Shown here: one piece after another, positions 1 through 64,000 of the stretch
How positions within the stretch are numbered: the stretch's first letter is position 1
Layout: the number at the start of each line of letters is the position of its first letter
Position numbers and translations under genes: made by a program
Notes under the pieces: model-generated
What the model was told of the DNA's origin: nothing
Database searches by the model: none
What the model saw: the letters and a program-made list of their open reading frames with translations, nothing else
Source of the DNA: Cafeteria roenbergensis
Lineage: Eukaryota > Sar > Bigyra > Bicosoecida > Cafeteriaceae
Length of the DNA stretch: 64,000 nucleotides
NCBI GenBank assembly: GCA_008330645.1
Contig: VLTN01000034.1
Coordinates: 310,001-374,000 of the forward strand
Reading direction: 5' to 3'

Positions 1-1
1 C

Positions 2-480
2 GAGGCGGCGCTGAAGGCTGCGCGGGCAGAGGCTGCAACCGCAGTTGCGGCTGCACAGGAAGAGGCGTCTACCGCGGTTTCGCGAGCCGAGGAGGCCGAG
101 GCGGCGCTGAAGGCTGCACAGGAGGAGACGTTGACCGCGGTTTCGCGAGCCGAGGAGGCCGAGGCGGCGCTGAAGGCTGCGCGGGCAGAGGCTGCATCCA
201 CAGTTGCGGCTGCACAGGAGGAGACGTCGACCGCGGTTTCGCGAGCCGAGGAGGCCGAGGTGGCGCTGAAGGCTGCACAGGAGGAGACGTTGACCGCGGT
301 TTCGCGAGCCGAGGAGGCCGAGGCGGCGCTGAAGGCTGCGCGGGCAGAGGCTGCAACCGCAGTTGCGGCTGCACAGGAAGAGGCGTCTACCGCGGTTTCG
401 CGAGCCGAGGAGGCCGAGGCGGCGCTGAAGGTTGCACAGGAGGAGATATTGACCGCGGTTTCGCGTGCCGAGGAGGCCGA
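2..480 (+). repeat. In-frame 63-bp / 96-bp tandem coiled-coil repeats
   Basis: Two alternating unit types are seen: a 63-bp unit (21 residues, AVSRAEEAEAALKAAQEETLT-like) and a 96-bp unit that adds 11 residues. Both lengths keep frame and are consistent with heptad/hendecad coiled-coil periodicity. Each unit begins with GCGGTTTCGCG, one of the words dispersed through the window. Confidence 0.85.
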
Positions 481-782
481 GGCTTTGATGGAGGCAGCAG
501 AGCTGGCCGTTGAATCCACTCTTGGCAGGGCCGACGAGGCGGAGGAAAGATTGGCCGAGTCGCAGGAGACGATCGATCGCCTCACCGGTGAGCTGGAAGA
601 ACTCACCGCTTGGCGGCGGTCGGCGTCCGAGCGACACTCCGAGTCGCTCAAGCTGTTGGAGCGTCAGGCTGACGGCCGGGTGGCAGAGCTTCAACGAAAG
701 GTAGAGCTGCTCACTTCGAAGCTGGAGGCGATGGACACACTTCGGCAACGTCTCGAGGCAGCGGAGGCGCGACGCCGACAGC

Positions 783-842
<60 letters not shown>

Positions 843-2908
843 TGAAGCAGCGGCAGCAGCAGCGCTCGCAGACCCAGCCGGCGGTGCCGGGACTGCCTGC
901 AGGGCTGTCCACAGGAGCGCCGCCAATTGCAGCGAGCAGCGCTGCCGGTGCGTCGGGCCCGGTCTCTGGCGATGCTGCTGCCGCACCGGCGGCGGCGGCG
1001 AGCGATGCACGACCTCTGGTCTCGCCCAGCGGGTCGCCCACGGGTCCTACGCACCACGCCTCGGCGGTTTCGCCCGATCAGTCCCATCGATCGCAAGCTC
1101 TGCTGGCCGTGGCGAGACGACGTCGGGAGCTGGCGGATGCGCCGAGGATGCGGCCGGCGCCGCCTCCGGCTCTGCCACCGGGGATGTCGATTGAAGACTT
1201 GTCTCGACGGCTTGCTGACCGGCGTGCGATGGCAGCTGACCCGCTGGCTTGCGGAAACCTCCCGGCAAGTTCCTTGCCGCCCGCGCCTCCGCCGTCGCCT
1301 GCCGGGGAAGACAGCGACGCCATCAGCAGCCAGTCAGGCGAGGAGGCCCCCACTGCGGAGAGGGAAGATGACGGTGATGTATCTCTGACGCGCCACGGAC
1401 ACGCCGTTGATTGGGCTGAAACCAGGGGCGGCCCCCATGCGCAACCCGGCACGGAGAGCTCCAACTCCGACTCTCAGTTGGACTCCGAATCTGGAGATCA
1501 TGCCCCAACTAGGGGCAGGGCACCCACCAACCATACGCAGCAGCCCGACCACGAGGTGTCCGTTGGGGCGCGCAGGTCCAAGCCTTCGCCTCACAGGGCT
1601 CCTGGTTCCCGTGCGAAACCGCCCGGTGCGAAACCGCCCGGTGCGAAACCGCCACCCCCTCCCAAGAGCCGCTTGGCTCCGCCACCGGCTCCATCGCCCA
1701 CGCCGGGCTCACCTTCGGCGAATCGTTTGGCCGATTCCGAAGCTAGCCTCATGGCCAAAGGCAGAAGGCAGGACTCCGGGAACGAGTCGCTGGAGTCTGA
1801 CCCCGAGGCAGGCACGCCAGCGACTCGGACTGGGACTGACACACCGATCGACGAGGCCACGCATGCACCGCCCCCCCCGCCGCAGGGCCAGCCCTCCCCC
1901 CGTGAAAAGCCGCCCGAGTTCCAGAAGGGGCCCTCCGAGGCCCCCAAGAGGCGAAGCGTGATTCCGGTCGGCAGCCGCCCGCCGCCGCCGCCGAAGCAGC
2001 GGAGCACGCAGTCGTCGCAAGCCTCGTCGCAGCCCACGTCGCAACCCGCTTCACTGGCGGTTTCACCGGCGGTTTCGCAAGCGGTTTCACCGGATACGTC
2101 GCTTGCCTCGTCGCCTGCGATCGCTCCTGCCGGATCGCCACGGGAGCCGCCGCCCATCGGAGGAGTTGCTCCGTCTGCCGGCGCCAGCGCTGCTGCCGAC
2201 ACGGCCGTTGGCGCGCGTGCGGCCGTCGCGCAGTCCGGTGGGCCGGCGCTGGAGCGTGCGGCCGTCAGCGAGGCAGGGGCGGCGGCGGTTACTGAGGCTT
2301 CGGCGCGGAGCAACGCGCCGTTGAGCGACTCGGGATCCGCTTCCTGGGGCACGGAGTCGCTCTCGAGTGACTCCAACGATGCAGGCGGGTCGCTTGACGG
2401 GGAGTCACTGGGGGATGACGGAGACCGCGCCTCAGCGCGTGGAGGTGAGAGGGCCGTTGCTGGCAGTTTGGAGGGGGGACTGGATGGCTCCGATGCCGCT
2501 GTGGCTGTTGCCAGTGCTGGTGCTGGTGCCGGTGCCAGTGCTGGTGCTGGTGCTGGTGCCGGTGCTGGTGCTGGTGCTGGTGCTGGTGCTGCTGCAGCGA
2601 GTTCTGCCGGTGCTGCTGCTTCCGCCGCCGGCTCTGCCGCCCGGGATGAGGCCTTCTTCGCTGCCAAGCGGCGAGCCAAGGCGCAGGCCGAGGCCGAGCG
2701 AGCGGCGAGGCGAGCGGCAGAGCTGGCGGCGATGGATCCGGAAGAGCGCGCGGCTGCGGAGGCGGAGGCGGAGGCGGAGGCCTTGCGGGAGAAACGGAAG
2801 GATCGCGGCTTGCGATCGACCATGGGGGTGTTCAAGGCGGGCGGCAGAGGCGCTGGCAGGGGGCGGGGCAGGGGGCGCGGTCGCGGGGGCAGGGGCCGCG
2901 GCCATTGA
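2..2908 (+). CDS. Coiled-coil / polyQ / proline-rich / RG-rich protein, 5' truncated
   Basis: I do not recognise a family. The frame is open from the first complete codon of the window to TGA at 2906-2908, so the true start lies off the left edge; about 968 codons are visible. In order: an Ala/Glu/Lys coiled coil built on AVSRAEEAEAALKAA-type repeats (to about 480), further coiled coil to about 780, 19 consecutive CAG-coded glutamines (785-841), a disordered Ser/Pro region with PPPPPK-type tracts (about 1600-2030) that could bind SH3, WW or profilin domains, a Gly-Ala hexamer tract (2512-2590), a charged helix rich in EAEAEALREKRK-like sequence, and a terminal Gly-Arg tail (about 2840-2905) like RNA-binding RG boxes. 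There is no catalytic motif. It lies head-to-tail with the FkbH-like gene. The coding assignment is firm; any function would be a guess. Confidence 0.75.
785..841 (+). repeat. (CAG)19 polyglutamine tract
   Basis: There are nineteen uninterrupted CAG codons in frame, followed by Leu-Lys-Gln-Arg and more glutamines. Pure CAG runs are length-unstable, so this is a likely polymorphic site. Confidence 0.95.
2512..2590 (+). repeat. (GGTGCT/GGTGCC)n hexamer tract, Gly-Ala coding
   Basis: A short hexanucleotide microsatellite in frame encodes an alternating Gly-Ala stretch near the C-terminus of the first gene. Confidence 0.85.
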
Positions 2909-3265
2909 TTATGGCTGAGCGATGCGGTGTTGCTGTGGTGCTGTCGATGCGCGGCGCGGGGCGCCCGGCCAAATGAGGACGGTTAGTTGCAGCGCAAGCT
3001 TCAGTGGCGTCACGACACGCGAACTGCGCCACAATTGCGGATGCCACCGGCTTTGCAATCCTCTGCGCACACTCGCGCGAGAGTGGCGCGCTCGAGCGTG
3101 CTCGACGCATCAGAGTTCTGCCACGGCAGAGCCAGCAGTGGCCAGGCGGGTCTGTGCGGGACTCGAATTTCGCTGCGCACCTCGGCATCTCGGTCGCAAA
3201 CGCAAGGCCACTTCCGCACAGGCGAGCATTGTACTCCGCGCGTGCTGCCAGGTGACTTGTGGATC
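2909..3265. other. Intergenic, head-to-tail spacer
   Basis: This is the 3' flank of the truncated gene and the presumed promoter/5'UTR of the FkbH-like gene. The downstream frame stays open through part of it and has an in-frame ATG at 3041, but FkbH-like similarity begins only after the ATG at 3266. One GGCAGAGCC word lies near 3125. I see no other feature. Confidence 0.5.
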
Positions 3266-6200
3266 ATGGACCCGCCGCCACAGGCTGCCTGGGGCGCGCC
3301 CCTGGCCTCGCTGCGAGTCGCTTCGTCCTTTTCTGCGGACGAGAGCTTCCACGCCGCCTCATGGTGGGCAACTCGCCTGGGCATCGCGCTGGACACATGC
3401 TGTTTGGACTACGGGTCTGCAGCGGGAGTGGCGCCGACCCCCGCGCGGGCCTTCTTCCCAGGGCTGTTCCCAGCCTCAGCCGCGCAAGCGCCCCTTCCAT
3501 CGCACGCAACCGCCGGAACACAGACTAGCGCGCAACAGGGGGCGGGCAGTGATGTGTCGCATCGCCCCGCGCCGCCGGGTGGTCCAGTGTCGGGGCCGTC
3601 AGTGGCCCTGGAGGGCGAGGCCGCTGCGGCGCTGCGGCGCGAAGCCAGCTCCCTCGCAGCCGGCCCCGCCGTCGCCCTCTGGCTCTGCCGGGTATGCGAC
3701 CTGGAGCCAGCGGAGGCGGCGGTCGGGTCTGACGGGCCTGGGCTGCGTGTGGTGCACCCCGAGACGCGGGCGCGTCGGCGGCGGCGGCTATCGCAGCAGC
3801 AGCCCTCGGGGGCGCCGCCAGAGCGGCCGGACGCAGCAGCGCCAGCTGCGCCGCCGCCGCCGCCGCCACAGGCAGCCCGTGGCGCAGGCTCAGGTGCCAG
3901 TGCTACTGATTCGGCTGCAGCACCAGCGGCGGCGTCAGCTGCCGGCGGAGCTGCCAGCCGCTGCCCGGAGAGCCGGTGGACCGCCGAGGCACGCCGTGTC
4001 GGCGAAATTATTGGCCGGACAATGGTTCGGCATGCAGAGCTGAGCGAGTCGGAAGTGAGAAGCAGCTCTACCGGCTTGGTCCCGGGCGCACCACTGGTCG
4101 TGGTGCTGGCGCCGCCTCCGGCACTGCCCCGGGATGCAGAGGCTAGCGCCCGTAGGCCCTCCAGCCCATGCAAGCGTGAGTCTGACCCCGGTACTGACCC
4201 CGGGTCTGACTCCCTCGCTGTCGCTGCGGAGACAGCTGCTGCCAGCTACTGGCTGGAGCACGCCGCTGCAGAGGCAGCCATCGCCGCGGCCGTTGCGGGG
4301 ACCCCGGCACACCTCTGTGGCTCTGCTGGAAGGCTCGTGCTTAAGCCGAGCACTGTGGCCGCCGGGTGGGAGGCAGAGCCGAGCGCGGAACTCGCAGGCG
4401 GAAACGGCCGGCGAGCCCAGTCACACCCCGGTCACGCTGGAGTCAGACCGCTGCCGGCTGCTGGGCCGCTGGGTTGGGAAGTGCGCAGGGCAGACGGTGG
4501 TGGCAAAACGTTTCGCCGGGTGTTCCTGATTGGGGCTGCCACTCTTGCTCGGTGGTGGGGCGGGCTCATGCCTCCGCAGCTCTGCCGAGAGTGGCATCAC
4601 GACCAGCTCAGCGTCGATCCGGCAGAGGCAGTGGGCGTCGCTCCGCCGTCGCCCAGCTCTGCCGTGGCCGGCACTCCAGCAGGCGGCGATGGACCTGGTG
4701 GCCTGGACCACCATCATCATCGTCCGTGCCTGCCATCCGACGGTTTCACGCCGGCGCTTGAACTGGCGGGTCATGCTCCCTTTTCGCGAGCAATGTCCGC
4801 GTCTCTCATTGGCCCTGCCATCCGCGTCGCTCACGCGTCGCTCCTGGCGTGCGCAGCGCTGAGCGACCCCACAGACGTTCCCGACCCGCTCACTGGAGGC
4901 GACGGATTCGCGACCGTTGCCGGGCGGCGTCTGCTGGAGCAGGCGGCCGCATCAGCCGACGGAACAGCGGTTTCGCCGCTTGCCGTGCGGGGATCAGCGC
5001 CACCCTCGCAAGCGACGCCAATTGCAGCAGCGACGGCTGCAGCAGCGACAGGGGTGGCGGCGGCGCCAGCGCCAGCAGCACTGGTACCAGAAGCGGCGAC
5101 GACGGGACAGAGCGACGCGGCGGGACAGAGCGACGCGGCAGAGCCAATGACTCGTTCGGCAGAGCTGTGTGGCATCGGGGGACTCGTAGCTGCGCTGGTG
5201 CCGGCAGAGCTCGGTTTCGCGTCGGCTGAGGGCAAGAAGGCTCTGAGTCTCGACTGCGACTGGACGCTGTGGGGTGGGGTGGCGTCGGAAGGATCTGGGA
5301 AGGATCGTGACGGTAGCTCTGCCACTTTGGCTGCAGGTGGTCCAGGACGCGCCGGGTCCAGCCCCGATGGTGGCTCTGACGTGCATGCGATTGGGGAGGG
5401 ACTGGTGATTGATGGCGGTTTCGCGTGGGTGCGTGCCGCTGCAGTGTGGATGCGCGACCGTCGCGGCTGGATCATCGGGCTCTGCAGCAGGAACACAGAG
5501 GCCGACGTCCGCGCAGCGGTTTCGCGTCTGGCTGGAGCAGCGCCCCGGGCAGCGCGGCGGCGGCTTGCGGCGAAGACTGTGGGCGGCGGCGCTGGTGATG
5601 CTGGCACCGGTGGCGTGTCTGGCGCTGCTGCTGGGGCTGGCGCCGGTGGCGTGTCTGGCGCTGCTGCTGGGGCTGGCGCCGGTGGCGTGTCTGACGCTGC
5701 TGCTGGGGCTGGCGCCGGTGGCGTGTCTGACGCTGCTGCTGGGGCTGGCGCCGGTGGCGTGTCTGGCGCTGCTGCTGGGGCTGGCGCCGGCGCCACGCTG
5801 CCCGTCGCTGCGCGTGCTGGTGGCATGCCGGAGCCTGCGCTGATGCCGTCACAGCGGCCGTCACAGCGGCCGTCGACGTCGTCTTCGTTTGCGGCGCTGT
5901 GGGATGGCGGTTCAGGGGTGTCGTTCCTGGCGGCTGGTCACGGCGCAAAGTCGGCTCTGCTCACCAAGGCAGCAGCGTCTCTCAACATTGCTCGGGCGTC
6001 GCTCGTTCACTTCGACGACAACCCTGTGGAAGTGGCAGAAATCTCCGCATCCGCACCAGACATCACTTCACTTCGCGTGCCTGCCGACCCCGGAGCGACC
6101 ACGTCCGGGCTTGGCCCCGCTGGCTCCGCGCGCAAGTACCGCGCTGCAGTCGCCCACTTCTGGGCGATCGACGAGCCTCTGCCCGTGAGAGTGATGGTCC

Positions 6201-9200
6201 ATCCCATCGCGGATACGGACGGCTTCGCAAACGACCCCTCAGGCCAGGACTTGCCGAGGCCCCGGGCTGCGCCCTCGGCCAGCGGTGATCCACGCGGCGG
6301 TGACGGCCGTACGGCGGAGGACCGCGGCAGAGCCGACCTGTACGCGGCAGAGCGACGTCGAGTCGAGGCAGCGCGCGAAGCGACCGCAGCTGTGCTCTCA
6401 GCAGACGAGGCGGAGGCCGAGGCGGAGGCGGGGCTCTTGGCAAGCGGTGCTGGCGCCGGAGTGCCAGCTGATGGAAGCATGACTGGCCAAAGACCCTCAG
6501 GCGATGGGGTCGTGGCTGAGGCCGCAAGCGCTGCGGCAACCCAACCATCTCGGCAGCGGCGTCGCGTCCGCAGCGCTGCCGCTGCGGGTAGCAGAGCCAC
6601 TTCAAGTAGAGCCCGTGTTCTGGCATCGTTCTTGGCCTCGCTGCGACTGGCCATGGAGCCAGTGGCGAGCGACGCGGCATCGCTCCTCAACGACGCCGAG
6701 TCACTGGCGCGAGTCGCGCAATTGACGCAACGGACAAATCAAGTCAACGCGTGCAAGGACCCAACCCCGCTGGCAGAGCTGGTGCTGGCTCTGCGCATCG
6801 CGGCCAAGCGTGACGCCGCTCGAGCCGCCATGAAGGCACTGCCGCCCGCAGCGGCTGGTGGGCTGGCCAGTGCTCCGGTGACGGGCCAGCCTGCAGCAAG
6901 CCAAGCCTCCCTCAGCGTGGCAGCTGCCGCTGCTGCTGCACCCTTCTGTGGCGGGGTTCGCGTCACCGCAGCCCGTGTAACGGACAGGTTCGGGTGCTAC
7001 GGCCTCGTCACGGTGGCGGCATGCGAAGACTTGGCAATCAGACTCGATTCAACTTCAACTTCAACTTCAACTCCCGCTGCTGTCCCTTGCGATACTGCTG
7101 CAAGCGCTTGTATCGATGCTGGTGCTGGTGCTACTGGTGCTGCTGGTGCTGATGCCGCAGCTGGCGTGGCTGCCAAAGCCTCGACCTCTGCAAAGGTGCC
7201 AGTGCCGGCATCTGCCGCTGCCTTCGCACTGAGGTCCTGGCAGTCAGCTGACGGCTTGCCGCTTGCTGTACCGGCCTCCAAGGCAGCTCTGCCTGGCTAC
7301 GGTTTCGCCGGCAAGCCTCCACCGGCAAATGTCGGTCCAGCGTCTTTGGCTGGAGACGGAGTGTCACTGGCGGTGCCTGCAGCTGGTGCAGCCGGTTCGG
7401 TTGCCGTTGCAGGCCGGGTTGCCGTTGGGAGGGCCCTGCTTTGCTCTTGTCGCATCCTGCAGCGGGGAGCGGAGCAAGCCTGCGTCTCTCACCTGGGGTC
7501 GCTCGCGCGGCAGGCAGTGGAGTCCCTTGCAGATAAGGAGTCTCTCACCGGGGCCCCACCAACACCACAAGCCTCTGCCGCTTGTGGAGTTGCTCCGTCT
7601 GCCCGTGTGGTCCGGGGTGACTGGCTGGCGATGCCGTGGGTGCCCTCGGACCGGAACGAGCCTGCAAGGGCGTTGCTGTTCGGGCCCCGGGCGACAGTTC
7701 CTTCCGGCACATCCAACGACAGTGGTTCGTTGCTGAGCGATTCCGGTGTTGCACCAGGTGATGACGACGCTGTCATCGGCGAAACAGAATGCCCGATGCC
7801 CGGGTCGCTATTTGCGCCGCTGCAGCCCCTTGTGCCTGCACCAGTGGATTCACTGCGCGGAGTTTGCGAAACGGCCGCATCAACTCCGCACTATGAGTGG
7901 TCGGAGTCACTCGTCAATCGCCTTGAGCAGGAAGCGCAAGGCGGGGCGCTCAGCGATACAGCTCTGCTCGCCGACGTCGGACCGACATCGCGAGCAGAAG
8001 GCGTCGCGGAAGCGGATTGGGCTCTGCCCAACCGGGCTCTACCGAGGTGCCTCCGCCTCGCTAGGGTCGCGTCAGCCGCCTCGCTGTTGAGACTGTGTCG
8101 GTCTGCGGCCAGCGAAGTGTGGGGCCGCATCGAGACGGTGCGCCACGCCGCGGGGCTCGCTCGCCGCGAAGGCCTCACTGGCTCTGCCGACGGTGACTGG
8201 CAAGTGATGGCGCTGAGACTCGCAGGGATGGACGGGTGGTGCGGCGCCGCGCTCCCGCGGGCGCGGCTGGAGGGGGACTGGGGGTTTCCGGCGTGGGTGG
8301 TCGACGCTGTTCGTCGGCGAAAGGTTTGTCCGAAGCTGGCTGCCGGCAAGGGGTGTGCGCTGCTGATGCGAGGGAAGAGTGGCCACGTCGCGTCCGTCGA
8401 CCACTCTCCATCGCTATGCCCTGCGCTTCTAGAGGCCGCGGTTTCGCGTGGTGACTTTGCCCAGACCCGTAAGCAGCAGCGGCAGTCGCTAGCCAGCGCG
8501 GGGCGCGGAGGCGCCGGCACAGGCGACCACCGTGAACAGTCGCCAGACGCTGTGGGTGCTGCTGCCGGCGACGGCGACGGAGCTGTTCGGGGGATGACGT
8601 CACCTGCCACTCTTCCTCCCGGCTGGGCCCGGGCCATCGTGACGGTTGCCTCGCTGACGAGGGCTGCGGCTGGAAAGGATGCCCCGACGGTTGCCGATGC
8701 CGAGTCTGACTCTCGTGGCGGCATCGGCAGGCTGCGGCGTGGCCTGTGGGGGTCACTGGTGCACTGCGGGGCCGAGTCACTCATCCGTCACGATGGAGCC
8801 GGTTCGGCCATTCATTGGCCATTTGCAGCCCCGGAATCCACCCGCCATCCGAACGCGGCGGAAACGGCTTTCGTGGCGTTTCTGGCGAGCGACCCCGCGT
8901 CGCTCAACGCAGCGCTGTCTGGAGCCTCTCTGGCCTCGGCCGCAGCAAGCGTCGCCGCAGCCGCGGCAGCCGCGTCAGCTGCGTCAGCTGACGGCACCAA
9001 GTCTGCCAAGGCCGGAGGCGAAGCCATGTCCGAGCTCGTAGCCAACAGCGCCAAGAACGGCGGCCTGACCGCGTTCCTGGGAAGCGCTGGCACGGCCGGG
9101 GGCCCCGGCGGGACAACCGGCTCTGCCGGGCCGAGGGGCTGGATGACCGACGCAGAGGCAAGGCGGGCGGCCTTGCACGCCGCGAAACCGCCGCCCGGGC

Positions 9201-9991
9201 TGCTGTTTGTGCCAGTGGCGTCGGCGGAGGGACACCGCTTCGACGCGGAGGCGGCTGCCCGCCGGGCGGTGGGCGAGGCGGAGGATGCGGTGGTGACAGG
9301 GACCGGGGGCGGGGGTAGGGGCGCGTCAACCCCCGGTCCCAGCGGGAGCCGTCGGGCGGTGGACCGCGGCGCTGCCGGCCGCAGTGCGGGTGCGGGTGCG
9401 GGTGCGGGTGCGGGTGCGGGTGCGGGTGCGGGTGCGGGTGCGGGTGCTGATGCGGGTGCGGGTGCGGGTGCGGGTGCGGGTGCGGGTGCTGATGCGGGTG
9501 CAGATTCACTGGTCGCTCGCGAGGGCGCCGACGTTGGCGATGGCGGTGCCGAGGATGCCGGGAGTTCTGGCTCCGACAGCGGCGCAGACGGCGATGACGG
9601 CGAGCCCTGCGCTGGCACTGTGGGCCAGGCCGGCTGTCTGCTGGCGTCGGAGGTATACTCAGAGCTCTGCCTGCAAATGAGCGACGCCTGGTCCCTCGTT
9701 GAGGCACTCTCCACTGCCGAGCCGCCAGCTGCGCCAGCAGCCTCCGCTGCCGAAGCCGCCGCCCCGGCAGTGAGCCAGCCACAGTCGAACTCGGAGGAGC
9801 GTGATCACGGTCGCGAGGGACGGGCCGATGGCTCAGCAGCCATTCCCACAGCTGCGCTGACGCAGAGCAAGGACGGCGAAAAGGCGGCGGAGCTGTGGGG
9901 CTCGATTGAGTCTGGCGAGACCGCCGACGAGGCCACGGTGGCAGAGCTGCGCCGGCGTGCCCGAGACGAGGCCAGGCGGCTTGGTGTGTGA
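3266..9991 (+). CDS. Giant FkbH-like HAD-superfamily protein
   Basis: 2241 residues from ATG 3266, chosen because an FkbH-type N-terminal segment (LRVASSFSADE onward) starts just after it. The HAD motifs are visible: I in LDCDWTLWGGV (D663, D665), II at LCSRN (C740-N743), III/IV at the Lys before LLTKAAASLNI and at FDDNPVEV (D917, D918). Further family blocks follow in the expected order: RVAQLTQRTNQVN (about 1149), DRFGCYGLV (about 1240), SCRILQRG (about 1394), WVPSDRNEP (about 1458). Bacterial FkbH-type enzymes make glyceryl-acyl-carrier-protein for polyketide synthesis. They are usually a few hundred residues; here Ala/Gly/Ser low-complexity inserts separate the blocks (174 residues from motif II to the DD pair), and about 780 unrecognised residues follow. 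No carrier protein or polyketide synthase is nearby. The domain call is strong; substrate and activity are inferred. Confidence 0.82.
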   Translation: MDPPPQAAWGAPLASLRVASSFSADESFHAASWWATRLGIALDTCCLDYGSAAGVAPTPARAFFPGLFPASAAQAPLPSHATAGTQTSAQQGAGSDVSHRPAPPGGPVSGPSVALEGEAAAALRREASSLAAGPAVALWLCRVCDLEPAEAAVGSDGPGLRVVHPETRARRRRRLSQQQPSGAPPERPDAAAPAAPPPPPPQAARGAGSGASATDSAAAPAAASAAGGAASRCPESRWTAEARRVGEIIGRTMVRHAELSESEVRSSSTGLVPGAPLVVVLAPPPALPRDAEASARRPSSPCKRESDPGTDPGSDSLAVAAETAAASYWLEHAAAEAAIAAAVAGTPAHLCGSAGRLVLKPSTVAAGWEAEPSAELAGGNGRRAQSHPGHAGVRPLPAAGPLGWEVRRADGGGKTFRRVFLIGAATLARWWGGLMPPQLCREWHHDQLSVDPAEAVGVAPPSPSSAVAGTPAGGDGPGGLDHHHHRPCLPSDGFTPALELAGHAPFSRAMSASLIGPAIRVAHASLLACAALSDPTDVPDPLTGGDGFATVAGRRLLEQAAASADGTAVSPLAVRGSAPPSQATPIAAATAAAATGVAAAPAPAALVPEAATTGQSDAAGQSDAAEPMTRSAELCGIGGLVAALVPAELGFASAEGKKALSLDCDWTLWGGVASEGSGKDRDGSSATLAAGGPGRAGSSPDGGSDVHAIGEGLVIDGGFAWVRAAAVWMRDRRGWIIGLCSRNTEADVRAAVSRLAGAAPRAARRRLAAKTVGGGAGDAGTGGVSGAAAGAGAGGVSGAAAGAGAGGVSDAAAGAGAGGVSDAAAGAGAGGVSGAAAGAGAGATLPVAARAGGMPEPALMPSQRPSQRPSTSSSFAALWDGGSGVSFLAAGHGAKSALLTKAAASLNIARASLVHFDDNPVEVAEISASAPDITSLRVPADPGATTSGLGPAGSARKYRAAVAHFWAIDEPLPVRVMVHPIADTDGFANDPSGQDLPRPRAAPSASGDPRGGDGRTAEDRGRADLYAAERRRVEAAREATAAVLSADEAEAEAEAGLLASGAGAGVPADGSMTGQRPSGDGVVAEAASAAATQPSRQRRRVRSAAAAGSRATSSRARVLASFLASLRLAMEPVASDAASLLNDAESLARVAQLTQRTNQVNACKDPTPLAELVLALRIAAKRDAARAAMKALPPAAAGGLASAPVTGQPAASQASLSVAAAAAAAPFCGGVRVTAARVTDRFGCYGLVTVAACEDLAIRLDSTSTSTSTPAAVPCDTAASACIDAGAGATGAAGADAAAGVAAKASTSAKVPVPASAAAFALRSWQSADGLPLAVPASKAALPGYGFAGKPPPANVGPASLAGDGVSLAVPAAGAAGSVAVAGRVAVGRALLCSCRILQRGAEQACVSHLGSLARQAVESLADKESLTGAPPTPQASAACGVAPSARVVRGDWLAMPWVPSDRNEPARALLFGPRATVPSGTSNDSGSLLSDSGVAPGDDDAVIGETECPMPGSLFAPLQPLVPAPVDSLRGVCETAASTPHYEWSESLVNRLEQEAQGGALSDTALLADVGPTSRAEGVAEADWALPNRALPRCLRLARVASAASLLRLCRSAASEVWGRIETVRHAAGLARREGLTGSADGDWQVMALRLAGMDGWCGAALPRARLEGDWGFPAWVVDAVRRRKVCPKLAAGKGCALLMRGKSGHVASVDHSPSLCPALLEAAVSRGDFAQTRKQQRQSLASAGRGGAGTGDHREQSPDAVGAAAGDGDGAVRGMTSPATLPPGWARAIVTVASLTRAAAGKDAPTVADAESDSRGGIGRLRRGLWGSLVHCGAESLIRHDGAGSAIHWPFAAPESTRHPNAAETAFVAFLASDPASLNAALSGASLASAAASVAAAAAAASAASADGTKSAKAGGEAMSELVANSAKNGGLTAFLGSAGTAGGPGGTTGSAGPRGWMTDAEARRAALHAAKPPPGLLFVPVASAEGHRFDAEAAARRAVGEAEDAVVTGTGGGGRGASTPGPSGSRRAVDRGAAGRSAGAGAGAGAGAGAGAGAGAGADAGAGAGAGAGAGADAGADSLVAREGADVGDGGAEDAGSSGSDSGADGDDGEPCAGTVGQAGCLLASEVYSELCLQMSDAWSLVEALSTAEPPAAPAASAAEAAAPAVSQPQSNSEERDHGREGRADGSAAIPTAALTQSKDGEKAAELWGSIESGETADEATVAELRRRARDEARRLGV
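5609..5788 (+). repeat. Five 36-bp tandem repeats inside the HAD cap region
   Basis: Units begin at 5609, 5645, 5681, 5717 and 5753 and encode GGVSGAAAGAGA with one Gly/Asp variation. They lie between HAD motif II and the DD motif of the FkbH-like protein, as an in-frame low-complexity insertion in a surface loop. Confidence 0.92.
9385..9502 (+). repeat. (GGTGCG)n hexamer tract
   Basis: A near-perfect hexanucleotide run encodes (Gly-Ala)n with two GCTGAT interruptions (Ala-Asp), near the C-terminus of the FkbH-like protein. Confidence 0.92.
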
Positions 9992-10881
9992 GGCGGTGAC
10001 GACGGGCAATTGGCGCCAAAATGATCACTCTTGGCCTTGCCGAGGCCCATTGGCGTCGCGAAACCTTGGCCGAAAGTGGTCGCACGCACTTGAGCGCGTT
10101 GTTGCACCACGCGCCTGCATTCCTCGCTCCAGGGATATACACTGATGCCACCAGCCATGAGGCTGCGATTTGGGGTCATTCAGGCATCCCAATCCGCGAG
10201 GCAGCAAAATCCGAACTGTGCGTTGACCACTCTGCGATGCGTTGTGTGCGTCGCTGCCCGGAAGCACCTCTGCGTGGCGAACTCTGTGGCTACAGGGTGG
10301 GGAGGGGGAGGGGCGAGGGAAAGTCTGGTCCACGTGCTGGTTGGACGGTGTTCCCTGGCGTCTCGCTGGGCTGGGCGGGAGACTCACTCGCTCGATCGAG
10401 GCAAACCCTTTGCGACACCGGGCGACGCCGTCGCTTTTGTGCAACAGGCCTCGGTCTCCAGTGCGGCACCTTGCCACTGGCGTGGCGCAGTCCATAGATC
10501 GCTCTGGAGGCTCCCACTCTGTGCTTGTGCGCACGAGCCTGTGGGCACCGAAAAGCGACTGGGCGGACGCAAGCGCGGGCAGAGCAACTGGGACTGGCGC
10601 ACCCTGAGCGGCGCCCCCTGCAGGAGCAGTTGCAGGGCTCGCGGGCCAGCCACCCTGCGCTGTTGCAGCCGAACTGCGGGAACGCCGACGATTGCAACCA
10701 AGCCGTTTGTTGCGTCCGGCAGTGCCCAAGCGGTGCTCCCGCCGCCCGGCAGCCTGCCCGCCACTCGCGGCGAGCTGTTGCAGCACCGCTGGGCGACCCC
10801 TCGCGGAGCGGGCATCCCGGAGCGCCCGGCCTCGCGCCCAGCAAGCCCGTGGGCTGCCCCTACGCGTTTGGCTGCGCTGAA
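9992..10881. other. Intergenic spacer upstream of the giant coiled-coil gene
   Basis: 890 bp between TGA 9989-9991 and the ATG at 10882. The downstream frame is open from about 10525 but has no ATG there, and its composition differs from the coding part, so I treat it as promoter/5'UTR. One GCGAAACC word occurs near 10058. I see no RNA gene or element. Confidence 0.5.
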
Positions 10882-13800
10882 ATGCAAAGCTCGGGCAGCA
10901 GCAAGGCCGCTCGGGGTGCCTCGTCGCTCGTCGCAGCGCTGCGTGAGCGCGCCGCGTCCGGCTGGCTTGGCCTTGCCGAACTGGCTGCAATCCTAGCCAC
11001 GGCGGGCGATGAGCTGGCTGACGCGTGGCTGGACACCAGCGGCGCGTCCCCCCAGCCTCTGCGACCGGCCTCTGGGTCAGTCTTCGTCATTGCGGCTGGG
11101 AACGTCGGATCGGTTGCCGGCACTGCAACAGGCTCGGCTGCCGGCGCTGACAGCGCCCCGTGGGAGGCAGACGGTCACTGCTACGCCGCCAGTGGCACAG
11201 CCACTGTTGTTGTCGACCCAAGGGCGGCTCTCCGCAGCGCCGGCGAAGGACCCGCCGCTGCCTCAGGCGCAGCGACCGGCGCCGCCCCGGCTCCACCGCT
11301 GTGCCCCCCATCTGGCCCGCAAGCCACTGCCTCGCTCGCGTCGCTGCTACCCCCGGCCTCGCTGGAGGCCGCCCTGAAAGCAGCCCTTCAGCGGTCGGAC
11401 CAGCTCTGCCTGGAGGGCTCTGCCGGTCCCGCCTCAAGGGCAGAGCCGGTATCCGCGTCGCTGGTCTTGCACCCCAGTGCCTGCCCGACCGCGCCAGAGC
11501 TCGTTGCAGCCCCGCCGGCGGTACGATTCGCCGACGCGGAGGCGGTGGAGCTGGGGCTGGCGACGCAGAGCGACGCGGCGGACGGTCGCTCAGCGTTGCT
11601 CACGATGCACATGCACTGGTCGACGTCCTTTCCTGGCTCTACCGACGGTAGCGAGGGAGGCGGCAGCGGCAGCGGCAGCGGCAGCGTGTTGCAGGTACTG
11701 CAGAGGCGAGCGGCGTGCCTGGCTCTACCGGGGCTCTGCCGTCCGGCAGAGCCGCTGGATGCGGTGCAGCACATGCGCCTGACAGGGGCTCACGGTGCCG
11801 GTGCCGGTGCCGGTGCTGGGGCCATCAGTGACAGCGGTGTCGACTCGGTGGGTGTGCACCCTGCTGACGCCGGCCGTGTGGTCTGGGTGGTTCAGTACCA
11901 CCTAGTGGACGTTGACCGCCCGGTCGACCTATTCAGAGACCCGACGGCATCCTGCCCGCGGTTCAACGCCGCTGACGGCTCGCCGTGGCCCAGTGGTCTC
12001 CGCCGCGCCTCAGGGCAACCCGCCCTCACCGGAAGCTCGGCCACCGCTGCTGCTGCTGCTGCTGCTGCTGCGGCTGAACCCCCTGACGAGAGCGGCGGCG
12101 GCGGCGGCGGCGGCAGCAGCAGCAGCAGCAGCGGCAGCAACAGCAACAGCAGCAGCGGCAGCAGGATGGATCCCCGTTCGCATCGCCCTGCGGCTCGAGC
12201 GACGCCTCTTGCCGCGGCACCGGCTTCCGCAGAGGCTGGCTCGGCCGCTGGCAGGCAGCCCTCCTCAGCCCAAGGCGGCCACATCGGTCAGATGCGGCAG
12301 AGCCATGCCACTTCGGCGGCAGAGCTGCTTGAGGCCATCGCTGCCCTCGAGAAGGAGTCCGCTCCCGTGCCGGCAGAGCCGCGCCCAGCGGTGACCACTG
12401 TTAGTCGGGAGCAGAGCCCCGGGAGCAGTGGAGCAGATGCAAGTCACCACGGGTCAGATCTGCATCAGGAGTCAATCGCCATGCAATCAGAACTTGTGCC
12501 TTGGCAAGGAGCCGTGAGCGTCGCAGGCAACGGCCTCGCTGGCCCATCCCGCGAAACCGCTGGAAGTGACCAGCCATCTCCTCGGCGACGGCCGCCTCCA
12601 GCAACCCCTGAGCGACGCGCGCCCCACCCCGACTCGGGGCACGTGTCTGAGCAGTGGCGTGCGGACGCCGCCTGGCCCTCAGAGCGCGGCAGAGCCGCGC
12701 CCGGGTGGTCTCCGGCCGCAGGGCTGCACGGCGGGCCCGACGAGGAAGAGTGGCAGGCTGAAGGCACGCTTCCAACGCTGCCCCCGCAACAATCAACTGC
12801 AACTGCAACTGAAACTGAAACCTTCAATGCAACGGTATTGACTCCGCCCCGTCCCCGCCGTCAGAATCCGCTGGAGGATGGCCCACCGGCTTGGCGACTG
12901 GACGGTGATGTTGAGCGCCTGTCACCCCCATCACCGCCCCATCACCAGTCTCCTGATGACTGGGCCACGACCCTGAGGAGGGATGAGACGCATCTTGCAG
13001 CTGCAACCAGCTCACGGTCGCTTCAGCCCTGGGCGTCTGACCCACGATTGGCCGGTGATGGGTGGCCCATGGACCCCAAGCGAGACATGTCTCGCACCCA
13101 TGCAGCGCTGCCATCCAGCTCTGCCAGCAGGCATGCTGCCCTGTCATCGACAGCGCCTCACGCGCTGCAGCGACGATCTGAGCGACTTTTGGACAGTGGA
13201 GCGGAGCGACGATCTGAGCGACGAGCGGAGCGACGAGCGGAGCGACCCGGCTCGCGCAACGGTCACAGCGAGATGTCTCTTGCGCTCTCAGGCACGAGAG
13301 CCGAGGCGGGCCACTCCCCGGCGGTGGCGCGAACGCCGTCAGCTGAGAACGTACTCCGGGAGTCACGCGCGGAGGCGGCGGCGGCGGAGGAGGCGGAGGA
13401 GGCAGCATCGCGGCTGGCGGCTGAGGCCATGGGCAGAGCCACGTCGTACCGGTTCGGTGTGCGGATCGACCGTCTCAAGGCGGAGGCGGAGTCACTTCGC
13501 GGCAGCTTGAAACGCGCGCGACGCGCTCATGATGCTGTGGTGACCCGAGCCGATGCGCTTGCCGCCGACAACGACGAGCTTCGGAAACGCCTAGGATCCG
13601 CTCTGGAAGCAGTGAGAGCCGAAACCGCTCGAAGTAGCTCTGCTGAAGCAGAGCTGGAACAAGTTCGCGCGTCGTCAGCCACTCTGCAGAGCCGGCTGGA
13701 GGGCCAGGCGGCGGATGCGAAGGCCGAAATTCGGGCCTTGAACAAGCAGCTGGCCGATGGCGCGGCGGCCCACGCAACGGAGACTGACCGACTGAAGCGG

Positions 13801-16800
13801 TCTGCGGCGGAGGCGGCTGCGGCCGCAGCAGCTGCAGCGGCGGAGGCAGAGCGCTCGGCGGTCCAGCGGGCTGAGGAGGCGTCCGCCCAGTTCGCCGCCC
13901 AGTTGCGCTCCGTCAGGGCCGCCACTGAGGGTGACATGAGAGGGCTTCAGGAGCGGTTTCGCGTGATGCAGCAGCGGGCAGAGGCTGCCGAGGCAAGGTT
14001 CCAGTCGCGAGACGCAGAGGCCGAGCGACTCTGCGTCGCTGAGCGACGCACGGCAGAGCAGCTTGCGACGGCTCTGTCCAGAGCAGCGGTTGCTGAGGAT
14101 CAGTGCAAGGAGACAGAGGCGTCGGCCAAATGTTTGTCCGATGAGCTTCAGGAGACGTTGGCAGAGCGCGACGATCTCGCGGCGAAACTGGATGCCTCAC
14201 AGAGCCGCCTCCACGAAGCCGATCTTGGCCGATCGCAAGCCGAAGAGGAGCTTGCCGCCTCGGCAAAGCAATTGGCCGATGCCAGCCGGAGTCTGGATTC
14301 AGCCAGAGAGTCGCTGCAAGGGCGGGAGGAGGAGTTGCGTCGCTTGAGGGACAGACTTGAGGCAGCGACTGCCTATGGCAGGCAGGCAGAGGAGTCGCTC
14401 GGCGATCTGCGGGCCGAGGTTGCTTCGCTTCAGCAGGACGCTGAAACGGCCAGGTCTGACGCCGAGCTGGCGTCGCTGGCTGCAAGACGCGAGGCCGAGT
14501 CAGCTGCCGCTGCCCGAGTGCAACGGATCCGGGATGACTTCGCTGCAGAGATGGACTCACTTCGAAGGGAAGTCGCTGCCTGCAGAGCTTCGGAGGCAGC
14601 AGCGAAGGATGCCGCCCGAGACGCAACGGAACGAGCAACTCGGAGCGACGAAGAGCGACGCCAAGCCGCCGAGACTGCAGCTGCTGCGCGAGACGTCGCA
14701 GGGTCGATGACCTCTCGGGCTGAAGTGGCAGAGTCAAAAGCGGAGACTGCAGCTCAACGGATTCGCGATGCGGAAAAGCTGGTTGAATCTGCAACTGCAA
14801 CTGCGGAGACGGCACGCAAGGACGCCGTGTCGCTCAGTGAGCGGCTGTCCGACGCCCGGAGCGAGGCAGCGAAGCTCCAAAGTGAAGTGAAGTCGCTCAG
14901 GGAGGAAGTGCATCGGGAAAAGAAGCGTGCCGAACGGATCCAGAAAGAGTCTCTGCTTGCGTCGCGTCGCGCCGACGAGTCGCGTCTCTCGGCAGAACAA
15001 GCCGCCGCTGAGGCGAGAGACAGCGATACCGCAAGCAGGGAGCGGGCTGCCGAAGCCGAGGCCTCAGCGCGCGCAGCCGAGGAGGAAGCGGCCAGAGCCG
15101 TTGCAGCCGCAGACGGAGCAAGAGACGCGGCGGTTTCGCGTGCAGAGCAAGCGGCTCTGCGCGTGGCAGAGCTGGAGCGTCATGCAACTGTCCACCGCTC
15201 CGAGGTTGCAGAGCTCCGCCAGCAGCTAAGAGACGCAGTGTCCGTTGCAGAGGACAGAGCTGTTGAGTCAGCGTCACTCAGAGAGTCGCTCCGAGCGGCC
15301 AGCGAGCGCATCGAGGAAGCGATCGACGAGCGGCGAGCGGCCGAAGCCGCAGGGGCGGCAGCGGCCAGCGACGCCGCCGCAGCCCGCAGCGCAGAGAGAG
15401 CGGCTGTGGCGATGGCAGAGGCCGAGGCTAGGCGGCGTGCCGACGCGGAGGGCAGAGCCGACCAGGCCAAGGCGGACGCCGACTGCGCTGCCGGGCGCTG
15501 CGAGAAGCTGGGCGATGCGGTGGCGGCTGCGCGAGCTGCCGAGGCGGTGGCTGGGGCCAAGGTGGAGGCTGCCTGCGCCGACGCCGCTTCCGCCCGTCAG
15601 GAGACCGAGCGTATCCGCAAAGAGGCCGGTGCGACAGCGGCCGCCCTGCGTGCTGACGTCGCCGACGCTCGGGCAGAGCGAGATAGTCTGGCCAAGCAGC
15701 TTGCAACGGCGCAATCGGCTCTGGAAGCGTGCAGAGCCCGCCTGCAGAGCGCAGACGACGCCGTCGCTGCGGCCCGCACAGGAGCAACGGATGCCGTTCG
15801 CACAGCGGCCGAGGAGGCGGCAGCGAAGCAGCGTGACACGGAGAGGCGAACCCGCTCTCAGGTGCTCGAAGCGCGAGCGAAGCAGGCTGACGCTGTGGCC
15901 GCGGCAGCGCGTGACGTGGAGGCGGCTCGGGCGGACGCGGACGCCAAGGTGGCGGCTGCAGCCGAGCAGGCTGACGCCAAAGTGGCGGCTGCGAAGCGGG
16001 AGGCGGCTGACGCTGTGGCCGCGGCAGCGCGTGACGTGGAGGCGGCTCGGGCGGACGCGGACGCCAAGGTGGCGGCTGCAGCCGAGCAGGCTGACGCCAA
16101 GGTGGCGGCTGCAGCCGAGCAGGCTGACGCGAAGGTGGCGGCTGCAGCCGAGCAGGCTGACGCCAAGGTGGCGGCTGCAGCCGAGCAGGCTGACGCCAAG
16201 GTGGCGGCTGCGAAGCAGGAGGCGGCTGACGCTGTGGCCGCGGCAGCGCGCGACGTGGAGGCGGCTCGGGCGGACGCGGACGCCAAGGTGGCGGCTGCAA
16301 CCGAGCAGGCTGACGCCAAGGTGGCGGCTGCAGCCGAGCAGGCTGACGCCAAGGTGGCGGCTGCGAAGCAGGAGGTGGCTGACGCTGTGGCCGCGGCAGC
16401 GCGTGACGTGGAGGCGGCTCGGGCGGACGCGGACGCCAAGGTGGCGGCTGCAACCGAGCAGGCTGACGCCAAGGTGGCGGCTGCAGCCGAGCAGGCTGAC
16501 GCCAAGGTGGCGGCTGCAGCCGAGCAGGCTGACGCCAAGGTGGCGGCTGCGAAGCAGGAGGCGGCTGACGCTGTAGCCGCGGCAACGCGTGACGTGGAGG
16601 CGGCTCGGGCGGACGCGGACGCCAAGGTGGCGGCTGCGAAGCAGGAGGCGGCTGACGCTGTAGCCGCGGCAACGCGTGACGTGGAGGCGGCTCGGGCGGA
16701 CGCGGACGCCAAGGTGGCGGCTGCGAAGCAGGAGGCGGCTGACGCTGTGGCCGCGGCAACGCGTGACGTGGAGGCGGCTCGGGCGGACGCGGACGCCAAG

Positions 16801-19800
16801 GTGGCGGCTGCGAAGCAGGAGGCGGCTGACGCTGTAGCCGCGGCAACGCGTGACGTGGAGGCGGCTCGGGCGGACGCGGACGCCAAGGTGGCGGCTGCGA
16901 AGCAGGAGGCGGCTGACGCTGTGGCCGCGGCAACGCGTGACGTGGAGGCGGCTCGGGCGGACGCGGACGCCAAGGTGGCGGCCGCAGCCGAGCAGGCTGA
17001 CGCCAAGGTGGCGGCTGCAGCCGAGCAGGCTGACGCCAAGGTGGTGGCTGCAGCCGAGCAGGCTGACGCCAAGGTGGCGGCTGCAGCCGAGCAGGCTGAC
17101 GCCAAGGTGGCGGCTGCGAAGCAGGAGGCGGCTGACGCTGTGGCCGCGGCAACGCGTGACGTGGAGGCGGCTCGGGCGGACGCGGACGCCAAGGTGGCGG
17201 CTGCAGCCGAGCAGGCTGACGCCAAGGTGGCGGCTGCGAAGCAGGAGGCGGCTGACGCTGTGGCCGCGGCAACGCGTGACGTGGAGGCGGCTCGGGCGGA
17301 CGCGGACGCCAAGGTGGCGGCTGCAGCCGAGCAGGCTGACGCCAAGGTGGCGGCTGCGAAGCAGGAGGCGGCTGACGCTGTGGCCGCGGCAACGCGTGAC
17401 GTGGAGGCGGCTCGGGCGGACGCGGACGCCAAGGTGGCGGCCGCAGCCGAGCAGGCTGACGCCAAGGTGGCGGCTGCAGCCGAGCAGGCTGACTCCAAGG
17501 TGGCGGCTGCGAAGCAGGAGGCGGCTGTCGCTGTGGCCGCGGCAGCGCGCGACATGGAGGCGGCTCGGGCGGACGCGGACGCCAAGGTGGCGGCTACAGC
17601 CGAGCAGGCTGATGCCAAGGTGGCGGCTGCGAAGCAGGAGGCGGCTGACGCTGTGGCCGCGGCAGCGCGTGACGTGGAGGCGGCTCGGGCGGACGCGGAC
17701 GCCAAGGTGGCGGCCGCAGCCGAGCAGGCTGACGCCAAGGTGGTGGCTGCAGCCGAGCAGGCTGACGCCAAGGTGGCGGCTGCAGCCGAGCAGGCTGACG
17801 CCAAGGTGGCGGCTGCAGCCGAGCAGGCTGACGCCAAGGTGGCGGCTGCGAAGCAGGAGGCGGCTGACGCTGTGACCGCGGCAGCGCGCGACGTGGAGGC
17901 GGCTCGGGCGGACGCGGACGCCAAGGTGGCGGCTGCGAAGCAGGAGGCGGCTGACGCTGTGGCCGCGGCAACGCGTGACGTGGAGGCGGCTCGGGCGGAC
18001 GCGGACGCCAAGGTGGCGGCTGCAGCCGAGCAGGCTGACGCCAAGGTGGCGGCTGCAGCCGAGCAGGCTGACGCCAAGGTGGCGGCTGCGAAGCAGGAGG
18101 CGGCTGACGCTGTGGCCGCGGCAGCGCGTGACGTGGAGGCGGCTCGGGCGGACGCGGACGCCAAGGTAGCGGCCGCAGCCGAGCAGGCTGACGCCAAGGT
18201 GGCGGCTGCAGCCGAGCAGGCTGACGCCAAGGTGGCGGCTGCAGCCGAGCAGGCTGACGCCAAGGTGGCGGCTGCGAAGCAGGAGGCGGCTGACGCTGTG
18301 GCCGCGGCAGCGCGTGACGTGGAGGCGGCTCGGGCGGACGCGGACGCCAAGGTGGCGGCTGCAGCCGAGCAGGCTGACGCCAAGGTGGCGGCTGCGAAGC
18401 AGGAGGCGGCTGACGCTGTGGCCGCGGCAGCGCGTGACGTGGAGGCGGCTCGGGCGGACGCGGACGCCAAGGTAGCGGCCGCAGCCGAGCAGGCTGACGC
18501 CAAGGTGGCGGCTGCGAAGCAGGAGGCGGCTGACGCTGTGGCCGCGGCAGCGCGCGACGTGGAGGCGGCTCGGGCGGACGCGGACGCCAAGGTAGCGGCC
18601 GCAGCCGAGCAGGCTGACGCCAAGGTGGCGGCTGCAGCCGAGCAGGCTGACGCCAAGGTGGCGGCTGCGAAGCAGGAGGCGGCTGACGCTGTGGCCGCGG
18701 CAGCGCGCGACGTGGAGGCGGCTCGGGCGGACGCGGACGCCAAGGTGGCGGCTGCAGCCGAGCAGGCTGACGCCAAGGTGGCGGCTGCGAAGCAGGAGGC
18801 GGAGACAGCTGCCTGCAAGGCCCAGAGTGAGGCGTCAGGGCGGATTGCGGCGGAAGCTGACGCGTCCTCTGCTAGTCAGGCCGCGGCAGCAGCAACGTCG
18901 GCAGCCGCCAGACTGCAAGGCGCTCTGGATGCTGCCAAGAGCGACTCCGCGTCGCTCACTCGCAGAATGGCAGAGGCAGAGTCCAGAGCTGCGCGGCTGC
19001 TGGCAGCAGCCCGAGCTGAGGCGGAGCAGTCAGCTGACGAACTGGTCACAGCGCAGTCAGCTCTGCGTCAGGCCACGGTTCAAGCCCGAGAGTCGGCCGC
19101 GGCACAGGCATCGGCGGAACGAAATGCCGCATCAGAGGCCCGCAAGGCAGCGGACGCGCTCGCCCGGGTGTCACGGCTTGAGGAGGCGCTGGATGCGGCC
19201 TCGCAGCTGGCAGAGCAACGCGCTGACGAGGCGAGCGACGCGGCCGCTGGGAGAGCCATCGCAGAGAAAGAGGCGGCTCTGCTTCGCGAAACCGCTGCCA
19301 GGGCCAAGGCTGCAGCCGCAGCCGCAGCGGAGGCGTCTGAGTCGGCCAAGCGAGACGCCGACGCCGCGATGCGACGCTCCGCCGCTGAGTCGCGCCGCCG
19401 GCTCGCGGCCGAGGAGCAGGCGGCAGAGGCGGCTGACGCGGCGCAGCGGTCTGAGGCGGCCCGTCGAGCCGCTGAGGCAGAGCTGGGCTCGGTGCGGGCA
19501 GCCCTTGCGGAGACGGAGACCCGATTGAGAGACGCTTCCGCAACTGCCGAGCAGGCGGTATCAGCAGAAAAGTCGCTCGCTGCGTCGCTCGAAGTCGCTC
19601 AGACGGAGCTCAAGGCTGCACAGAAGGCCTGCGAGGCTGCAAGGGCATCGGAGCAACGCGCCATGGCTGCAGCCCGCGACGCCGATGAGCGGGCGGCTTC
19701 GGCCGAACGTTCCTCCGACCAGGCAGCGGCTGAGACAAGGGCCATGTCACTGAGCGCCAGCGCGGCCGAAACCGCCCGGGAGGCCGCCGAGGCCCGTGCA

Positions 19801-21168
19801 GCAGACGCGCTGGAGGCGAAACAGGAGGCCCAAGCCCGGGCAGCGGCTGCGGCCGAAACCGCGTCACGGCTGTCGGCAGAGCTGGAGGCGACGACAGGGC
19901 GGCTCGCGGAGGCAGAGGCAGCAGAGAAGCGCCTTGCTGTCGCTGCTGAAGCCGCCGACACGGCGCTGCTCGCGATCAAGCGGCAGTTGAGAGACGCGCG
20001 TTCCCGCGCGGAGGCGGCGGAGGCGGCTGCTGAAACTGGCTCTGCAGGGCTTGCTGCGTCTGAGAGCGCTAGAGCCGCCGCAGAGGAGGCGGCGAGAGAC
20101 GCTGAGCGACGTCTGAAAGACGCAGAGACGGCTCTTGATGCCGCGACGACCGCTGCACGACAGGCGGAGGCGGAGGCGGAGCGCAGAGCCCGTCGCCTTG
20201 CTGCGGAGGCGGAGGCGGAGCTACGACAGACAGTGGCAAGAGCCGAGGAGGCAGAGCTCAACGAACGCGAAACCGCGCAGAGGCTGGCCGCATCCCTTCG
20301 TCAGGCTGAGGAGCTCTCGAGAGCATCTGGCTCTGTCCGGCAGAGCGCTGAAACACTTCTGGACGAGGTTCAACGCCTCTGCCCAAAGGCGTCAGCGGCT
20401 TCGCCGCCTGACTCTGCGACGTCGGACCCAGCGCGCGATAGTGCGGAACCCTCCGACGCTGCTCAGGAGACGGCGGCGGTTTCACCTGGCAGTGGCGACG
20501 CTGAAGCGTCTGATTTTGCGTTGGCCGGCGTGGCAAGACGGTTTCGCGGGGTGGTGTCGTTGCTCCGGCAAGCAGAGCTCGACCGGGATTCGGCGGAGTT
20601 GGCGTTGAAGAAGGCCCAGCAGGCTCAAGCCGGCCAGTTGTCTCGGAGTGCTGCGGACGCTTCGGCGGGGGCTGTTGAGACGGCTCGGGGTTCGGCCGCC
20701 GTTGAGGGTGGTGGGCCTTCGGAAACGGCGGCTGCTTCGGAACTGCGGGACGAAGTCGCTCGTTTGAGCGACGCGTTGGAAACCGAGCAACGCCACGTGG
20801 CAGATCTCGAGGCCAACGTGGCCCGACTTGAAGCAGAGCTGGAAGAGGCGCTGCTGGCAGGGGCAGCCATGGAGGCGGAGGCCAACGCTATGCGAAGCGC
20901 AGCAGAGCAAGCTGAGCTTGAGAGCGGGAGGCTTGCAAAGGTTGTTCGCACGCTCATGACAAAGCCAGCGCCGTCCCCGACTTCCCCGTCGGGCGCAAAG
21001 CCTCCGCCGCCAAAGGGCAAGAAGCCTCCGCGCCTGCGACCCAGCACGGCGGCACCCGCCGTGCCGCATGCCACGTCGGAAGGCGGCGCGGCGGCTGCTG
21101 CAGCGGCCGCTGGCGATGCCGGGGAAGCCGCAGGTGCGCCTGCCGATGGAACAGCGTTCGCCCTGTGA
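10882..21168 (+). CDS. Giant Ala-rich coiled-coil protein with 11-residue repeats
   Basis: 3428 residues from ATG 10882, the first ATG of the frame. Residues 1-830 are mostly low complexity with one amphipathic N-terminal helix, a better-ordered patch around VVWVVQYHLVDVDRP (about residue 335), Gly/Ser homopolymer runs and a short GAGCGAC repeat (13170-13250). From about 830 to 3370 it is almost uninterrupted Ala/Glu/Arg/Lys coiled coil, with a 2.9-kb repeat array at residues about 1668-2640. The end is Pro/Lys-rich (PPPPKGKKPPRLRPS). No motor, kinase or membrane segment is present. The size and rod-like prediction fit a structural or scaffold protein (cytoskeleton, centrosome, flagellar root), which is inference only. 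It converges with the minus-strand gene ending at 21657. Its AVSRAE-type repeats resemble those in the gene at the left edge, so the two could be related. Confidence 0.8.
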   Translation: MQSSGSSKAARGASSLVAALRERAASGWLGLAELAAILATAGDELADAWLDTSGASPQPLRPASGSVFVIAAGNVGSVAGTATGSAAGADSAPWEADGHCYAASGTATVVVDPRAALRSAGEGPAAASGAATGAAPAPPLCPPSGPQATASLASLLPPASLEAALKAALQRSDQLCLEGSAGPASRAEPVSASLVLHPSACPTAPELVAAPPAVRFADAEAVELGLATQSDAADGRSALLTMHMHWSTSFPGSTDGSEGGGSGSGSGSVLQVLQRRAACLALPGLCRPAEPLDAVQHMRLTGAHGAGAGAGAGAISDSGVDSVGVHPADAGRVVWVVQYHLVDVDRPVDLFRDPTASCPRFNAADGSPWPSGLRRASGQPALTGSSATAAAAAAAAAAEPPDESGGGGGGGSSSSSSGSNSNSSSGSRMDPRSHRPAARATPLAAAPASAEAGSAAGRQPSSAQGGHIGQMRQSHATSAAELLEAIAALEKESAPVPAEPRPAVTTVSREQSPGSSGADASHHGSDLHQESIAMQSELVPWQGAVSVAGNGLAGPSRETAGSDQPSPRRRPPPATPERRAPHPDSGHVSEQWRADAAWPSERGRAAPGWSPAAGLHGGPDEEEWQAEGTLPTLPPQQSTATATETETFNATVLTPPRPRRQNPLEDGPPAWRLDGDVERLSPPSPPHHQSPDDWATTLRRDETHLAAATSSRSLQPWASDPRLAGDGWPMDPKRDMSRTHAALPSSSASRHAALSSTAPHALQRRSERLLDSGAERRSERRAERRAERPGSRNGHSEMSLALSGTRAEAGHSPAVARTPSAENVLRESRAEAAAAEEAEEAASRLAAEAMGRATSYRFGVRIDRLKAEAESLRGSLKRARRAHDAVVTRADALAADNDELRKRLGSALEAVRAETARSSSAEAELEQVRASSATLQSRLEGQAADAKAEIRALNKQLADGAAAHATETDRLKRSAAEAAAAAAAAAAEAERSAVQRAEEASAQFAAQLRSVRAATEGDMRGLQERFRVMQQRAEAAEARFQSRDAEAERLCVAERRTAEQLATALSRAAVAEDQCKETEASAKCLSDELQETLAERDDLAAKLDASQSRLHEADLGRSQAEEELAASAKQLADASRSLDSARESLQGREEELRRLRDRLEAATAYGRQAEESLGDLRAEVASLQQDAETARSDAELASLAARREAESAAAARVQRIRDDFAAEMDSLRREVAACRASEAAAKDAARDATERATRSDEERRQAAETAAAARDVAGSMTSRAEVAESKAETAAQRIRDAEKLVESATATAETARKDAVSLSERLSDARSEAAKLQSEVKSLREEVHREKKRAERIQKESLLASRRADESRLSAEQAAAEARDSDTASRERAAEAEASARAAEEEAARAVAAADGARDAAVSRAEQAALRVAELERHATVHRSEVAELRQQLRDAVSVAEDRAVESASLRESLRAASERIEEAIDERRAAEAAGAAAASDAAAARSAERAAVAMAEAEARRRADAEGRADQAKADADCAAGRCEKLGDAVAAARAAEAVAGAKVEAACADAASARQETERIRKEAGATAAALRADVADARAERDSLAKQLATAQSALEACRARLQSADDAVAAARTGATDAVRTAAEEAAAKQRDTERRTRSQVLEARAKQADAVAAAARDVEAARADADAKVAAAAEQADAKVAAAKREAADAVAAAARDVEAARADADAKVAAAAEQADAKVAAAAEQADAKVAAAAEQADAKVAAAAEQADAKVAAAKQEAADAVAAAARDVEAARADADAKVAAATEQADAKVAAAAEQADAKVAAAKQEVADAVAAAARDVEAARADADAKVAAATEQADAKVAAAAEQADAKVAAAAEQADAKVAAAKQEAADAVAAATRDVEAARADADAKVAAAKQEAADAVAAATRDVEAARADADAKVAAAKQEAADAVAAATRDVEAARADADAKVAAAKQEAADAVAAATRDVEAARADADAKVAAAKQEAADAVAAATRDVEAARADADAKVAAAAEQADAKVAAAAEQADAKVVAAAEQADAKVAAAAEQADAKVAAAKQEAADAVAAATRDVEAARADADAKVAAAAEQADAKVAAAKQEAADAVAAATRDVEAARADADAKVAAAAEQADAKVAAAKQEAADAVAAATRDVEAARADADAKVAAAAEQADAKVAAAAEQADSKVAAAKQEAAVAVAAAARDMEAARADADAKVAATAEQADAKVAAAKQEAADAVAAAARDVEAARADADAKVAAAAEQADAKVVAAAEQADAKVAAAAEQADAKVAAAAEQADAKVAAAKQEAADAVTAAARDVEAARADADAKVAAAKQEAADAVAAATRDVEAARADADAKVAAAAEQADAKVAAAAEQADAKVAAAKQEAADAVAAAARDVEAARADADAKVAAAAEQADAKVAAAAEQADAKVAAAAEQADAKVAAAKQEAADAVAAAARDVEAARADADAKVAAAAEQADAKVAAAKQEAADAVAAAARDVEAARADADAKVAAAAEQADAKVAAAKQEAADAVAAAARDVEAARADADAKVAAAAEQADAKVAAAAEQADAKVAAAKQEAADAVAAAARDVEAARADADAKVAAAAEQADAKVAAAKQEAETAACKAQSEASGRIAAEADASSASQAAAAATSAAARLQGALDAAKSDSASLTRRMAEAESRAARLLAAARAEAEQSADELVTAQSALRQATVQARESAAAQASAERNAASEARKAADALARVSRLEEALDAASQLAEQRADEASDAAAGRAIAEKEAALLRETAARAKAAAAAAAEASESAKRDADAAMRRSAAESRRRLAAEEQAAEAADAAQRSEAARRAAEAELGSVRAALAETETRLRDASATAEQAVSAEKSLAASLEVAQTELKAAQKACEAARASEQRAMAAARDADERAASAERSSDQAAAETRAMSLSASAAETAREAAEARAADALEAKQEAQARAAAAAETASRLSAELEATTGRLAEAEAAEKRLAVAAEAADTALLAIKRQLRDARSRAEAAEAAAETGSAGLAASESARAAAEEAARDAERRLKDAETALDAATTAARQAEAEAERRARRLAAEAEAELRQTVARAEEAELNERETAQRLAASLRQAEELSRASGSVRQSAETLLDEVQRLCPKASAASPPDSATSDPARDSAEPSDAAQETAAVSPGSGDAEASDFALAGVARRFRGVVSLLRQAELDRDSAELALKKAQQAQAGQLSRSAADASAGAVETARGSAAVEGGGPSETAAASELRDEVARLSDALETEQRHVADLEANVARLEAELEEALLAGAAMEAEANAMRSAAEQAELESGRLAKVVRTLMTKPAPSPTSPSGAKPPPPKGKKPPRLRPSTAAPAVPHATSEGGAAAAAAAAGDAGEAAGAPADGTAFAL
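11732..11753. other. Perfect inverted pair of the GGCTCTGCCG word (10-bp stem, 2-nt loop)
   Basis: GGCTCTGCCG is followed by TC and then CGGCAGAGCC, inside the coding region of the coiled-coil gene. This is the cleanest of several inverted pairs. Others lie at 13636-13655 (9-bp stem, 2-nt loop), 30329-30354 (9-bp stem, 8-nt loop), 39452-39469 and 39872-39889 (7-bp stems, 4-nt loops). Confidence 0.7.
12046..12164 (+). repeat. Trinucleotide cluster (GCT)n, (GGC)n, (AGC)n
   Basis: Adjacent runs encode poly-Ala, poly-Gly and poly-Ser/Asn in the disordered N-terminal part of the giant coiled-coil protein. Confidence 0.9.
15887..18803 (+). repeat. 2.9-kb array of 33-bp and 87-bp in-frame units (hendecad coiled coil)
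   Basis: Two unit types alternate. The short unit is 33 bp and encodes 11 residues (EQADAKVAAAA). The long unit is 87 bp and encodes 29 residues that parse as 11+11+7 (KQEAADAVAAA, ARDVEAARADA and a short remainder). I count 21 long units, each followed by 0 to 4 short units. Substitutions are few (Ala/Thr, Lys/Arg, Asp/Ser), pointing to recent unequal exchange or slippage. An 11-residue period is typical of hendecad coiled coils and of amphipathic repeats such as those in LEA-type proteins. Confidence 0.93.
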
Positions 21169-21656
21169 TGCGCCGCCGACGAGCCGAGAAGCAAGCTTGC
21201 CTGGTGCGGCGCGATATATGACGGTGAACGATGTTCGGCTGCGCTTTGCAGCAAGCGCCGGTGCAGCAGCTCATTGTGTGGCGCGGGAGTGCTCGTGTAT
21301 GCGTTGTCCATCCCCCACGAGCTGCACCGTCAACTTGTGCGTGTGGCGCCTGGAGACTCGAGAAAGCCAATGCCAATGGCCAGTCGCCCCACCGACACCG
21401 TTGCTGCGAAGCTCGAATGCAAAAACTGATGCTAACGCCGTCGGAGCAACACCGCAGCCGGAGCGCAAATGGGTTGTTTAGCGACTCAGACAAAACACAA
21501 GTGTGCGGCGCAAGACTAAGCTGCACTGCTGCTCCTGGCTGTTGGATAGCTATGCAGTGCAGTGCAGCCACAAGTGGTCTGCGTTGGGCTGTCTCCTTTT
21601 GCTAAGGGCTGGTCCAACCGAGCTGGACTGCTAGCCACAGCTACAAGCCAAGCACC
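21169..21656. other. Convergent intergenic region
   Basis: 488 bp between the stop codons of the plus-strand coiled-coil gene and the minus-strand 39-bp-repeat gene. It is visibly less G+C-rich than its flanks and should hold both 3'UTRs. I see no coding or RNA feature. Confidence 0.5.
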
Positions 21657-24600
21657 TCAAGTTTCTGGCTCGTCGGCCCTTCCCCAGTGGCCGCCGCCAG
21701 CAAAGCTTGCGAACCCACTCTCATCGATCGACCCCACAGAGGAGCCGTTATCTCCGGCGTGAGTTCCCCAGCCAGCGTCAGGCAGCCCGCCAGGACCGTC
21801 CAAGGCAGACTCGACAAGCGGCAGCCCGGACAGAAGCGCCGATTCACCAAGCAGGGCCGCATCGGCCTGTGGGTTGCTGGCCACTCCAGCGGAGGCAGCG
21901 ACCATATCAGCTCGCAAATCCCCCACGAGATCAGCATGCAAGGACGCAGCCATCGGGTCCAAATCGGGCATTGCTGAGGGTTCAGAGCCATCCACAGCCT
22001 GTGCTGCACCTGCTGCTGCCGGTAGTTCTGCGTCAGCATGTACACCCACACCCTGCGGCACCGAGGCTCCACTGCCATCGGCATCCGCGGCCGGCGACCC
22101 CACCGACCCGCCACCGACGGCATCCGCGGCCGGCGACCCCACCGACCCGCCACCGTCGGCATCCGCGGCCGGCGACCCCACCGACCCGCCACCGTCGGCA
22201 TCCGCGGCCGGCGACCCACCGACCCGCCACCGACGGCATCCGCGGCCGGCGACCCCACCGACCCGCCACCGTCGGCATCCGCGGCCGGCGACCCCACCGA
22301 CCCGCCACCGTCGGCATCCGCGGCCGGCGACCCCACTGACCTGCCACCGTCGGCATCCGCGGCCGGCGACCCCACCGACCCGCTGTCATCGGCATCCGCG
22401 GCCGGCGACCCCACCGACCCGCTGTCGTCGGCATCCGCGGCCGGCGACCCCACCGACCCGCCACCGTCGGCATCCGCGGCCGGCGACCCCACTGACCCGC
22501 CACCGACGGCATCCGCGGCCGGTGACCCCACCGACCCGCCACCGTCGGCATCCGCGGCCGGCGACCCCACCGACCCGCCACCGTCGGCATCCGCGGCCGG
22601 CGACCCCACCGACCCGCCACCGACGGCATCCGCGGCCGGCGACCCCACCGACCCGCCACCGACGGCATCCGCGGCCGGCGACCCCACCGACCCGCCACCG
22701 TCGGCATCCGCGGCCGGCGACCCCACCGACCCGCCACCGTCGGCATCCGCGGCCGGCGACCCCACCGACCCGCTGTCATCGGCATCCGCGGCCGGCGACC
22801 CCACCGACCCGCTGTCATCGGCATCCGCGGCCGGCGACCCCACCGACCCGCCACCGTCGGCATCCGCGGCCGGCGACCCCACCGACCCGCTGTCATCGGC
22901 ATCCGCGGCCGGCGACCCCACCGACCCGCTGTCATCGGCATCCGCGGCCGGCGACCCCACCGACCCGCTGTCATCGGCATCCACGGCCGGCGACCCCACC
23001 GACCCGCCACCGTCGGCATCCGCGGCCGGCGACCCCACTGACCTGCCACCGTCGGCATCCACGGCCGGCGACCCCACCGACCCGCTGTCATCGGCATCCG
23101 CGGCCGGCGACCCCACCGACCCGCCACCGTCGGCATCCGCGGCCGGCGACCCCACTGACCTGCCACCGTCGGCATCCACGGCCGGCGACCCCACCGACCC
23201 GCTGTCATCGGCATCCGCGGCCGGCGACCCCACCGACCCGCCACCGTCGGCATCCGCGGCCGGCGACCCCACCGACCCGCCACCGTCGACATCCGCGGCC
23301 GGCGACCCCACCGACCCGCTGTCATCGGCATCCGCGGCCGACGATCGCATAGGCGCTTCAGGACCGCGGCCCGCCTCGCCGGTGTGGACAGACGCGTCTC
23401 TGACCCGGCGGTCGACCGCGCCGGGCATGCGTCCATCAGAGGCAGATGGCACGTCGAGCAATGCCACCCTGTCGGCGGCAGAGCTGCTCTGAACCTCGGG
23501 CGCGCTGCCGGGCAATCGATCGGCCGCGCCCGCAGCTGCGGGGCCACCCTCTCGGTCGCTATGTGCTCTGGAAGTGCTAGCTGTCGTCGGGGGCTCTGGT
23601 GGCAGTGGCGCAGTCTGGAGCCCTGCTGCCGTGCTGAACGGACGGTGACTCGCCGGTGACGGGGGTTCGACGCTCTGAGGTGGCCGTGCTGTCTCGCTCA
23701 CGATGTCCGGAGCTGTTTCAGCGCGGTTTCGGCGGAGGCTGCCCGCCCCCACCCCATCGACCACTGGGGTTTCCGACAGCACGCCCATCGGTGAACCCAC
23801 TGCGGGGGCCTGGGGCGGAGCCGGCGTTGCTCGCGCCCGTCGAACTGCGGCTGCCATTGCAGCTCTGCCCGCAGACATCAGCCTCGCCGAGGCACGGACA
23901 CCCGTGCCGGCAGGGCTGTTGCCAGGTCCGCCAGCCGCTTGGCTCGTTTCAGCATGCGACGCAACCGGCGCCTCCCCAGCAGGGAGCGGCTGCCCTGGGC
24001 TTGCCAGCAGCAAGCCAGCTGCCGCGATGGCGGCCTCGGCCGAGGTTGGCGTCCACCGCTGGCTGCGCAGAACAGACATCAGTGATGAAACCGTCGAAGC
24101 AAGCTCTGCAGCAGATCCCGGCGAAACCGACCCGTCTGCTGCCTGGAACGTTGCAACCGCCTCGGACAGCAACACAGCCGCCGTGGCTGACTGCATGAGA
24201 ACTCTGCACGCAGAACTCAGAGCCACAGTTGTGGCCTCAGTGCCGGCAGCATAGTTGGAGTCCCGCCGCAGCGCCTCCGGGGGCTGCCCCCTCCCCGACA
24301 GAGCGCTTGCTTCCGGGTCGCAGCGACGGTTCACGTGAGAGCATCCCGGGCACAGGCGGGGCGCCGCCCCAGCCTCTGCCGCCGCCCGGCGGGCCGTGGC
24401 GGCAGCGCTGCTGGCCGCCTCAGCAGCCGCGCGCGCGGCCATTGCCCCCTCCACAAGCCCTGCTTTGGCGGCAGAGCTTTCCGATCGGATCAGGGCCTCC
24501 AGGTCGTCGCCCCGTTTCCGGTTGGCTTGCGACGAAGCAGTTGCAGTTGCGAGATCATCCCTCAACTTCGCAATCTCGTCGCGTAACCGCTGGGTTTCGT

Positions 24601-26176
24601 CGGCCTCGCGCGCGCCCGTCCCGCGTGAACTCGCCGAGTCGCTCGTGTGACTCGTCGCGCTAGCCCGTCGCAGCTTCAGCCCGATTCCGGAGCCCGCTGC
24701 GGCGGCAGCAATCACAGGCGAGCCGCCTTCGGAAGGGGTCGTTAGCCTCCTCTGCGAAGTGGCAGAGCCGGTTGTCGTGGCGGATGCAGTTGCAGCGTTG
24801 GTGGTGATCCCTTGCGCAGGTGACCCAGCCCTGACGCCGCTGTGGCGGCTGCCCTGGGGGCGTTGGCCCGAGGGCGACGGCCCTCGGCTGCTGCTGCTAG
24901 TGCTGGTTTCCACGTCGCATTCATCGTCAAGGCCGGGGATTGACACTCCGGTGGCCCTGGCAACGGCGCTTGCACCTGCCCTGGGAACAGCGGCCGCTTG
25001 ACGGGATGCTGCTGGCGGCGGGACGGCGGGAGGGTCGCGTCCCGGCGAGTCTGGGGCTTGCCGCTGGCTGGTCGCGGCACCTGCTCGGACCACAGCCGGC
25101 GAAACCGCGCCCGGGGTCGTCGTCTGGGACGACGGCGACGGCGAGGAGACGCCATCAGCGGAAGGATCCGGGCCTCGGCGAGCGCCGGCAGAGCTGGCAC
25201 GCGCGGGCGCAGCCGCACTCGTCGCTGCTACTGCGGCGGCTCCCGATGGTGCGACCAGATTTGAGGCCGGCGCGGTGGAACCACCAGCCGCCGCAGAGCC
25301 GGCCGCGCCAGGCTGGGAGGCCGGAGCAGCACCATCGGGCTTTGGGCGGAGCGGGCTGGGGCCGGCTGCACCGTCATGGCCGCGCTGGAGGGATCGCCTT
25401 GGTGTGCGGCGCGCCTGCGCCGCCTCGGGAGGCCGGGATGCCGAGGTGTCGGTCGAGGCCAGCGATGCCATGGATGTCGACGCCGACGACTCGGAGGCCA
25501 GTGCAGCCACGTGTCTGGCAGAGGGCGCCTCCAGGGGCCCGCCTGGGGCAGCGGCCGACCAGAAGGATTCAACAAACAGTTGCAGGGCGTTCTGGTGGCT
25601 CTTTCGCGCCTTGGCTGCAGCGGCTTCGGCGGCCTCTGCCGCCACTAGTGCCGAAGCCGCGTTTGCCCGGGGAATGCTTCCCGGGGCAAAATACAGGTGA
25701 CTGAGCCGAGATGCGTCGTAGCCCCCGCCGCGATGCTGGCGCTGGAAGTGGCTGGAGGCGCGTTTTGGCTCTGATGGCGCCTCCGGCTTTGGCGGTGAGA
25801 CGGGAGGCGGCGGCGGAGGTCGATGCGATTGGCCTGTTGCGGCCGCGGGTGCAACTGGCTGCGCTCGCGATGCATCTGAAGGCGCGACGAGCGGAACGCC
25901 GCTGAGCGCTGCAAGGATGTTTGCCGCCCTGGCTGAGCCATGGGCAAACGTGGCAGCCAGGCGTGCAGATTCGCGGGAGGCACGAGCAGTCTCTCGGTGC
26001 CCCTGCCGCCTCGCCAACCGGTCCTGCTGCGCTGGCGCTGTCGCTGACCGCCCTGAACCCACGCGGCCTGGTGAGCCAGCAGCGCCTCCGTGCGCCGCGA
26101 GCGACTGTTGCGAGCGAAGCGCTGCGGCTGCCATCACGAGAGTCACGGCCGCATCAGCCTGCGGCCACAAGGGCAT
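21657..26176 (-). CDS. Low-complexity protein with a 13-residue repeat array; apparent frameshift
   Basis: No family is recognised. The first ATG of the frame is at 26176. The N-terminal half is Ala/Ser/Pro-rich with a PPPPPP tract and a short conserved-looking segment (LYFAPGSIPR, then a helix with NALQLFVESFW). A short coiled coil (LRDEIAKLRDDL, about residue 540) and a CPGC...C motif (about 615) follow. A roughly 400-residue array of SVGSPAADADGGG units starts near residue 944. At 22215-22217 one unit has CCC where the others have CCCC on the plus strand. In the uncorrected frame the array collapses into Arg/Pro/Trp-rich sequence. The frame resuming after the lost base keeps the repeat and gives a compositionally matching acidic tail ending at 21657. 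I take the latter as the intended end. The lesion could be a sequencing error, a real mutation or a slippage site. Confidence 0.65.
22079..23345 (-). repeat. 39-bp minisatellite, about 32 in-frame copies
   Basis: The unit encodes 13 residues of the type ADADGGGSVGSPA, with variants at the GGG position (DSG, GGR) and Asp/Val changes. A three-unit higher-order pattern (DDSG, GGR, GGG) recurs at the promoter-proximal end. Units differ by only a few bases, so homogenisation has been recent. Confidence 0.93.
22211..22220 (-). other. Single-base deletion breaking the 39-bp repeat frame
   Basis: The plus strand reads gcgacccacc here, whereas every other unit has four C residues at this position. 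The 1-nt loss changes the minus-strand reading frame in the middle of an otherwise regular coding array. Confidence 0.8.
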
Positions 26177-26968
26177 CAGTTGCACGTGGCTGGTGCATTT
26201 AGGCGAATGGTGCCACAGTTCGGGCGAGCAATGGAAGTTCCATTGACGACTTCATCCGTTCTGATGCCCTGCCCGCAGGCGACAACCTGTTGTGCAGGCA
26301 AGCGGCGCGAATCCTCACGTCATCGGCGTCGCTCAACGCCCCTGCGGCCAAAGCGGATGCGGTACGTGCCTGCTCGTAGCAAGCAGCGGGAGCGAGGCGG
26401 GAGGGGGCAGTTATGGACCTTGTCGTGGGCTGTTTCAAGGAGGGAGGGCGCGTCTGGTGATGATGGATCGATGCCAATCCCCCTCCCTTCCCGCGAGTCT
26501 CTGACGCGGACACAAATATAGCAGCCCGACCACAGAGTGCAGACCAGCTGCCGCGGGAAACTGGGTGCTCGGCCCGGGAAGCTGGGCCACAGCAGTCGTG
26601 GCTGCCGGCCATCGCCTATGGTGAGCCAAGCATGCGGCCTGTGGGCGCCCGTGGCCGGACTCGGGACCAGGGAACAGCTCGCCGGCAAGCTGCCTGCGCC
26701 TCAGGCGGGTTGCAGCGGCAACGACGGCTCACCATCGCACGCAGAAACGCGGGTGATCGGCACCGCGCGCAGGACGCGGGGCCGGGAAGACTGCCCTGGT
26801 CGGCCCTTACGACTCAGGGGGCACGGGAGTGCGAGCTTCTGTTGCGGGACAGAACCGGCTCTGCTCCGCCGAGACATTTGCGCTGGCGCCGGCACTCCAA
26901 GGCCCGGACTGGGTGGACGTTAGCACAACAACGCCGCCAAGGCGGCGTCGGGTCCTCCAGCTTGGCCC
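26177..26968. other. Divergent intergenic region, shared promoter
   Basis: 792 bp between the 39-bp-repeat gene (-) and the RING gene (+). A locally A/T-rich stretch, acaaatata at 26511-26519, stands out in a G+C-rich background and could be promoter-related, but there is no positional proof. Confidence 0.35.
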
Positions 26969-28430
26969 ATGGCCTCGGAGGCCATCCCCGGCATCGGCGA
27001 CTTGACCTTCGCGCCGGCCGGACAAACGCTCCCGCCAGCTGCAGCAGCGTTCCTGGTGTCGGTGACGTTCGTGGTCGGCATCGTCCTCGCCTTCTCATGG
27101 AGCCGCCTTGTCCTCGAAAAGGCAGCCCTCGCTCGCAAGTTCATTGTGCGGGGCCGCATGTCTGTGTTGCGTCCCGCGGCCCAGCGACGAGCGCGCTTGC
27201 TCAACAGCGGCGAGCGTCGAGCCAGGCCAAGGTCAACTGACGACGGGCCGGCCGCCGCCCGCCGATGGACGCGGAGCCGTGACCAGACCGCCGCAGGCGC
27301 CGGCCTCGCTCAGGAATCCTATCCCCCGGCGGCTGGCGGTGTCGGGTCTCCCTCAGGGGCGGCGGAGAGCGCACGCGCCAATGGGCTTCCGTCGCCTCCG
27401 GCAAGCGCGACTGGCGCGGCCGCGCCGCCGCAATCAGCGCCGCTTGCAACGGCGGCAGCTGGCCAAGCGCCAAGCCTCACGGCTGCCAACGCTGCGGCTG
27501 CTGCGTCCGGGCCGCCGAGCTGCGTGGCATCAGCCGCTCCGTCTGGCGCTGCCTCTGCCACTGGCTCGGCCGCGGTCGGGCGCGACGTCGATCAGCCGAT
27601 GACTCTGCTGCTGCGGGCTGTCAACACCATCCGGCTATCAGACGTCCATCGCCGCGGCACCGGCGGCACGCTTGTAACGACACCTGCACTGCCGCCCGTC
27701 ACCGCTTCTGAGGCACCACCTGCCTGCGCCCCCCCAGGCCCCGGGGGCGCGAGCCCGCTGGAAGGAGTGGGGCGGGGAGGTCAGGGACCAGTGCCTGCAG
27801 GGAGCATGGCCGCGGCAGCCTCGCGAGCAAGCGACGACGCGCAGCCGACGTCGCTGGCAGCAGCCACCGGCCCGCAGACCCGCCCGACGGCGACGCACTT
27901 CAGGCAGTGCCACCCATCGTCTGAACGCTCATCTGCAACTGCAACTAAAACTGCAACCGTTACTCCTTGCGCAACGGCGGGTCTGGCCGGTGCAGCATCC
28001 TCCGCGATCGCGCTGCGGCCACACGGGGCCCACGCGTGGGCCGACCCTGCCAGTGAGCCCTCTAGCCCGGTCACGCCGGAAAGCGGGTCTGCGATGACGT
28101 CACCGGCCAGTTTCGGCCGCAAGTCTGCTGCTGTCTCCCCGGCGTCCACACCGAGTCAGACGTTCGATGGCGGGTCACTCGGGAATCACGATAGCATCGG
28201 GAGAGCATCACCTCAGCGTCCCAGCGACGCCACAACCTCCTTCGTTCGGCGTGGCGCGTCGTGCCTGCGAGGGGCAGCTGCGCGGCTCTGCAGGTGGCTG
28301 GCGGCCGACCCAGGCTGGGGCGGTGCTGGTGCGCCCAGCACCTGGGTCCTGTCCGTTGGCACGATGAGCGATATGGTGCCGATTGAGGCGTCCCTCCGAT
28401 TAGACAGAGCCATTCAGCGCAGACGGCAGC

Positions 28431-28461
<31 letters not shown>

Positions 28462-29486
28462 GCTGCGGCAGCTGGCTCTGGATGGCGAGGGTGGCGTGAC
28501 TGGGCGGCAGCAAGCGCAGTCTGAAGAGCTGAGCGACGCTATGCTGCTGCGTCGTAGCGGGGCCGACGGCCCAGTCTCTGGCTGGGATGCCGCTAGCGAC
28601 CACACAAGCAACAACTCTGGAAGCGACTCGGGTTGGGCTCAAGGCTCTCACCGCAGCGGGTCACTGGCTAGTCGTGACGGCCTCACCTCCGATGAAGAGC
28701 CCACAGGGACGCACAGCAGCAGCGATAGCGAGTCCAGCGAGCCTGGCAGCCGTGGGGGAGCGCCCGCTGCGGCCTCTCACGGGACCGCGGAAGCTGAACC
28801 CGCAATCGGACCCGACCACGGCGCTTTGCAATCAACGGCAGCGGCAGCGGCAGCAGCAGACGTGCCCGATGGCATGGCTGGCTCCGTAGCCGATGCCGCC
28901 GGCGCAACTGAAGACGCAGCCGCTGGGGCTGGGGCTGGGGCAGGGGCGGACCCTTCCGACGAGGCGGCCGCGGCCTGGCGCGCTGCAGAGCCGCCTGCAC
29001 TGGAAGGGTCAGGAAACAGCGCCGGACGCTCTCAAGCTCCGGCGTCAGCTGCTGGTGATCGCCCATCCATCGTGGATGGCGAGGTGATTCCGACTCGCAA
29101 TTGTCCAGTTGTTCGATCGTCGATCTGGGCAGAGCACCTCGGTTGCAGTGTTTCACGTCAAGGGGTGTCGATGGACCTTCATGTGCAGAGCAGGGGACCT
29201 GTCGGCGTCTGCGTGATCTGGGGGGCCCCTGATGAGGTGGAAACGCTTGAGCGTTTCGGCCTCGACGACGCCCTGGCCCGCATTCAACGGACAGTATCCG
29301 ATGGGGCAGGAAACGGCGAGGCCCGTGGCGCTGGCTACCATCACACCCCCGGCAAAGCCAGCGGAGCGACAGGCGACCATCGTCGCGGAGGCAGCGCCGC
29401 TCGCAGCCAGCGAGGCCCTCATGGGGCCGGAGGCGACGGTGCCAGCGCTGAGAGCGAGCCTCGCATTGGCGCTGCTGCCGCTGCCT

Positions 29487-29519
<33 letters not shown>

Positions 29520-31591
29520 CTTCTGCTGCTGCTGCCTCAGGCTCAGTTCACAGGCAGAGGGCCCCTTCGCAGCAGTCAAACCAACGTCCCCAGCCCACCA
29601 TCACAACAGGGTCGCAGGCCCTGTCCGAGCTGCTGGGACTGCTTGTCGCGGCGTCCACGCACAGCCTGACTGGGATCGTCGGCTTGGACGATTCCGTTCT
29701 GCACCGGGCGGGGGTCCCAAGGCCCGGTGCAGAACGGGTCGCCGCCTCCGCTGGCTCTCCCTCGCAGCCGGCAGATCCGTTAAGTGGTGATGCCTCTGGC
29801 GTTTGGGACTTTACGCTCCGAGTCACATCCCCGTTGTCGCTTGCCCAGGCAGCGCTTTCAGCTGCACAAGCTGCAGGATCAGCTGGAGACGCCGCTGTGT
29901 CCGTTGCACCAGCGTCAGACCCAGCCGCTGATGCGCACTCCCGCAACCCTCCTCAGTCGGCAGGATCGTCTGTCGCCGGCTCTGCTGGTGAGGCCACAGC
30001 GGAATGCAGTCCTCGGGCAAGTGAAAGTGCAACCGAAACTGAAAATGCAGCTGCAACTGCAACTGCTGCAACTGCTGCTGTGGCTGCTGCTGCACCGGCT
30101 GCACCATCGCCTGACGGCGCAGCGGGCGCCGCTTCTGGCTCCGATGGTTCGCTCGAGCTCGCCGACGCCATGGGCGCGTCAACTGACGAGGACGAGTCCG
30201 AGCGGAAGACGGGTCTCGCTGTGTCCGTTGTCTTGTGGCCGCTGGCCGATGCGACGCGCGTAGATGCGCTGCGGGACCTGACTGCCTTGGGAATTCCCGC
30301 CTCGTCCGGCAGGGCTGGACATAGCGGTGGCTCTGCCGTCGGAGTGGCAGAGCCCTCGCGGGCGCATCTCCGGACCACAGGTCTTTCAAGTGGGAAACGC
30401 ACGCGGAGAAACGTTTTGCCGATGGAAGCGGTTTCGTGGATCTGCTCTCGCAGACTGCGGATCAGCATCGCGACCCCTGGCGACAGAGCCGCTGGCTCGG
30501 AGCGACCATCCGGCAGAGCCACCGTCAAGGCGGTGACGAGTGCTGAGAAACGAGCTGCAGCCGCGGGGGCAGGTAACGACCGAACGGCGGGCGGGTCAGA
30601 GCTGCGCCTGGTGACGCTGGATGGCTCCGGCTATTCCAGCTCCTGCGCCATCACACGGGAGAGCGGTTTCGCGGTGGTTCCGCTGTTCGGGGGCCCGGCT
30701 GGGAGGACCAAGGCCTTCGTGTCCGCGCCAAAGGCGGGCGCGGCTTCTCTGAGCGCTGAGGTGCCGGCGGCTGAGCTGAAGGCAGCTTGGAGGCGCCCTG
30801 CCGAGGAGAGGTGCCAGACTGACGAAACCGGCGCAACTGGCGCTGCTGGCGCTGCTGGCGCTGCTGGCGCTGCTGGCGCTGCTGGCGCTGCTGGCGCTGC
30901 TGGCGCTGCTGGCGCTGCTGGTGCTGCTGGCGCTGGTGGCGCTGCTGGCGCTGCTGGTGCTGCTGGCGCTGGTGGCATCGCGGTTGCAGTCACGAGCTCT
31001 TCCACCCCGACCACTGGGCTGCAGCTGCAGCCACACAGCGAGGAGGGCGAGCGCATCGCCGTCGCTCGATGGTGGCTTGACGACAGGACCAGCGGACGCG
31101 CAAGTCTCTCAGCGGGCGGAGCGTCGCCCTCGGAAACTGGCTCTGCCGCATCGAGCGAGGGAGGTGGCGGCGCGGCTGCCGACGAAGCTACAAGCGATGG
31201 GGCGGCCTCTGGCGAGCTAGCGGACGGAGAGCAACGCTGCCAAACACCGGAGACAGCCGTGGCCATGGCGGCATCTGCGGAACCAGCAGCGGCTGCCCCA
31301 GCGGCTGCGGAGGGCTCTGCTCAGGCGCCCGCACCGGCTGCGGCGGCGCCCTCGCCCGCCGTGCAGCCAGCCCCGGCAGAGGCCCCCGGCACTGGCGGCA
31401 GGGCTGGCTCCGACGCGTCGACAGGCGAGGTGTGCGTGGTGTGCCTGGACCAGCCCGCAAGAGCCGCTCTGGTGCCCTGCGGACACGTCAGCTCCTGCTG
31501 GGAGTGCTCTGCCAGGCTCTCAGCGTGCCCGGTCTGCAGAGCCAACACCACCTCGCGGCTTTGTCTGCCAGTGCCGGCAGCAGAATCATGA
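26969..31591 (+). CDS. Membrane-anchored RING-HC protein, probable E3 ubiquitin ligase
   Basis: 1540 residues from ATG 26969. One hydrophobic segment (about residues 24-43, around AAFLVSVTFVVGIVLAFSW) is followed by basic residues, so it is probably a signal anchor with the bulk in the cytosol. The C-terminus is a C3HC4 RING: C1489, C1492, C1504, H1506, C1510, C1513, C1520, C1523, spaced C-x2-C-x11-C-x-H-x3-C-x2-C-x6-C-x2-C. CVVCLD...PCGHVSSCWEC resembles the C-terminal RINGs of MUL1/MAPL and related ligases, but I cannot identify a GIDE/BAM domain. Between anchor and RING lie some 1400 residues, largely disordered, with an Arg-rich run (about 479-501), poly-Ala/Gly tracts and a few ordered patches (around GPVGVCVIWG and AVSVVLWPLAD). 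The RING call is strong; E3 activity follows from family knowledge; substrate and membrane are unknown. Confidence 0.82.
29478..29540 (+). repeat. (CTG)n-like trinucleotide tract, Ala coding
   Basis: Near-perfect CTG/GCTG repeats read in the Ala frame of the RING gene, giving a long poly-alanine stretch. Confidence 0.85.
30838..30968 (+). repeat. 9-bp (GGCGCTGCT)n minisatellite, (Gly-Ala-Ala)n coding
   Basis: About fourteen 9-bp units with rare GGTGCTGCT variants encode a Gly-Ala-Ala triplet repeat before the RING domain. A similar repeat encoding the same tripeptide occurs in the opposite-strand gene at 34813-34903. Confidence 0.9.
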
Positions 31592-32003
31592 GCGACGCTT
31601 GACTGCGTCGAAGCGGCGAGTGACCCGCGGCGAGGCGCCAACGTTGGCTGGGCAGAGAGCATGTATGCGTACCGGGCAGAGCGTTCATGCGCGCCGGGCA
31701 GAGCTTGTATGCGCGCCGGGCATAGAGCGTGTGTTCGCGCTGGGAGAGCATGTTTGCGCGCCGGGCAGAGAGCGTGTTCGCGTGCGGCGACGCACTCAAA
31801 AGCGATGCACCCGACGACGGATCACAATATTGGAATCGCTGCAAACATTCAAGAAATTGGAAAATCTTGTGCGATCGCTGGGTGCAGTCGAAACTTGGCT
31901 GCAGAGCTGCGCGCGCCAGCGGGCGCGGCCTACGCAGCAAATGTACCGACGCTGGCAAATGGCCAGGTCTGCGAGACGTGCTGGCCGATTCAATCGCCGG
32001 ACC
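31592..32003. other. Convergent intergenic region with a degenerate tandem repeat
   Basis: 412 bp between two stop codons. Its first half carries the 22-25-bp repeat described separately; the second half is relatively A/T-rich and featureless. Confidence 0.55.
31659..31790 (+). repeat. Degenerate 22-25-bp tandem repeat containing GGCAGAGC
   Basis: About five to six units of the form (T)ATGCGCGCCGGGCAGAGC, with substitutions and small indels. It is noncoding, yet it contains tandem copies of the same word that is scattered through the coding sequences of the window. Confidence 0.75.
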
Positions 32004-35000
32004 CTAAGCCAGCACGTCGAGTGGCGATCGGCCGACAACTGCCCGCGGTCGCGCTCGCCGCGGTTTCGCCGGGTGCCGCTCCATAGGTGGCTCCTCCCAC
32101 ACTGGGTCCTGCGGCCCGGGCGCCTCTTGCCATGGGCTCTCTGCGTGATGCCCGTCTGCAGTTGCAGTTGCAGTTGAAGCCGTAGAATGCCCGGCGCGGG
32201 GCAACCTTGAGGGGCCCGCGCTGCTGCTGGGCCCTCCGCGGGCCCCGTAGCCGCCACCACCCCCGCTGCCGTATCCTCCGGGTGACATGCTCCTCTCACC
32301 CGCAGCCGAAGCGGCAGAGCCAGACGGTGGAGGGATTCGGGTGGGCGACGCGCCGGGCGGCGAGAGACGCCGCTGGCGTCGGACGCTTCCGCGCTCTGCC
32401 GGCGAGACTGAGACCTTCCGCGCAAAGCCGCCTGAGCTGACGTCTCCACCGCCGTCGCCACGGCTCTGCCAACCTGCACCTCTGGTCGGATCCGGGCGCC
32501 GGGCCCTGCCAGACGCCTGCGCCGATCCTTCCAGTGCAGAGCTGGACCCGCCTCGGGGCCCGGGGCCCTGTGAGCGACCCCTGATACGGGCCCTGGTGGC
32601 CGCGTCCGCGGTGCGGTAGCGACCTCCGAGGCCGACGTCACCTGCTCCGGTAGAGCCGGTCCTGCCAGAGCCCCGGCCGTCGCGGGAAGCTCGTGCTGCT
32701 CGCCCCTCGCTGGAAGGATCGCGCCACCCTGCAGCGGCTCTGCCGGGGGTCGGTCCTGGGCGGGGCGCTGACCCTGCCGTGAACGGCCCTGTATCCTGCT
32801 CTGCCGACCACTTGTCAGACACGTGTCGCGAGGGTGTCACGGACGCATCACCGCGGGGGTTGCCCTCCTGGCCTGTGTAGTTGTGCCGGCCGCCGGGTCG
32901 TAGCTGCCCGCCACGGGCCGCGCCACGGGCCGCGCCACCGGCCGCGCCACCGGCCGCCGATGCCGACGCTGTGGCGGTTTCGGCTGCTGCCCGTGCGGCA
33001 GCTAGCGCTGCCTGAAGGGAGCTTTGCTGAATCGACCGCTTCCTCGCCATAGCAGCGTCAGCGGCTCGCTGACCCGGGCCCGCAGCGCGCTGGCGCCGAG
33101 CATGCCTCGCGGCGCTGCTGCCGCCACCAGACGCCCCCGCCGCAGCCCCGGCGCCGCCGTACCCGCCTCCGGCCGAGCCATCGACGGGCGAGGAGTGACC
33201 GCGCCCCCCCATCCTGCGCGAGCGAGCGGGGTCTCTGTGGGATCGCGAGCCGGACACTGACGCCTTGGCGACTGAGTCGTGGCCCGCTGGTGACGGGTTC
33301 TCCAGCCAGCGGTCCGCCCCTCTGATGGCTCGTGGGGCCTCCGCCTCCCATGGGTCAACCGGCTTTCCGGTGGACCTGCCTGGGGTCTGCCTTGGCGAGC
33401 GATGAAACCGGCCGGCTCTGCCGGCTCTACCGGTCTTGCCAGCGCGCGATGCGCGTGATGGGCTGTGCCTGACTGCGTCGTGACTGGTGTCTGACTCAGT
33501 ACCGTTTCCAGAGCCTGCTCCCACCGCCGACGGCGCGGACACTCCGGCCCTAACCGCGGCCTCCTTCCAGCGGCGGCCTTCTTCGCGTAACCGCCGCAGG
33601 GTAGAGCCAGCCTTCTTGAGCCGCTCCGCTGCTGACTGGGCGGCAGCGCGCGCCCGGGCCAGGCGGGTCTCTGCCGACCGCCGCTCCTGCTCTGCCTGCA
33701 GAGCCCCGTCCTCGGCGGCTCTGCATCGCTCTTCTAGCTCCGCCACCGAGGGCCCGGAGAGGGCCCCGCCTGCTTCCGCTGCCTCAACGGCTCTCGCGGC
33801 TTCCATGGCCGCACGCTCTCTGAGCTCTGCCGCCTGACGTCGCCAGCGCACGACGTCACTCGCTGCTTTGCGGAGTTCGGCCTCATAAAAGGCCGCGTCG
33901 GCCTGGGCCTTCTCCGCTCGCGCCTCTGCCGCCTGGAGCCTCTCGCGGGCGGCCTGCAATCGGCGTCGTGCTTCCGCCTTGAGCCGGGCAAACGAATCTT
34001 TGGCGCGCGCAAATACCTCTCGCAGCCGAGTCGCTTCTGCCTGGGCGGCTGCGAGGAGGCGTCGGCTCTGCAGCAGGGCCGGGCCGGCGAGGTCGTCCTG
34101 CCGGTGATGGTCGTGCGTGGACAGCGACTCGTCGGCAGAGCCATCCGACTCGCCGGTGATGGGGTGGTGATGCTTGGACCCGGTCTGGCCTCCGAGCGAG
34201 GATCCGGCAGCAGCTGACTTGGGCGAGTGTTGGTCATCGCGAGGAGAGAGCGCCGACGTCATCGCAGTCCCGTCCCCGGCTCTGCCAGGGATCGGGAGGC
34301 CCCCGTTGAGGGCCCCCTCCGTCTCCATCAGCATCACCCGCAGCTCTGCCGCGGCCCTGCGCGCGTCAGTCGCCTCCTCCTCCGCGGCCTCCCGACCGGC
34401 TCTCTCCTCGCGCAACTCGAGCAGCAGTGCCGCCAGGCGGCTGGACTCCTCGTCCGACCGTTTGGACTCCACTTCCTCCGCGGCCACCGACCGCGGCGAC
34501 GTCGCGCCGGCAGCCGCCGCAGCTGGTTCGGCAGCCTGCCCTGCCGCCGCGGCTGCTGCCTGCTCCCCGGAGGCTGAGGCAGCGCCTGACGCTTGCAGCT
34601 CTGCCAGTCGCTGCTCCATGGCGTTCACACGGCGGCCGTGCTCGAGCTTGAGCGACTCTGCGTCTCGCCGTGCCATGTCCGCCCGCTCCTGCGCTGCCGC
34701 TGCCGCCTCGTCGGCGGATTGTTTCGCCGTGAGCGCCTCCTTGAGAGAGCGCTGTGCTTCGGCAAGCTGCTCCCTGAGGGACGCTGCATCGCTCTTGGCG
34801 CCGTCGGTACTGGAACCAGCAGCACCAGCAGCACCAGCAGCACCAGCAGCACCAGCAGCACCAGCAGCACCAGCAGCACCAGCAGCACCAGCAGCACCAG
34901 CAGCGGCGGCGGGCTCGATGGCCGGCGTCGCCTCAGCCCCAGTCATCGGCCGATCTGGTCCCGGGGTCCCTGCAACCGCCGCCGTCGTAACGGACCGACC

Positions 35001-36887
35001 AGGCGACGCGACCGGGGATGCGGCTGAAGAGCTTCGCGCACTCTTGGCAGTTGCAGTTGCGGTTGCAGCTGTCTCTTCAGCGTCCTTGGCACGCTTCAGC
35101 GCAGCAGTGACTCTGGCCTCAGCCTCGTTGAGCGACGCTGCGTCCCTCTCCGCCCGCTTCTGTGCTGCAGCGAGGTCGGCAGAAAGTTTGGCCGCCTTTG
35201 CCTCCGCCTGCTTGAGAGAGGCCTTGGCTTGTTCCGCTGCTTCCCTGGCCGCGGAGGCTTCGGCCAACCGTTTCGCCGACACGTCCTCGGCGGCTTGTGC
35301 CGCAGCTCGTTGCTCGGCAAGCTGCTTCCTGAGCGACTCTGCCTCAACGGACAGCTGCTGCTTGCTGGACTCCGCCTCCGCACGCTCCGACTCAGCTGCC
35401 CGAGCCGCAGCCTCAGCCGCCTTGGCACGCACTTCCAAAGCGGCGATCCGTCCCGACAGCTGCGACGTCTGCGACGCAGCGGCCGACGGAGCGGCCGACG
35501 CAGCACCACCACCAGCAGCATCATCCGCAGCAGCAGCACCACCACCAGCAGCGCCCGCAGCGTCGTCGTGGCCAGCGGAGGTTGCCTGGTCAATCGCCGT
35601 CGCTGTCGCTTCCTCGTCGGATGCAGGGTCACTCATCCCCCCGCTGCCTGTGGCACGGCGGTCTGTGAGGTCAGCTGACTCACTGGCAGAATCTGGAGCG
35701 GCGCCGCGCGTCGATGAAACCGCTCCGTCCCCCGGCTCTGCCGGCGATTCGGCAGAGGATGCCTCCTCAGCGTCCGAGGCAGCAGGCCCAAGCGCAGAGT
35801 CGGCGGTTTCACTGGTTTCAGCATCACGGTCACTCGCCGCATCAGCTGCGAGTCCCGTCTCCTTGCGATCGACCAGCCTGGGACTGGAAGGATTCCTGGT
35901 TGCAGAGGCTTGGCTCCCTTTGCGTGACAGCGACCTGCTGCTCAGCCCTGAAGCGGCAGAGCCAGCAGCAGAGCCAGATGCAGAGCTCTTGGAGGCCTCG
36001 GACCTGGCCACTGCTGCTGCAGCCGTTGCAACGGCCGCTGCAGCAGCCGACTCAACAGAGTGCTTGTCACGCTCCAGCCCTCCGATGGTGGCGCGGAACG
36101 CGCCGGCGCGCTTGGCCGTTGCCTCTGCGAGGCGTGCCTGCTCTTCTCGGCCGGCCTCAGCGGCGGAAAGTTTCACCGTCAGTGACTTCACTTTCGTTTC
36201 CGAGTCACGGAGCTTGTCCTTGAGCTTCTCCGTCTCTCGGCGTCGCTCATCCGCCTCCCGCTCGAGGCCCAAGACCCTTCCTCTGAGAGACGCCGCCTCT
36301 CGCTCAACTGCCTTGACCTGCTGGTCTCGCTCCTGCTGCGCCCCAGCCAGCTTCCGGGCGAGACGGCGCTGCTGAGCGGCGTCTGCGTTGGCCGCCGCCA
36401 CGGCCGCCCGCGCCTCCTCGAGCTCCTTCATGAGCGACGCCCAGCTCTCATGGGTGTCTCTCACTTCGCGCGCACGGGCAGCCACCTCTCGCTCCCGGGC
36501 GGCCACGGCCTCGTACGTGCCACCGGCGCTAGCAGCGCCGCCACCGCCGCTGCTAGGGCCGGCTGGCTTCCGTCTCGCTGCGGCGGCGACTCCGCCAGCT
36601 CTGCCGCGGTTTCGCGCGCTGCCTGGCTGCTGGCTGCCGTCTGAGCGGGGCGTGGCAGCCGCGCCCGTGGAGCCGGGCGGGCCCGGTCGGGGGGACGGCC
36701 GTGGGCTGCTGGAGGGGTTTCGCCGGCCTTGCGATCGACCAGAGGCAGAGCCTGACGGCTCCGATGGGCCCCTTCGGGGGGAGGTGCGGTGCCGCTGGGC
36801 TGCTGCGGCCTTGCCGGTCGGAAGCGACGGAACCGCCGGCCGAGGCGAGGCGGCCGTCGGCTTGCCGCCTGGACGGCCCGAGGCCAT
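32004..36887 (-). CDS. Long coiled-coil protein with Ser/Pro/Arg-rich ends
   Basis: 1627 residues from ATG 36887 to TAG 32006-32004, with no intron needed. Residues 1-115 are basic and Ser/Pro/Gly-rich (RRNPSSSPRPSPRPGPPG). From about 125 to 300 and again to about 1150 there are heptad-like coiled-coil segments (REREVAARAREVRDTHESW, LKDKLRDSETKVKSLTVKL) separated by Ala/Gly/Ser linkers. The C-terminal third is disordered and basic, with many SP, RSP and SRS patterns that look like proline-directed kinase targets. No enzymatic, membrane or nucleotide-binding motif is visible. The architecture resembles cytoskeleton-associated scaffolds, but that is analogy. It shares strand and style with the neighbour at 38237-46096, so the two could be old duplicates, which I cannot show. 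Confidence 0.75.
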   Translation of the reverse strand: MASGRPGGKPTAASPRPAVPSLPTGKAAAAQRHRTSPRRGPSEPSGSASGRSQGRRNPSSSPRPSPRPGPPGSTGAAATPRSDGSQQPGSARNRGRAGGVAAAARRKPAGPSSGGGGAASAGGTYEAVAAREREVAARAREVRDTHESWASLMKELEEARAAVAAANADAAQQRRLARKLAGAQQERDQQVKAVEREAASLRGRVLGLEREADERRRETEKLKDKLRDSETKVKSLTVKLSAAEAGREEQARLAEATAKRAGAFRATIGGLERDKHSVESAAAAAVATAAAAVARSEASKSSASGSAAGSAASGLSSRSLSRKGSQASATRNPSSPRLVDRKETGLAADAASDRDAETSETADSALGPAASDAEEASSAESPAEPGDGAVSSTRGAAPDSASESADLTDRRATGSGGMSDPASDEEATATAIDQATSAGHDDAAGAAGGGAAAADDAAGGGAASAAPSAAASQTSQLSGRIAALEVRAKAAEAAARAAESERAEAESSKQQLSVEAESLRKQLAEQRAAAQAAEDVSAKRLAEASAAREAAEQAKASLKQAEAKAAKLSADLAAAQKRAERDAASLNEAEARVTAALKRAKDAEETAATATATAKSARSSSAASPVASPGRSVTTAAVAGTPGPDRPMTGAEATPAIEPAAAAGAAGAAGAAGAAGAAGAAGAAGAAGAAGSSTDGAKSDAASLREQLAEAQRSLKEALTAKQSADEAAAAAQERADMARRDAESLKLEHGRRVNAMEQRLAELQASGAASASGEQAAAAAAGQAAEPAAAAAGATSPRSVAAEEVESKRSDEESSRLAALLLELREERAGREAAEEEATDARRAAAELRVMLMETEGALNGGLPIPGRAGDGTAMTSALSPRDDQHSPKSAAAGSSLGGQTGSKHHHPITGESDGSADESLSTHDHHRQDDLAGPALLQSRRLLAAAQAEATRLREVFARAKDSFARLKAEARRRLQAARERLQAAEARAEKAQADAAFYEAELRKAASDVVRWRRQAAELRERAAMEAARAVEAAEAGGALSGPSVAELEERCRAAEDGALQAEQERRSAETRLARARAAAQSAAERLKKAGSTLRRLREEGRRWKEAAVRAGVSAPSAVGAGSGNGTESDTSHDAVRHSPSRASRAGKTGRAGRAGRFHRSPRQTPGRSTGKPVDPWEAEAPRAIRGADRWLENPSPAGHDSVAKASVSGSRSHRDPARSRRMGGRGHSSPVDGSAGGGYGGAGAAAGASGGGSSAARHARRQRAAGPGQRAADAAMARKRSIQQSSLQAALAAARAAAETATASASAAGGAAGGAARGAARGGQLRPGGRHNYTGQEGNPRGDASVTPSRHVSDKWSAEQDTGPFTAGSAPRPGPTPGRAAAGWRDPSSEGRAARASRDGRGSGRTGSTGAGDVGLGGRYRTADAATRARIRGRSQGPGPRGGSSSALEGSAQASGRARRPDPTRGAGWQSRGDGGGDVSSGGFARKVSVSPAERGSVRRQRRLSPPGASPTRIPPPSGSAASAAGERSMSPGGYGSGGGGGYGARGGPSSSAGPSRLPRAGHSTASTATATADGHHAESPWQEAPGPQDPVWEEPPMERHPAKPRRARPRAVVGRSPLDVLA
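34813..34903 (-). repeat. 9-bp (AGCAGCACC)n minisatellite, (Ala-Gly-Ala)n coding
   Basis: About ten units in the minus-strand coiled-coil gene encode an Ala-Ala-Gly triplet repeat. It is the coding-equivalent counterpart of the plus-strand array at 30838-30968. Confidence 0.9.
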
Positions 36888-38236
36888 TGACGGATCGCGC
36901 GCGCGCTGCTAGTGGCGTGCCGCGCTTGCGCTGGCTCGCGGTCGTCGGCCCTGTCGCAGCTTGAGCGAGGCCTGGAAGCGGCAGCGGCGGCACGGGCCGC
37001 TGTGCGGCGCGCCGCAGCTCTGAGTTCAGTGCAACTGCGAGCGTAGTTGGGAGGTGCAGGCTTGGGCGATTTGACTAGGCACTGTCGCGGGGGAGCGCGG
37101 CAGGCAGAGGCTTGGCCCGCGACAAAGCCGAGCGGCAAGCAAAGGCTCGAGGAGGCTGGCAGGGTGGGGCGCGGGAGGACAGCGCGCGCCGTGGTGCCGC
37201 GCAGACGGGGCTGTTGCGGCAAGGAGACGGACTCAAGGGTCAGGGAAACACTGGAACAGGAACTGGCTCGGCCGGCACCCGGCCATTGAGGGCGAGGCGG
37301 GCGGCGAATGCCGCGAGACGACCAGCCGCTCGCCCCTGCAACGCGAAGCCTGGGGCCTGGGGCCCGGAACGGGCGCGGAATTTTGAGCGCGCGCTTCTGC
37401 CGACTCCTGCGCGCCCGGGAACGCAGCCAGCAAGGCGCGCCTTCAACGGGCGGGCTCACCTGATTGGCTACTGGCGATGGAGCGCCAGAGTCCTCGCCGC
37501 AAGCCCCCCCCAGGTCGGTCGGGCGCTGCTCGCGGGGCGTTGCGTCAGTGCCGTTGCCTGTCACCTGCGGCGCAAGTCGAGCGCCCGGCCAGCTGCTGGC
37601 CAGGGGTTCCAATGTCGGTTGCTGGCTCCAGAGAACGACCCAACCCCATTCGAGCGCGCCCCCGAAGCTTCTCGGCCCGGGGGCGAGAATCACGGAGGTC
37701 GTGTCGCCTTGCCCTGCGTGCAGCGCGAGGCGAAGGGCTGCGTTGGCTGCAAGGCGGCCTGCATGCGCCGGTCGGAGCTGCGAGTGGCAAAAAGGCCTTG
37801 CATTTGCTGGTTGTGCGAGCGGGCACACTGGCGCGCACGCATAGGGGCCACTGTCGAGAATGTCTGCCGGCGGCGTTGCTAGCACGGAGCAACCGATCAG
37901 ACGGCAAACTCGGCGACGCTTTTAAAAATGCTCTCGGCGCGGCACTGACAAGCGCGGCTGCAGCTTGCAGTCATCCGGCAGCTGAATGTTGGAGTCCCAA
38001 CGTTTGCAGGCACCGCAACGGCGGAGCCACCCGGCGAGGTAGGTCTTCCGACGCTGCCCATCCTGCCCGTCGCGCGTCGTGCCAGGCCTCGCTGAGTGCA
38101 GCGGCTGTGTGAGCCTGGGTCTTGCTCGGCGCGGCGGGGACTGCAGCCATCATCGCTGTTCCAACAGATCAATGCCACACTCGCCCGAACCACACCAAGG
38201 CTGCCCGAGCTACGGCCTGCCCGAGCTGCGGCCCGC
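36888..38236. other. 1.35-kb intergenic region between two minus-strand genes
   Basis: It contains the presumed promoter of the 32004-36887 gene and the 3' flank of the four-exon coiled-coil gene. Several plus-strand frames are open for 200 codons or more, but they show no domain, no consistent composition and no splice logic. I regard the region as noncoding. No tRNA-like clover or strong repeat was noticed. Confidence 0.5.
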
Positions 38237-40329
38237 TCACCCGTCGTTTGACAGCTCTTGCGGCCGCAGCACCGTGGCTCGCTTCGCGGGGAACCTCCCA
38301 TTCGCGGCATCAACCGCAGCGGCGGTTTCGCTGCCAGTCGCTGCCGCGTCACCCATCGCCGCGCCTCCCGACCGGCGCGCCTGCCGCCGCTGGCCCTCGG
38401 GAGACAGGCGCCGCCACGGCGCCGGCACGCTCGGAGCAGCGGGCGCCACGCTCCTTCCGCGGCCGTCCGTCAGCCCGCCCCCCGGCATCGCGCGCGTGTG
38501 CGCCTGACCGATCGCCAGCGGCTCTGCCAGCTCCGCCGCTGAGGCTCGTGGGGCGACCGACGCGCGCGCTGTCCCGACAGGCGACTGCGAAACGAAGAGC
38601 GATACCGAGTCGCTCGCGCCCACCATGCCGCCGGACAGTGCCGTCGCTGACGAGCCCCCGGCTCTGCCGCTGTGATCCAGCACACGGGTGGTAAGCATCT
38701 GAGGAGGGTGCCGGGACGAGGCAGCAGGGGCCAAAGCCGGGTCAACACCAGCCGAGACTCTCCGGTCAGCTGACCCGCCAGCCCAGCTCGCCCCGCCCGC
38801 GCCCGCACCTGCACCCGCACCCGTGCCCGTGCCGCCGTGCCCCGGGCCGGAACCCCATCCAACGGACACTACGGGGTCGGCAGAGCGGCGAAACCCGACC
38901 ACTCTCACGCCCGCCCCAGCCGCCCCCTGCGACCGTGGCACCCGCCCCTCAACGATGCTCTCCGCCCCGCCAGCGGCTCTGCCAGGCTGCGCACTTCGCG
39001 CTTGCGGAGAGAGACTCCTCCTCGCCTGGTCAGGCGACCGGCTCTGCAGGTGGTACTGTGAGGGTCCACGCGGTGAAACCGCTGCAAAGCCTGGTCGATC
39101 GCGCGGGCGGGTTGACGAGCGCCCGTCCGGCTCTGCCAGCCTGACTGACGCTTCGACAGTCGCTGCAGCGCTGCTGGGAGCACCGAACCGTCCCGATGGC
39201 CGGAAAATTCTCGCCGACGTGGCACCTGCATGCGTCTGCGAAACGGCTGCAGAGCCGGCAGCACGTACCCGGTCGCTCTGCCGCAACCCGGCAGCGGCGC
39301 CAGCTGCATACTCTGCGCTGCCAGCACCGCAGCTCGTTGCGGGTCCTGCCGCTGCCGCCGCCGCAGCCGTATCAATGCCCTGACGGATTCGCGCACGGCG
39401 CAGCTCTGCCGCCGACAGGGCCAGCTCTTCATCCCGGAGCATCACGCCTGAGGCTCTGTCAGCAGAGCCCTTCGAACCCACTCCGCCGCGACTGGAAGGA
39501 TCTGGTTCTGCCCACGCCCGCCTCACACGCGAGTCTGTAGCGCCAGCTGCGGGTCCTGCACCGGCAGCTGCACCCGACGCGGGAAGCGATCGACCAAGCG
39601 GCCTGGCAGGGCCGGGCAGAGCGGACAGCCCTTGCTCAAGCGCCCGACGACGTCTGTCCTGGCCCGAAGCCGCAGCCGAAGCCGCAGCCGAAGCCGCAGC
39701 GGGCGGCATGCCGGCGGCTGTGGCCGCTGTGGCCGCTGTGGCCGCTGTGGCCGCTGTGGCCGCTGTGGCGTGGTGTGACGTCACGTCCGGAATATCCCCC
39801 GCTGACGTCACATCGCTCCTTTCCTTTCCGTGCAGAGCCACTTCAAGAGCACTCTGGGAATCCGCTCGTACAGCTCTGCCGACAGAGCTCGCGTTGCTCA
39901 CTGACAGGGACTCTGTCAGGCTCCACTCTGCAGGGGTAGCCAAGTCTGCGGAACCAGTGGAGGCGGCAGGAGCGTGCGCGGAGCGACTAGGGGCCCGCGG
40001 AGGGGCCCCGCCAGCGGCAACCGAGCGTCTCGCCTCGGGGTCAGTGGGAGCCGCAGTCACTAGCGATGACGATGGCAGGTTGATGGTCGCCTGACGCATG
40101 GCTGACCCCTCCGCCGACCGGACGGCCAGCTGCTGGCTCTGCCTCGGCGCCCCGGCCGCCTCTGACGCGTGGCCGGATGGGTGGCTCTGCCCGCTGGGAG
40201 GGGCTGCAGAGCCCAGCTGGGCGGCTTCTCCCTCTCGTGCTGCAGAGCCACTTCCCGTCCGCAGGGCTGATGGCGAGGTGATGGGCCTGATCGACGGGTT
40301 GGGTATGGCCATTGCCCCGTCAGATCCCA

Positions 40330-40371
<42 letters not shown>

Positions 40372-43300
40372 TCGACGTTGCTCGCACGCCGTCGAAGCTG
40401 CTGTGGAAGGCACGCGTCGCGGACCCACTTCGTGACCCCCCCGCTGACCTGCTCTGCCGGAAGGACGCGCTGCTGGGGCTAGACGGCGGCCGCACCGGGC
40501 TCACGTCGCGCCGCGTGACGGAGGAGGGGACCAGGAGTCCGGGAGACTTGCGCCCCTCGACGGCTCTGCCGCCCACACTTCGGTATCCCGTCTCCGCGCC
40601 ATCGAGACCGCCAGCGGTTCTGAGGGCGGGGCGGCCGCCGCTCGCTTCGAGAAGGGTGGTTGCCGGCAGGCGCAGCAACGCCTCGTGCATGCCTGCCTCC
40701 GTGACGGTCCTTCCTCTGCTGCCTCCAAAGACGTCGTCGGGTTGACGTCCGATCCTTCCGGTTCCGCCCCCGCTTGGCGCCGCGCCGCGCTTGGCGTGGC
40801 TGCGAGTGGAGCCATCGCTGGTGACTGGCCGGTGAGGCCGCAGCGACCACAGGGGCCCCTCGCCAGGTGCAACTTCAACAACCGCTCCGGAGCCGTGGCC
40901 AGTCGCATCGTCCACCAGCAACGCACGCATCCTCCTGCTGGTAGAGCTGCCACTGGCCGGTCGCGGACGCCCGCTCGCAGTTCCGCGAAACCGCGGATCA
41001 TTGCCAAAGGGCCGGATCGGCGACCCGGCAGAGCCGTGAAGTGCCGGAATGCCAATGTCCGTGATGGTCGATCGATCGATGCGCCGCAGCCGTTCCGCGT
41101 GCTGGAGCATGCGAGCAACAGCCGCCACGAGCGAAGCCACCGCCGCCCGCTCCGACGACCGGCCAGCGGCGGTTACCAACGCTCCCAGCCCGCGGAAGGC
41201 GGGGCCCAGGTCTCGCGAAACCGCCATGGGCGATCCTGGGCGCGAGGAATCGTCCCGCGGAGCCGCCCCCACAAGGCTCTGCCGGTGCTGCAGAGCCAGA
41301 GTCAGCCTCAGCCATGCTGCCCGCTTGGACGCTGCCCGGCAGAACATAAGGCCGTGAAGAGCGTCTGCTGCGTCGTTCAGCAGAGTGGTCGTGGTCAGAC
41401 GCACGGCGGCAGAGCCGGCAGCTGAGGCCCCTCCCTCCGACGAATCGGAAGGATTTGGGTGGGGGGTCCTGCCACTCTTGCCGGAAACATCGCGCGAGGG
41501 CCCCCTGTCAGCTGACCGGTCAGCTGACATCAAGTCACCACCCGCACCGCCACCGCCACCGCCGACGGCATCGCCCGGGAGCGCCAGCGTGACCCCCAAG
41601 GACGCCTCGGCCTCCATGACACACCGACGCAGCCACGGCGGCAGCTGCGACCGGCTGAGCAATGCTCTCCCAGCTGCGGCCGCCTGAGACCCGCCGGCCT
41701 CCTCCTCCCCCTCTGCCGCGCCGGCCGCACCCCCTGGGGGGCTTCTGCCACGCGGCCCGGCCTTGCGATCGATGAACTCCTGGCTCTGCAGCACCCAGCA
41801 GCAGAGCGACTCTGCGGCTTGCACTGCTCGTCGCGCGTGGGCCAGCTCCCCATCGAGCCGACTCACGTCTGCGCGTAACCGCGCTGCTTCGCTCCGGTAG
41901 GCCGCTTGCTCTGCCATGGCCCGCTGCGAAGCGGACTCTGGCCCGTGAGCCAGCGCCTCGAGCCGGCGCTCTGCCGAGTTGGCTCTGCCCTCAGCCTGAG
42001 CGAGCTCCTTCCGGAGTGCCGAAACCGCTGAGTCAAACTGCGAGCGAAGGTGCACTGCCGCAGTGGCGGCGCGAGCGTCGGCCGCGGCGGTGGCCTCAGC
42101 CACGGCCGCTGCAGTTGCTGCCTCGGCAGCAGCCGCAACGCTGGCAGCGTTGGCTGCGTCAGCGGCCGTGGCCTGCGCCGACTCGCTCGCAGATTTGGGT
42201 TCAGTTGCAGTTGCAGTTGCAGTTGCAGTTGCAGTTGTAGACGCGTGTTGGGAAGGTCGCGAGAGTTCCTCTGATGGCAGCGGCTGGCGCTTCTGGGTCC
42301 GGTCAGCTGACGCCGACTTGTCGGTGGCAGAGCTCTGAGAGACAGCAGCTCCTGCCGCCGCGGCTCCTGGCGGGCGAGTGACCGGTTCCGCGAAACCGAC
42401 CCGGGGGCCCCCGCCAGAGGACCCCCCGTGGCGTGCGGCGCCGATCCTTCCTGGCGTCGAGTCACTTCGCCCCGACGATTCTTGGTCGATCGCAACCGCC
42501 TGCCCGGCAGATCGCGCCACGCGCTCCCGCGAAACCGCTGGCTCGTGATCCAACGCCTGGGGGGGCCCGCCAGCGGCTCTGCTCCCCTCACGCCGTGCGG
42601 CTTCGAGCTCTGCCCTGGCTGTTGCGAGGGCTTCCGTCGCCTCTGCCAAGTCGGCCTCCAGGTGTGCGGCTCTGCCTCGAGCGAGGGACGCCGCGGTTTC
42701 GGCTCGCTCTAGCTTTTGCTGCAGGTCGGCGATGAGCGACGCGGCGTCGCCCGAAGCCGTTTCTGCTGCGGCAGCCCTGGCCGCTGCCGAGTCAGCTGAC
42801 GCCTTGGCAAGCGTGATCTGCGCCGCTGCCGCCGCCTCAGCAGCCGCCTTGGCCGCCGCAGTCGCCGCCGCCTGCCGCTCTGCCGCCTGAGCTGCAGAGC
42901 TCTCCTCCTGGTGGTCCAGGCTCACTTCGGCGTCCAGAGCGGCCGCCCGGACAGCCCTCGCGGCCCGCTGTTGCGCCAGCTCTGCAGCCTCCATGGCGGC
43001 CTTGGCAGCAGCCTCCGCCGCCGCGGCCGCCTCTGCCCGCGCCGCCGCCTCCGCCTCGGCCTCCTCGGCCTTGGCCCCAGACGCCATGGCATTGGCTCGC
43101 GTGGTGGTCAGCTGACGCTTCGCTGCCGCGGCCTCCTGCTTCACTTCCTCCAGCTCTGCCTCCAGCTCTGCAACCCTGCGCGCGCCCCTCCCAGCGGCTA
43201 GCTGCAGCTCTGCCGCCTCGGCCTCCGCAGCAGATAGCTTCGTTTGCAGGTCGGCGGTCAGCGCGGCATCACTTGCCTTTCGCGCCTCAATCTCCTCAGC

Positions 43301-46096
43301 GGAGCGCTTGAGCGACGCAGCCTCTGCCTCAGCCCTCTGCCGCCGCGAAACCGCGGCGGCCAAACTTTTCTCCGCGTCGCGCTGCGCCTGCCGCGCCTGG
43401 GCGAGCCGCGCCTGCAGACCCTCAACGGAATTGTCAGCGGAGGCGTCGTCGTCTTGTTCTGCGCCCCCCGCGGCCGAGTCAGCGGAGGCCTTGGCAGAGC
43501 CTGCGGCAGTGGCCTTGGCTCTGCCAGCAGGTCGACGTCCAGTCGATCCGGCAGAGCGCTTTCCGGTAGAGCGCCCGCCGGATTTACCTCCCTTGGTCTT
43601 GGTCGATCGCTTCGCCGGGCCGGCAGAGCCACCCCCGCCGGCGCTCGATTCCGTCTCGTCATCGTCGTCGTCTGCCTCTGCTTTCGCCGATCGCAAGGCC
43701 GCCGAAACCGCCGCCTTGAGCTCCGCCTTGTGTTTCAGGTCGGCCGCCCGGGTGGCCTCTTCGACGGCTTGCTCTGCCATTCGCTGGGCGTCAACCACCG
43801 ACACGGCGTCCCCGCTGACGGCCGTCTGGCAGCCATTGTCGGCGACGTCCTTGGTCATTGCTTCGCGCTCTGCAGCGACGACGTCGCGCGATTGACGAAG
43901 CTCTGCCTCAAGACTGGCTCTGCCACCTGCTGCTCTGGCGAGCTCTGCCCGCGTGCGGTCCAGCTCCATGCGGAGTTCCATCTCCGCACGCGTGGTCGGC
44001 AGCGCCGATGCGGAGTCTCGGCTGCTGCTGCCTCCGTGGCTCTGCCGCTGGAGGGCCGCGTCCACCGCCTGCTTGAGGGCCGGCTCGATGAGCAGCTGCG
44101 GCGGCACGGGGGGCGGCAGTGCGGTGGGCGGCGGCACGGCGGGCGGCGGTGTGGTAAGCGGCGGTGTGGTTGTGGCATTGCAGCGAAGCGCGGTTTGTGC
44201 TGGAGCCAGGCTGTGGCGTCTCTCACCTCGGCCAAAGATTCCGCCGCCTCCTCCCAGTCCAGCTTTCCGGCAGCAACCGCCGCCCTGGCCTCGCGTCTCT
44301 CAGTCTCGCCCCAGGCCGCTCCGCCGCGCGTCCAGCCGCCGCCGTCGGCATCCTTGCCCTCTGAGGCGCCTGCAGCGGCGGCACCGCCCGACCCGCCCCC
44401 GGCGCCGCCGCCGCCGCCGCCGCCACCGCTGCCGCCGTCAAACCCGTCCGTCGACCGCACGGGCCGTCCCGAGGCGCTGGCCCGAGCCCTGTCAAGCTCC
44501 TGCCTGCGGTTGAAGCGGGCGCGCCACCACTGGGGAGAGTCATATGCGTGAATCGCAGGCGGAATCGAGCCAATTGCCACGCCGCAAGACGCGCCCCTCG
44601 CAACCGCCCGGCCGCCAGACAGCCAGAGATCCCTCTCTGCATCTCTCCCTGCCCCTCTCTCCCTGCTCCCACTGCCACGCTTCGCAGCAAGCACCGCCGA
44701 CCCGGTCTATCGCGACGGTTGTGTGCCCCTCAATACCCGCAGATGCCTCCGGCGGTGACAGCCCCCAGCATGCAGCAACGCAGCTCCCTAGGTAGCATAC
44801 CGCACCTCAGCCCCCAGCACGCCGCAACAGCCCCCTAGCTGGCACGCCGCAACGCAGCCCCCTAGCTAGCATACCGCGGGCCTCACCTCAGGCGCTGGTT
44901 CTCCATCTTCGCGGACTCCGCCAGCGTGTCCATGGCCTGCACCCGGTCCTGGAGCTCCTGCGCCTCCTGCCGCAGCCGCTCAACCAGCCGGCTGGACTGC
45001 GTCTGCTGCGCCTTGGCAGTTGCCAGCGCCGCTTCCGAGCGTCGCAGGCGCGCCTCCAGCGCCCTAGACTTTGCGGCGCCGAGGGGGTCGTCGTCGGACC
45101 CGCCGGCGGCCCCAGCGCCTCCGGACGCGTTCATTTGCGCGGACAGGCTCGCGATCTTGCTCGCCTCGACCCCGTGGCGCCGGAGCAGCTCTCTGAGCGC
45201 GAGAATCTGCCTGTACATGGCCGCGCGCTCCGTGTCCCAGCCGTCTGAGCGGCGGGAGAGGCGCGCGTGAAGGGTTTGCACGTCCTTCTCGAAGCGGTCC
45301 GCCCGCGCGGCCGCAGCGGCTGCCTTGGCGTAGGCGGCCTGCACTTGCGTCGACAGCTCGTCCTTGTAAGCCGTCATCATACTGGCCGCGAACACGTCCT
45401 CGCGCCGCTGCACCATGTCGATCACGTTGCTGTCAAAGAAGGCAACAATGTCGGACGCAGTCGCCGGACCGTCCAGCAGCTCGTAGAGCGACGACCGCGT
45501 GGCTGCGACCATGGCCGCCTGCCGGCTCGCAATCGACTCCTCTGTGCCCGTCACGCCCTGCGGAACGTCACGAGGGCGACACAAAGCAGGGACCGAGAGT
45601 GCGCGACCAGACTTGGGCGGAGAGCAGCCCGCAGTGCACGGCGTGGCTCGGGCGGGCAAATGTCGCCCGGCGCAGCGAGGACCGCCTTGCCCTCCCCAGG
45701 CACCCGCTCGGGCCGCGGGGCCACAGACTCAGCGTGTCGTGCCGGGCATTTGTCCCCACGTGCCCCAACTACGCCCCGCCTCGCGCTCTGGCCTCGGGAG
45801 GAGGGCTGGCGCGACAGCGCTAGCAACGCCGCAAGGCCAGCCCCCATCAAGCACGCCGCAAGCAGGTGAGGAGCGCGCCCGACCTGCCACCCAACACACC
45901 GCTGAAGGGCCGCCAGCGCCCTCTCGCCCTCTCCCCTCCAACGCTGCCGTTCGGCAGGCACCTGGGGCGTCTGTGAGGCTGGGCGCGGCACTGCCGCCGA
46001 CACCCGTTGCAGCGACGCAGCGCTCACCTGCTTCCGTAGCTGCGCCGACCTCGCCGAGTCCGTCACCGCCTTGAGGACCATTCCCGCCGCGGCCAT
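38237..46096 (-). CDS. Four-exon giant coiled-coil protein
   Basis: Model (minus): exon 1 46096-46028, exon 2 45557-44887, exon 3 44503-44227, exon 4 44095-38237; about 2291 residues. All introns are GT-AG with GTGAG donors. The exon 2-3 junction continues a coiled coil (ENQRL/RQELDRARA) and the 3-4 junction gives SLAE/LLIEPALKQAVDAAL. The ATG at 46096 starts MAAAGMVLKAVTDSA in a good context, but an upstream coding exon cannot be excluded. Exons 1-3 and the first 650 residues of exon 4 are Ala/Glu/Arg coiled coil (about 43-44 kb), with a Gly run in exon 3. After a better-ordered helical patch near 41.3 kb (DALHGLMFCRAASKRAAWLRL), the C-terminal 1200 residues are disordered, Ser/Gly/Arg-rich, with short tandem repeats. 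No known domain was found. A scaffold or cytoskeletal role is possible but unproven. Confidence 0.7.
39716..39770 (-). repeat. 9-bp (GCTGTGGCC)n tract
   Basis: About six units encode (Ala-Thr-Ala)n in the disordered C-terminal part of the four-exon coiled-coil protein. Confidence 0.85.
40330..40371 (-). repeat. (GCCCGC)n hexamer tract, (Ala-Gly)n coding
   Basis: Seven near-perfect hexamers in frame in the minus-strand coiled-coil gene. It is the same class of Gly-Ala hexamer as at 2512-2590 and 9385-9502. Confidence 0.9.
42205..42240 (-). repeat. (CAGTTG)n hexamer tract, (Ala-Thr)n coding
   Basis: Six copies of CAGTTG (CAACTG on the other strand) in the coiled-coil gene. Shorter runs of the same hexamer appear in most large genes of the window. 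Confidence 0.9.
44761..44877. repeat. Degenerate 30-40-bp tandem repeat inside an intron
   Basis: About three units built from CAGCAnGCnGCAACGCAGC...CCCTAGCT lie just downstream of the exon 2 donor (transcript sense) in the 383-bp intron 44504-44886. The rest of that intron shows nothing further. Confidence 0.6.
45558..46027 (-). other. 470-bp intron 1 of the four-exon coiled-coil gene
   Basis: The donor CAG/GTGAGC at 46028/46027 and the acceptor CCGCAG at 45558 are both phase 0. The interior is G+C-rich with no element recognised. Confidence 0.65.
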
Positions 46097-46995
46097 GACG
46101 GCCAAGCTCCTGGCAGCGGCCCCCTGACCTGCCGCCTGCCTGCTCGGCGGGGCGAGTGCGTTGCCCTGCAGCAAGCGCGAGCAACGCCGAAGCACCTGGC
46201 TCTGCCGGCTGCGCGAGCGGACCCAACGCGTCACCTGGAGCCAGGAGCACAGCCTGGTGCAAGGAACATCCCTCTCGGATGCGGGGCACAGCCGGCTGCC
46301 TTTGGGGCTGGCGCTACGAGCAGCGCGTTGCCCCGCGGGGCGCAGACGCACTCCATTGCTTGTGCTTGGCAAATATTTCCAGGGGAGCGAAAGCGTCGTT
46401 GCTTCGCTTGCTCAAGGACGAGTGTGCGTGTGTGGGTATGTGTGAGAGCTTGAAGTCTGTGCTGCTTTGCGCGCTGGGTGGCCAGGTGCGTGGCGTGTGC
46501 CGAGATTGGTGGCGGCGTGTGTGTTGGGGGGGCGGTGGGCGGTGGGGCGGCTGCGCTGACCAGTGTTGGGGGAAGGAGGCGGGGAGGAGGATCGTCGTCG
46601 CTGCGCTGACGAAACGGTTTGATAGACGCAGGGAAGGGGACAGCGGAAGGGCGGGTGCCGATCAGGAGCACCAAGCGGTGGCAGTGCCGGGGCAGCCTCG
46701 ATGCCGGGGCAGCCTCGATGCCGGGGCAGCCTCGATGCCGGGGCAGCCTCGATGCCGGGGCAGCCTCGATGCCGGGGCAGCCTCGATGCCGGGGCAGCCT
46801 CGATGCCGGGGCAGCCTCGATGCCGGGGCAGCCTCGATGCCGGGGCAGCCTCGATGCCGGGGCAGCCTCGATGCCGGACTGGTGCTGGGTCCGTGTGACG
46901 GCGTGGTGCTGGCGGGGCGAGAGAGTTGGGAGCAGAGCTGCGGCGCGACCAGTCGGCAAGGCCTCCCGCAGCCCCCAGAGCGCGTCAGTGGCACA
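46097..46995. other. Intergenic: GH31 3' flank and coiled-coil gene promoter
   Basis: About 900 bp between two minus-strand genes. It contains a 17-bp minisatellite and, around 46420-46560, a G/T-rich plus strand with GTGTGTG-like runs. No gene was found. Confidence 0.5.
46687..46873 (+). repeat. 17-bp minisatellite, 11 copies
   Basis: Eleven essentially identical copies of CCGGGGCAGCCTCGATG in strict tandem, followed by a partial unit. The unit is not a multiple of three and lies between genes, so it is noncoding. The perfect identity suggests recent expansion. Confidence 0.95.
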
Positions 46996-49900
46996 TCACG
47001 CGGTCCACTCGATGAGCATGGCAGCGTTGAGAGACACCGCGTTGCTGCCGGCGTCGATGCGGAGGAACTCTCCGTCCACGGTTGCGGTTGCAGTCTGGCC
47101 GTTGATGGTGGCCTTGACAGGGGCCCCTGGCTTGAGCCCCTGCGCGCCAGCCACCGTCAGCTGGCCCAGCAGCGGCGGGGAGGCGGCCCCCGAAGCCGAG
47201 GGAGTCACGACGGCAGAGCCAGACCCGTCGGCTGAGGAGGTCACCTTGATCGCGGTCAGAGTGTAGGTCCCGGTCATGAGCGAGTCAGTGCTAACGCCGT
47301 CGTCCCAGAAGGCCGTGCCCGATGCCGTGAAACCGCTGGTCGGGTCGAGGAACGCGGCGAAACCGAAGGGGAGCTTGCGCGCGAAGGTGCTGTTTCGCGC
47401 CACGCCCTGAACCGGCAGAGCCACCCCTGCACGAACGAAGAGCGGGGACGGGTCGTATGTGGAGCTCTGCCACACGCGGGTGCGCGTCACATTGGACGCG
47501 ACGGTGCCGGGCACGACCGCGCCGGTGTACCAGTCGAACCAGGCGCCGGCGGGCGGGAAGACGATGCTGCGGTTGGTGGCGCCCTGCTCGAGCACAGGCG
47601 CCGCCATCATGCCCGGGCCGACGATGGCCTGGGTTCCCTCGGCGGAGAGGTCCACGCCGCCGGCGGAGGCCGCGGACGGCCAGTCGAACCAGAGTGGCCG
47701 CACCACCGGCGTGCCTCTGGCCGCCGCGCGCTGGAAGGCCGCCGCCCACATGGGCAGCAGCGCCATGCGCTGGCGCATGTGAAACCGCATCGAGGCCTGC
47801 GCCTTGGCGCTGAAGACGAAGGGCGCCTGCTCCGGCATGCCGATGCTGTTGTGGTTGCGGTAAAAAGGGGCCATCGTCGCGGACAGGCCCATCCATCGGG
47901 TGCACAGCTCCTCGTTGGTGGGGCCGTTGAAGCCGCACGTGTCGGCGCCGACCAGGGGCACCTGGAAGAAGGCCGCAAACTGCATCACGCCGGCCACGTT
48001 CATGGCCATGTCGTGCCACGTGGCAGTGTTGTCGCCGAGCCAGTGGCCGGCGCCGGTGCGCGAGTGCGAGGGGAAGGACGACCGGCTGATGATGAGGGGT
48101 CGCTCGTTCGTGACGGACACCATGGCGGCGGCGGTTACGCGCGTCTCGGTGATGCCGTAGAGAGAGTGAACGTCGTAGTGGGGGCCGGTGACCTGCTGTG
48201 AGTCCATCGGGATGGTCTTCTCGTCGAGACGCGTCTCGCCGCCGAAGCGGCCGGGCAGGTACGGCGGGTACTCCGGGTCGAAGCCGGGGCCCGACACGGG
48301 GCCTGCGGCGCCGGACCGGCCGGCGCCGCGCACGCCGCCGGACGCTGCCGGGGCGGCGGCCCCGGCGGCCGCGACGGCCGCCTCTGCCGCGGCGTCGGCG
48401 GCGGCGGCGCTTCCCGCTGCCGGCTGGGGGGGAAGTGGCAGAGCCGACTGCGGGACGGTGCAGCCGTCGTCGTCGGAAATGATCGCCGGCTCGTTCATGT
48501 CGAGCCAGATGAAGCCCCAGCGCGTGACGTTCCGGAAGGTGCGCAGCTGCTCTGTCCACCAGCCCTGTGTGGAGGGCTTGATCCAGTCAGGGAACCACGT
48601 GGGGCCGGGCCACACGCCCTTGGCGGCGTACCCGTCGCCGGCGGCGTTCCGCACCCAGACGTCGGCGGCGGTGCCGCTGTCAAGCACATCGTACTGGCCG
48701 GGGGCGAGGTTGCACTGGATGGCGGGGTCGACGATGCCTCCGAAGCGGACGCCGCCCTCGATCAGGCCGTCGATGATGGGGCCCATCTGGGCCTCGCCGA
48801 AGCGCACTGGGTCCATCGTGAAGTCCCTGTGCTCCTCGAACAGGTCGATGTCGTGCCAGTACGCGTCGATGGGCATGTCCGCCGCCGCCATGCCCTTGAC
48901 GATGCTGTCGAAGTAGGTGGCGTTGTCGTAGCCCCACCGGCAGAGGTGGAAGCCCAGCGCGAAGTAGGGGGGCATGCCGGGCTTGCCGACGAGCTCTGCG
49001 TACTGCTCTGCCACTTCGACCGGCGACGGCCCCGCGAGCAGGTAGAGGTCGACGATGCCGCCGATGACGCGGATGGTGAGGGCCCCTGGGCGCACGACGA
49101 CGTCCATGGCGTTGCTGCTGAGCAGCACCATCGCGGAGGCCCGCCCGGTGGAAGGATCGAGCCGGTAGAGCACGGGGTGCTGGCCGTAGAGGTTGGTGGC
49201 GCCGTGGGCGGCGTGGTCCGGCGTGCCGCGGTCACGCGAGAAGATCGTGTAAGTCTGCCCGGCGCCGTCGGTGGAGTTGGCGTCGAGCTGGAGCGGGGTC
49301 ACGTGCTCGCCCAGCCCGTAGAGCTTCTCGTTGGGGCCGAGGGCGGTGGACAGCTCGATGAACTGCCGCTCGAACACTGCGCCGCCAAACGCAGCGCCGG
49401 GCGTGGAGTCGAAAATGACGTCGGCGGCAGAGCCGTCGGCGTTGGGGCGGGTCACAACGAGGCCCCAGGGGGCCCCCGTGGTCTCCGTGGTCGCAGCCTG
49501 GAGGAGCGGGCTGGGAGCCCTCCTGGTGGCCGCGGGGGCCGCGCGCACCAGGGGCGTGACGTCCCACGCGTCGGGGTCGGCGGGGTTTGTCATCCTGACC
49601 CGCAGGCGCGTGTTGGTCTCGTACTCGACGGCGACGTGCACCTCGTCCGGGTCGTTGCCGTAGGGGCCGCGGCGGTCAGCGTCGCCCCACACAAGGGTCT
49701 GGTTGAAGCCCAGGGCGGTTGTGGTGGGCGGGCCCGCGGGGGCGAGCCCCGGGGTCCAGGGGAAGAAGCACGCAGCGATGCCGCGCAACTGCCCGTCAGC
49801 CGGCGAGGCCACGGCGGCAGCGGCGTCCCAGCAGCAGCCGCGGGCGGTGCAAGAGGACGGGGACGCGTTCGGCTCGGGGTGGCAGTCGAGGCGCGCGGCT

Positions 49901-50199
49901 TCCGTCACGGCGCTGCACTTGCCAGGCGCGGGAGCGGGGATGGTGGGATAGAAGCACCACGGCACGCCTGCCACGCCGCCCTGCTCGGCCGAGGGGGACG
50001 TGGGGTCCCAGCAGCAGCCGTGCGCCATGCACTTGCTTGCCGTGAGGTTGCTCGTCTGCCACGGGTAGCAGTCCTGCCGGTCGGAACCCTGTGCGGAGCA
50101 TTGCGCGCCCGACACGGACGGCCTTGCTGCCGCTGCGGGCCGCGACCACAGCGCCACAGCCGCGGACAGGCCCAGCAGCGCCACAGCGACGGTCCTCAT
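46996..50199 (-). CDS. Secreted/lysosomal GH31 alpha-glucosidase with two trefoil domains
   Basis: 1067 residues from ATG 50199, chosen because it starts a clean signal peptide (MRTVAVALLGLSAAVALW, cleavage near residue 24). Two P-type trefoil domains follow: C34, C44, C57, C62, C63, C82 and C95, C106, C117, C122, C123, C144, each with the GCCWD signature. Next come the GH31 N-terminal beta-sandwich and the (beta/alpha)8 barrel with AYWHDIDLF (about 448), the nucleophile D567 in WLDMNE and the acid/base D723 in GHWLGDN. Acid alpha-glucosidase, maltase-glucoamylase and sucrase-isomaltase share this plan and release glucose from alpha-1,4 (or 1,6) glucans (EC 3.2.1.20). It therefore probably degrades starch-type glucan in a vacuole or outside the cell. 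One Ala/Pro-rich insertion of about 50 residues follows the nucleophile. Two trefoils next to each other at the N-terminus is unusual. No intron is needed. Confidence 0.92.
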   Translation of the reverse strand: MRTVAVALLGLSAAVALWSRPAAAARPSVSGAQCSAQGSDRQDCYPWQTSNLTASKCMAHGCCWDPTSPSAEQGGVAGVPWCFYPTIPAPAPGKCSAVTEAARLDCHPEPNASPSSCTARGCCWDAAAAVASPADGQLRGIAACFFPWTPGLAPAGPPTTTALGFNQTLVWGDADRRGPYGNDPDEVHVAVEYETNTRLRVRMTNPADPDAWDVTPLVRAAPAATRRAPSPLLQAATTETTGAPWGLVVTRPNADGSAADVIFDSTPGAAFGGAVFERQFIELSTALGPNEKLYGLGEHVTPLQLDANSTDGAGQTYTIFSRDRGTPDHAAHGATNLYGQHPVLYRLDPSTGRASAMVLLSSNAMDVVVRPGALTIRVIGGIVDLYLLAGPSPVEVAEQYAELVGKPGMPPYFALGFHLCRWGYDNATYFDSIVKGMAAADMPIDAYWHDIDLFEEHRDFTMDPVRFGEAQMGPIIDGLIEGGVRFGGIVDPAIQCNLAPGQYDVLDSGTAADVWVRNAAGDGYAAKGVWPGPTWFPDWIKPSTQGWWTEQLRTFRNVTRWGFIWLDMNEPAIISDDDGCTVPQSALPLPPQPAAGSAAAADAAAEAAVAAAGAAAPAASGGVRGAGRSGAAGPVSGPGFDPEYPPYLPGRFGGETRLDEKTIPMDSQQVTGPHYDVHSLYGITETRVTAAAMVSVTNERPLIISRSSFPSHSRTGAGHWLGDNTATWHDMAMNVAGVMQFAAFFQVPLVGADTCGFNGPTNEELCTRWMGLSATMAPFYRNHNSIGMPEQAPFVFSAKAQASMRFHMRQRMALLPMWAAAFQRAAARGTPVVRPLWFDWPSAASAGGVDLSAEGTQAIVGPGMMAAPVLEQGATNRSIVFPPAGAWFDWYTGAVVPGTVASNVTRTRVWQSSTYDPSPLFVRAGVALPVQGVARNSTFARKLPFGFAAFLDPTSGFTASGTAFWDDGVSTDSLMTGTYTLTAIKVTSSADGSGSAVVTPSASGAASPPLLGQLTVAGAQGLKPGAPVKATINGQTATATVDGEFLRIDAGSNAVSLNAAMLIEWTA

Positions 50200-50531
50200 C
50201 CTTGGAGGCGGGCGCTTGTCCCCGCTGCTTGTCAGCCGCGCGAAGAGCGCAGGCGAAGCGTGCCGCTTCGGGTGTTCTCGCGAGCGCGCAAGTTGAATCG
50301 CTTGTGACCCACGGAATACTTGCGTCCGCGCGTACATTGCGGGAGGCGCGACGCGTTCCGCTGCAGAGCGGGACTGCCGCACGGCCGGCGGACCCACCCA
50401 GCAGTCGGCCTGACGCCGCTGGGCGGTTCGTAGGGCGCCCTCGCTTGCACGTGTCGAGCGCACTGCGCTGGGGAGCTTGCGCTGCCCGAATCGCGAGCGC
50501 TTTGGCCTCGGGCCGCGCGCGTTTCGCTTTC
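50200..50531. promoter_or_regulatory. 332-bp divergent promoter region
   Basis: It separates the start codons of the GH31 gene (-) and the TBCE-like gene (+) and must contain both 5'UTRs and a bidirectional promoter. No TATA box or other element is recognisable in the G+C-rich sequence. Confidence 0.5.
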
Positions 50532-52031
50532 ATGGCGGCGCCGGAAACGCTTGCCGACGCCCTGGTCGCGCGCTACGAGCCGCCCGACAGCGGCACTGGC
50601 GCAGAACGCGATGCGGGCGATGCCGGCATCGTCATTATGGCTGCAACGGGTCTCGAGGCGGTGCGCACGGCTTCGGTGCGCGGGAGCGGTCTGACCGCGC
50701 TGGGCAGCTGCGCGACGCTTGCGCGGTGCCGGCGCCTGCGCGACCTGGACGCGTCCGACAACGCGTTCGGGGATGCCACCGCGTTCGTCACGCAGCTCTG
50801 TGGATCCGTTCCCCAGCTGACGTCTCTGGATGCGAGTGGGCTTCGCTTCACCAGCCTGTCGGCAGCGCAGCCAGCAGCACCGGCACCAGCACCAGCGCTG
50901 CCCGGCGACGCCCCCGTGGCGCGGGGGCCCAGCCCCGACGCCCCGCGCGTCTCCGCTTCGGCAGCGGCAGCGGCGGCGCCGGCTTGCGCGGCGGCGCACC
51001 TGCCCACGCCGTCGACGCAGCCCCCTGCCCCCGAGGGGCGCGTCGCGCTGCGGCCGACAGGGCTCCGGACGCTGGTCCTGGACCACCGCGGGGCCTCGCC
51101 AGCCTCCGTGAGCGACGCGGCCGGGGCCAGGAAGTGGGTGGAGCACCGACTGCCGCAGCTCTGCCCCCGACTCACTGAGCTGAGCTTGCGAGGGTGGCAG
51201 AGCGACGCGCTGGGGGCCTTCCTGCCCCGCCTCGGCTCGGCGTGCGCGGTGGGGTGCGGCGCCGACAGGCCTTCCCTCGGCCGCCTGAGCACGCTGAGGC
51301 TGGACCGTGCGGGCATTCGCTCGTTCGGCGCCGCGATCCGCGCGCTGGAGGGCCTCGCGTCGCTCACGTCGCTCAGCCTAGCAGGCAACCCGATCGCGAC
51401 CATCGACCTGGTCCTCGAGGGTGGGGACGCGCCGTGCCGCGAGGCCGCGGCAGCAGGTGCTGGCGGCGCAACAGCGGCTGGCCCCGGGGCTGAGAGCGGC
51501 GCAGGGCCTGGTGCGGCCGCCGCTGCTGCTGCAGAGCCGCCCCCCGCGCCGGCTGCCGCGCCGGGCGGGGCGGGCAAGTGCGCCGAGGCAGGCGGTGTTG
51601 TGCGGGGAGGGCTCTTGGGGCAGCTGCGGTCGCTGGACCTGTCTGGCTCGCGCATCGGCGACTGGCGCGCCGTCGAGCTGCTCGGGAGGCTGCCGGCGCT
51701 TCGGGCTCTGCGCCTGACGGGCGTGCCCCTCCTCGATGGCATGGAGCCCGACATTGCACGAATGCTCTGCATTGCAAGGCTGCCCAACGTGAGCGCCGGG
51801 GGCGCAGGGCTGCAGACCGTCGGCTCCGAGACTTGCGGCCGCTTCAACGGCGCCCCAGTGTCCAGGTCCGACCGCCGGGAGGCCGAGGCCTTCTCCGAGA
51901 GGTGGGACAGCGGCGAGTGGCGGCGGTTTCGCGAAGCCCATGGCCGTGGGGACGGCGCCGGCGGGCGCGCAGACTCGGCTCAGGTCCCGCGTGACTCAAC
52001 TGCGCAAGCGGCGCTCGCTCGCCTCGGCTGA
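50532..52031 (+). CDS. Tubulin-cofactor-E-like (TBCE/TBCEL) leucine-rich-repeat protein
   Basis: 499 residues from ATG 50532. LRRs begin near residue 68 (LRDLDASDNAF, LTSLDASGL) and resume after a low-complexity insert (LRTLVLDH, LTELSLRGW, LSTLRLDRAGIRSF, LTSLSLAGNPI, LRSLDLSGSRIGDW, LRALRLTGVPLLDGM). The block GVPLLDGM (about 397), ARMLCIARLPN (about 410) and FNGAPVSRSDRREAE matches the end of the LRR domain of tubulin-specific chaperone cofactor E and its E-like paralogue, which act on alpha-tubulin folding and release. A CAP-Gly domain, present in TBCE, is absent from the N-terminus, as in E-like proteins. The C-terminal ubiquitin-like domain is not visible; the frame ends shortly after the conserved block. 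A missed 3' exon or real loss is possible. Two Ala/Pro-rich inserts interrupt the LRRs. Confidence 0.65.
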   Translation: MAAPETLADALVARYEPPDSGTGAERDAGDAGIVIMAATGLEAVRTASVRGSGLTALGSCATLARCRRLRDLDASDNAFGDATAFVTQLCGSVPQLTSLDASGLRFTSLSAAQPAAPAPAPALPGDAPVARGPSPDAPRVSASAAAAAAPACAAAHLPTPSTQPPAPEGRVALRPTGLRTLVLDHRGASPASVSDAAGARKWVEHRLPQLCPRLTELSLRGWQSDALGAFLPRLGSACAVGCGADRPSLGRLSTLRLDRAGIRSFGAAIRALEGLASLTSLSLAGNPIATIDLVLEGGDAPCREAAAAGAGGATAAGPGAESGAGPGAAAAAAAEPPPAPAAAPGGAGKCAEAGGVVRGGLLGQLRSLDLSGSRIGDWRAVELLGRLPALRALRLTGVPLLDGMEPDIARMLCIARLPNVSAGGAGLQTVGSETCGRFNGAPVSRSDRREAEAFSERWDSGEWRRFREAHGRGDGAGGRADSAQVPRDSTAQAALARLG

Positions 52032-52408
52032 CGGGACGGCTGGCCGCCAGCCGCGGGCGCGCCGGAGGGGAGGCTCGGTCGGCGAAGCAGCACGCGGCGC
52101 ATGCGCGGCGGCCGCGGCGCCCCCGGCCTCACGCGCACTGGCAGATTCAGTTCGCGGCGAACCAAGCTGTTGGAGCAGTGGCAAGCGCGTGCTTGTGCGC
52201 CGACCACACTGCAGCTTTGCCACAACCGCGGCGTGCCGCGGGATGCGGCCCGCGAGACTTGAACACACTGCAGCCACAACGCCCCCTTGCTGCTACAGCC
52301 TGGCCCGGGGAGGGGCCGGGCGCCCGAGAGCTGCCCTCCCGGCTGCTCTGCTGGCGCGGCGTCGGCGGTCGCAGCCGCACTCTTCCCCAGGTCCGTACAC
52401 AACCAACC
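52032..52408. other. Intergenic / 5'UTR of the small two-exon gene
   Basis: 377 bp between the TBCE-like stop and the ATG at 52409. A CCACACTGCAGC-type patch occurs near 52200. Nothing else was recognised. Confidence 0.45.
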
Positions 52409-53329
52409 ATGGGTGAGCCCGGCCCCGCCATGTTGCTGCGTCCGCGAGCCACAGCAGCAGGCCGGGCCGTCTTGGAGCCGCGGGAGTCGGCGCTGCCCCG
52501 GCGCGCGGTATGCCGCTGCGCTTGCAACCAGCGCGCCCGGGGCGGTTCTCGCGCCCCGGGAGCCCCTGTCGCGCCCACCCGCGGCCAGATCCGCTAGCCA
52601 ACTGTGGCATGCGTGGGATGGCGCGCCCGGAGGGTCCGGGAGAGGGCGGAGCCCGGCCGCCCGAGCCTGTCGAGCGGTGGAGTCATGCGCAAAGATCGGG
52701 CCAGATGCAACCTTGCTTCGGCCAGGGCTTGCCGGGCTCGCGACCGTCCTCCCCGGGCCCAAGGCACGTGATATTTCGCGCCGGTGCCCGCTCGAGGCAG
52801 GCAGTTGCCGTGGCGTGCCCCGCTTGCGCTCCCCGTGGCCGCGCTTGGGGCCGCGCTGGCAGACTCGACGGGCACTCGCCGCCGCCCACCGTTGCCTCCT
52901 CTCGTTTTCCGTCCAAGCCGCCCATTCCACCGCGCAGCATCCACCGGCAAAGGCAGCCCCGCTGATCCGGCCAAGGTCGACGGCATTCTGGGAGCCCTCT
53001 CCAACTTCGAGGCCAAGACGGACAGTGCCGAGAAGGGCAAGGCTGCCGCAGAGGTCTGCAAGAAGGTCGCTGAGCTCGTTTCGGACGGCAAGGTCGACGA
53101 AAAGCTGCTCAAGGCGGTGCAGGACAAGGACGGGACCAAGTCTGAAGAGTTCTTCATCAACAGACTGACCAAGGCAATGAACGCCGTCGGCTCCGACGCG
53201 CGCAAGGACAAGGACTTCGACAAGGCCGACACCGTCCTCTCCGCCAGCCGCGCCAAGCACGCGGTCCTGGGCTGCGGCCCGGAGCCCGACGCGTTCATGG
53301 GAACGCGCATGTGCAGCTGGGTCTGCTGA
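52409..53329 (+). CDS. Small Lys/Ala-rich protein, two exons, 4-nt first coding exon
   Basis: Model: exon 1 coding 52409-52412 (ACC ATGG, then donor GTGAGC), intron 52413-52937 (525 bp, pyrimidine-rich before CGCGCAG), exon 2 52938-53329; 131 residues starting MASTGKGSPADPAKVDG. The Lys/Asp/Ala-rich body (EKGKAAAEVCKKVAELV, KVDEKLLKAVQDKDGTK) looks like a compact alpha-helical domain with normal codon use, unlike its low-complexity neighbours, and it ends CSWVC. The frame is open upstream into the intron, but that stretch has no ATG and an Arg/Pro-rich composition. I do not recognise the family. Small size, high charge and four Cys suggest a soluble protein, and no signal peptide is predicted in this model. 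The reading frame is convincing; the start depends on the splice model. Confidence 0.6.
52413..52937 (+). other. Phase-1 intron immediately after ATGG
   Basis: The donor ATGG/GTGAGCC and the acceptor CCACCGCGCAG/CATCC restore Ala as residue 2. Nothing was recognised inside. Confidence 0.55.
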
Positions 53330-53638
53330 GGCGGCCAGCCTGCCCACCACCCTGGGGCCTGGCGAGGCGCCTTGGAGCAAGCGCAAGCGGCGGCACGGCG
53401 TTGCGCGTTTGCTCCCGCCGCGGCTTGGTTGTGGCGCGGCAGTGAGATCGGCTTGCGTTCTGCACAATCGCCTCTCGGCGTTGACTCCAGCCTTGCACCC
53501 CACGCACCCTGCGTAAACCCGCCGCCGCGAGCGCGTTCGCCGGCAACAATGTTCCTGGCGTTTGCATGCCAACGTCCTCTGCCAGGGCGCAGGGCAGCAA
53601 CTGCAACGAACCGGAGCACTCTTGCCGCAAGCTCGCGA
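53330..53638. other. Intergenic / 5'UTR before the ankyrin gene
   Basis: 309 bp. The ankyrin exon 1 frame is open through most of it with an earlier ATG at 53549 (MFLAFACQRP), so a longer N-terminus is possible. No other feature was found. Confidence 0.4.
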
Positions 53639-55303
53639 ATGATCCTCACCGGGAGGGGACGCCCCGTGCCTGGCATGATTGAGCGCGGCACCTTCGCTGA
53701 GACCACGACGCATCTGCTGTCCAGGCTCTGGGACAAGAATTGCCTGGTCGACGTGAGGCCGGCTTGACACGTGGAGCGCGTGCTGAAACAACGGGACCTG
53801 GCGGCGGTCAGCAGCAGCCAGGGGGGCGAAAGCCCTGAGCAATGGACACGATCCGGTCCGGCAGCTCCGCGCACGGGCCGCGCGGTGCGGCGCGGCGTGG
53901 CGTGGCGTGGAGCAGAATCACGAGCGAGCAAACAGCAGCAGTCCCAATCGCCAGCGACCGTGTGCACCGCACTTCGCAGGGGCACGACACGCTGCTTGGT
54001 CTAGCTGCCAGGCACAACGAGTTGGCAATCGTGGCGAAGCTGTGCAGTCTGGACGGCATCTCCCTGGAAGCGACCGACCTGGTGAGCCAGGCGCGATCGG
54101 CTTGCCAGGAGTGGCGATCATGTGCTGAGGCAATCGCCGTGTTGTTCCATCCAGCTCGCGTCGGTGTTGCTGCCCAAGGGCGACGCAGGAAGGAAACACG
54201 CCGCTGGCCATCGCCGCGAGCCGGGGGCATACTGAAGTCGTGAAGTACCTCATTGGCCAGGGAGCTAACCGCCGTGCGGTGAATGATGTGAGCTGCCAGG
54301 ATCTCGAAGCTAATTTTTTTGCTTCGCGTGCCGGCCAAGGCCACGCATCGCTCAGGGGCGATGCTGCCGCTATGGAACGCAGGCAGGCTACCAGCCCATC
54401 CACCTGGCCGCTCGGCATCACGTGGAAACTGCTCTCGCCATGATCATTGACCGTGAAGACACGACAGCGGTTGTGGCCAAGCCCGCAACCCTCAGCATTC
54501 TCTGGCGGCAATGCGCGCAGCAGGCCCGCCCAGTCTCTGCCTTCGTGCCCTGGCTTCTCGCCCATTGCGGTCTTGCCGGACCGATCAGTTTGGGGCATAC
54601 GCAAGGGCAATTGCCTGACATGGGGCCTGATCGGGAAGATGCTGACGAAGCTGCGCGGACCATTGCCCCCTCTCCCACTCACCTGCTTGGCGATGCCGAG
54701 GGCGGTGAAATCAAAGAAGAGGCACCTGCCTCGGACGCGGAGCCCGCCGCCGCCGCTGCCATGGAGCTCCTCGACTGCGACGCGGCGCCGCTCGGCGGCA
54801 ACTCCGAGGCGGTGGCACCTGCCCCGGACGCGGAGCCCGCCGCCGCCGCTGCCGTGGAGCTCCTCGACTGCGACGCGGCGCCGCTCGGCGGCAACTCCGA
54901 GGCGGTGGCACCTGCCCCGGACGCGGAGCCCGCCGCCGCCGCTGCCATGGAGCTCCTCGACTGCGACGCGGCGCCGCTCGGCGGCGACTCCGAGGCGGTG
55001 GCGCCTGCCCCGGACGCGGAGCCCGCCGCCGCCGCTGCCATGGAGCTCCTCGACTGCGACGCGGCGCCGCTCGGCGGCGACTCCGAGGCGGTGGCACCTG
55101 CCCCAGACGCGGAGCCCGCCGCCGCCGCTGCCATGGAGCTCCTCGACTGCGACGCGGCGCCGCTCGGCGGCGACTCCGAGGCGGTGGCGCCTGCCCCAGA
55201 CGCCGAGCCCGCCGTCACTGCTGCTGAGGAAGATTGCTCGAAGACTGAGCTGGACGAAGAGGCTCGTCGCTTGGCTGACTTTCTGCGCGATTTGGCTGAG
55301 TGA
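53639..55303 (+). CDS. Ankyrin-repeat protein with acidic 31-residue C-terminal repeats, four exons
   Basis: Model: exons 53639-53752, 53980-54081, 54189-54287 and 54383-55303, all junctions phase 0, donors GTGAG; about 411 residues. The ankyrin repeats are GHDTLLGLAARHNELAIVAKL (exon 2), EGNTPLAIAASRGHTEVVKYL then GQGANRRAVND (exon 3) and AGYQPIHLAARHHVETALAMI (exon 4). Exons 2 and 3 are 102 and 99 bp, each one repeat long. After a Trp/Leu/His-rich segment the protein ends in an acidic Ala/Pro/Asp/Glu-rich array of five 31-residue repeats (MELLDCDAAPLGGDSEAVAP) and a short charged helix. Ankyrin repeats mediate protein binding; the partner is unknown. Start choice is uncertain (53549, 53639 or 53675). 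The three introns (227, 107 and 95 bp) are inferred from splice consensus and repeat continuity. Confidence 0.75.
54722..55214 (+). repeat. 93-bp in-frame tandem repeat, about five copies
   Basis: The unit encodes 31 residues around EPAAAAAMELLDCDAAPLGG. Copies differ by single bases (Asn/Asp in GGN/GGD, Met/Val), showing recent tandem duplication in the terminal exon of the ankyrin gene. Confidence 0.93.
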
Positions 55304-56071
55304 TTGCCTCCGTCCGCCTTACCAGACCTTCATCGCTTCAATTCGACTGCATTGCTGACCTCGCTGAAGCCCCACTGGGAATAGCACTCGTTGTTGGCCT
55401 GCAGGTGCTTTCGGTTTCTCTCTCTTTGGCGCTGCGGCAACTTGTTCGGCTGGCCAAGGTTTTCGCCGCTCGGCACAGTCTTGCTCTTCCGCACACATAT
55501 GCAACAAACTTTTCTTTGAACTTGCTGACGTGTTCAAAGAGGTTAAGCTTCGCGCCTTTGAAGAATGGCAACGTCCGACAAAGACCTGACAGCAAACTCG
55601 TTCGTCTTGTGCAGAATCGTCACAATCCTTGTTGTTTTCTCCCTGCTCCGCGGACGATGGATGCACGCTCATCACTTCTTCGTGAATTCCGAGCGCGCAC
55701 CTGCGGACGCGAGCATTCGAGTGTCCCTTGCCACTGCTTGGATGAGTCGACTTCTCGGGAGTTAATTGCTACTATCGAGACCCAACGAAGGTTCGTGGCG
55801 ACCACTCACATTGGACCAACGATGTTCACCAGTTGTCGCGAGCAACTGACGCACTGCAGCTTCCCAGCCTCCAGTTGAGGATGCGCAGTTGCGGAGAGTC
55901 GATGCTAAAGGCTCGATGGTGGAGTGCTGCTTCGAGCACGCGGCAGCTGTTGTTTGTGTGCTGAGTGACGGCATCATGCCTCCATACGATTCTGCTCGAG
56001 CCACTTTCAGAGCACAGCAGCTGCAAGCGTCAAGCAAAGCAACCACGCCGCAAATGCACAACGAGAGCGCC
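55304..56071. other. Convergent intergenic region, A/T-richer
   Basis: 768 bp between the ankyrin and calpain-like stop codons, distinctly less G+C-rich than the coding DNA (many TTG, CAAAG and TTTCT patches). It should hold two 3'UTRs. Because the calpain-like frame ends at GCGTGAGG, which also reads as a splice donor, a further calpain-like exon here cannot be ruled out, but none was recognised. Confidence 0.45.
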
Positions 56072-59000
56072 TCACGCAGGCGCGTCCGCAGCCGCAGGCG
56101 TGTCCGCCGTCTTGGCGTCGGCGGCCGCAGGCGTGTCCGCCGTCTTGGCGTCGGCGGCCGCAGGCGTGTCCGCCGTCTTGGCGTCGGCGGCCGCAGGCGT
56201 GTCCGCCGTCTTGGCGTCGGCGGCCGCAGGCGTGTCCGCCGTCTTGGCGTCGGCGGCCGCAGGCGTGTCCGCCGTCTTGGCATCCGCCGCCGCAGGCGTG
56301 TCCGCCGTCTTGGCGTCCGCGGCCGCAGGCGTGTCCGCAGTCTTGGCATCCGCGGCCGCAGGCGTGTCCGCCGTCTTGGCGTCGGCGGCCGCAGGCGTGT
56401 CTGCCGCCTTGGCATCCGCGGGGGCAGGCGTGTCCGCCGTCTTGGCGTCCGCGGCCGCAGGCGTGTCTGCCGCCTTGGCATCCGCGGGGGCAGGCGTGTC
56501 CGCCGTCTTGGCGTCGGCGGCCGCAGGCGTGTCTGCCGCCTTGGCATCCGCGGCCGCAGGCGTGTCTGCCGTCTTGGCGTCCGCGGCCGCAGGCGTGTCC
56601 GCCGCCTCGTCGTCCGCCTGGCCGGCACGCTGCGCTGCCCTGGCCCTCGCGCGCTGCATCGTCAGCCCGTCAGCAAAAATGCCTCCAAGCCCTCCGGGGG
56701 CCTTGCTCGTTCCGGACCCAATCTGCTTCAGAGTCCGAGCCTTCTCGGCCGTGTCGTGCACCTCGCCACGCGCCATCCGCACCTCCAGCGGCACCTCGAA
56801 GCAGCTCTCGCCGGTTTCGCCGTTGTACCAATACGACCGGCCGGTGACCGGGTCAGTCTGCTCCACCCACACCGTCGACGCCTCAACTGCCGTGGCAGCT
56901 CTCTCAACCTCGGCCTCGGCAGCCGCCTCCTCCATCGCGGAGAGCGCCGCCTCCGCCGCGGCCTCCTCCTCCTGCCGTGCCGCCAGCTCGACTGGGTCCA
57001 CCCCGACCATGGCCCGCTTGGCGAGGGCCACCGCGCCGCTGACCCACCGCACGAGGCGCGTCACCGGACTGCCTGAGGCGTACTCATGCGTGACCGACTC
57101 GTCGCGCGTGGGCGGCCACAGGCCCTGCAGCTCTACCGGGCAGTTGGAGCGGAGGGAGAGCGTGAAGGGGCCCTCCATACCGCGCTGGTAGGCGGCCACC
57201 AGCACAGTGTACGCCCCTGGCGGCAGCCGGGCGTAGCACCGCACCTCCCGCCGCCGCTGGGGTCTGCCCGAGGAGGCCACGACGTTGGCCGCTGTGAGGG
57301 TGTACGTGCGCTCAGCCCGCTTGGGCGCCGCGCCGCCGGCCCCGGCCCCGTCCCCGCCCAGCCCCGCCGTGACCTGCAGAGCCTGTTCCTCCTCCCACGC
57401 CGCCTCCTCGGCCTCCTCCTTCGCGATGCGGGCCCGATCCTCGGCGTCGCGCCGCAGACGTTTCAGCTCCTTCTCCTTCTTGCGGATACGCCGGCGGATC
57501 TCGCGCGGTTCCGGCACGCCGGAGCGCCCCTCGCGGGCGTACTCGGCGCGAAGCTCCGCCTCCACCTCGTTGTATAGCTGCCCGGCCTCTGTGCCCCCCG
57601 CCTCGGCGATGGCTTCGCGCTGCAGCCGCTCCCTGTAGGCCTCCTCGTCCTCCTCCTCGTCAGCGCGGCGCCGGCCCTTGTCCTCCGCCGCGCCCGCCGC
57701 AGCCATCACCAGCCGCACCGCCCCCCGGGCCTGCTGCTCCCTCTCGATACGCTTGCGCCGCTGCCGGTCGTGGATCTCGCTCTGGGATGACCCGGTCTGG
57801 GCAACCACAAACACGCCCACTGGGTGCGGCGTGGTCCGCGTGGTCACTCCCGGCAGAGCCTGCGTGAGCGTGATGGCAATGTCCGTTGGGCGGTCCAGCA
57901 CCAGCGAGAATTGCGGGTTGTCTGCCAGCCGGCAGTGGGGGTTGTGCCGCGATGGGAGCCCGGCGGCCGTGGGGCCCTTCCAGAAGCCTGCGAGGAGGTT
58001 AGGTCAGGGTTTAGAGGAGCGGACAGCGAGGCAGAGGTGGCGTGGGCGTGACGGGGGCGGGGGGGGGGGGTGGAGGGGGCGAGAGTGGGTGGGAGGCCCA
58101 CGCACACTCGCCGCGGCAGCAGGCGGGGCACGGTCGCAGGCCCGCGGCCGCAGGCGGGGCACGGTCGCAGGCCCGCGGCAGCAGGCGGGGCACGGTCGCA
58201 GGCCCGCGGCCCGCAGGCGGGGCACGGTCGCAGGCCCGCGGCCGCACCGCTCCGGCGTGCCTGCTGCTGTGCGGATGGGGCGAGGGCTTGCGCGGGGCGT
58301 GCCAGGAGTGACCGCAGGGCTGCTCCCCACGAGGCGGCGAGCGAGAGGCAACGGCTGTGCCGGGCGATCTCACCAGTGACCGTCTCAGGGAACCAGCGCT
58401 GAGGGTCGAACCAGCGGCAGAGGTATAGGGACCTGAACGCGAAGACGAAATCGTCCACCGACATCCAGAAGGTACCGTCGTCACTGTCATCGACCACTCC
58501 CAGCTTGTGCCGCAGCCGGCCCGTCCACAGGGGCGAGTTGTCCGACCAGTCGCCTTGCCACTCCCCGTGGTCGCCGGGCGGGTTGCGCAGCTTGATGAGG
58601 CAGTGGCCGTCGGCCTCCACCACCTGATACACGGTGTACACGGCCCCAAACACCAGGCCCGAGTCAAGAAGCTGCCGGTCCGACGCCGACCGCGAAACCG
58701 TTCCGGCTCCCATCAGGAAGCCGTTGGCAGACCACTGCTTGAGCTGCGCCCACAGGCGCAGCTTGGCGGCCCCGGTGCGGTTCTCGGACAGGAACACCTC
58801 CTCCGCGTCAGCGCCCTGCGATCAGAGGCGTTGCGGAGGGCGGGGGCAGAGGCGTTGCGGAGGGCGGGGGCGGCGCGCGGCGGGTTGGGAGCAACGCAAC
58901 ATGGACACGACGGCAGCACTGGCGCGCTGCGCGTTGCACGGCAAGGCGCTGCAATCTGTCTCACTGTGAGGTCCGTGAGCGCGTGTTGGACGAACCCAGT

Positions 59001-62000
59001 CTCCAGCGCGGCGTATGATCCGTGGTATTTGGCATAAGCCTTTTCCAGAATTGGAACCCAAATCTCGGACATCTCGCTGGCGTGAGCGAAAGCCACACCC
59101 CGGCCGCGACGCACGACGGCCAGAGTGTCGGCGTCCATCTCCGAGAGCTTGGGGCCGACGCGCGACGCCCCGCCGCCTGCCCGGCGGCCGCCACCGCCCT
59201 CTGCCGCCTCCTCCTCGTCCTCGTCCTCGTCGTCCTCGTTGTCCTCGTCATCGATCCCCGCCGTGCCGTCTGCGTCGACGTCGTACACCACCGGGAAGTA
59301 GTCGTCCACCACCACCGTCTCCCACTGGGCGTTCTTCCAGAAACGCACGGCGTACATGCCGGTCTCAGTGGTCTGGTCCGTCACGAACAGGTTTGCCACG
59401 AGAGCGTCGACGTCGCCGTCGTCCACGCCCCCCGACGCCGCCACAATGCTCACTGCCGAGAGGAACCAGTTGTCCTGCAGAAGCCCCGTGAACACGTCGT
59501 CCGGGTCGGTTCCGTCCTTGAACAGGCCGGCGCCCGGGTTGAGCGCCAACGACGACCGCCAGCCGATAATGTCCCCGGCGCGGCTTGCGGGCCCTATCGA
59601 GGAGGCGGAGTGAGGGAACTCCGAGTCCCTGAACTGCCACTCCCGCCCGTAGTCGCCTGGAACGCAACCCTTGTGGCCACGCTCGATCTCGTGAACGGTT
59701 TCGTTGTCGTTTTCGTCTGCCTCTGCCTCTGGCGCCGCGACCGCGGCAGCGCCGTCCCCGACGATGCCCGCCCGCCGACGGGCCGCCCGGCGCTGCGCAA
59801 AGTCCTGGGCGCGGAGTTTCGCCATGCGGAGCTCGCGGGGGCGGAGCGACTGCAAGTGTGCCTCCGCACGCGCAGTCGCCTCCTTGTCCTCCCGCCGCTG
59901 CGCCTCCAGCCGGGCGCGCTGCTCCGCAGCAAAGCGCTCGCGCTGGGCCCGGAAGCGCTGCCGCTGCTCGGGCGTCAGCGTTTGAAGCCACGTGGCCACC
60001 AGTGCCACGTCAAGAGACGCAAACGACGCGGAGCTAAACACGGATTCAGGCGGCTCGACCCCAGCGGCGGAAAGTTCCGCCGCATACTCCCGGAGGAACC
60101 TACGGAAGAGCACCGCCTCCGCCTGCAGCCGTGCCTCCGCCGCCACGAGCACCAGCAGCGAGAAGTGAGCGAAGAGCCGGCTCTCCTCAAAGTACTCGCT
60201 GCGATCGCGCAAAGGGTCCTCAGCATCGCACGCACGGGGCGGTCAAATACACATCAAAACAAAACAAACCAGAAAGCCAGGATGGCCAGCAAGGCGGGGC
60301 GGGCGGGGAAGGCTGGGGCGGTGGCAATCACGAACGCAGAACAACAACAACAGCTATTCACACGAGTGGCACAGCCACTCTGGTTGCTGGCCAGCGCCAC
60401 CCGGGCTGCAGGGCCTTGCTCGACCGCGCCACCCGGGCGGCAGGGCTGCAGGGCCTTGCTCAAAGCCTGGGGTATCGCGTTGCAAATCGTTTGATTTTCA
60501 ATCCGCGCCCCAGCAAACGGCACTCGCGTATTTGGTCCCAACTCACCGGTTCAGAGTTGCGACGGCGTCCATCTCGTCGCTCAGGGATCCGGCGAAGTCA
60601 AGGCTGCGGTGCCAGCCGCCGCGCCTCACCGCCGAGGGCGCGACCACCACGCTGTCGAACAGCCCCCGGAGGGCGGGCCCCGCGTCGGGCGGGGCGGCGT
60701 CAGCTGATTCCAGCGTGTCGTCCGCCTGGGCCCAGCCTACGACGGCCATTCCAGAGTCCCGACGCGAGGCCGCCGCGGGCGTTCCTCCCTTGGCGTCCAG
60801 CGCAGACGCACCCCCGGCAGCGCCAGCCCCTGTCATAGCGGGCGCGGGCAATCCTTTCGCCGCCGCACGCTGTCTCTCCGCCTGCTGCGCAAGCGTCATC
60901 TGCCCCGTCGCAACCGCCCTCCGAACAGCCACCTCCTCCTCGGCGCGGCGGTCGACGGCGCGTTCGGCCCGGGCTAGCGCCTCGAAAATTCCCTGAGACA
61001 TGTCTCGCTCCTTCTGCTCCGCCTTGAGCTCCTGCAGAGCCGTGAGAGACTCGCCCTCCTGCGCCGCAAGAGCAGCCTCGAAGGCGTCCACAGGCGCACC
61101 GGCAGAGCCGTCCCTGGCAGAGCCGGCTCCGGCCAGCCCAGCGCCAGATCCGCCTGCCTGCAGAGCCAGCGTGTCGGAGATGTCCTTCCCGTCCTTCTCC
61201 GCCTCGATGGCCGCTACGGCCTTCTTCTCCTCCTCCCGGCGTCTCTCACGAGCGATGCGCTCAGCCTCTTGCCGGCGCCGGACCGCCGCCTGTCGCCTGC
61301 GGGCTCTGACCTCCGCGGCGGCGTCCCCAGAGCACCCTGCTGCAGCGGCGAACACCACGCTGGCCATGGCTTGGCAGAGCAGACCCCTGCAGAGCCGCTT
61401 GAAAAAGAGCCGGCAGAAACCCCTAAGGCAGAGCCACGCAACCGGGCCATCACCGGACAGAGCCGAATCCCCCAGCGCCTCTCTCCATGTCATGTGTCCG
61501 TCCTGACGGCGGGCAGGCACGAAGACCGACATCTCCGAGCGACGCCGGGGGGGACGCAGGCCCCGCGCAACCTTGCCGCAGAGGCCGCAGCCGGGCCCCC
61601 CGATCAGCCCGCAGCAGCAGCCATCGGGCCCGCCGCAGCCGTCGGGGCTGCTGCCGCAGCAACCGCCCTTGGCAGGCTTGCCGCCCTTCGCCGACAGCTC
61701 TGCAGCCCGGCTGCGCTTCTCCACGAGCTGCGAAACCGCCCTGTCGGCGTCGTCTTCGCCGCCGCTCGAAGTAGACGCACGGGCGAGCAGAGCGCCGCCA
61801 AGTATCTCGCCGTCCGAGGCGGCGGCGGCCGCGGCGGCAGAGCCGGCGCCGCGACCTGCACGGCGCCGTGCCACGCCGTCGCCCGACATAGCGCCGCTCT
61901 CCAGGGGCTTGATCCGGGCGCCGCCGCCGCCGCCGCCGCCGCGGCCGCCTCTGCCCCCGCCCCCTGCCTCCTCGTCCTCGTACTCGTCGCCGTCGTGCCT

Positions 62001-64000
62001 GTGGTCGGGCGGCTGCGTGGTGGGGTCGATCCTGTTCGGATACGGGAGTACCATGGCACGCGTCGCCAGCCAGCGGTAGAGCGACCACCCGCGCCGACGT
62101 CGCTCTGCAGGAGTGATGGTCCTGGCGTCCCGCGACAAGATACCATCCCGGTCCGTGGAGGCGGCTCCCACGGCGCCCGACCATGCCGCGGCCGCCGCAG
62201 TGGATGAGTCCGCGTAAAAGGCGCCGCCGCCGCCTCCGCCGCCGCCGCCGCCGCCGCCAGCGCCCCCCGCCTGAAGCGACACGCCCGAGCGCTCCGACCA
62301 CCCAAAGGCGCGTGTCAGCTCTGCCACGCGGCCTTCGCGCAGGGCAGAGCCCCGCTGCCCCCCCCGCTTCAGGGGCGGAAGGATTGTCGGTTTCCCGACG
62401 TCGCTCGACATCTCCGCGAGGGCGGGCGGGGTCGGACCCCACTCCCCGCCTGCCGCGTCGGGCTCCCAGGGCCAAGCGAAGCGCTGTTCCCAGCGCCGGC
62501 GGAGCCACTGCTCGGCAGCCTGCTTGGCTGAGTCACGGCGCATCAGCGCCGCTTGCTCTGCCGCCTTGCGTCGCTTGGACCGTTCTTCCGGGGATAGCCG
62601 CCCGGCCGCCCCGGCACCCCCCCCTCCGCCGCCGCCGCCGAAGGCGCCCCCTGCCAACCGGACCGCCTCCTCCTCCGCCTCTGCCTCGTCCCGCTGCAAG
62701 AACTCCTCGCAGTGGGCGTCGAGCGCCCGGCGTCTCTCAAAGAACGTCGCTCGGGCGCGGTCCCCTGCCAGCCGCAAGACGTCCTCATCCAGGAACTTGG
62801 ACGATCGACCAAGGCGCAGCGCCGCGTCGCCGGCCACCGTCGCCGCGGCCACCGCGCCCAGCACCACCACCGTGCAGGCAATTCCCACGCCTGCGTCCAG
62901 AGGGTCGGCCAGCATCGTGGCGACCAGACCCCACAGCAGGGCCAGCCCCCACGCCGCCACCGCGTCGGCCGCCGCCGCGCTGAACGGAATGAGCTCGCTG
63001 GTGGCTGGGTCCAGCGCGTACGCCGGGAAGAGGAAGGGCGAGACCATCACTCTGGCACCGGGCGGCAGAGCCGACAGAGCCGACAGAGCCTTGGCGACGA
63101 GGAGGAGGACGAGGAATCCAAAGGCGATGCTGATTGCGAAGAAGATGTCCACGTCTGCGAGCAGCCCCACCACGACGCTCAGACAGGCGCAGGCCACGAG
63201 CAGCGACCCGGCGTAGGTGGGGTGGGGCTCCGGGAGGAAGAAGCCGTTGCGAACCCATACCCGCGCAAGGTAGGTTGCGTAGGCTGCAAAGACGACCAGG
63301 ACTAGCAGGATGGCGCCGGCCGTGTAGCTGACCCAGCCGAACACCGCCAGAACGGCGACAAGCCACAGCGGCAAGGCCACTGCGAGGCCGTAGCGCGTCA
63401 CTGGCGGCATGAACCACTGGTTGTCGGGCCACGCCGCGAACGCGCAGACAGTGAGCAGGACAAGCGGCCACCCGAAGCCGCCGAGCGCCAGGTACACCGC
63501 GGCCGGGGCGGAGGCGTCGCCGTTGAGAGGGCCGAGGAACAGCCCCAGGAACAGCCCCACGTGGATCAGCGCCCCCCCCGCCAGGTACACCACGACGTCG
63601 GCAGAGAGCCGGTAGCGCTGGAACAGCTTGACGAGCGCCATGCCGCTGAGCAGCAGGCCGAGCGGCAGCGCGTACAGCACGTGCCCGAGCCAGACGGACT
63701 CCACGGTGGCCAGCACCAGCCCGCCGTAGAGGCACAGCAGGACCACCAGGCCCAGCAGCGACGCCAGCGTGGCGTAGTCGGTGTGCGTCAGGAACCCCGC
63801 CACGAACGCGTCCCACGCCCCCACCGCCTTGGGATCGCTCATCTTGGCAAGCCACTTGGCGTAGCGCTGCTTCAGGGAGAGCGCCCCTGCCTGCTTGCGC
63901 CGATGCGCCTCCGCCTCCTCCGGGGAGCGGTTTCGCGCGGCCTCCTCCTCGGCGGCGGCAGCAGCGGCCGCCGCCGCATCCTCCTCGTCCTCCTCCTCTC
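56072..64000 (-). CDS. Multi-pass membrane calpain-like protein (phytocalpain-like plan), catalytically degenerate; 5' end off window
   Basis: Model (minus): exon a beyond 64000-60547, b 60198-58965, c 58815-58374, d 57987-56072; introns GT-AG with GTGAG donors. Exon a has about 11-12 transmembrane helices (63770-62830), then a long charged, Gly- and Cys-rich linker. Exon b has a coiled coil and the calpain IIa subdomain: the active-site block reads LLQDNWFLSA, so the catalytic Cys is Asn (AAC at 59471-59469). Exon c has IIb: GAVYTV replaces the usual GHAYSV, so the catalytic His is Ala (58644-58642), while Asn of LRNPPGD is kept. Exon d carries the C2-like domain (GAYTVLVAAYQRGMEGPFTL), a WW domain (VWVEQTDPVTGRSYWYN, second Trp now Phe) and 16 hendecapeptide repeats. 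Membrane plus calpain plus C2L recalls plant DEK1 and protist relatives. Proteolysis is unlikely; a scaffold or sensor role is inferred. Confidence 0.82.
56082..56611 (-). repeat. 33-bp in-frame repeat, about 16 copies (ADTPAAADAKT)
   Basis: Eleven-residue Ala/Asp/Thr/Pro/Lys units form the C-terminal tail of the calpain-like protein, with variants ADTPAPADAKA. The unit length equals that of the short unit in the giant coiled-coil gene and shares ADAK, but Pro in each unit argues against a helix. Confidence 0.93.
57988..58373 (-). other. 386-bp intron of the calpain-like gene
   Basis: The donor ACTG/GTGAGATC (phase 1) and the acceptor CCTCCTCGCAG/GCTTCTGG join IIb to the C2-like domain, restoring GFWKGPTAAG. 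It contains the 31-bp repeat listed separately. Confidence 0.7.
58119..58243. repeat. 31-bp intronic tandem repeat, four copies
   Basis: Units of GCAGGCGGGGCACGGTCGCA followed by GGCCCGCGG, with 1-2-base variation, lie within the intron between the calpain IIb and C2-like exons. Confidence 0.85.
58822..58872. repeat. 23-24-bp duplication in an intron
   Basis: Two adjacent copies of AGAGGCGTTGCGGAGGGCGG(GGGC) lie directly before the acceptor (transcript sense) of calpain-like exon c, within the 149-bp intron 58816-58964. Confidence 0.8.
60199..60546 (-). other. 348-bp intron of the calpain-like gene
   Basis: The donor AACCG/GTGAGT and the acceptor GATCGCAG/CGAGTAC (phase 2) restore Arg and continue LNREYFEESR. 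A duplicated GGGCTGCAGGGCCTTGCTC-like segment lies at about 60409-60465, and an A-rich acaaaacaaaac stretch at about 60254-60270. Confidence 0.7.

What the first reader, a model, noticed from the sequence alone, without database searches (positions are those of the whole stretch)
3681..63070. GGCAGAGCC / GGCTCTGCC is a dispersed DNA-level word, used in every reading phase
The 9-mer and its near forms recur on both strands in nearly all genes, in a noncoding tandem repeat and in intergenic DNA. Within the single FkbH-like gene it appears as gg-ctc-tgc-c (3681), ggc-tct-gcc (8180, 9119), g-gct-ctg-cc (8020), g-gca-gag-cc (4372) and ggc-aga-gcc (6326), encoding LC, GSA, ALP, AEP and GRA. A codon or peptide preference cannot produce the same 9-mer in all phases and orientations, so something acts on DNA or RNA. 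Candidates: binding site of an abundant protein, modification target, replication or chromatin mark, small-RNA target, or footprint of a mini-element.
Basis: partly seen in the sequence, partly recalled or inferred. Interest (0 to 1): 0.8.

Follow-up and report, generated by a model that had tools for sequence, protein, structure and literature searches.

The report
Dispersed DNA word lexicon in Cafeteria
A genome that appears to be that of a marine flagellate carries at least six exact 9-11-letter DNA words scattered on both strands, mostly within gene-sized open reading frames and regardless of reading phase, and gathered in certain chromosome regions, which suggests that DNA-binding or DNA-repair proteins read them.

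Summary
GGCAGAGCC occurs 62 times in the window; all six cited sites, phases and peptides are right. Codon shuffling of 11 window ORFs gives 5.0 where 60 are seen, in all six phase/strand classes. Genome-wide it has 10,998 copies, against 994 for the reversed word and 1,118 for GGCACAGCC. Flanks are random: the unit is an 11-mer, YGGCAGAGCCR. It is one of at least six such words (also CGCGAAACCGC, GTCAGCTGAC, GCGTCKCTCA, GGAAGGATC, CGATCGACCA; 5- to 21-fold over reversed controls). They co-cluster in chromosome patches not explained by GC, CpG, codon bias or protein disorder. The genome matches Cafeteria strain BVI in size, GC and a contig equal to its published N50. That something acts on double-stranded DNA is supported; exact intergenic copies are not (0 of 62). 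Peptide, mini-element, foreign-DNA and strand-specific RNA readings fit poorly. Best reading: recognition sites of DNA-binding proteins, kept by selection or by biased repair; I cannot separate these. Mechanism uncertain; interest high.

The parts
3681..3689 (-). word A (GGCAGAGCC), antisense phase 1, reads L-C in the 2987 ORF
4372..4380 (+). word A, phase 2, A-E-P
6326..6334 (+). word A, phase 0, G-R-A
8020..8028 (-). word A, A-L-P
8180..8188 (-). word A, G-S-A
9119..9127 (-). word A, G-S-A
11416..11447 (.). two copies of word A in opposite orientation (11416 -, 11439 +)
11732..11753 (.). two copies of word A in opposite orientation, starts 13 bp apart
30329..30354 (.). two copies of word A in opposite orientation, starts 17 bp apart
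32007..36908 (-). word-rich open frame (1634 codons): 9 copies of A, 17 of words B-F
38240..44299 (-). most word-rich of the window's long open frames (2020 codons): 17 copies of A, 28 of words B-F
43493..43525 (.). two copies of word A in opposite orientation
47212..47220 (+). word A in a weakly conserved C-terminal part of a GH31 enzyme
47414..47422 (+). word A in an ungapped, conserved aligned segment of the same GH31 enzyme (best read as substitution)
48437..48445 (+). word A inside an insert (about residues 670-725) of the GH31 enzyme absent from the solved homologues shown
49426..49434 (+). word A overlapping a turn where solved homologues have a 3-4-residue gap
61101..61124 (+). two direct copies of word A, starts 15 bp apart
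63064..63072 (+). word A followed by two GACAGAGCC copies (9-bp tandem), inside an open frame
41216..41223 (+). word B core CGAAACCG (one of 42 in the masked window; consensus CGCGAAACCGC)
41507..41528 (.). two copies of word C, GTCAGCTGAC (11 core copies TCAGCTGA in the window)
51359..51375 (+). two copies of word D core GTCKCTCA (45 in the window; consensus GCGTCKCTCA)
5287..5305 (+). two copies of word E core GGAAGGAT (13 in the window)
50575..60242 (.). word-poor stretch: one copy of A in about 10 kb

Best explanation
SHOWN: the genome carries at least six short, sharply bounded DNA words, spread through coding DNA on both strands and in several reading phases (all six phase/strand classes for words A and B), and concentrated together in certain genes and chromosome patches. 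INFERRED: each word is the recognition site of a sequence-specific DNA-binding protein (some sites are near-palindromic, as for dimers), and the proteins act together on the same patches (chromatin domain, gene-body or pairing/recombination role). Copies are gained largely by point substitution and kept where the protein sequence tolerates them. They are held either by weak selection for binding or by a drive that favours the recognised word when DNA is repaired or converted.
For: Exact core with steep loss on a central substitution: GGCACAGCC 1,118 vs GGCAGAGCC 10,998 genome-wide; tolerance only at some mostly outer positions, like a binding-site matrix. Symmetric half-specified ends YGGC-AGA-GCCR: 6,531 of 10,998 copies fit, about 25% would by chance. 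GTCAGCTGAC is a perfect palindrome. Sense/antisense 31/29 for A in 11 window ORFs. No larger repeat. Genome counts vs reversed control: B 1,291/101, C 428/43, D 1,815/363, E 925/44, F 435/28. On contigs C1-C5 6 of 6 pairs among B, C, E, F correlate beyond all 111 circular shifts; the control GGCACAGCC (C1-C2) neither clusters (variance/mean 0.79) nor follows the lexicon. Density is 3.8- to 8.6-fold higher in word-rich than in sampled DNA in 8 of 9 classes of codon bias and hydrophobicity (the ninth has 1 and 4 windows). Likely substitution origin at 47414.
Against: No binding protein, methylation or chromatin data. Words B-F are scarce in gaps between ORFs (4 copies in 9.8 kb vs 241 in 134.6 kb of ORF), unlike ordinary regulatory sites, though word A is enriched there (6 vs 0.4 expected). 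Outside the rich set only A (4.7-fold) and B (3.6-fold) are in clear excess in sampled ORFs; C-F are at 1.0- to 1.7-fold. No preferred spacing, orientation or convincing period. Without contig C5 the co-clustering is weaker (B-C r 0.16, 8 of 93 shifts reach it; B-E 1, B-F 2, E-F 3 of 93). Selection on thousands of sites inside codons is a heavy load, so drive without function fits about as well.
Confidence: 0.45

Rival explanations
1. Molecular drive without function: a repair, conversion or recombination machinery recognises the words and favours them, as proposed for bacterial uptake sequences and HIP1. Patches would be places of frequent conversion, and words would pile up wherever coding constraint is weak.
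For: In the rich set words are about twice as dense in low-hydrophobicity (disordered) protein segments as in hydrophobic ones (no clear trend in the sample). Patchiness is not explained by GC or CpG. One-off variants at some positions are enriched as well. Literature models of this kind exist.
Against: Six unrelated words would need six recognisers or one versatile one. Words B-F are scarce in ORF gaps, where constraint might be weak. No C5-type DNA methylase (PF00145) was found by a six-frame search that does find GH31, so the HIP-type cytosine-methylation model has no visible writer; other methylases were not tested, and intron-split or divergent enzymes could be missed.
Confidence: 0.3
2. 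Context-dependent mutation: the germline mutation spectrum has these words as its equilibrium, with no recogniser.
For: At least one copy is best read as substitution, and words are denser in weakly constrained protein segments of the rich set.
Against: Exact 9-11-mers at 5- to 21-fold over reversed controls, with one central change cutting the count tenfold, and patches that do not differ in GC, CpG, TpA or ApT (other dinucleotides differ slightly, |rho| up to 0.29). I know of no mutational process with an 11-bp context (recall).
Confidence: 0.1
3. Insertion of a mini-element or templated short insert carrying the word.
For: 48437 lies in an insert of about 55 residues and 49426 at a small indel. 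9 bp is three codons and phase 0 is favoured (37 of 60).
Against: For A, flanks are random from the second base outward. Phases 1 and 2 are also enriched. 47414 lies in an ungapped conserved alignment. Six words of 9-11 bp share no ends.
Confidence: 0.05
4. Codon, dipeptide or peptide preference (A-E, G-S-A and similar), or paralogous repeats.
For: Phase 0 is richest, giving residues G/R/A/S.
Against: Codon shuffle 60 vs 5.0 with the protein fixed; six of six phase/strand classes for the A and B cores; no paralogue of 19.5 kb of the window beyond simple repeats among the matches scored.
Confidence: 0.02
5. Word-rich patches are foreign DNA (virus, contaminant, introgression) with its own dialect.
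For: Strong patchiness. Outside the rich set words C-F are near expectation.
Against: Word density does not correlate with GC, CpG, TpA or ApT in 161 two-kb bins; word A is in excess outside patches too (42 in 171.8 kb of sampled ORF vs 8.9 expected); rich patches hold genes of eukaryotic type (GH31 with trefoil, RING, bromodomain). The published endogenous virophages of this host have 30-53% GC.
Confidence: 0.03

Closest known systems
DNA uptake sequences (Neisseria, Haemophilus)
   Same: Short exact 9-10-mers, in part within genes, accumulated by point mutation, mismatched forms also enriched (passages of PMC1939737; abstract and outline only of PMC2397512).
   Different: Bacterial, one dominant word per genome, tied to competence, and more frequent than expected in non-coding DNA. 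Here a eukaryote with at least six words, concentrated in patches, five of them scarce between ORFs.
HIP1 (GCGATCGC) of cyanobacteria
   Same: Hugely over-represented GC-rich word, about one per kb, without agreed function (abstract and the first of two parts of section 3.4 of PMC4390886).
   Different: One perfect palindrome linked to DNA methylases. Here several words, five of six not perfect palindromes, and no PF00145 methylase found.
C. elegans meiotic pairing-centre motifs (HIM-8/ZIM zinc fingers), from recall; search listing only
   Same: Short DNA words read by dedicated proteins, clustered in chromosome domains.
   Different: By recall, one protein and word per pairing centre, near chromosome ends, not known to be spread in exons; here six words share the same patches.
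Transcription-factor binding sites
   Same: Length, edge tolerance and near-palindromy. Word B contains TTTCGCG, E2F-like by recall.
   Different: Sit in coding bodies, five of six rare in gaps between ORFs, hundreds to thousands of copies.

Membership tests
DNA uptake sequence system | exact short word over-represented on both strands across the genome | tested here: met
   10,998 vs 994 reversed
DNA uptake sequence system | single dominant word (dialect) | tested here: not met
   at least six unrelated words, co-clustering
DNA uptake sequence system | preferential uptake by competent cells | not testable with these tools
   needs an experiment; a eukaryote
HIP-type iterated palindrome | perfect palindrome | tested here: not met
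   of the six only GTCAGCTGAC is a perfect palindrome; GGCAGAGCC has an AGA centre
HIP-type iterated palindrome | cognate cytosine DNA methylase in the genome | tested here: not met
   PF00145: 0 matches, while PF01055 gives 6 with the same tool; other methylase families not tested
transposable mini-element (MITE, introner) | a shared repeat body longer than the word, with conserved ends | tested here: not met
   for A flank information is near background from the second base out; for B, D and E within about three bases; C and F too few to say
promoter-proximal transcription-factor site | enriched in intergenic or promoter DNA | tested here: not met
   4 copies of B-F in 9.8 kb of gaps vs 241 in 134.6 kb of ORF; A 6 in gaps, 163 in ORFs
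sequence-specific DNA-binding protein site (general) | fixed core with position-specific tolerance, strand-symmetric | tested here: met
sequence-specific DNA-binding protein site (general) | a protein shown to bind | not testable with these tools
   no binding data

The most novel reading that the evidence does not exclude
A eukaryote writes a multi-word DNA code through its exons: at least six unrelated words, placed without regard to reading frame or strand, jointly mark certain genes and chromosome patches (a chromosomal address or self mark read by a set of DNA-binding proteins), so that coding sequence is bent to carry it.
Probability: 0.3. Interest if true: 0.93.

Novelty: new variant of a known kind. 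Interest (0 to 1): 0.76.

Why it matters
Over-represented genome words are known from bacteria (uptake sequences, HIP1). I found no report of a many-word version that crosses coding DNA of a eukaryote in several phases, in four limited searches of which I saw only the listings. It offers a direct test of whether sequence-specific binding, methylation or biased conversion can override coding sequence genome-wide. If the host is Cafeteria, as the assembly numbers say, it is the host of CroV and mavirus and has four sequenced strains, so gains and losses of words could be scored at once. It also warns that motif searches and codon analyses in such genomes must allow for DNA-level words.

Tried and rejected
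Chance: rejected by the order-3 null, codon shuffle and one-base control. Tandem repeats as the source: counts repeated after TRF masking, 58 of 62 copies remain. GC or CpG heterogeneity as cause of patches: no correlation with GC (rho 0.08), CpG, TpA or ApT; weak ones with some other dinucleotides, |rho| up to 0.29 (its density index counts word A twice when a pyrimidine precedes it). Protein disorder or low codon bias as the whole cause: tested within classes; about a 2-fold effect, seen only in the rich set. Helical or nucleosomal spacing: distance bins 0-1000 bp lie within 2.5 SD; the period scan gave scattered peaks (largest Rayleigh value 8.7 at 165 bp, distances not independent, no correction for multiple tests). 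GGAAGGATC also occurs near the 3' end of 18S rRNA (recall), but its right flanks differ, so taken as coincidence. A photosynthetic alga as host: no PF00504 match. A held-out test on four further 10-kb stretches of C1 could not be run. Literature for the word or its complement as a stand-alone word: 0 papers; longer sequences containing it would not have matched.

Limits: contig C5 was chosen because words B and C cluster there, so only A, D, E and F test it independently (E 16 of 27 and F 7 of 9 C5 copies in a quarter of the contig); the window was given because of A. 190 of 200 sampled kb were readable (L012 is all N). The C1 positions of A used are the first 100 listed, + strand, up to 1.22 Mb. 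ORFs are open frames, not gene models; the published genome has 1.67-1.89 introns per gene.
Full report
WHAT AND WHERE. The window is bases 310,001-374,000 of contig C34 of a 36,303,456-bp genome in 167 contigs. The published assembly of Cafeteria roenbergensis (called C. burkhardae in later papers) strain BVI has 170 contigs, 36,327,047 bp, 70.1% GC and contig N50 460,467 bp (passages of PMC6972860). Contig C26 of our genome is exactly 460,467 bp and the window is 70.1% GC. I take this as the source; it is an inference from matching numbers. No light-harvesting gene (PF00504) was found, as expected of a colourless flagellate. The same search tool does find GH31 there.

THE OBSERVATION. GGCAGAGCC occurs 33 times on + and 29 times on -. 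Aligning all 62 copies shows near-random sequence on both sides, apart from one half-specified base at each end: C/T before (50 of 62) and G/A after (53 of 62). So the unit is an 11-mer, YGGCAGAGCCR, an inverted repeat with an AGA centre. Genome-wide, 6,531 of 10,998 copies fit that extension; about a quarter would by chance.

MORE THAN CHANCE, AND NOT CODONS. With protein and codon usage fixed, 300 synonymous shuffles of 11 ORFs give 5.0 copies; 60 are seen. All six phase/strand classes are in excess: sense 16/6/9, antisense 21/3/5 for phases 0/1/2; expected values are 0.3-1.1 each. Phase 0 is favoured, giving G-R-A or G-S-A. Order-3 Markov simulation gives at most 10 copies in 50 runs against 58 in the masked window. 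Whole-genome counts: 10,998 against 994 for the reversed word and 1,118 for the one-base control GGCACAGCC. In the window, substitutions at positions 4-7 remove the excess (at most 2.3-fold left), while some changes elsewhere, such as GGCAGAGCT, TGCAGAGCC, GGCAGAGGC or GGTAGAGCC, keep much of it.

IT IS NOT ALONE. Scanning the tandem-repeat-masked window, and then the window plus 80 kb of contig C5, for over-represented words gave further words with the same behaviour: B CGCGAAACCGC, C GTCAGCTGAC, D GCGTCKCTCA, E GGAAGGATC, F CGATCGACCA. Phase use was tabulated for 8-mers in window ORFs: A and B cores occur in six of six phase/strand classes, the D cores in five, E cores in four or five, and the palindromic C core in two of three phases (10 and 1 copies); F was not among those tabulated. 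Flank information falls to near background within about three bases for A, B, D and E; C and F have only 22 and 17 copies and noisier flanks. Genome counts against the reversed pattern: B 1,291/101, C 428/43, D 1,815/363, E 925/44, F 435/28. The list is probably incomplete.

PATCHES. Twenty 10-kb stretches were sampled across the genome (one, L012, is withheld). The 19 readable ones have 0-7 copies of word A per 10 kb. The masked window has 10.6 per 10 kb, and three of the four C5 stretches fetched first have 21-24, the fourth 6. C5:660-890 kb was chosen because B and C cluster there (18 of 22 and 13 of 15 of their C5 copies in a quarter of the contig). Words not used for the choice follow: E 16 of 27 and F 7 of 9. 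On C1-C5, in 50-kb bins, six of six pairs among B, C, E and F are correlated beyond all 111 circular shifts. Without C5 the signal is weaker: of 93 shifts, 8 reach B-C, 1 B-E, 2 B-F and 3 E-F. On C1-C2 word D follows B+C+E+F (r 0.41, 0 of 51 shifts), while the control GGCACAGCC is not clustered (variance/mean 0.79) and does not follow the words (16 of 51 shifts reach its correlation). Word A on C1 (first 100 + strand places, to 1.22 Mb) follows B+C+D (r 0.43, 0 of 45 shifts reach it). Word density does not correlate with GC (rho 0.08), CpG, TpA or ApT in 161 two-kb bins; some other dinucleotides correlate weakly, |rho| up to 0.29.

OUTSIDE THE RICH SET. In 171.8 kb of sampled ORF only A (42 vs 8.9 expected) and B (19 vs 5.3) are in clear excess; C is 4 vs 2.3, D 18 vs 11.7, E 2 vs 2.1, F 2 vs 2.1. 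Their genome-wide excess therefore rests mainly on patches.

GENES. Within the rich set density differs between neighbouring genes (chi2/df 4.4 over 32 open frames of 400 codons or more; 2.1 over 44 in the sample) and rises with ORF length (rho 0.58; 0.22, p 0.15, in the sample). Among the richest are giant open frames dominated by Ala/Gly/Ser/Arg-rich sequence of disordered look without a Pfam match, for example window 38,240-44,299 with 17 copies of A and C5:745,461-755,201 with 23. Low hydrophobicity and codon bias do not explain it: in 8 of 9 classes of hydrophobicity and third-position GC the rich set has 3.8- to 8.6-fold more words than the sample; the ninth class has only 1 and 4 windows. 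Words B-F are scarce between ORFs (4 in 9.8 kb against 241 in 134.6 kb of ORF), but word A is enriched there too (6 against 0.4 expected).

HOW A WORD ARISES. The GH31/trefoil enzyme at 46,996-50,463 allows comparison with solved homologues. Of its four copies of word A, one (48437) is inside an insert of about 55 residues that the aligned homologues lack, one (49426) overlaps a 3-4-residue indel at a turn, one (47212) is in a weakly conserved C-terminal part, and one (47414, Ala-Leu-Pro) is in an ungapped conserved segment where homologues have Ile-Ile-Pro or Ile-Phe-Pro. The last is best read as substitution, not insertion. This is one gene.

INTERPRETATION. Strand symmetry, phase independence, random flanks, exact core with tolerant outer positions and near-palindromy point to recognition of double-stranded DNA by proteins. 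Co-clustering of six unrelated words points to a shared cause at the level of genes and chromosome patches. Whether copies are held by selection for binding or by drive through repair or conversion cannot be decided here. Passages of PMC1939737 argue that bacterial uptake sequences accumulate by point mutation and molecular drive in unconstrained parts of the genome. Section 3.4 of PMC4390886, first of two parts read, argues that HIP1 may be a by-product of methylation-directed repair. Both are good models for a drive. The second has no visible cytosine methylase here (PF00145). The scarcity of B-F between ORFs and the gene-to-gene differences are awkward for pure drive, hence my lean towards functional sites, at 0.45.

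NOVELTY. No paper in the held library contains the word or its complement as a stand-alone word. Searches for dispersed words in eukaryotes, for iterated palindromes, and for Cafeteria with motif or methylation terms gave no such report among the listings seen (12 of 32, 10 of 101 and 10 of 279 papers). Subscription journals and preprints are mostly not covered.

Noticed in passing
window 15885-18788: Nested 33-, 120- and 153-bp tandem repeats (unit GACGCCAAGGTGGCGGCTGCAGCCGAGCAGGCT) inside a 3,556-codon open frame; free of word A.
   Followed up: no
window 22078-23344: 39-bp tandem repeat, 32.5 copies at 93% matches.
   Followed up: no
window 46685-46877: 17-bp tandem repeat, 11.4 copies at 100% matches; 17 is not a multiple of three.
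   Followed up: no
window 54721-55214: 93-bp tandem repeat, 5.3 copies at 97% matches.
   Followed up: no
window 2987-9991: FkbH-like/HAD motifs (SLDCDWTLWGG ... VHFDDNP; recognised from recall) split by long disordered-looking inserts; Pfam finds nothing at E 0.001.
   Followed up: partly
window 46996-50463: Alpha-glucosidase (GH31) with two trefoil stretches and an Ala-rich insert of about 55 residues in the catalytic barrel; the genome search gave 5 other GH31 matches.
   Followed up: partly
genome G000: No C5 DNA methylase (PF00145) found by six-frame search, although GH31 is found by the same tool.
   Followed up: partly
L012 (C15:200001-210000): Stretch reads all N (withheld).
   Followed up: no
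G000:C12:13-227 kb: 15 of the 18 C12 copies of word F lie in the first 228 kb of the 653-kb contig: probably another word-rich patch.
   Followed up: no
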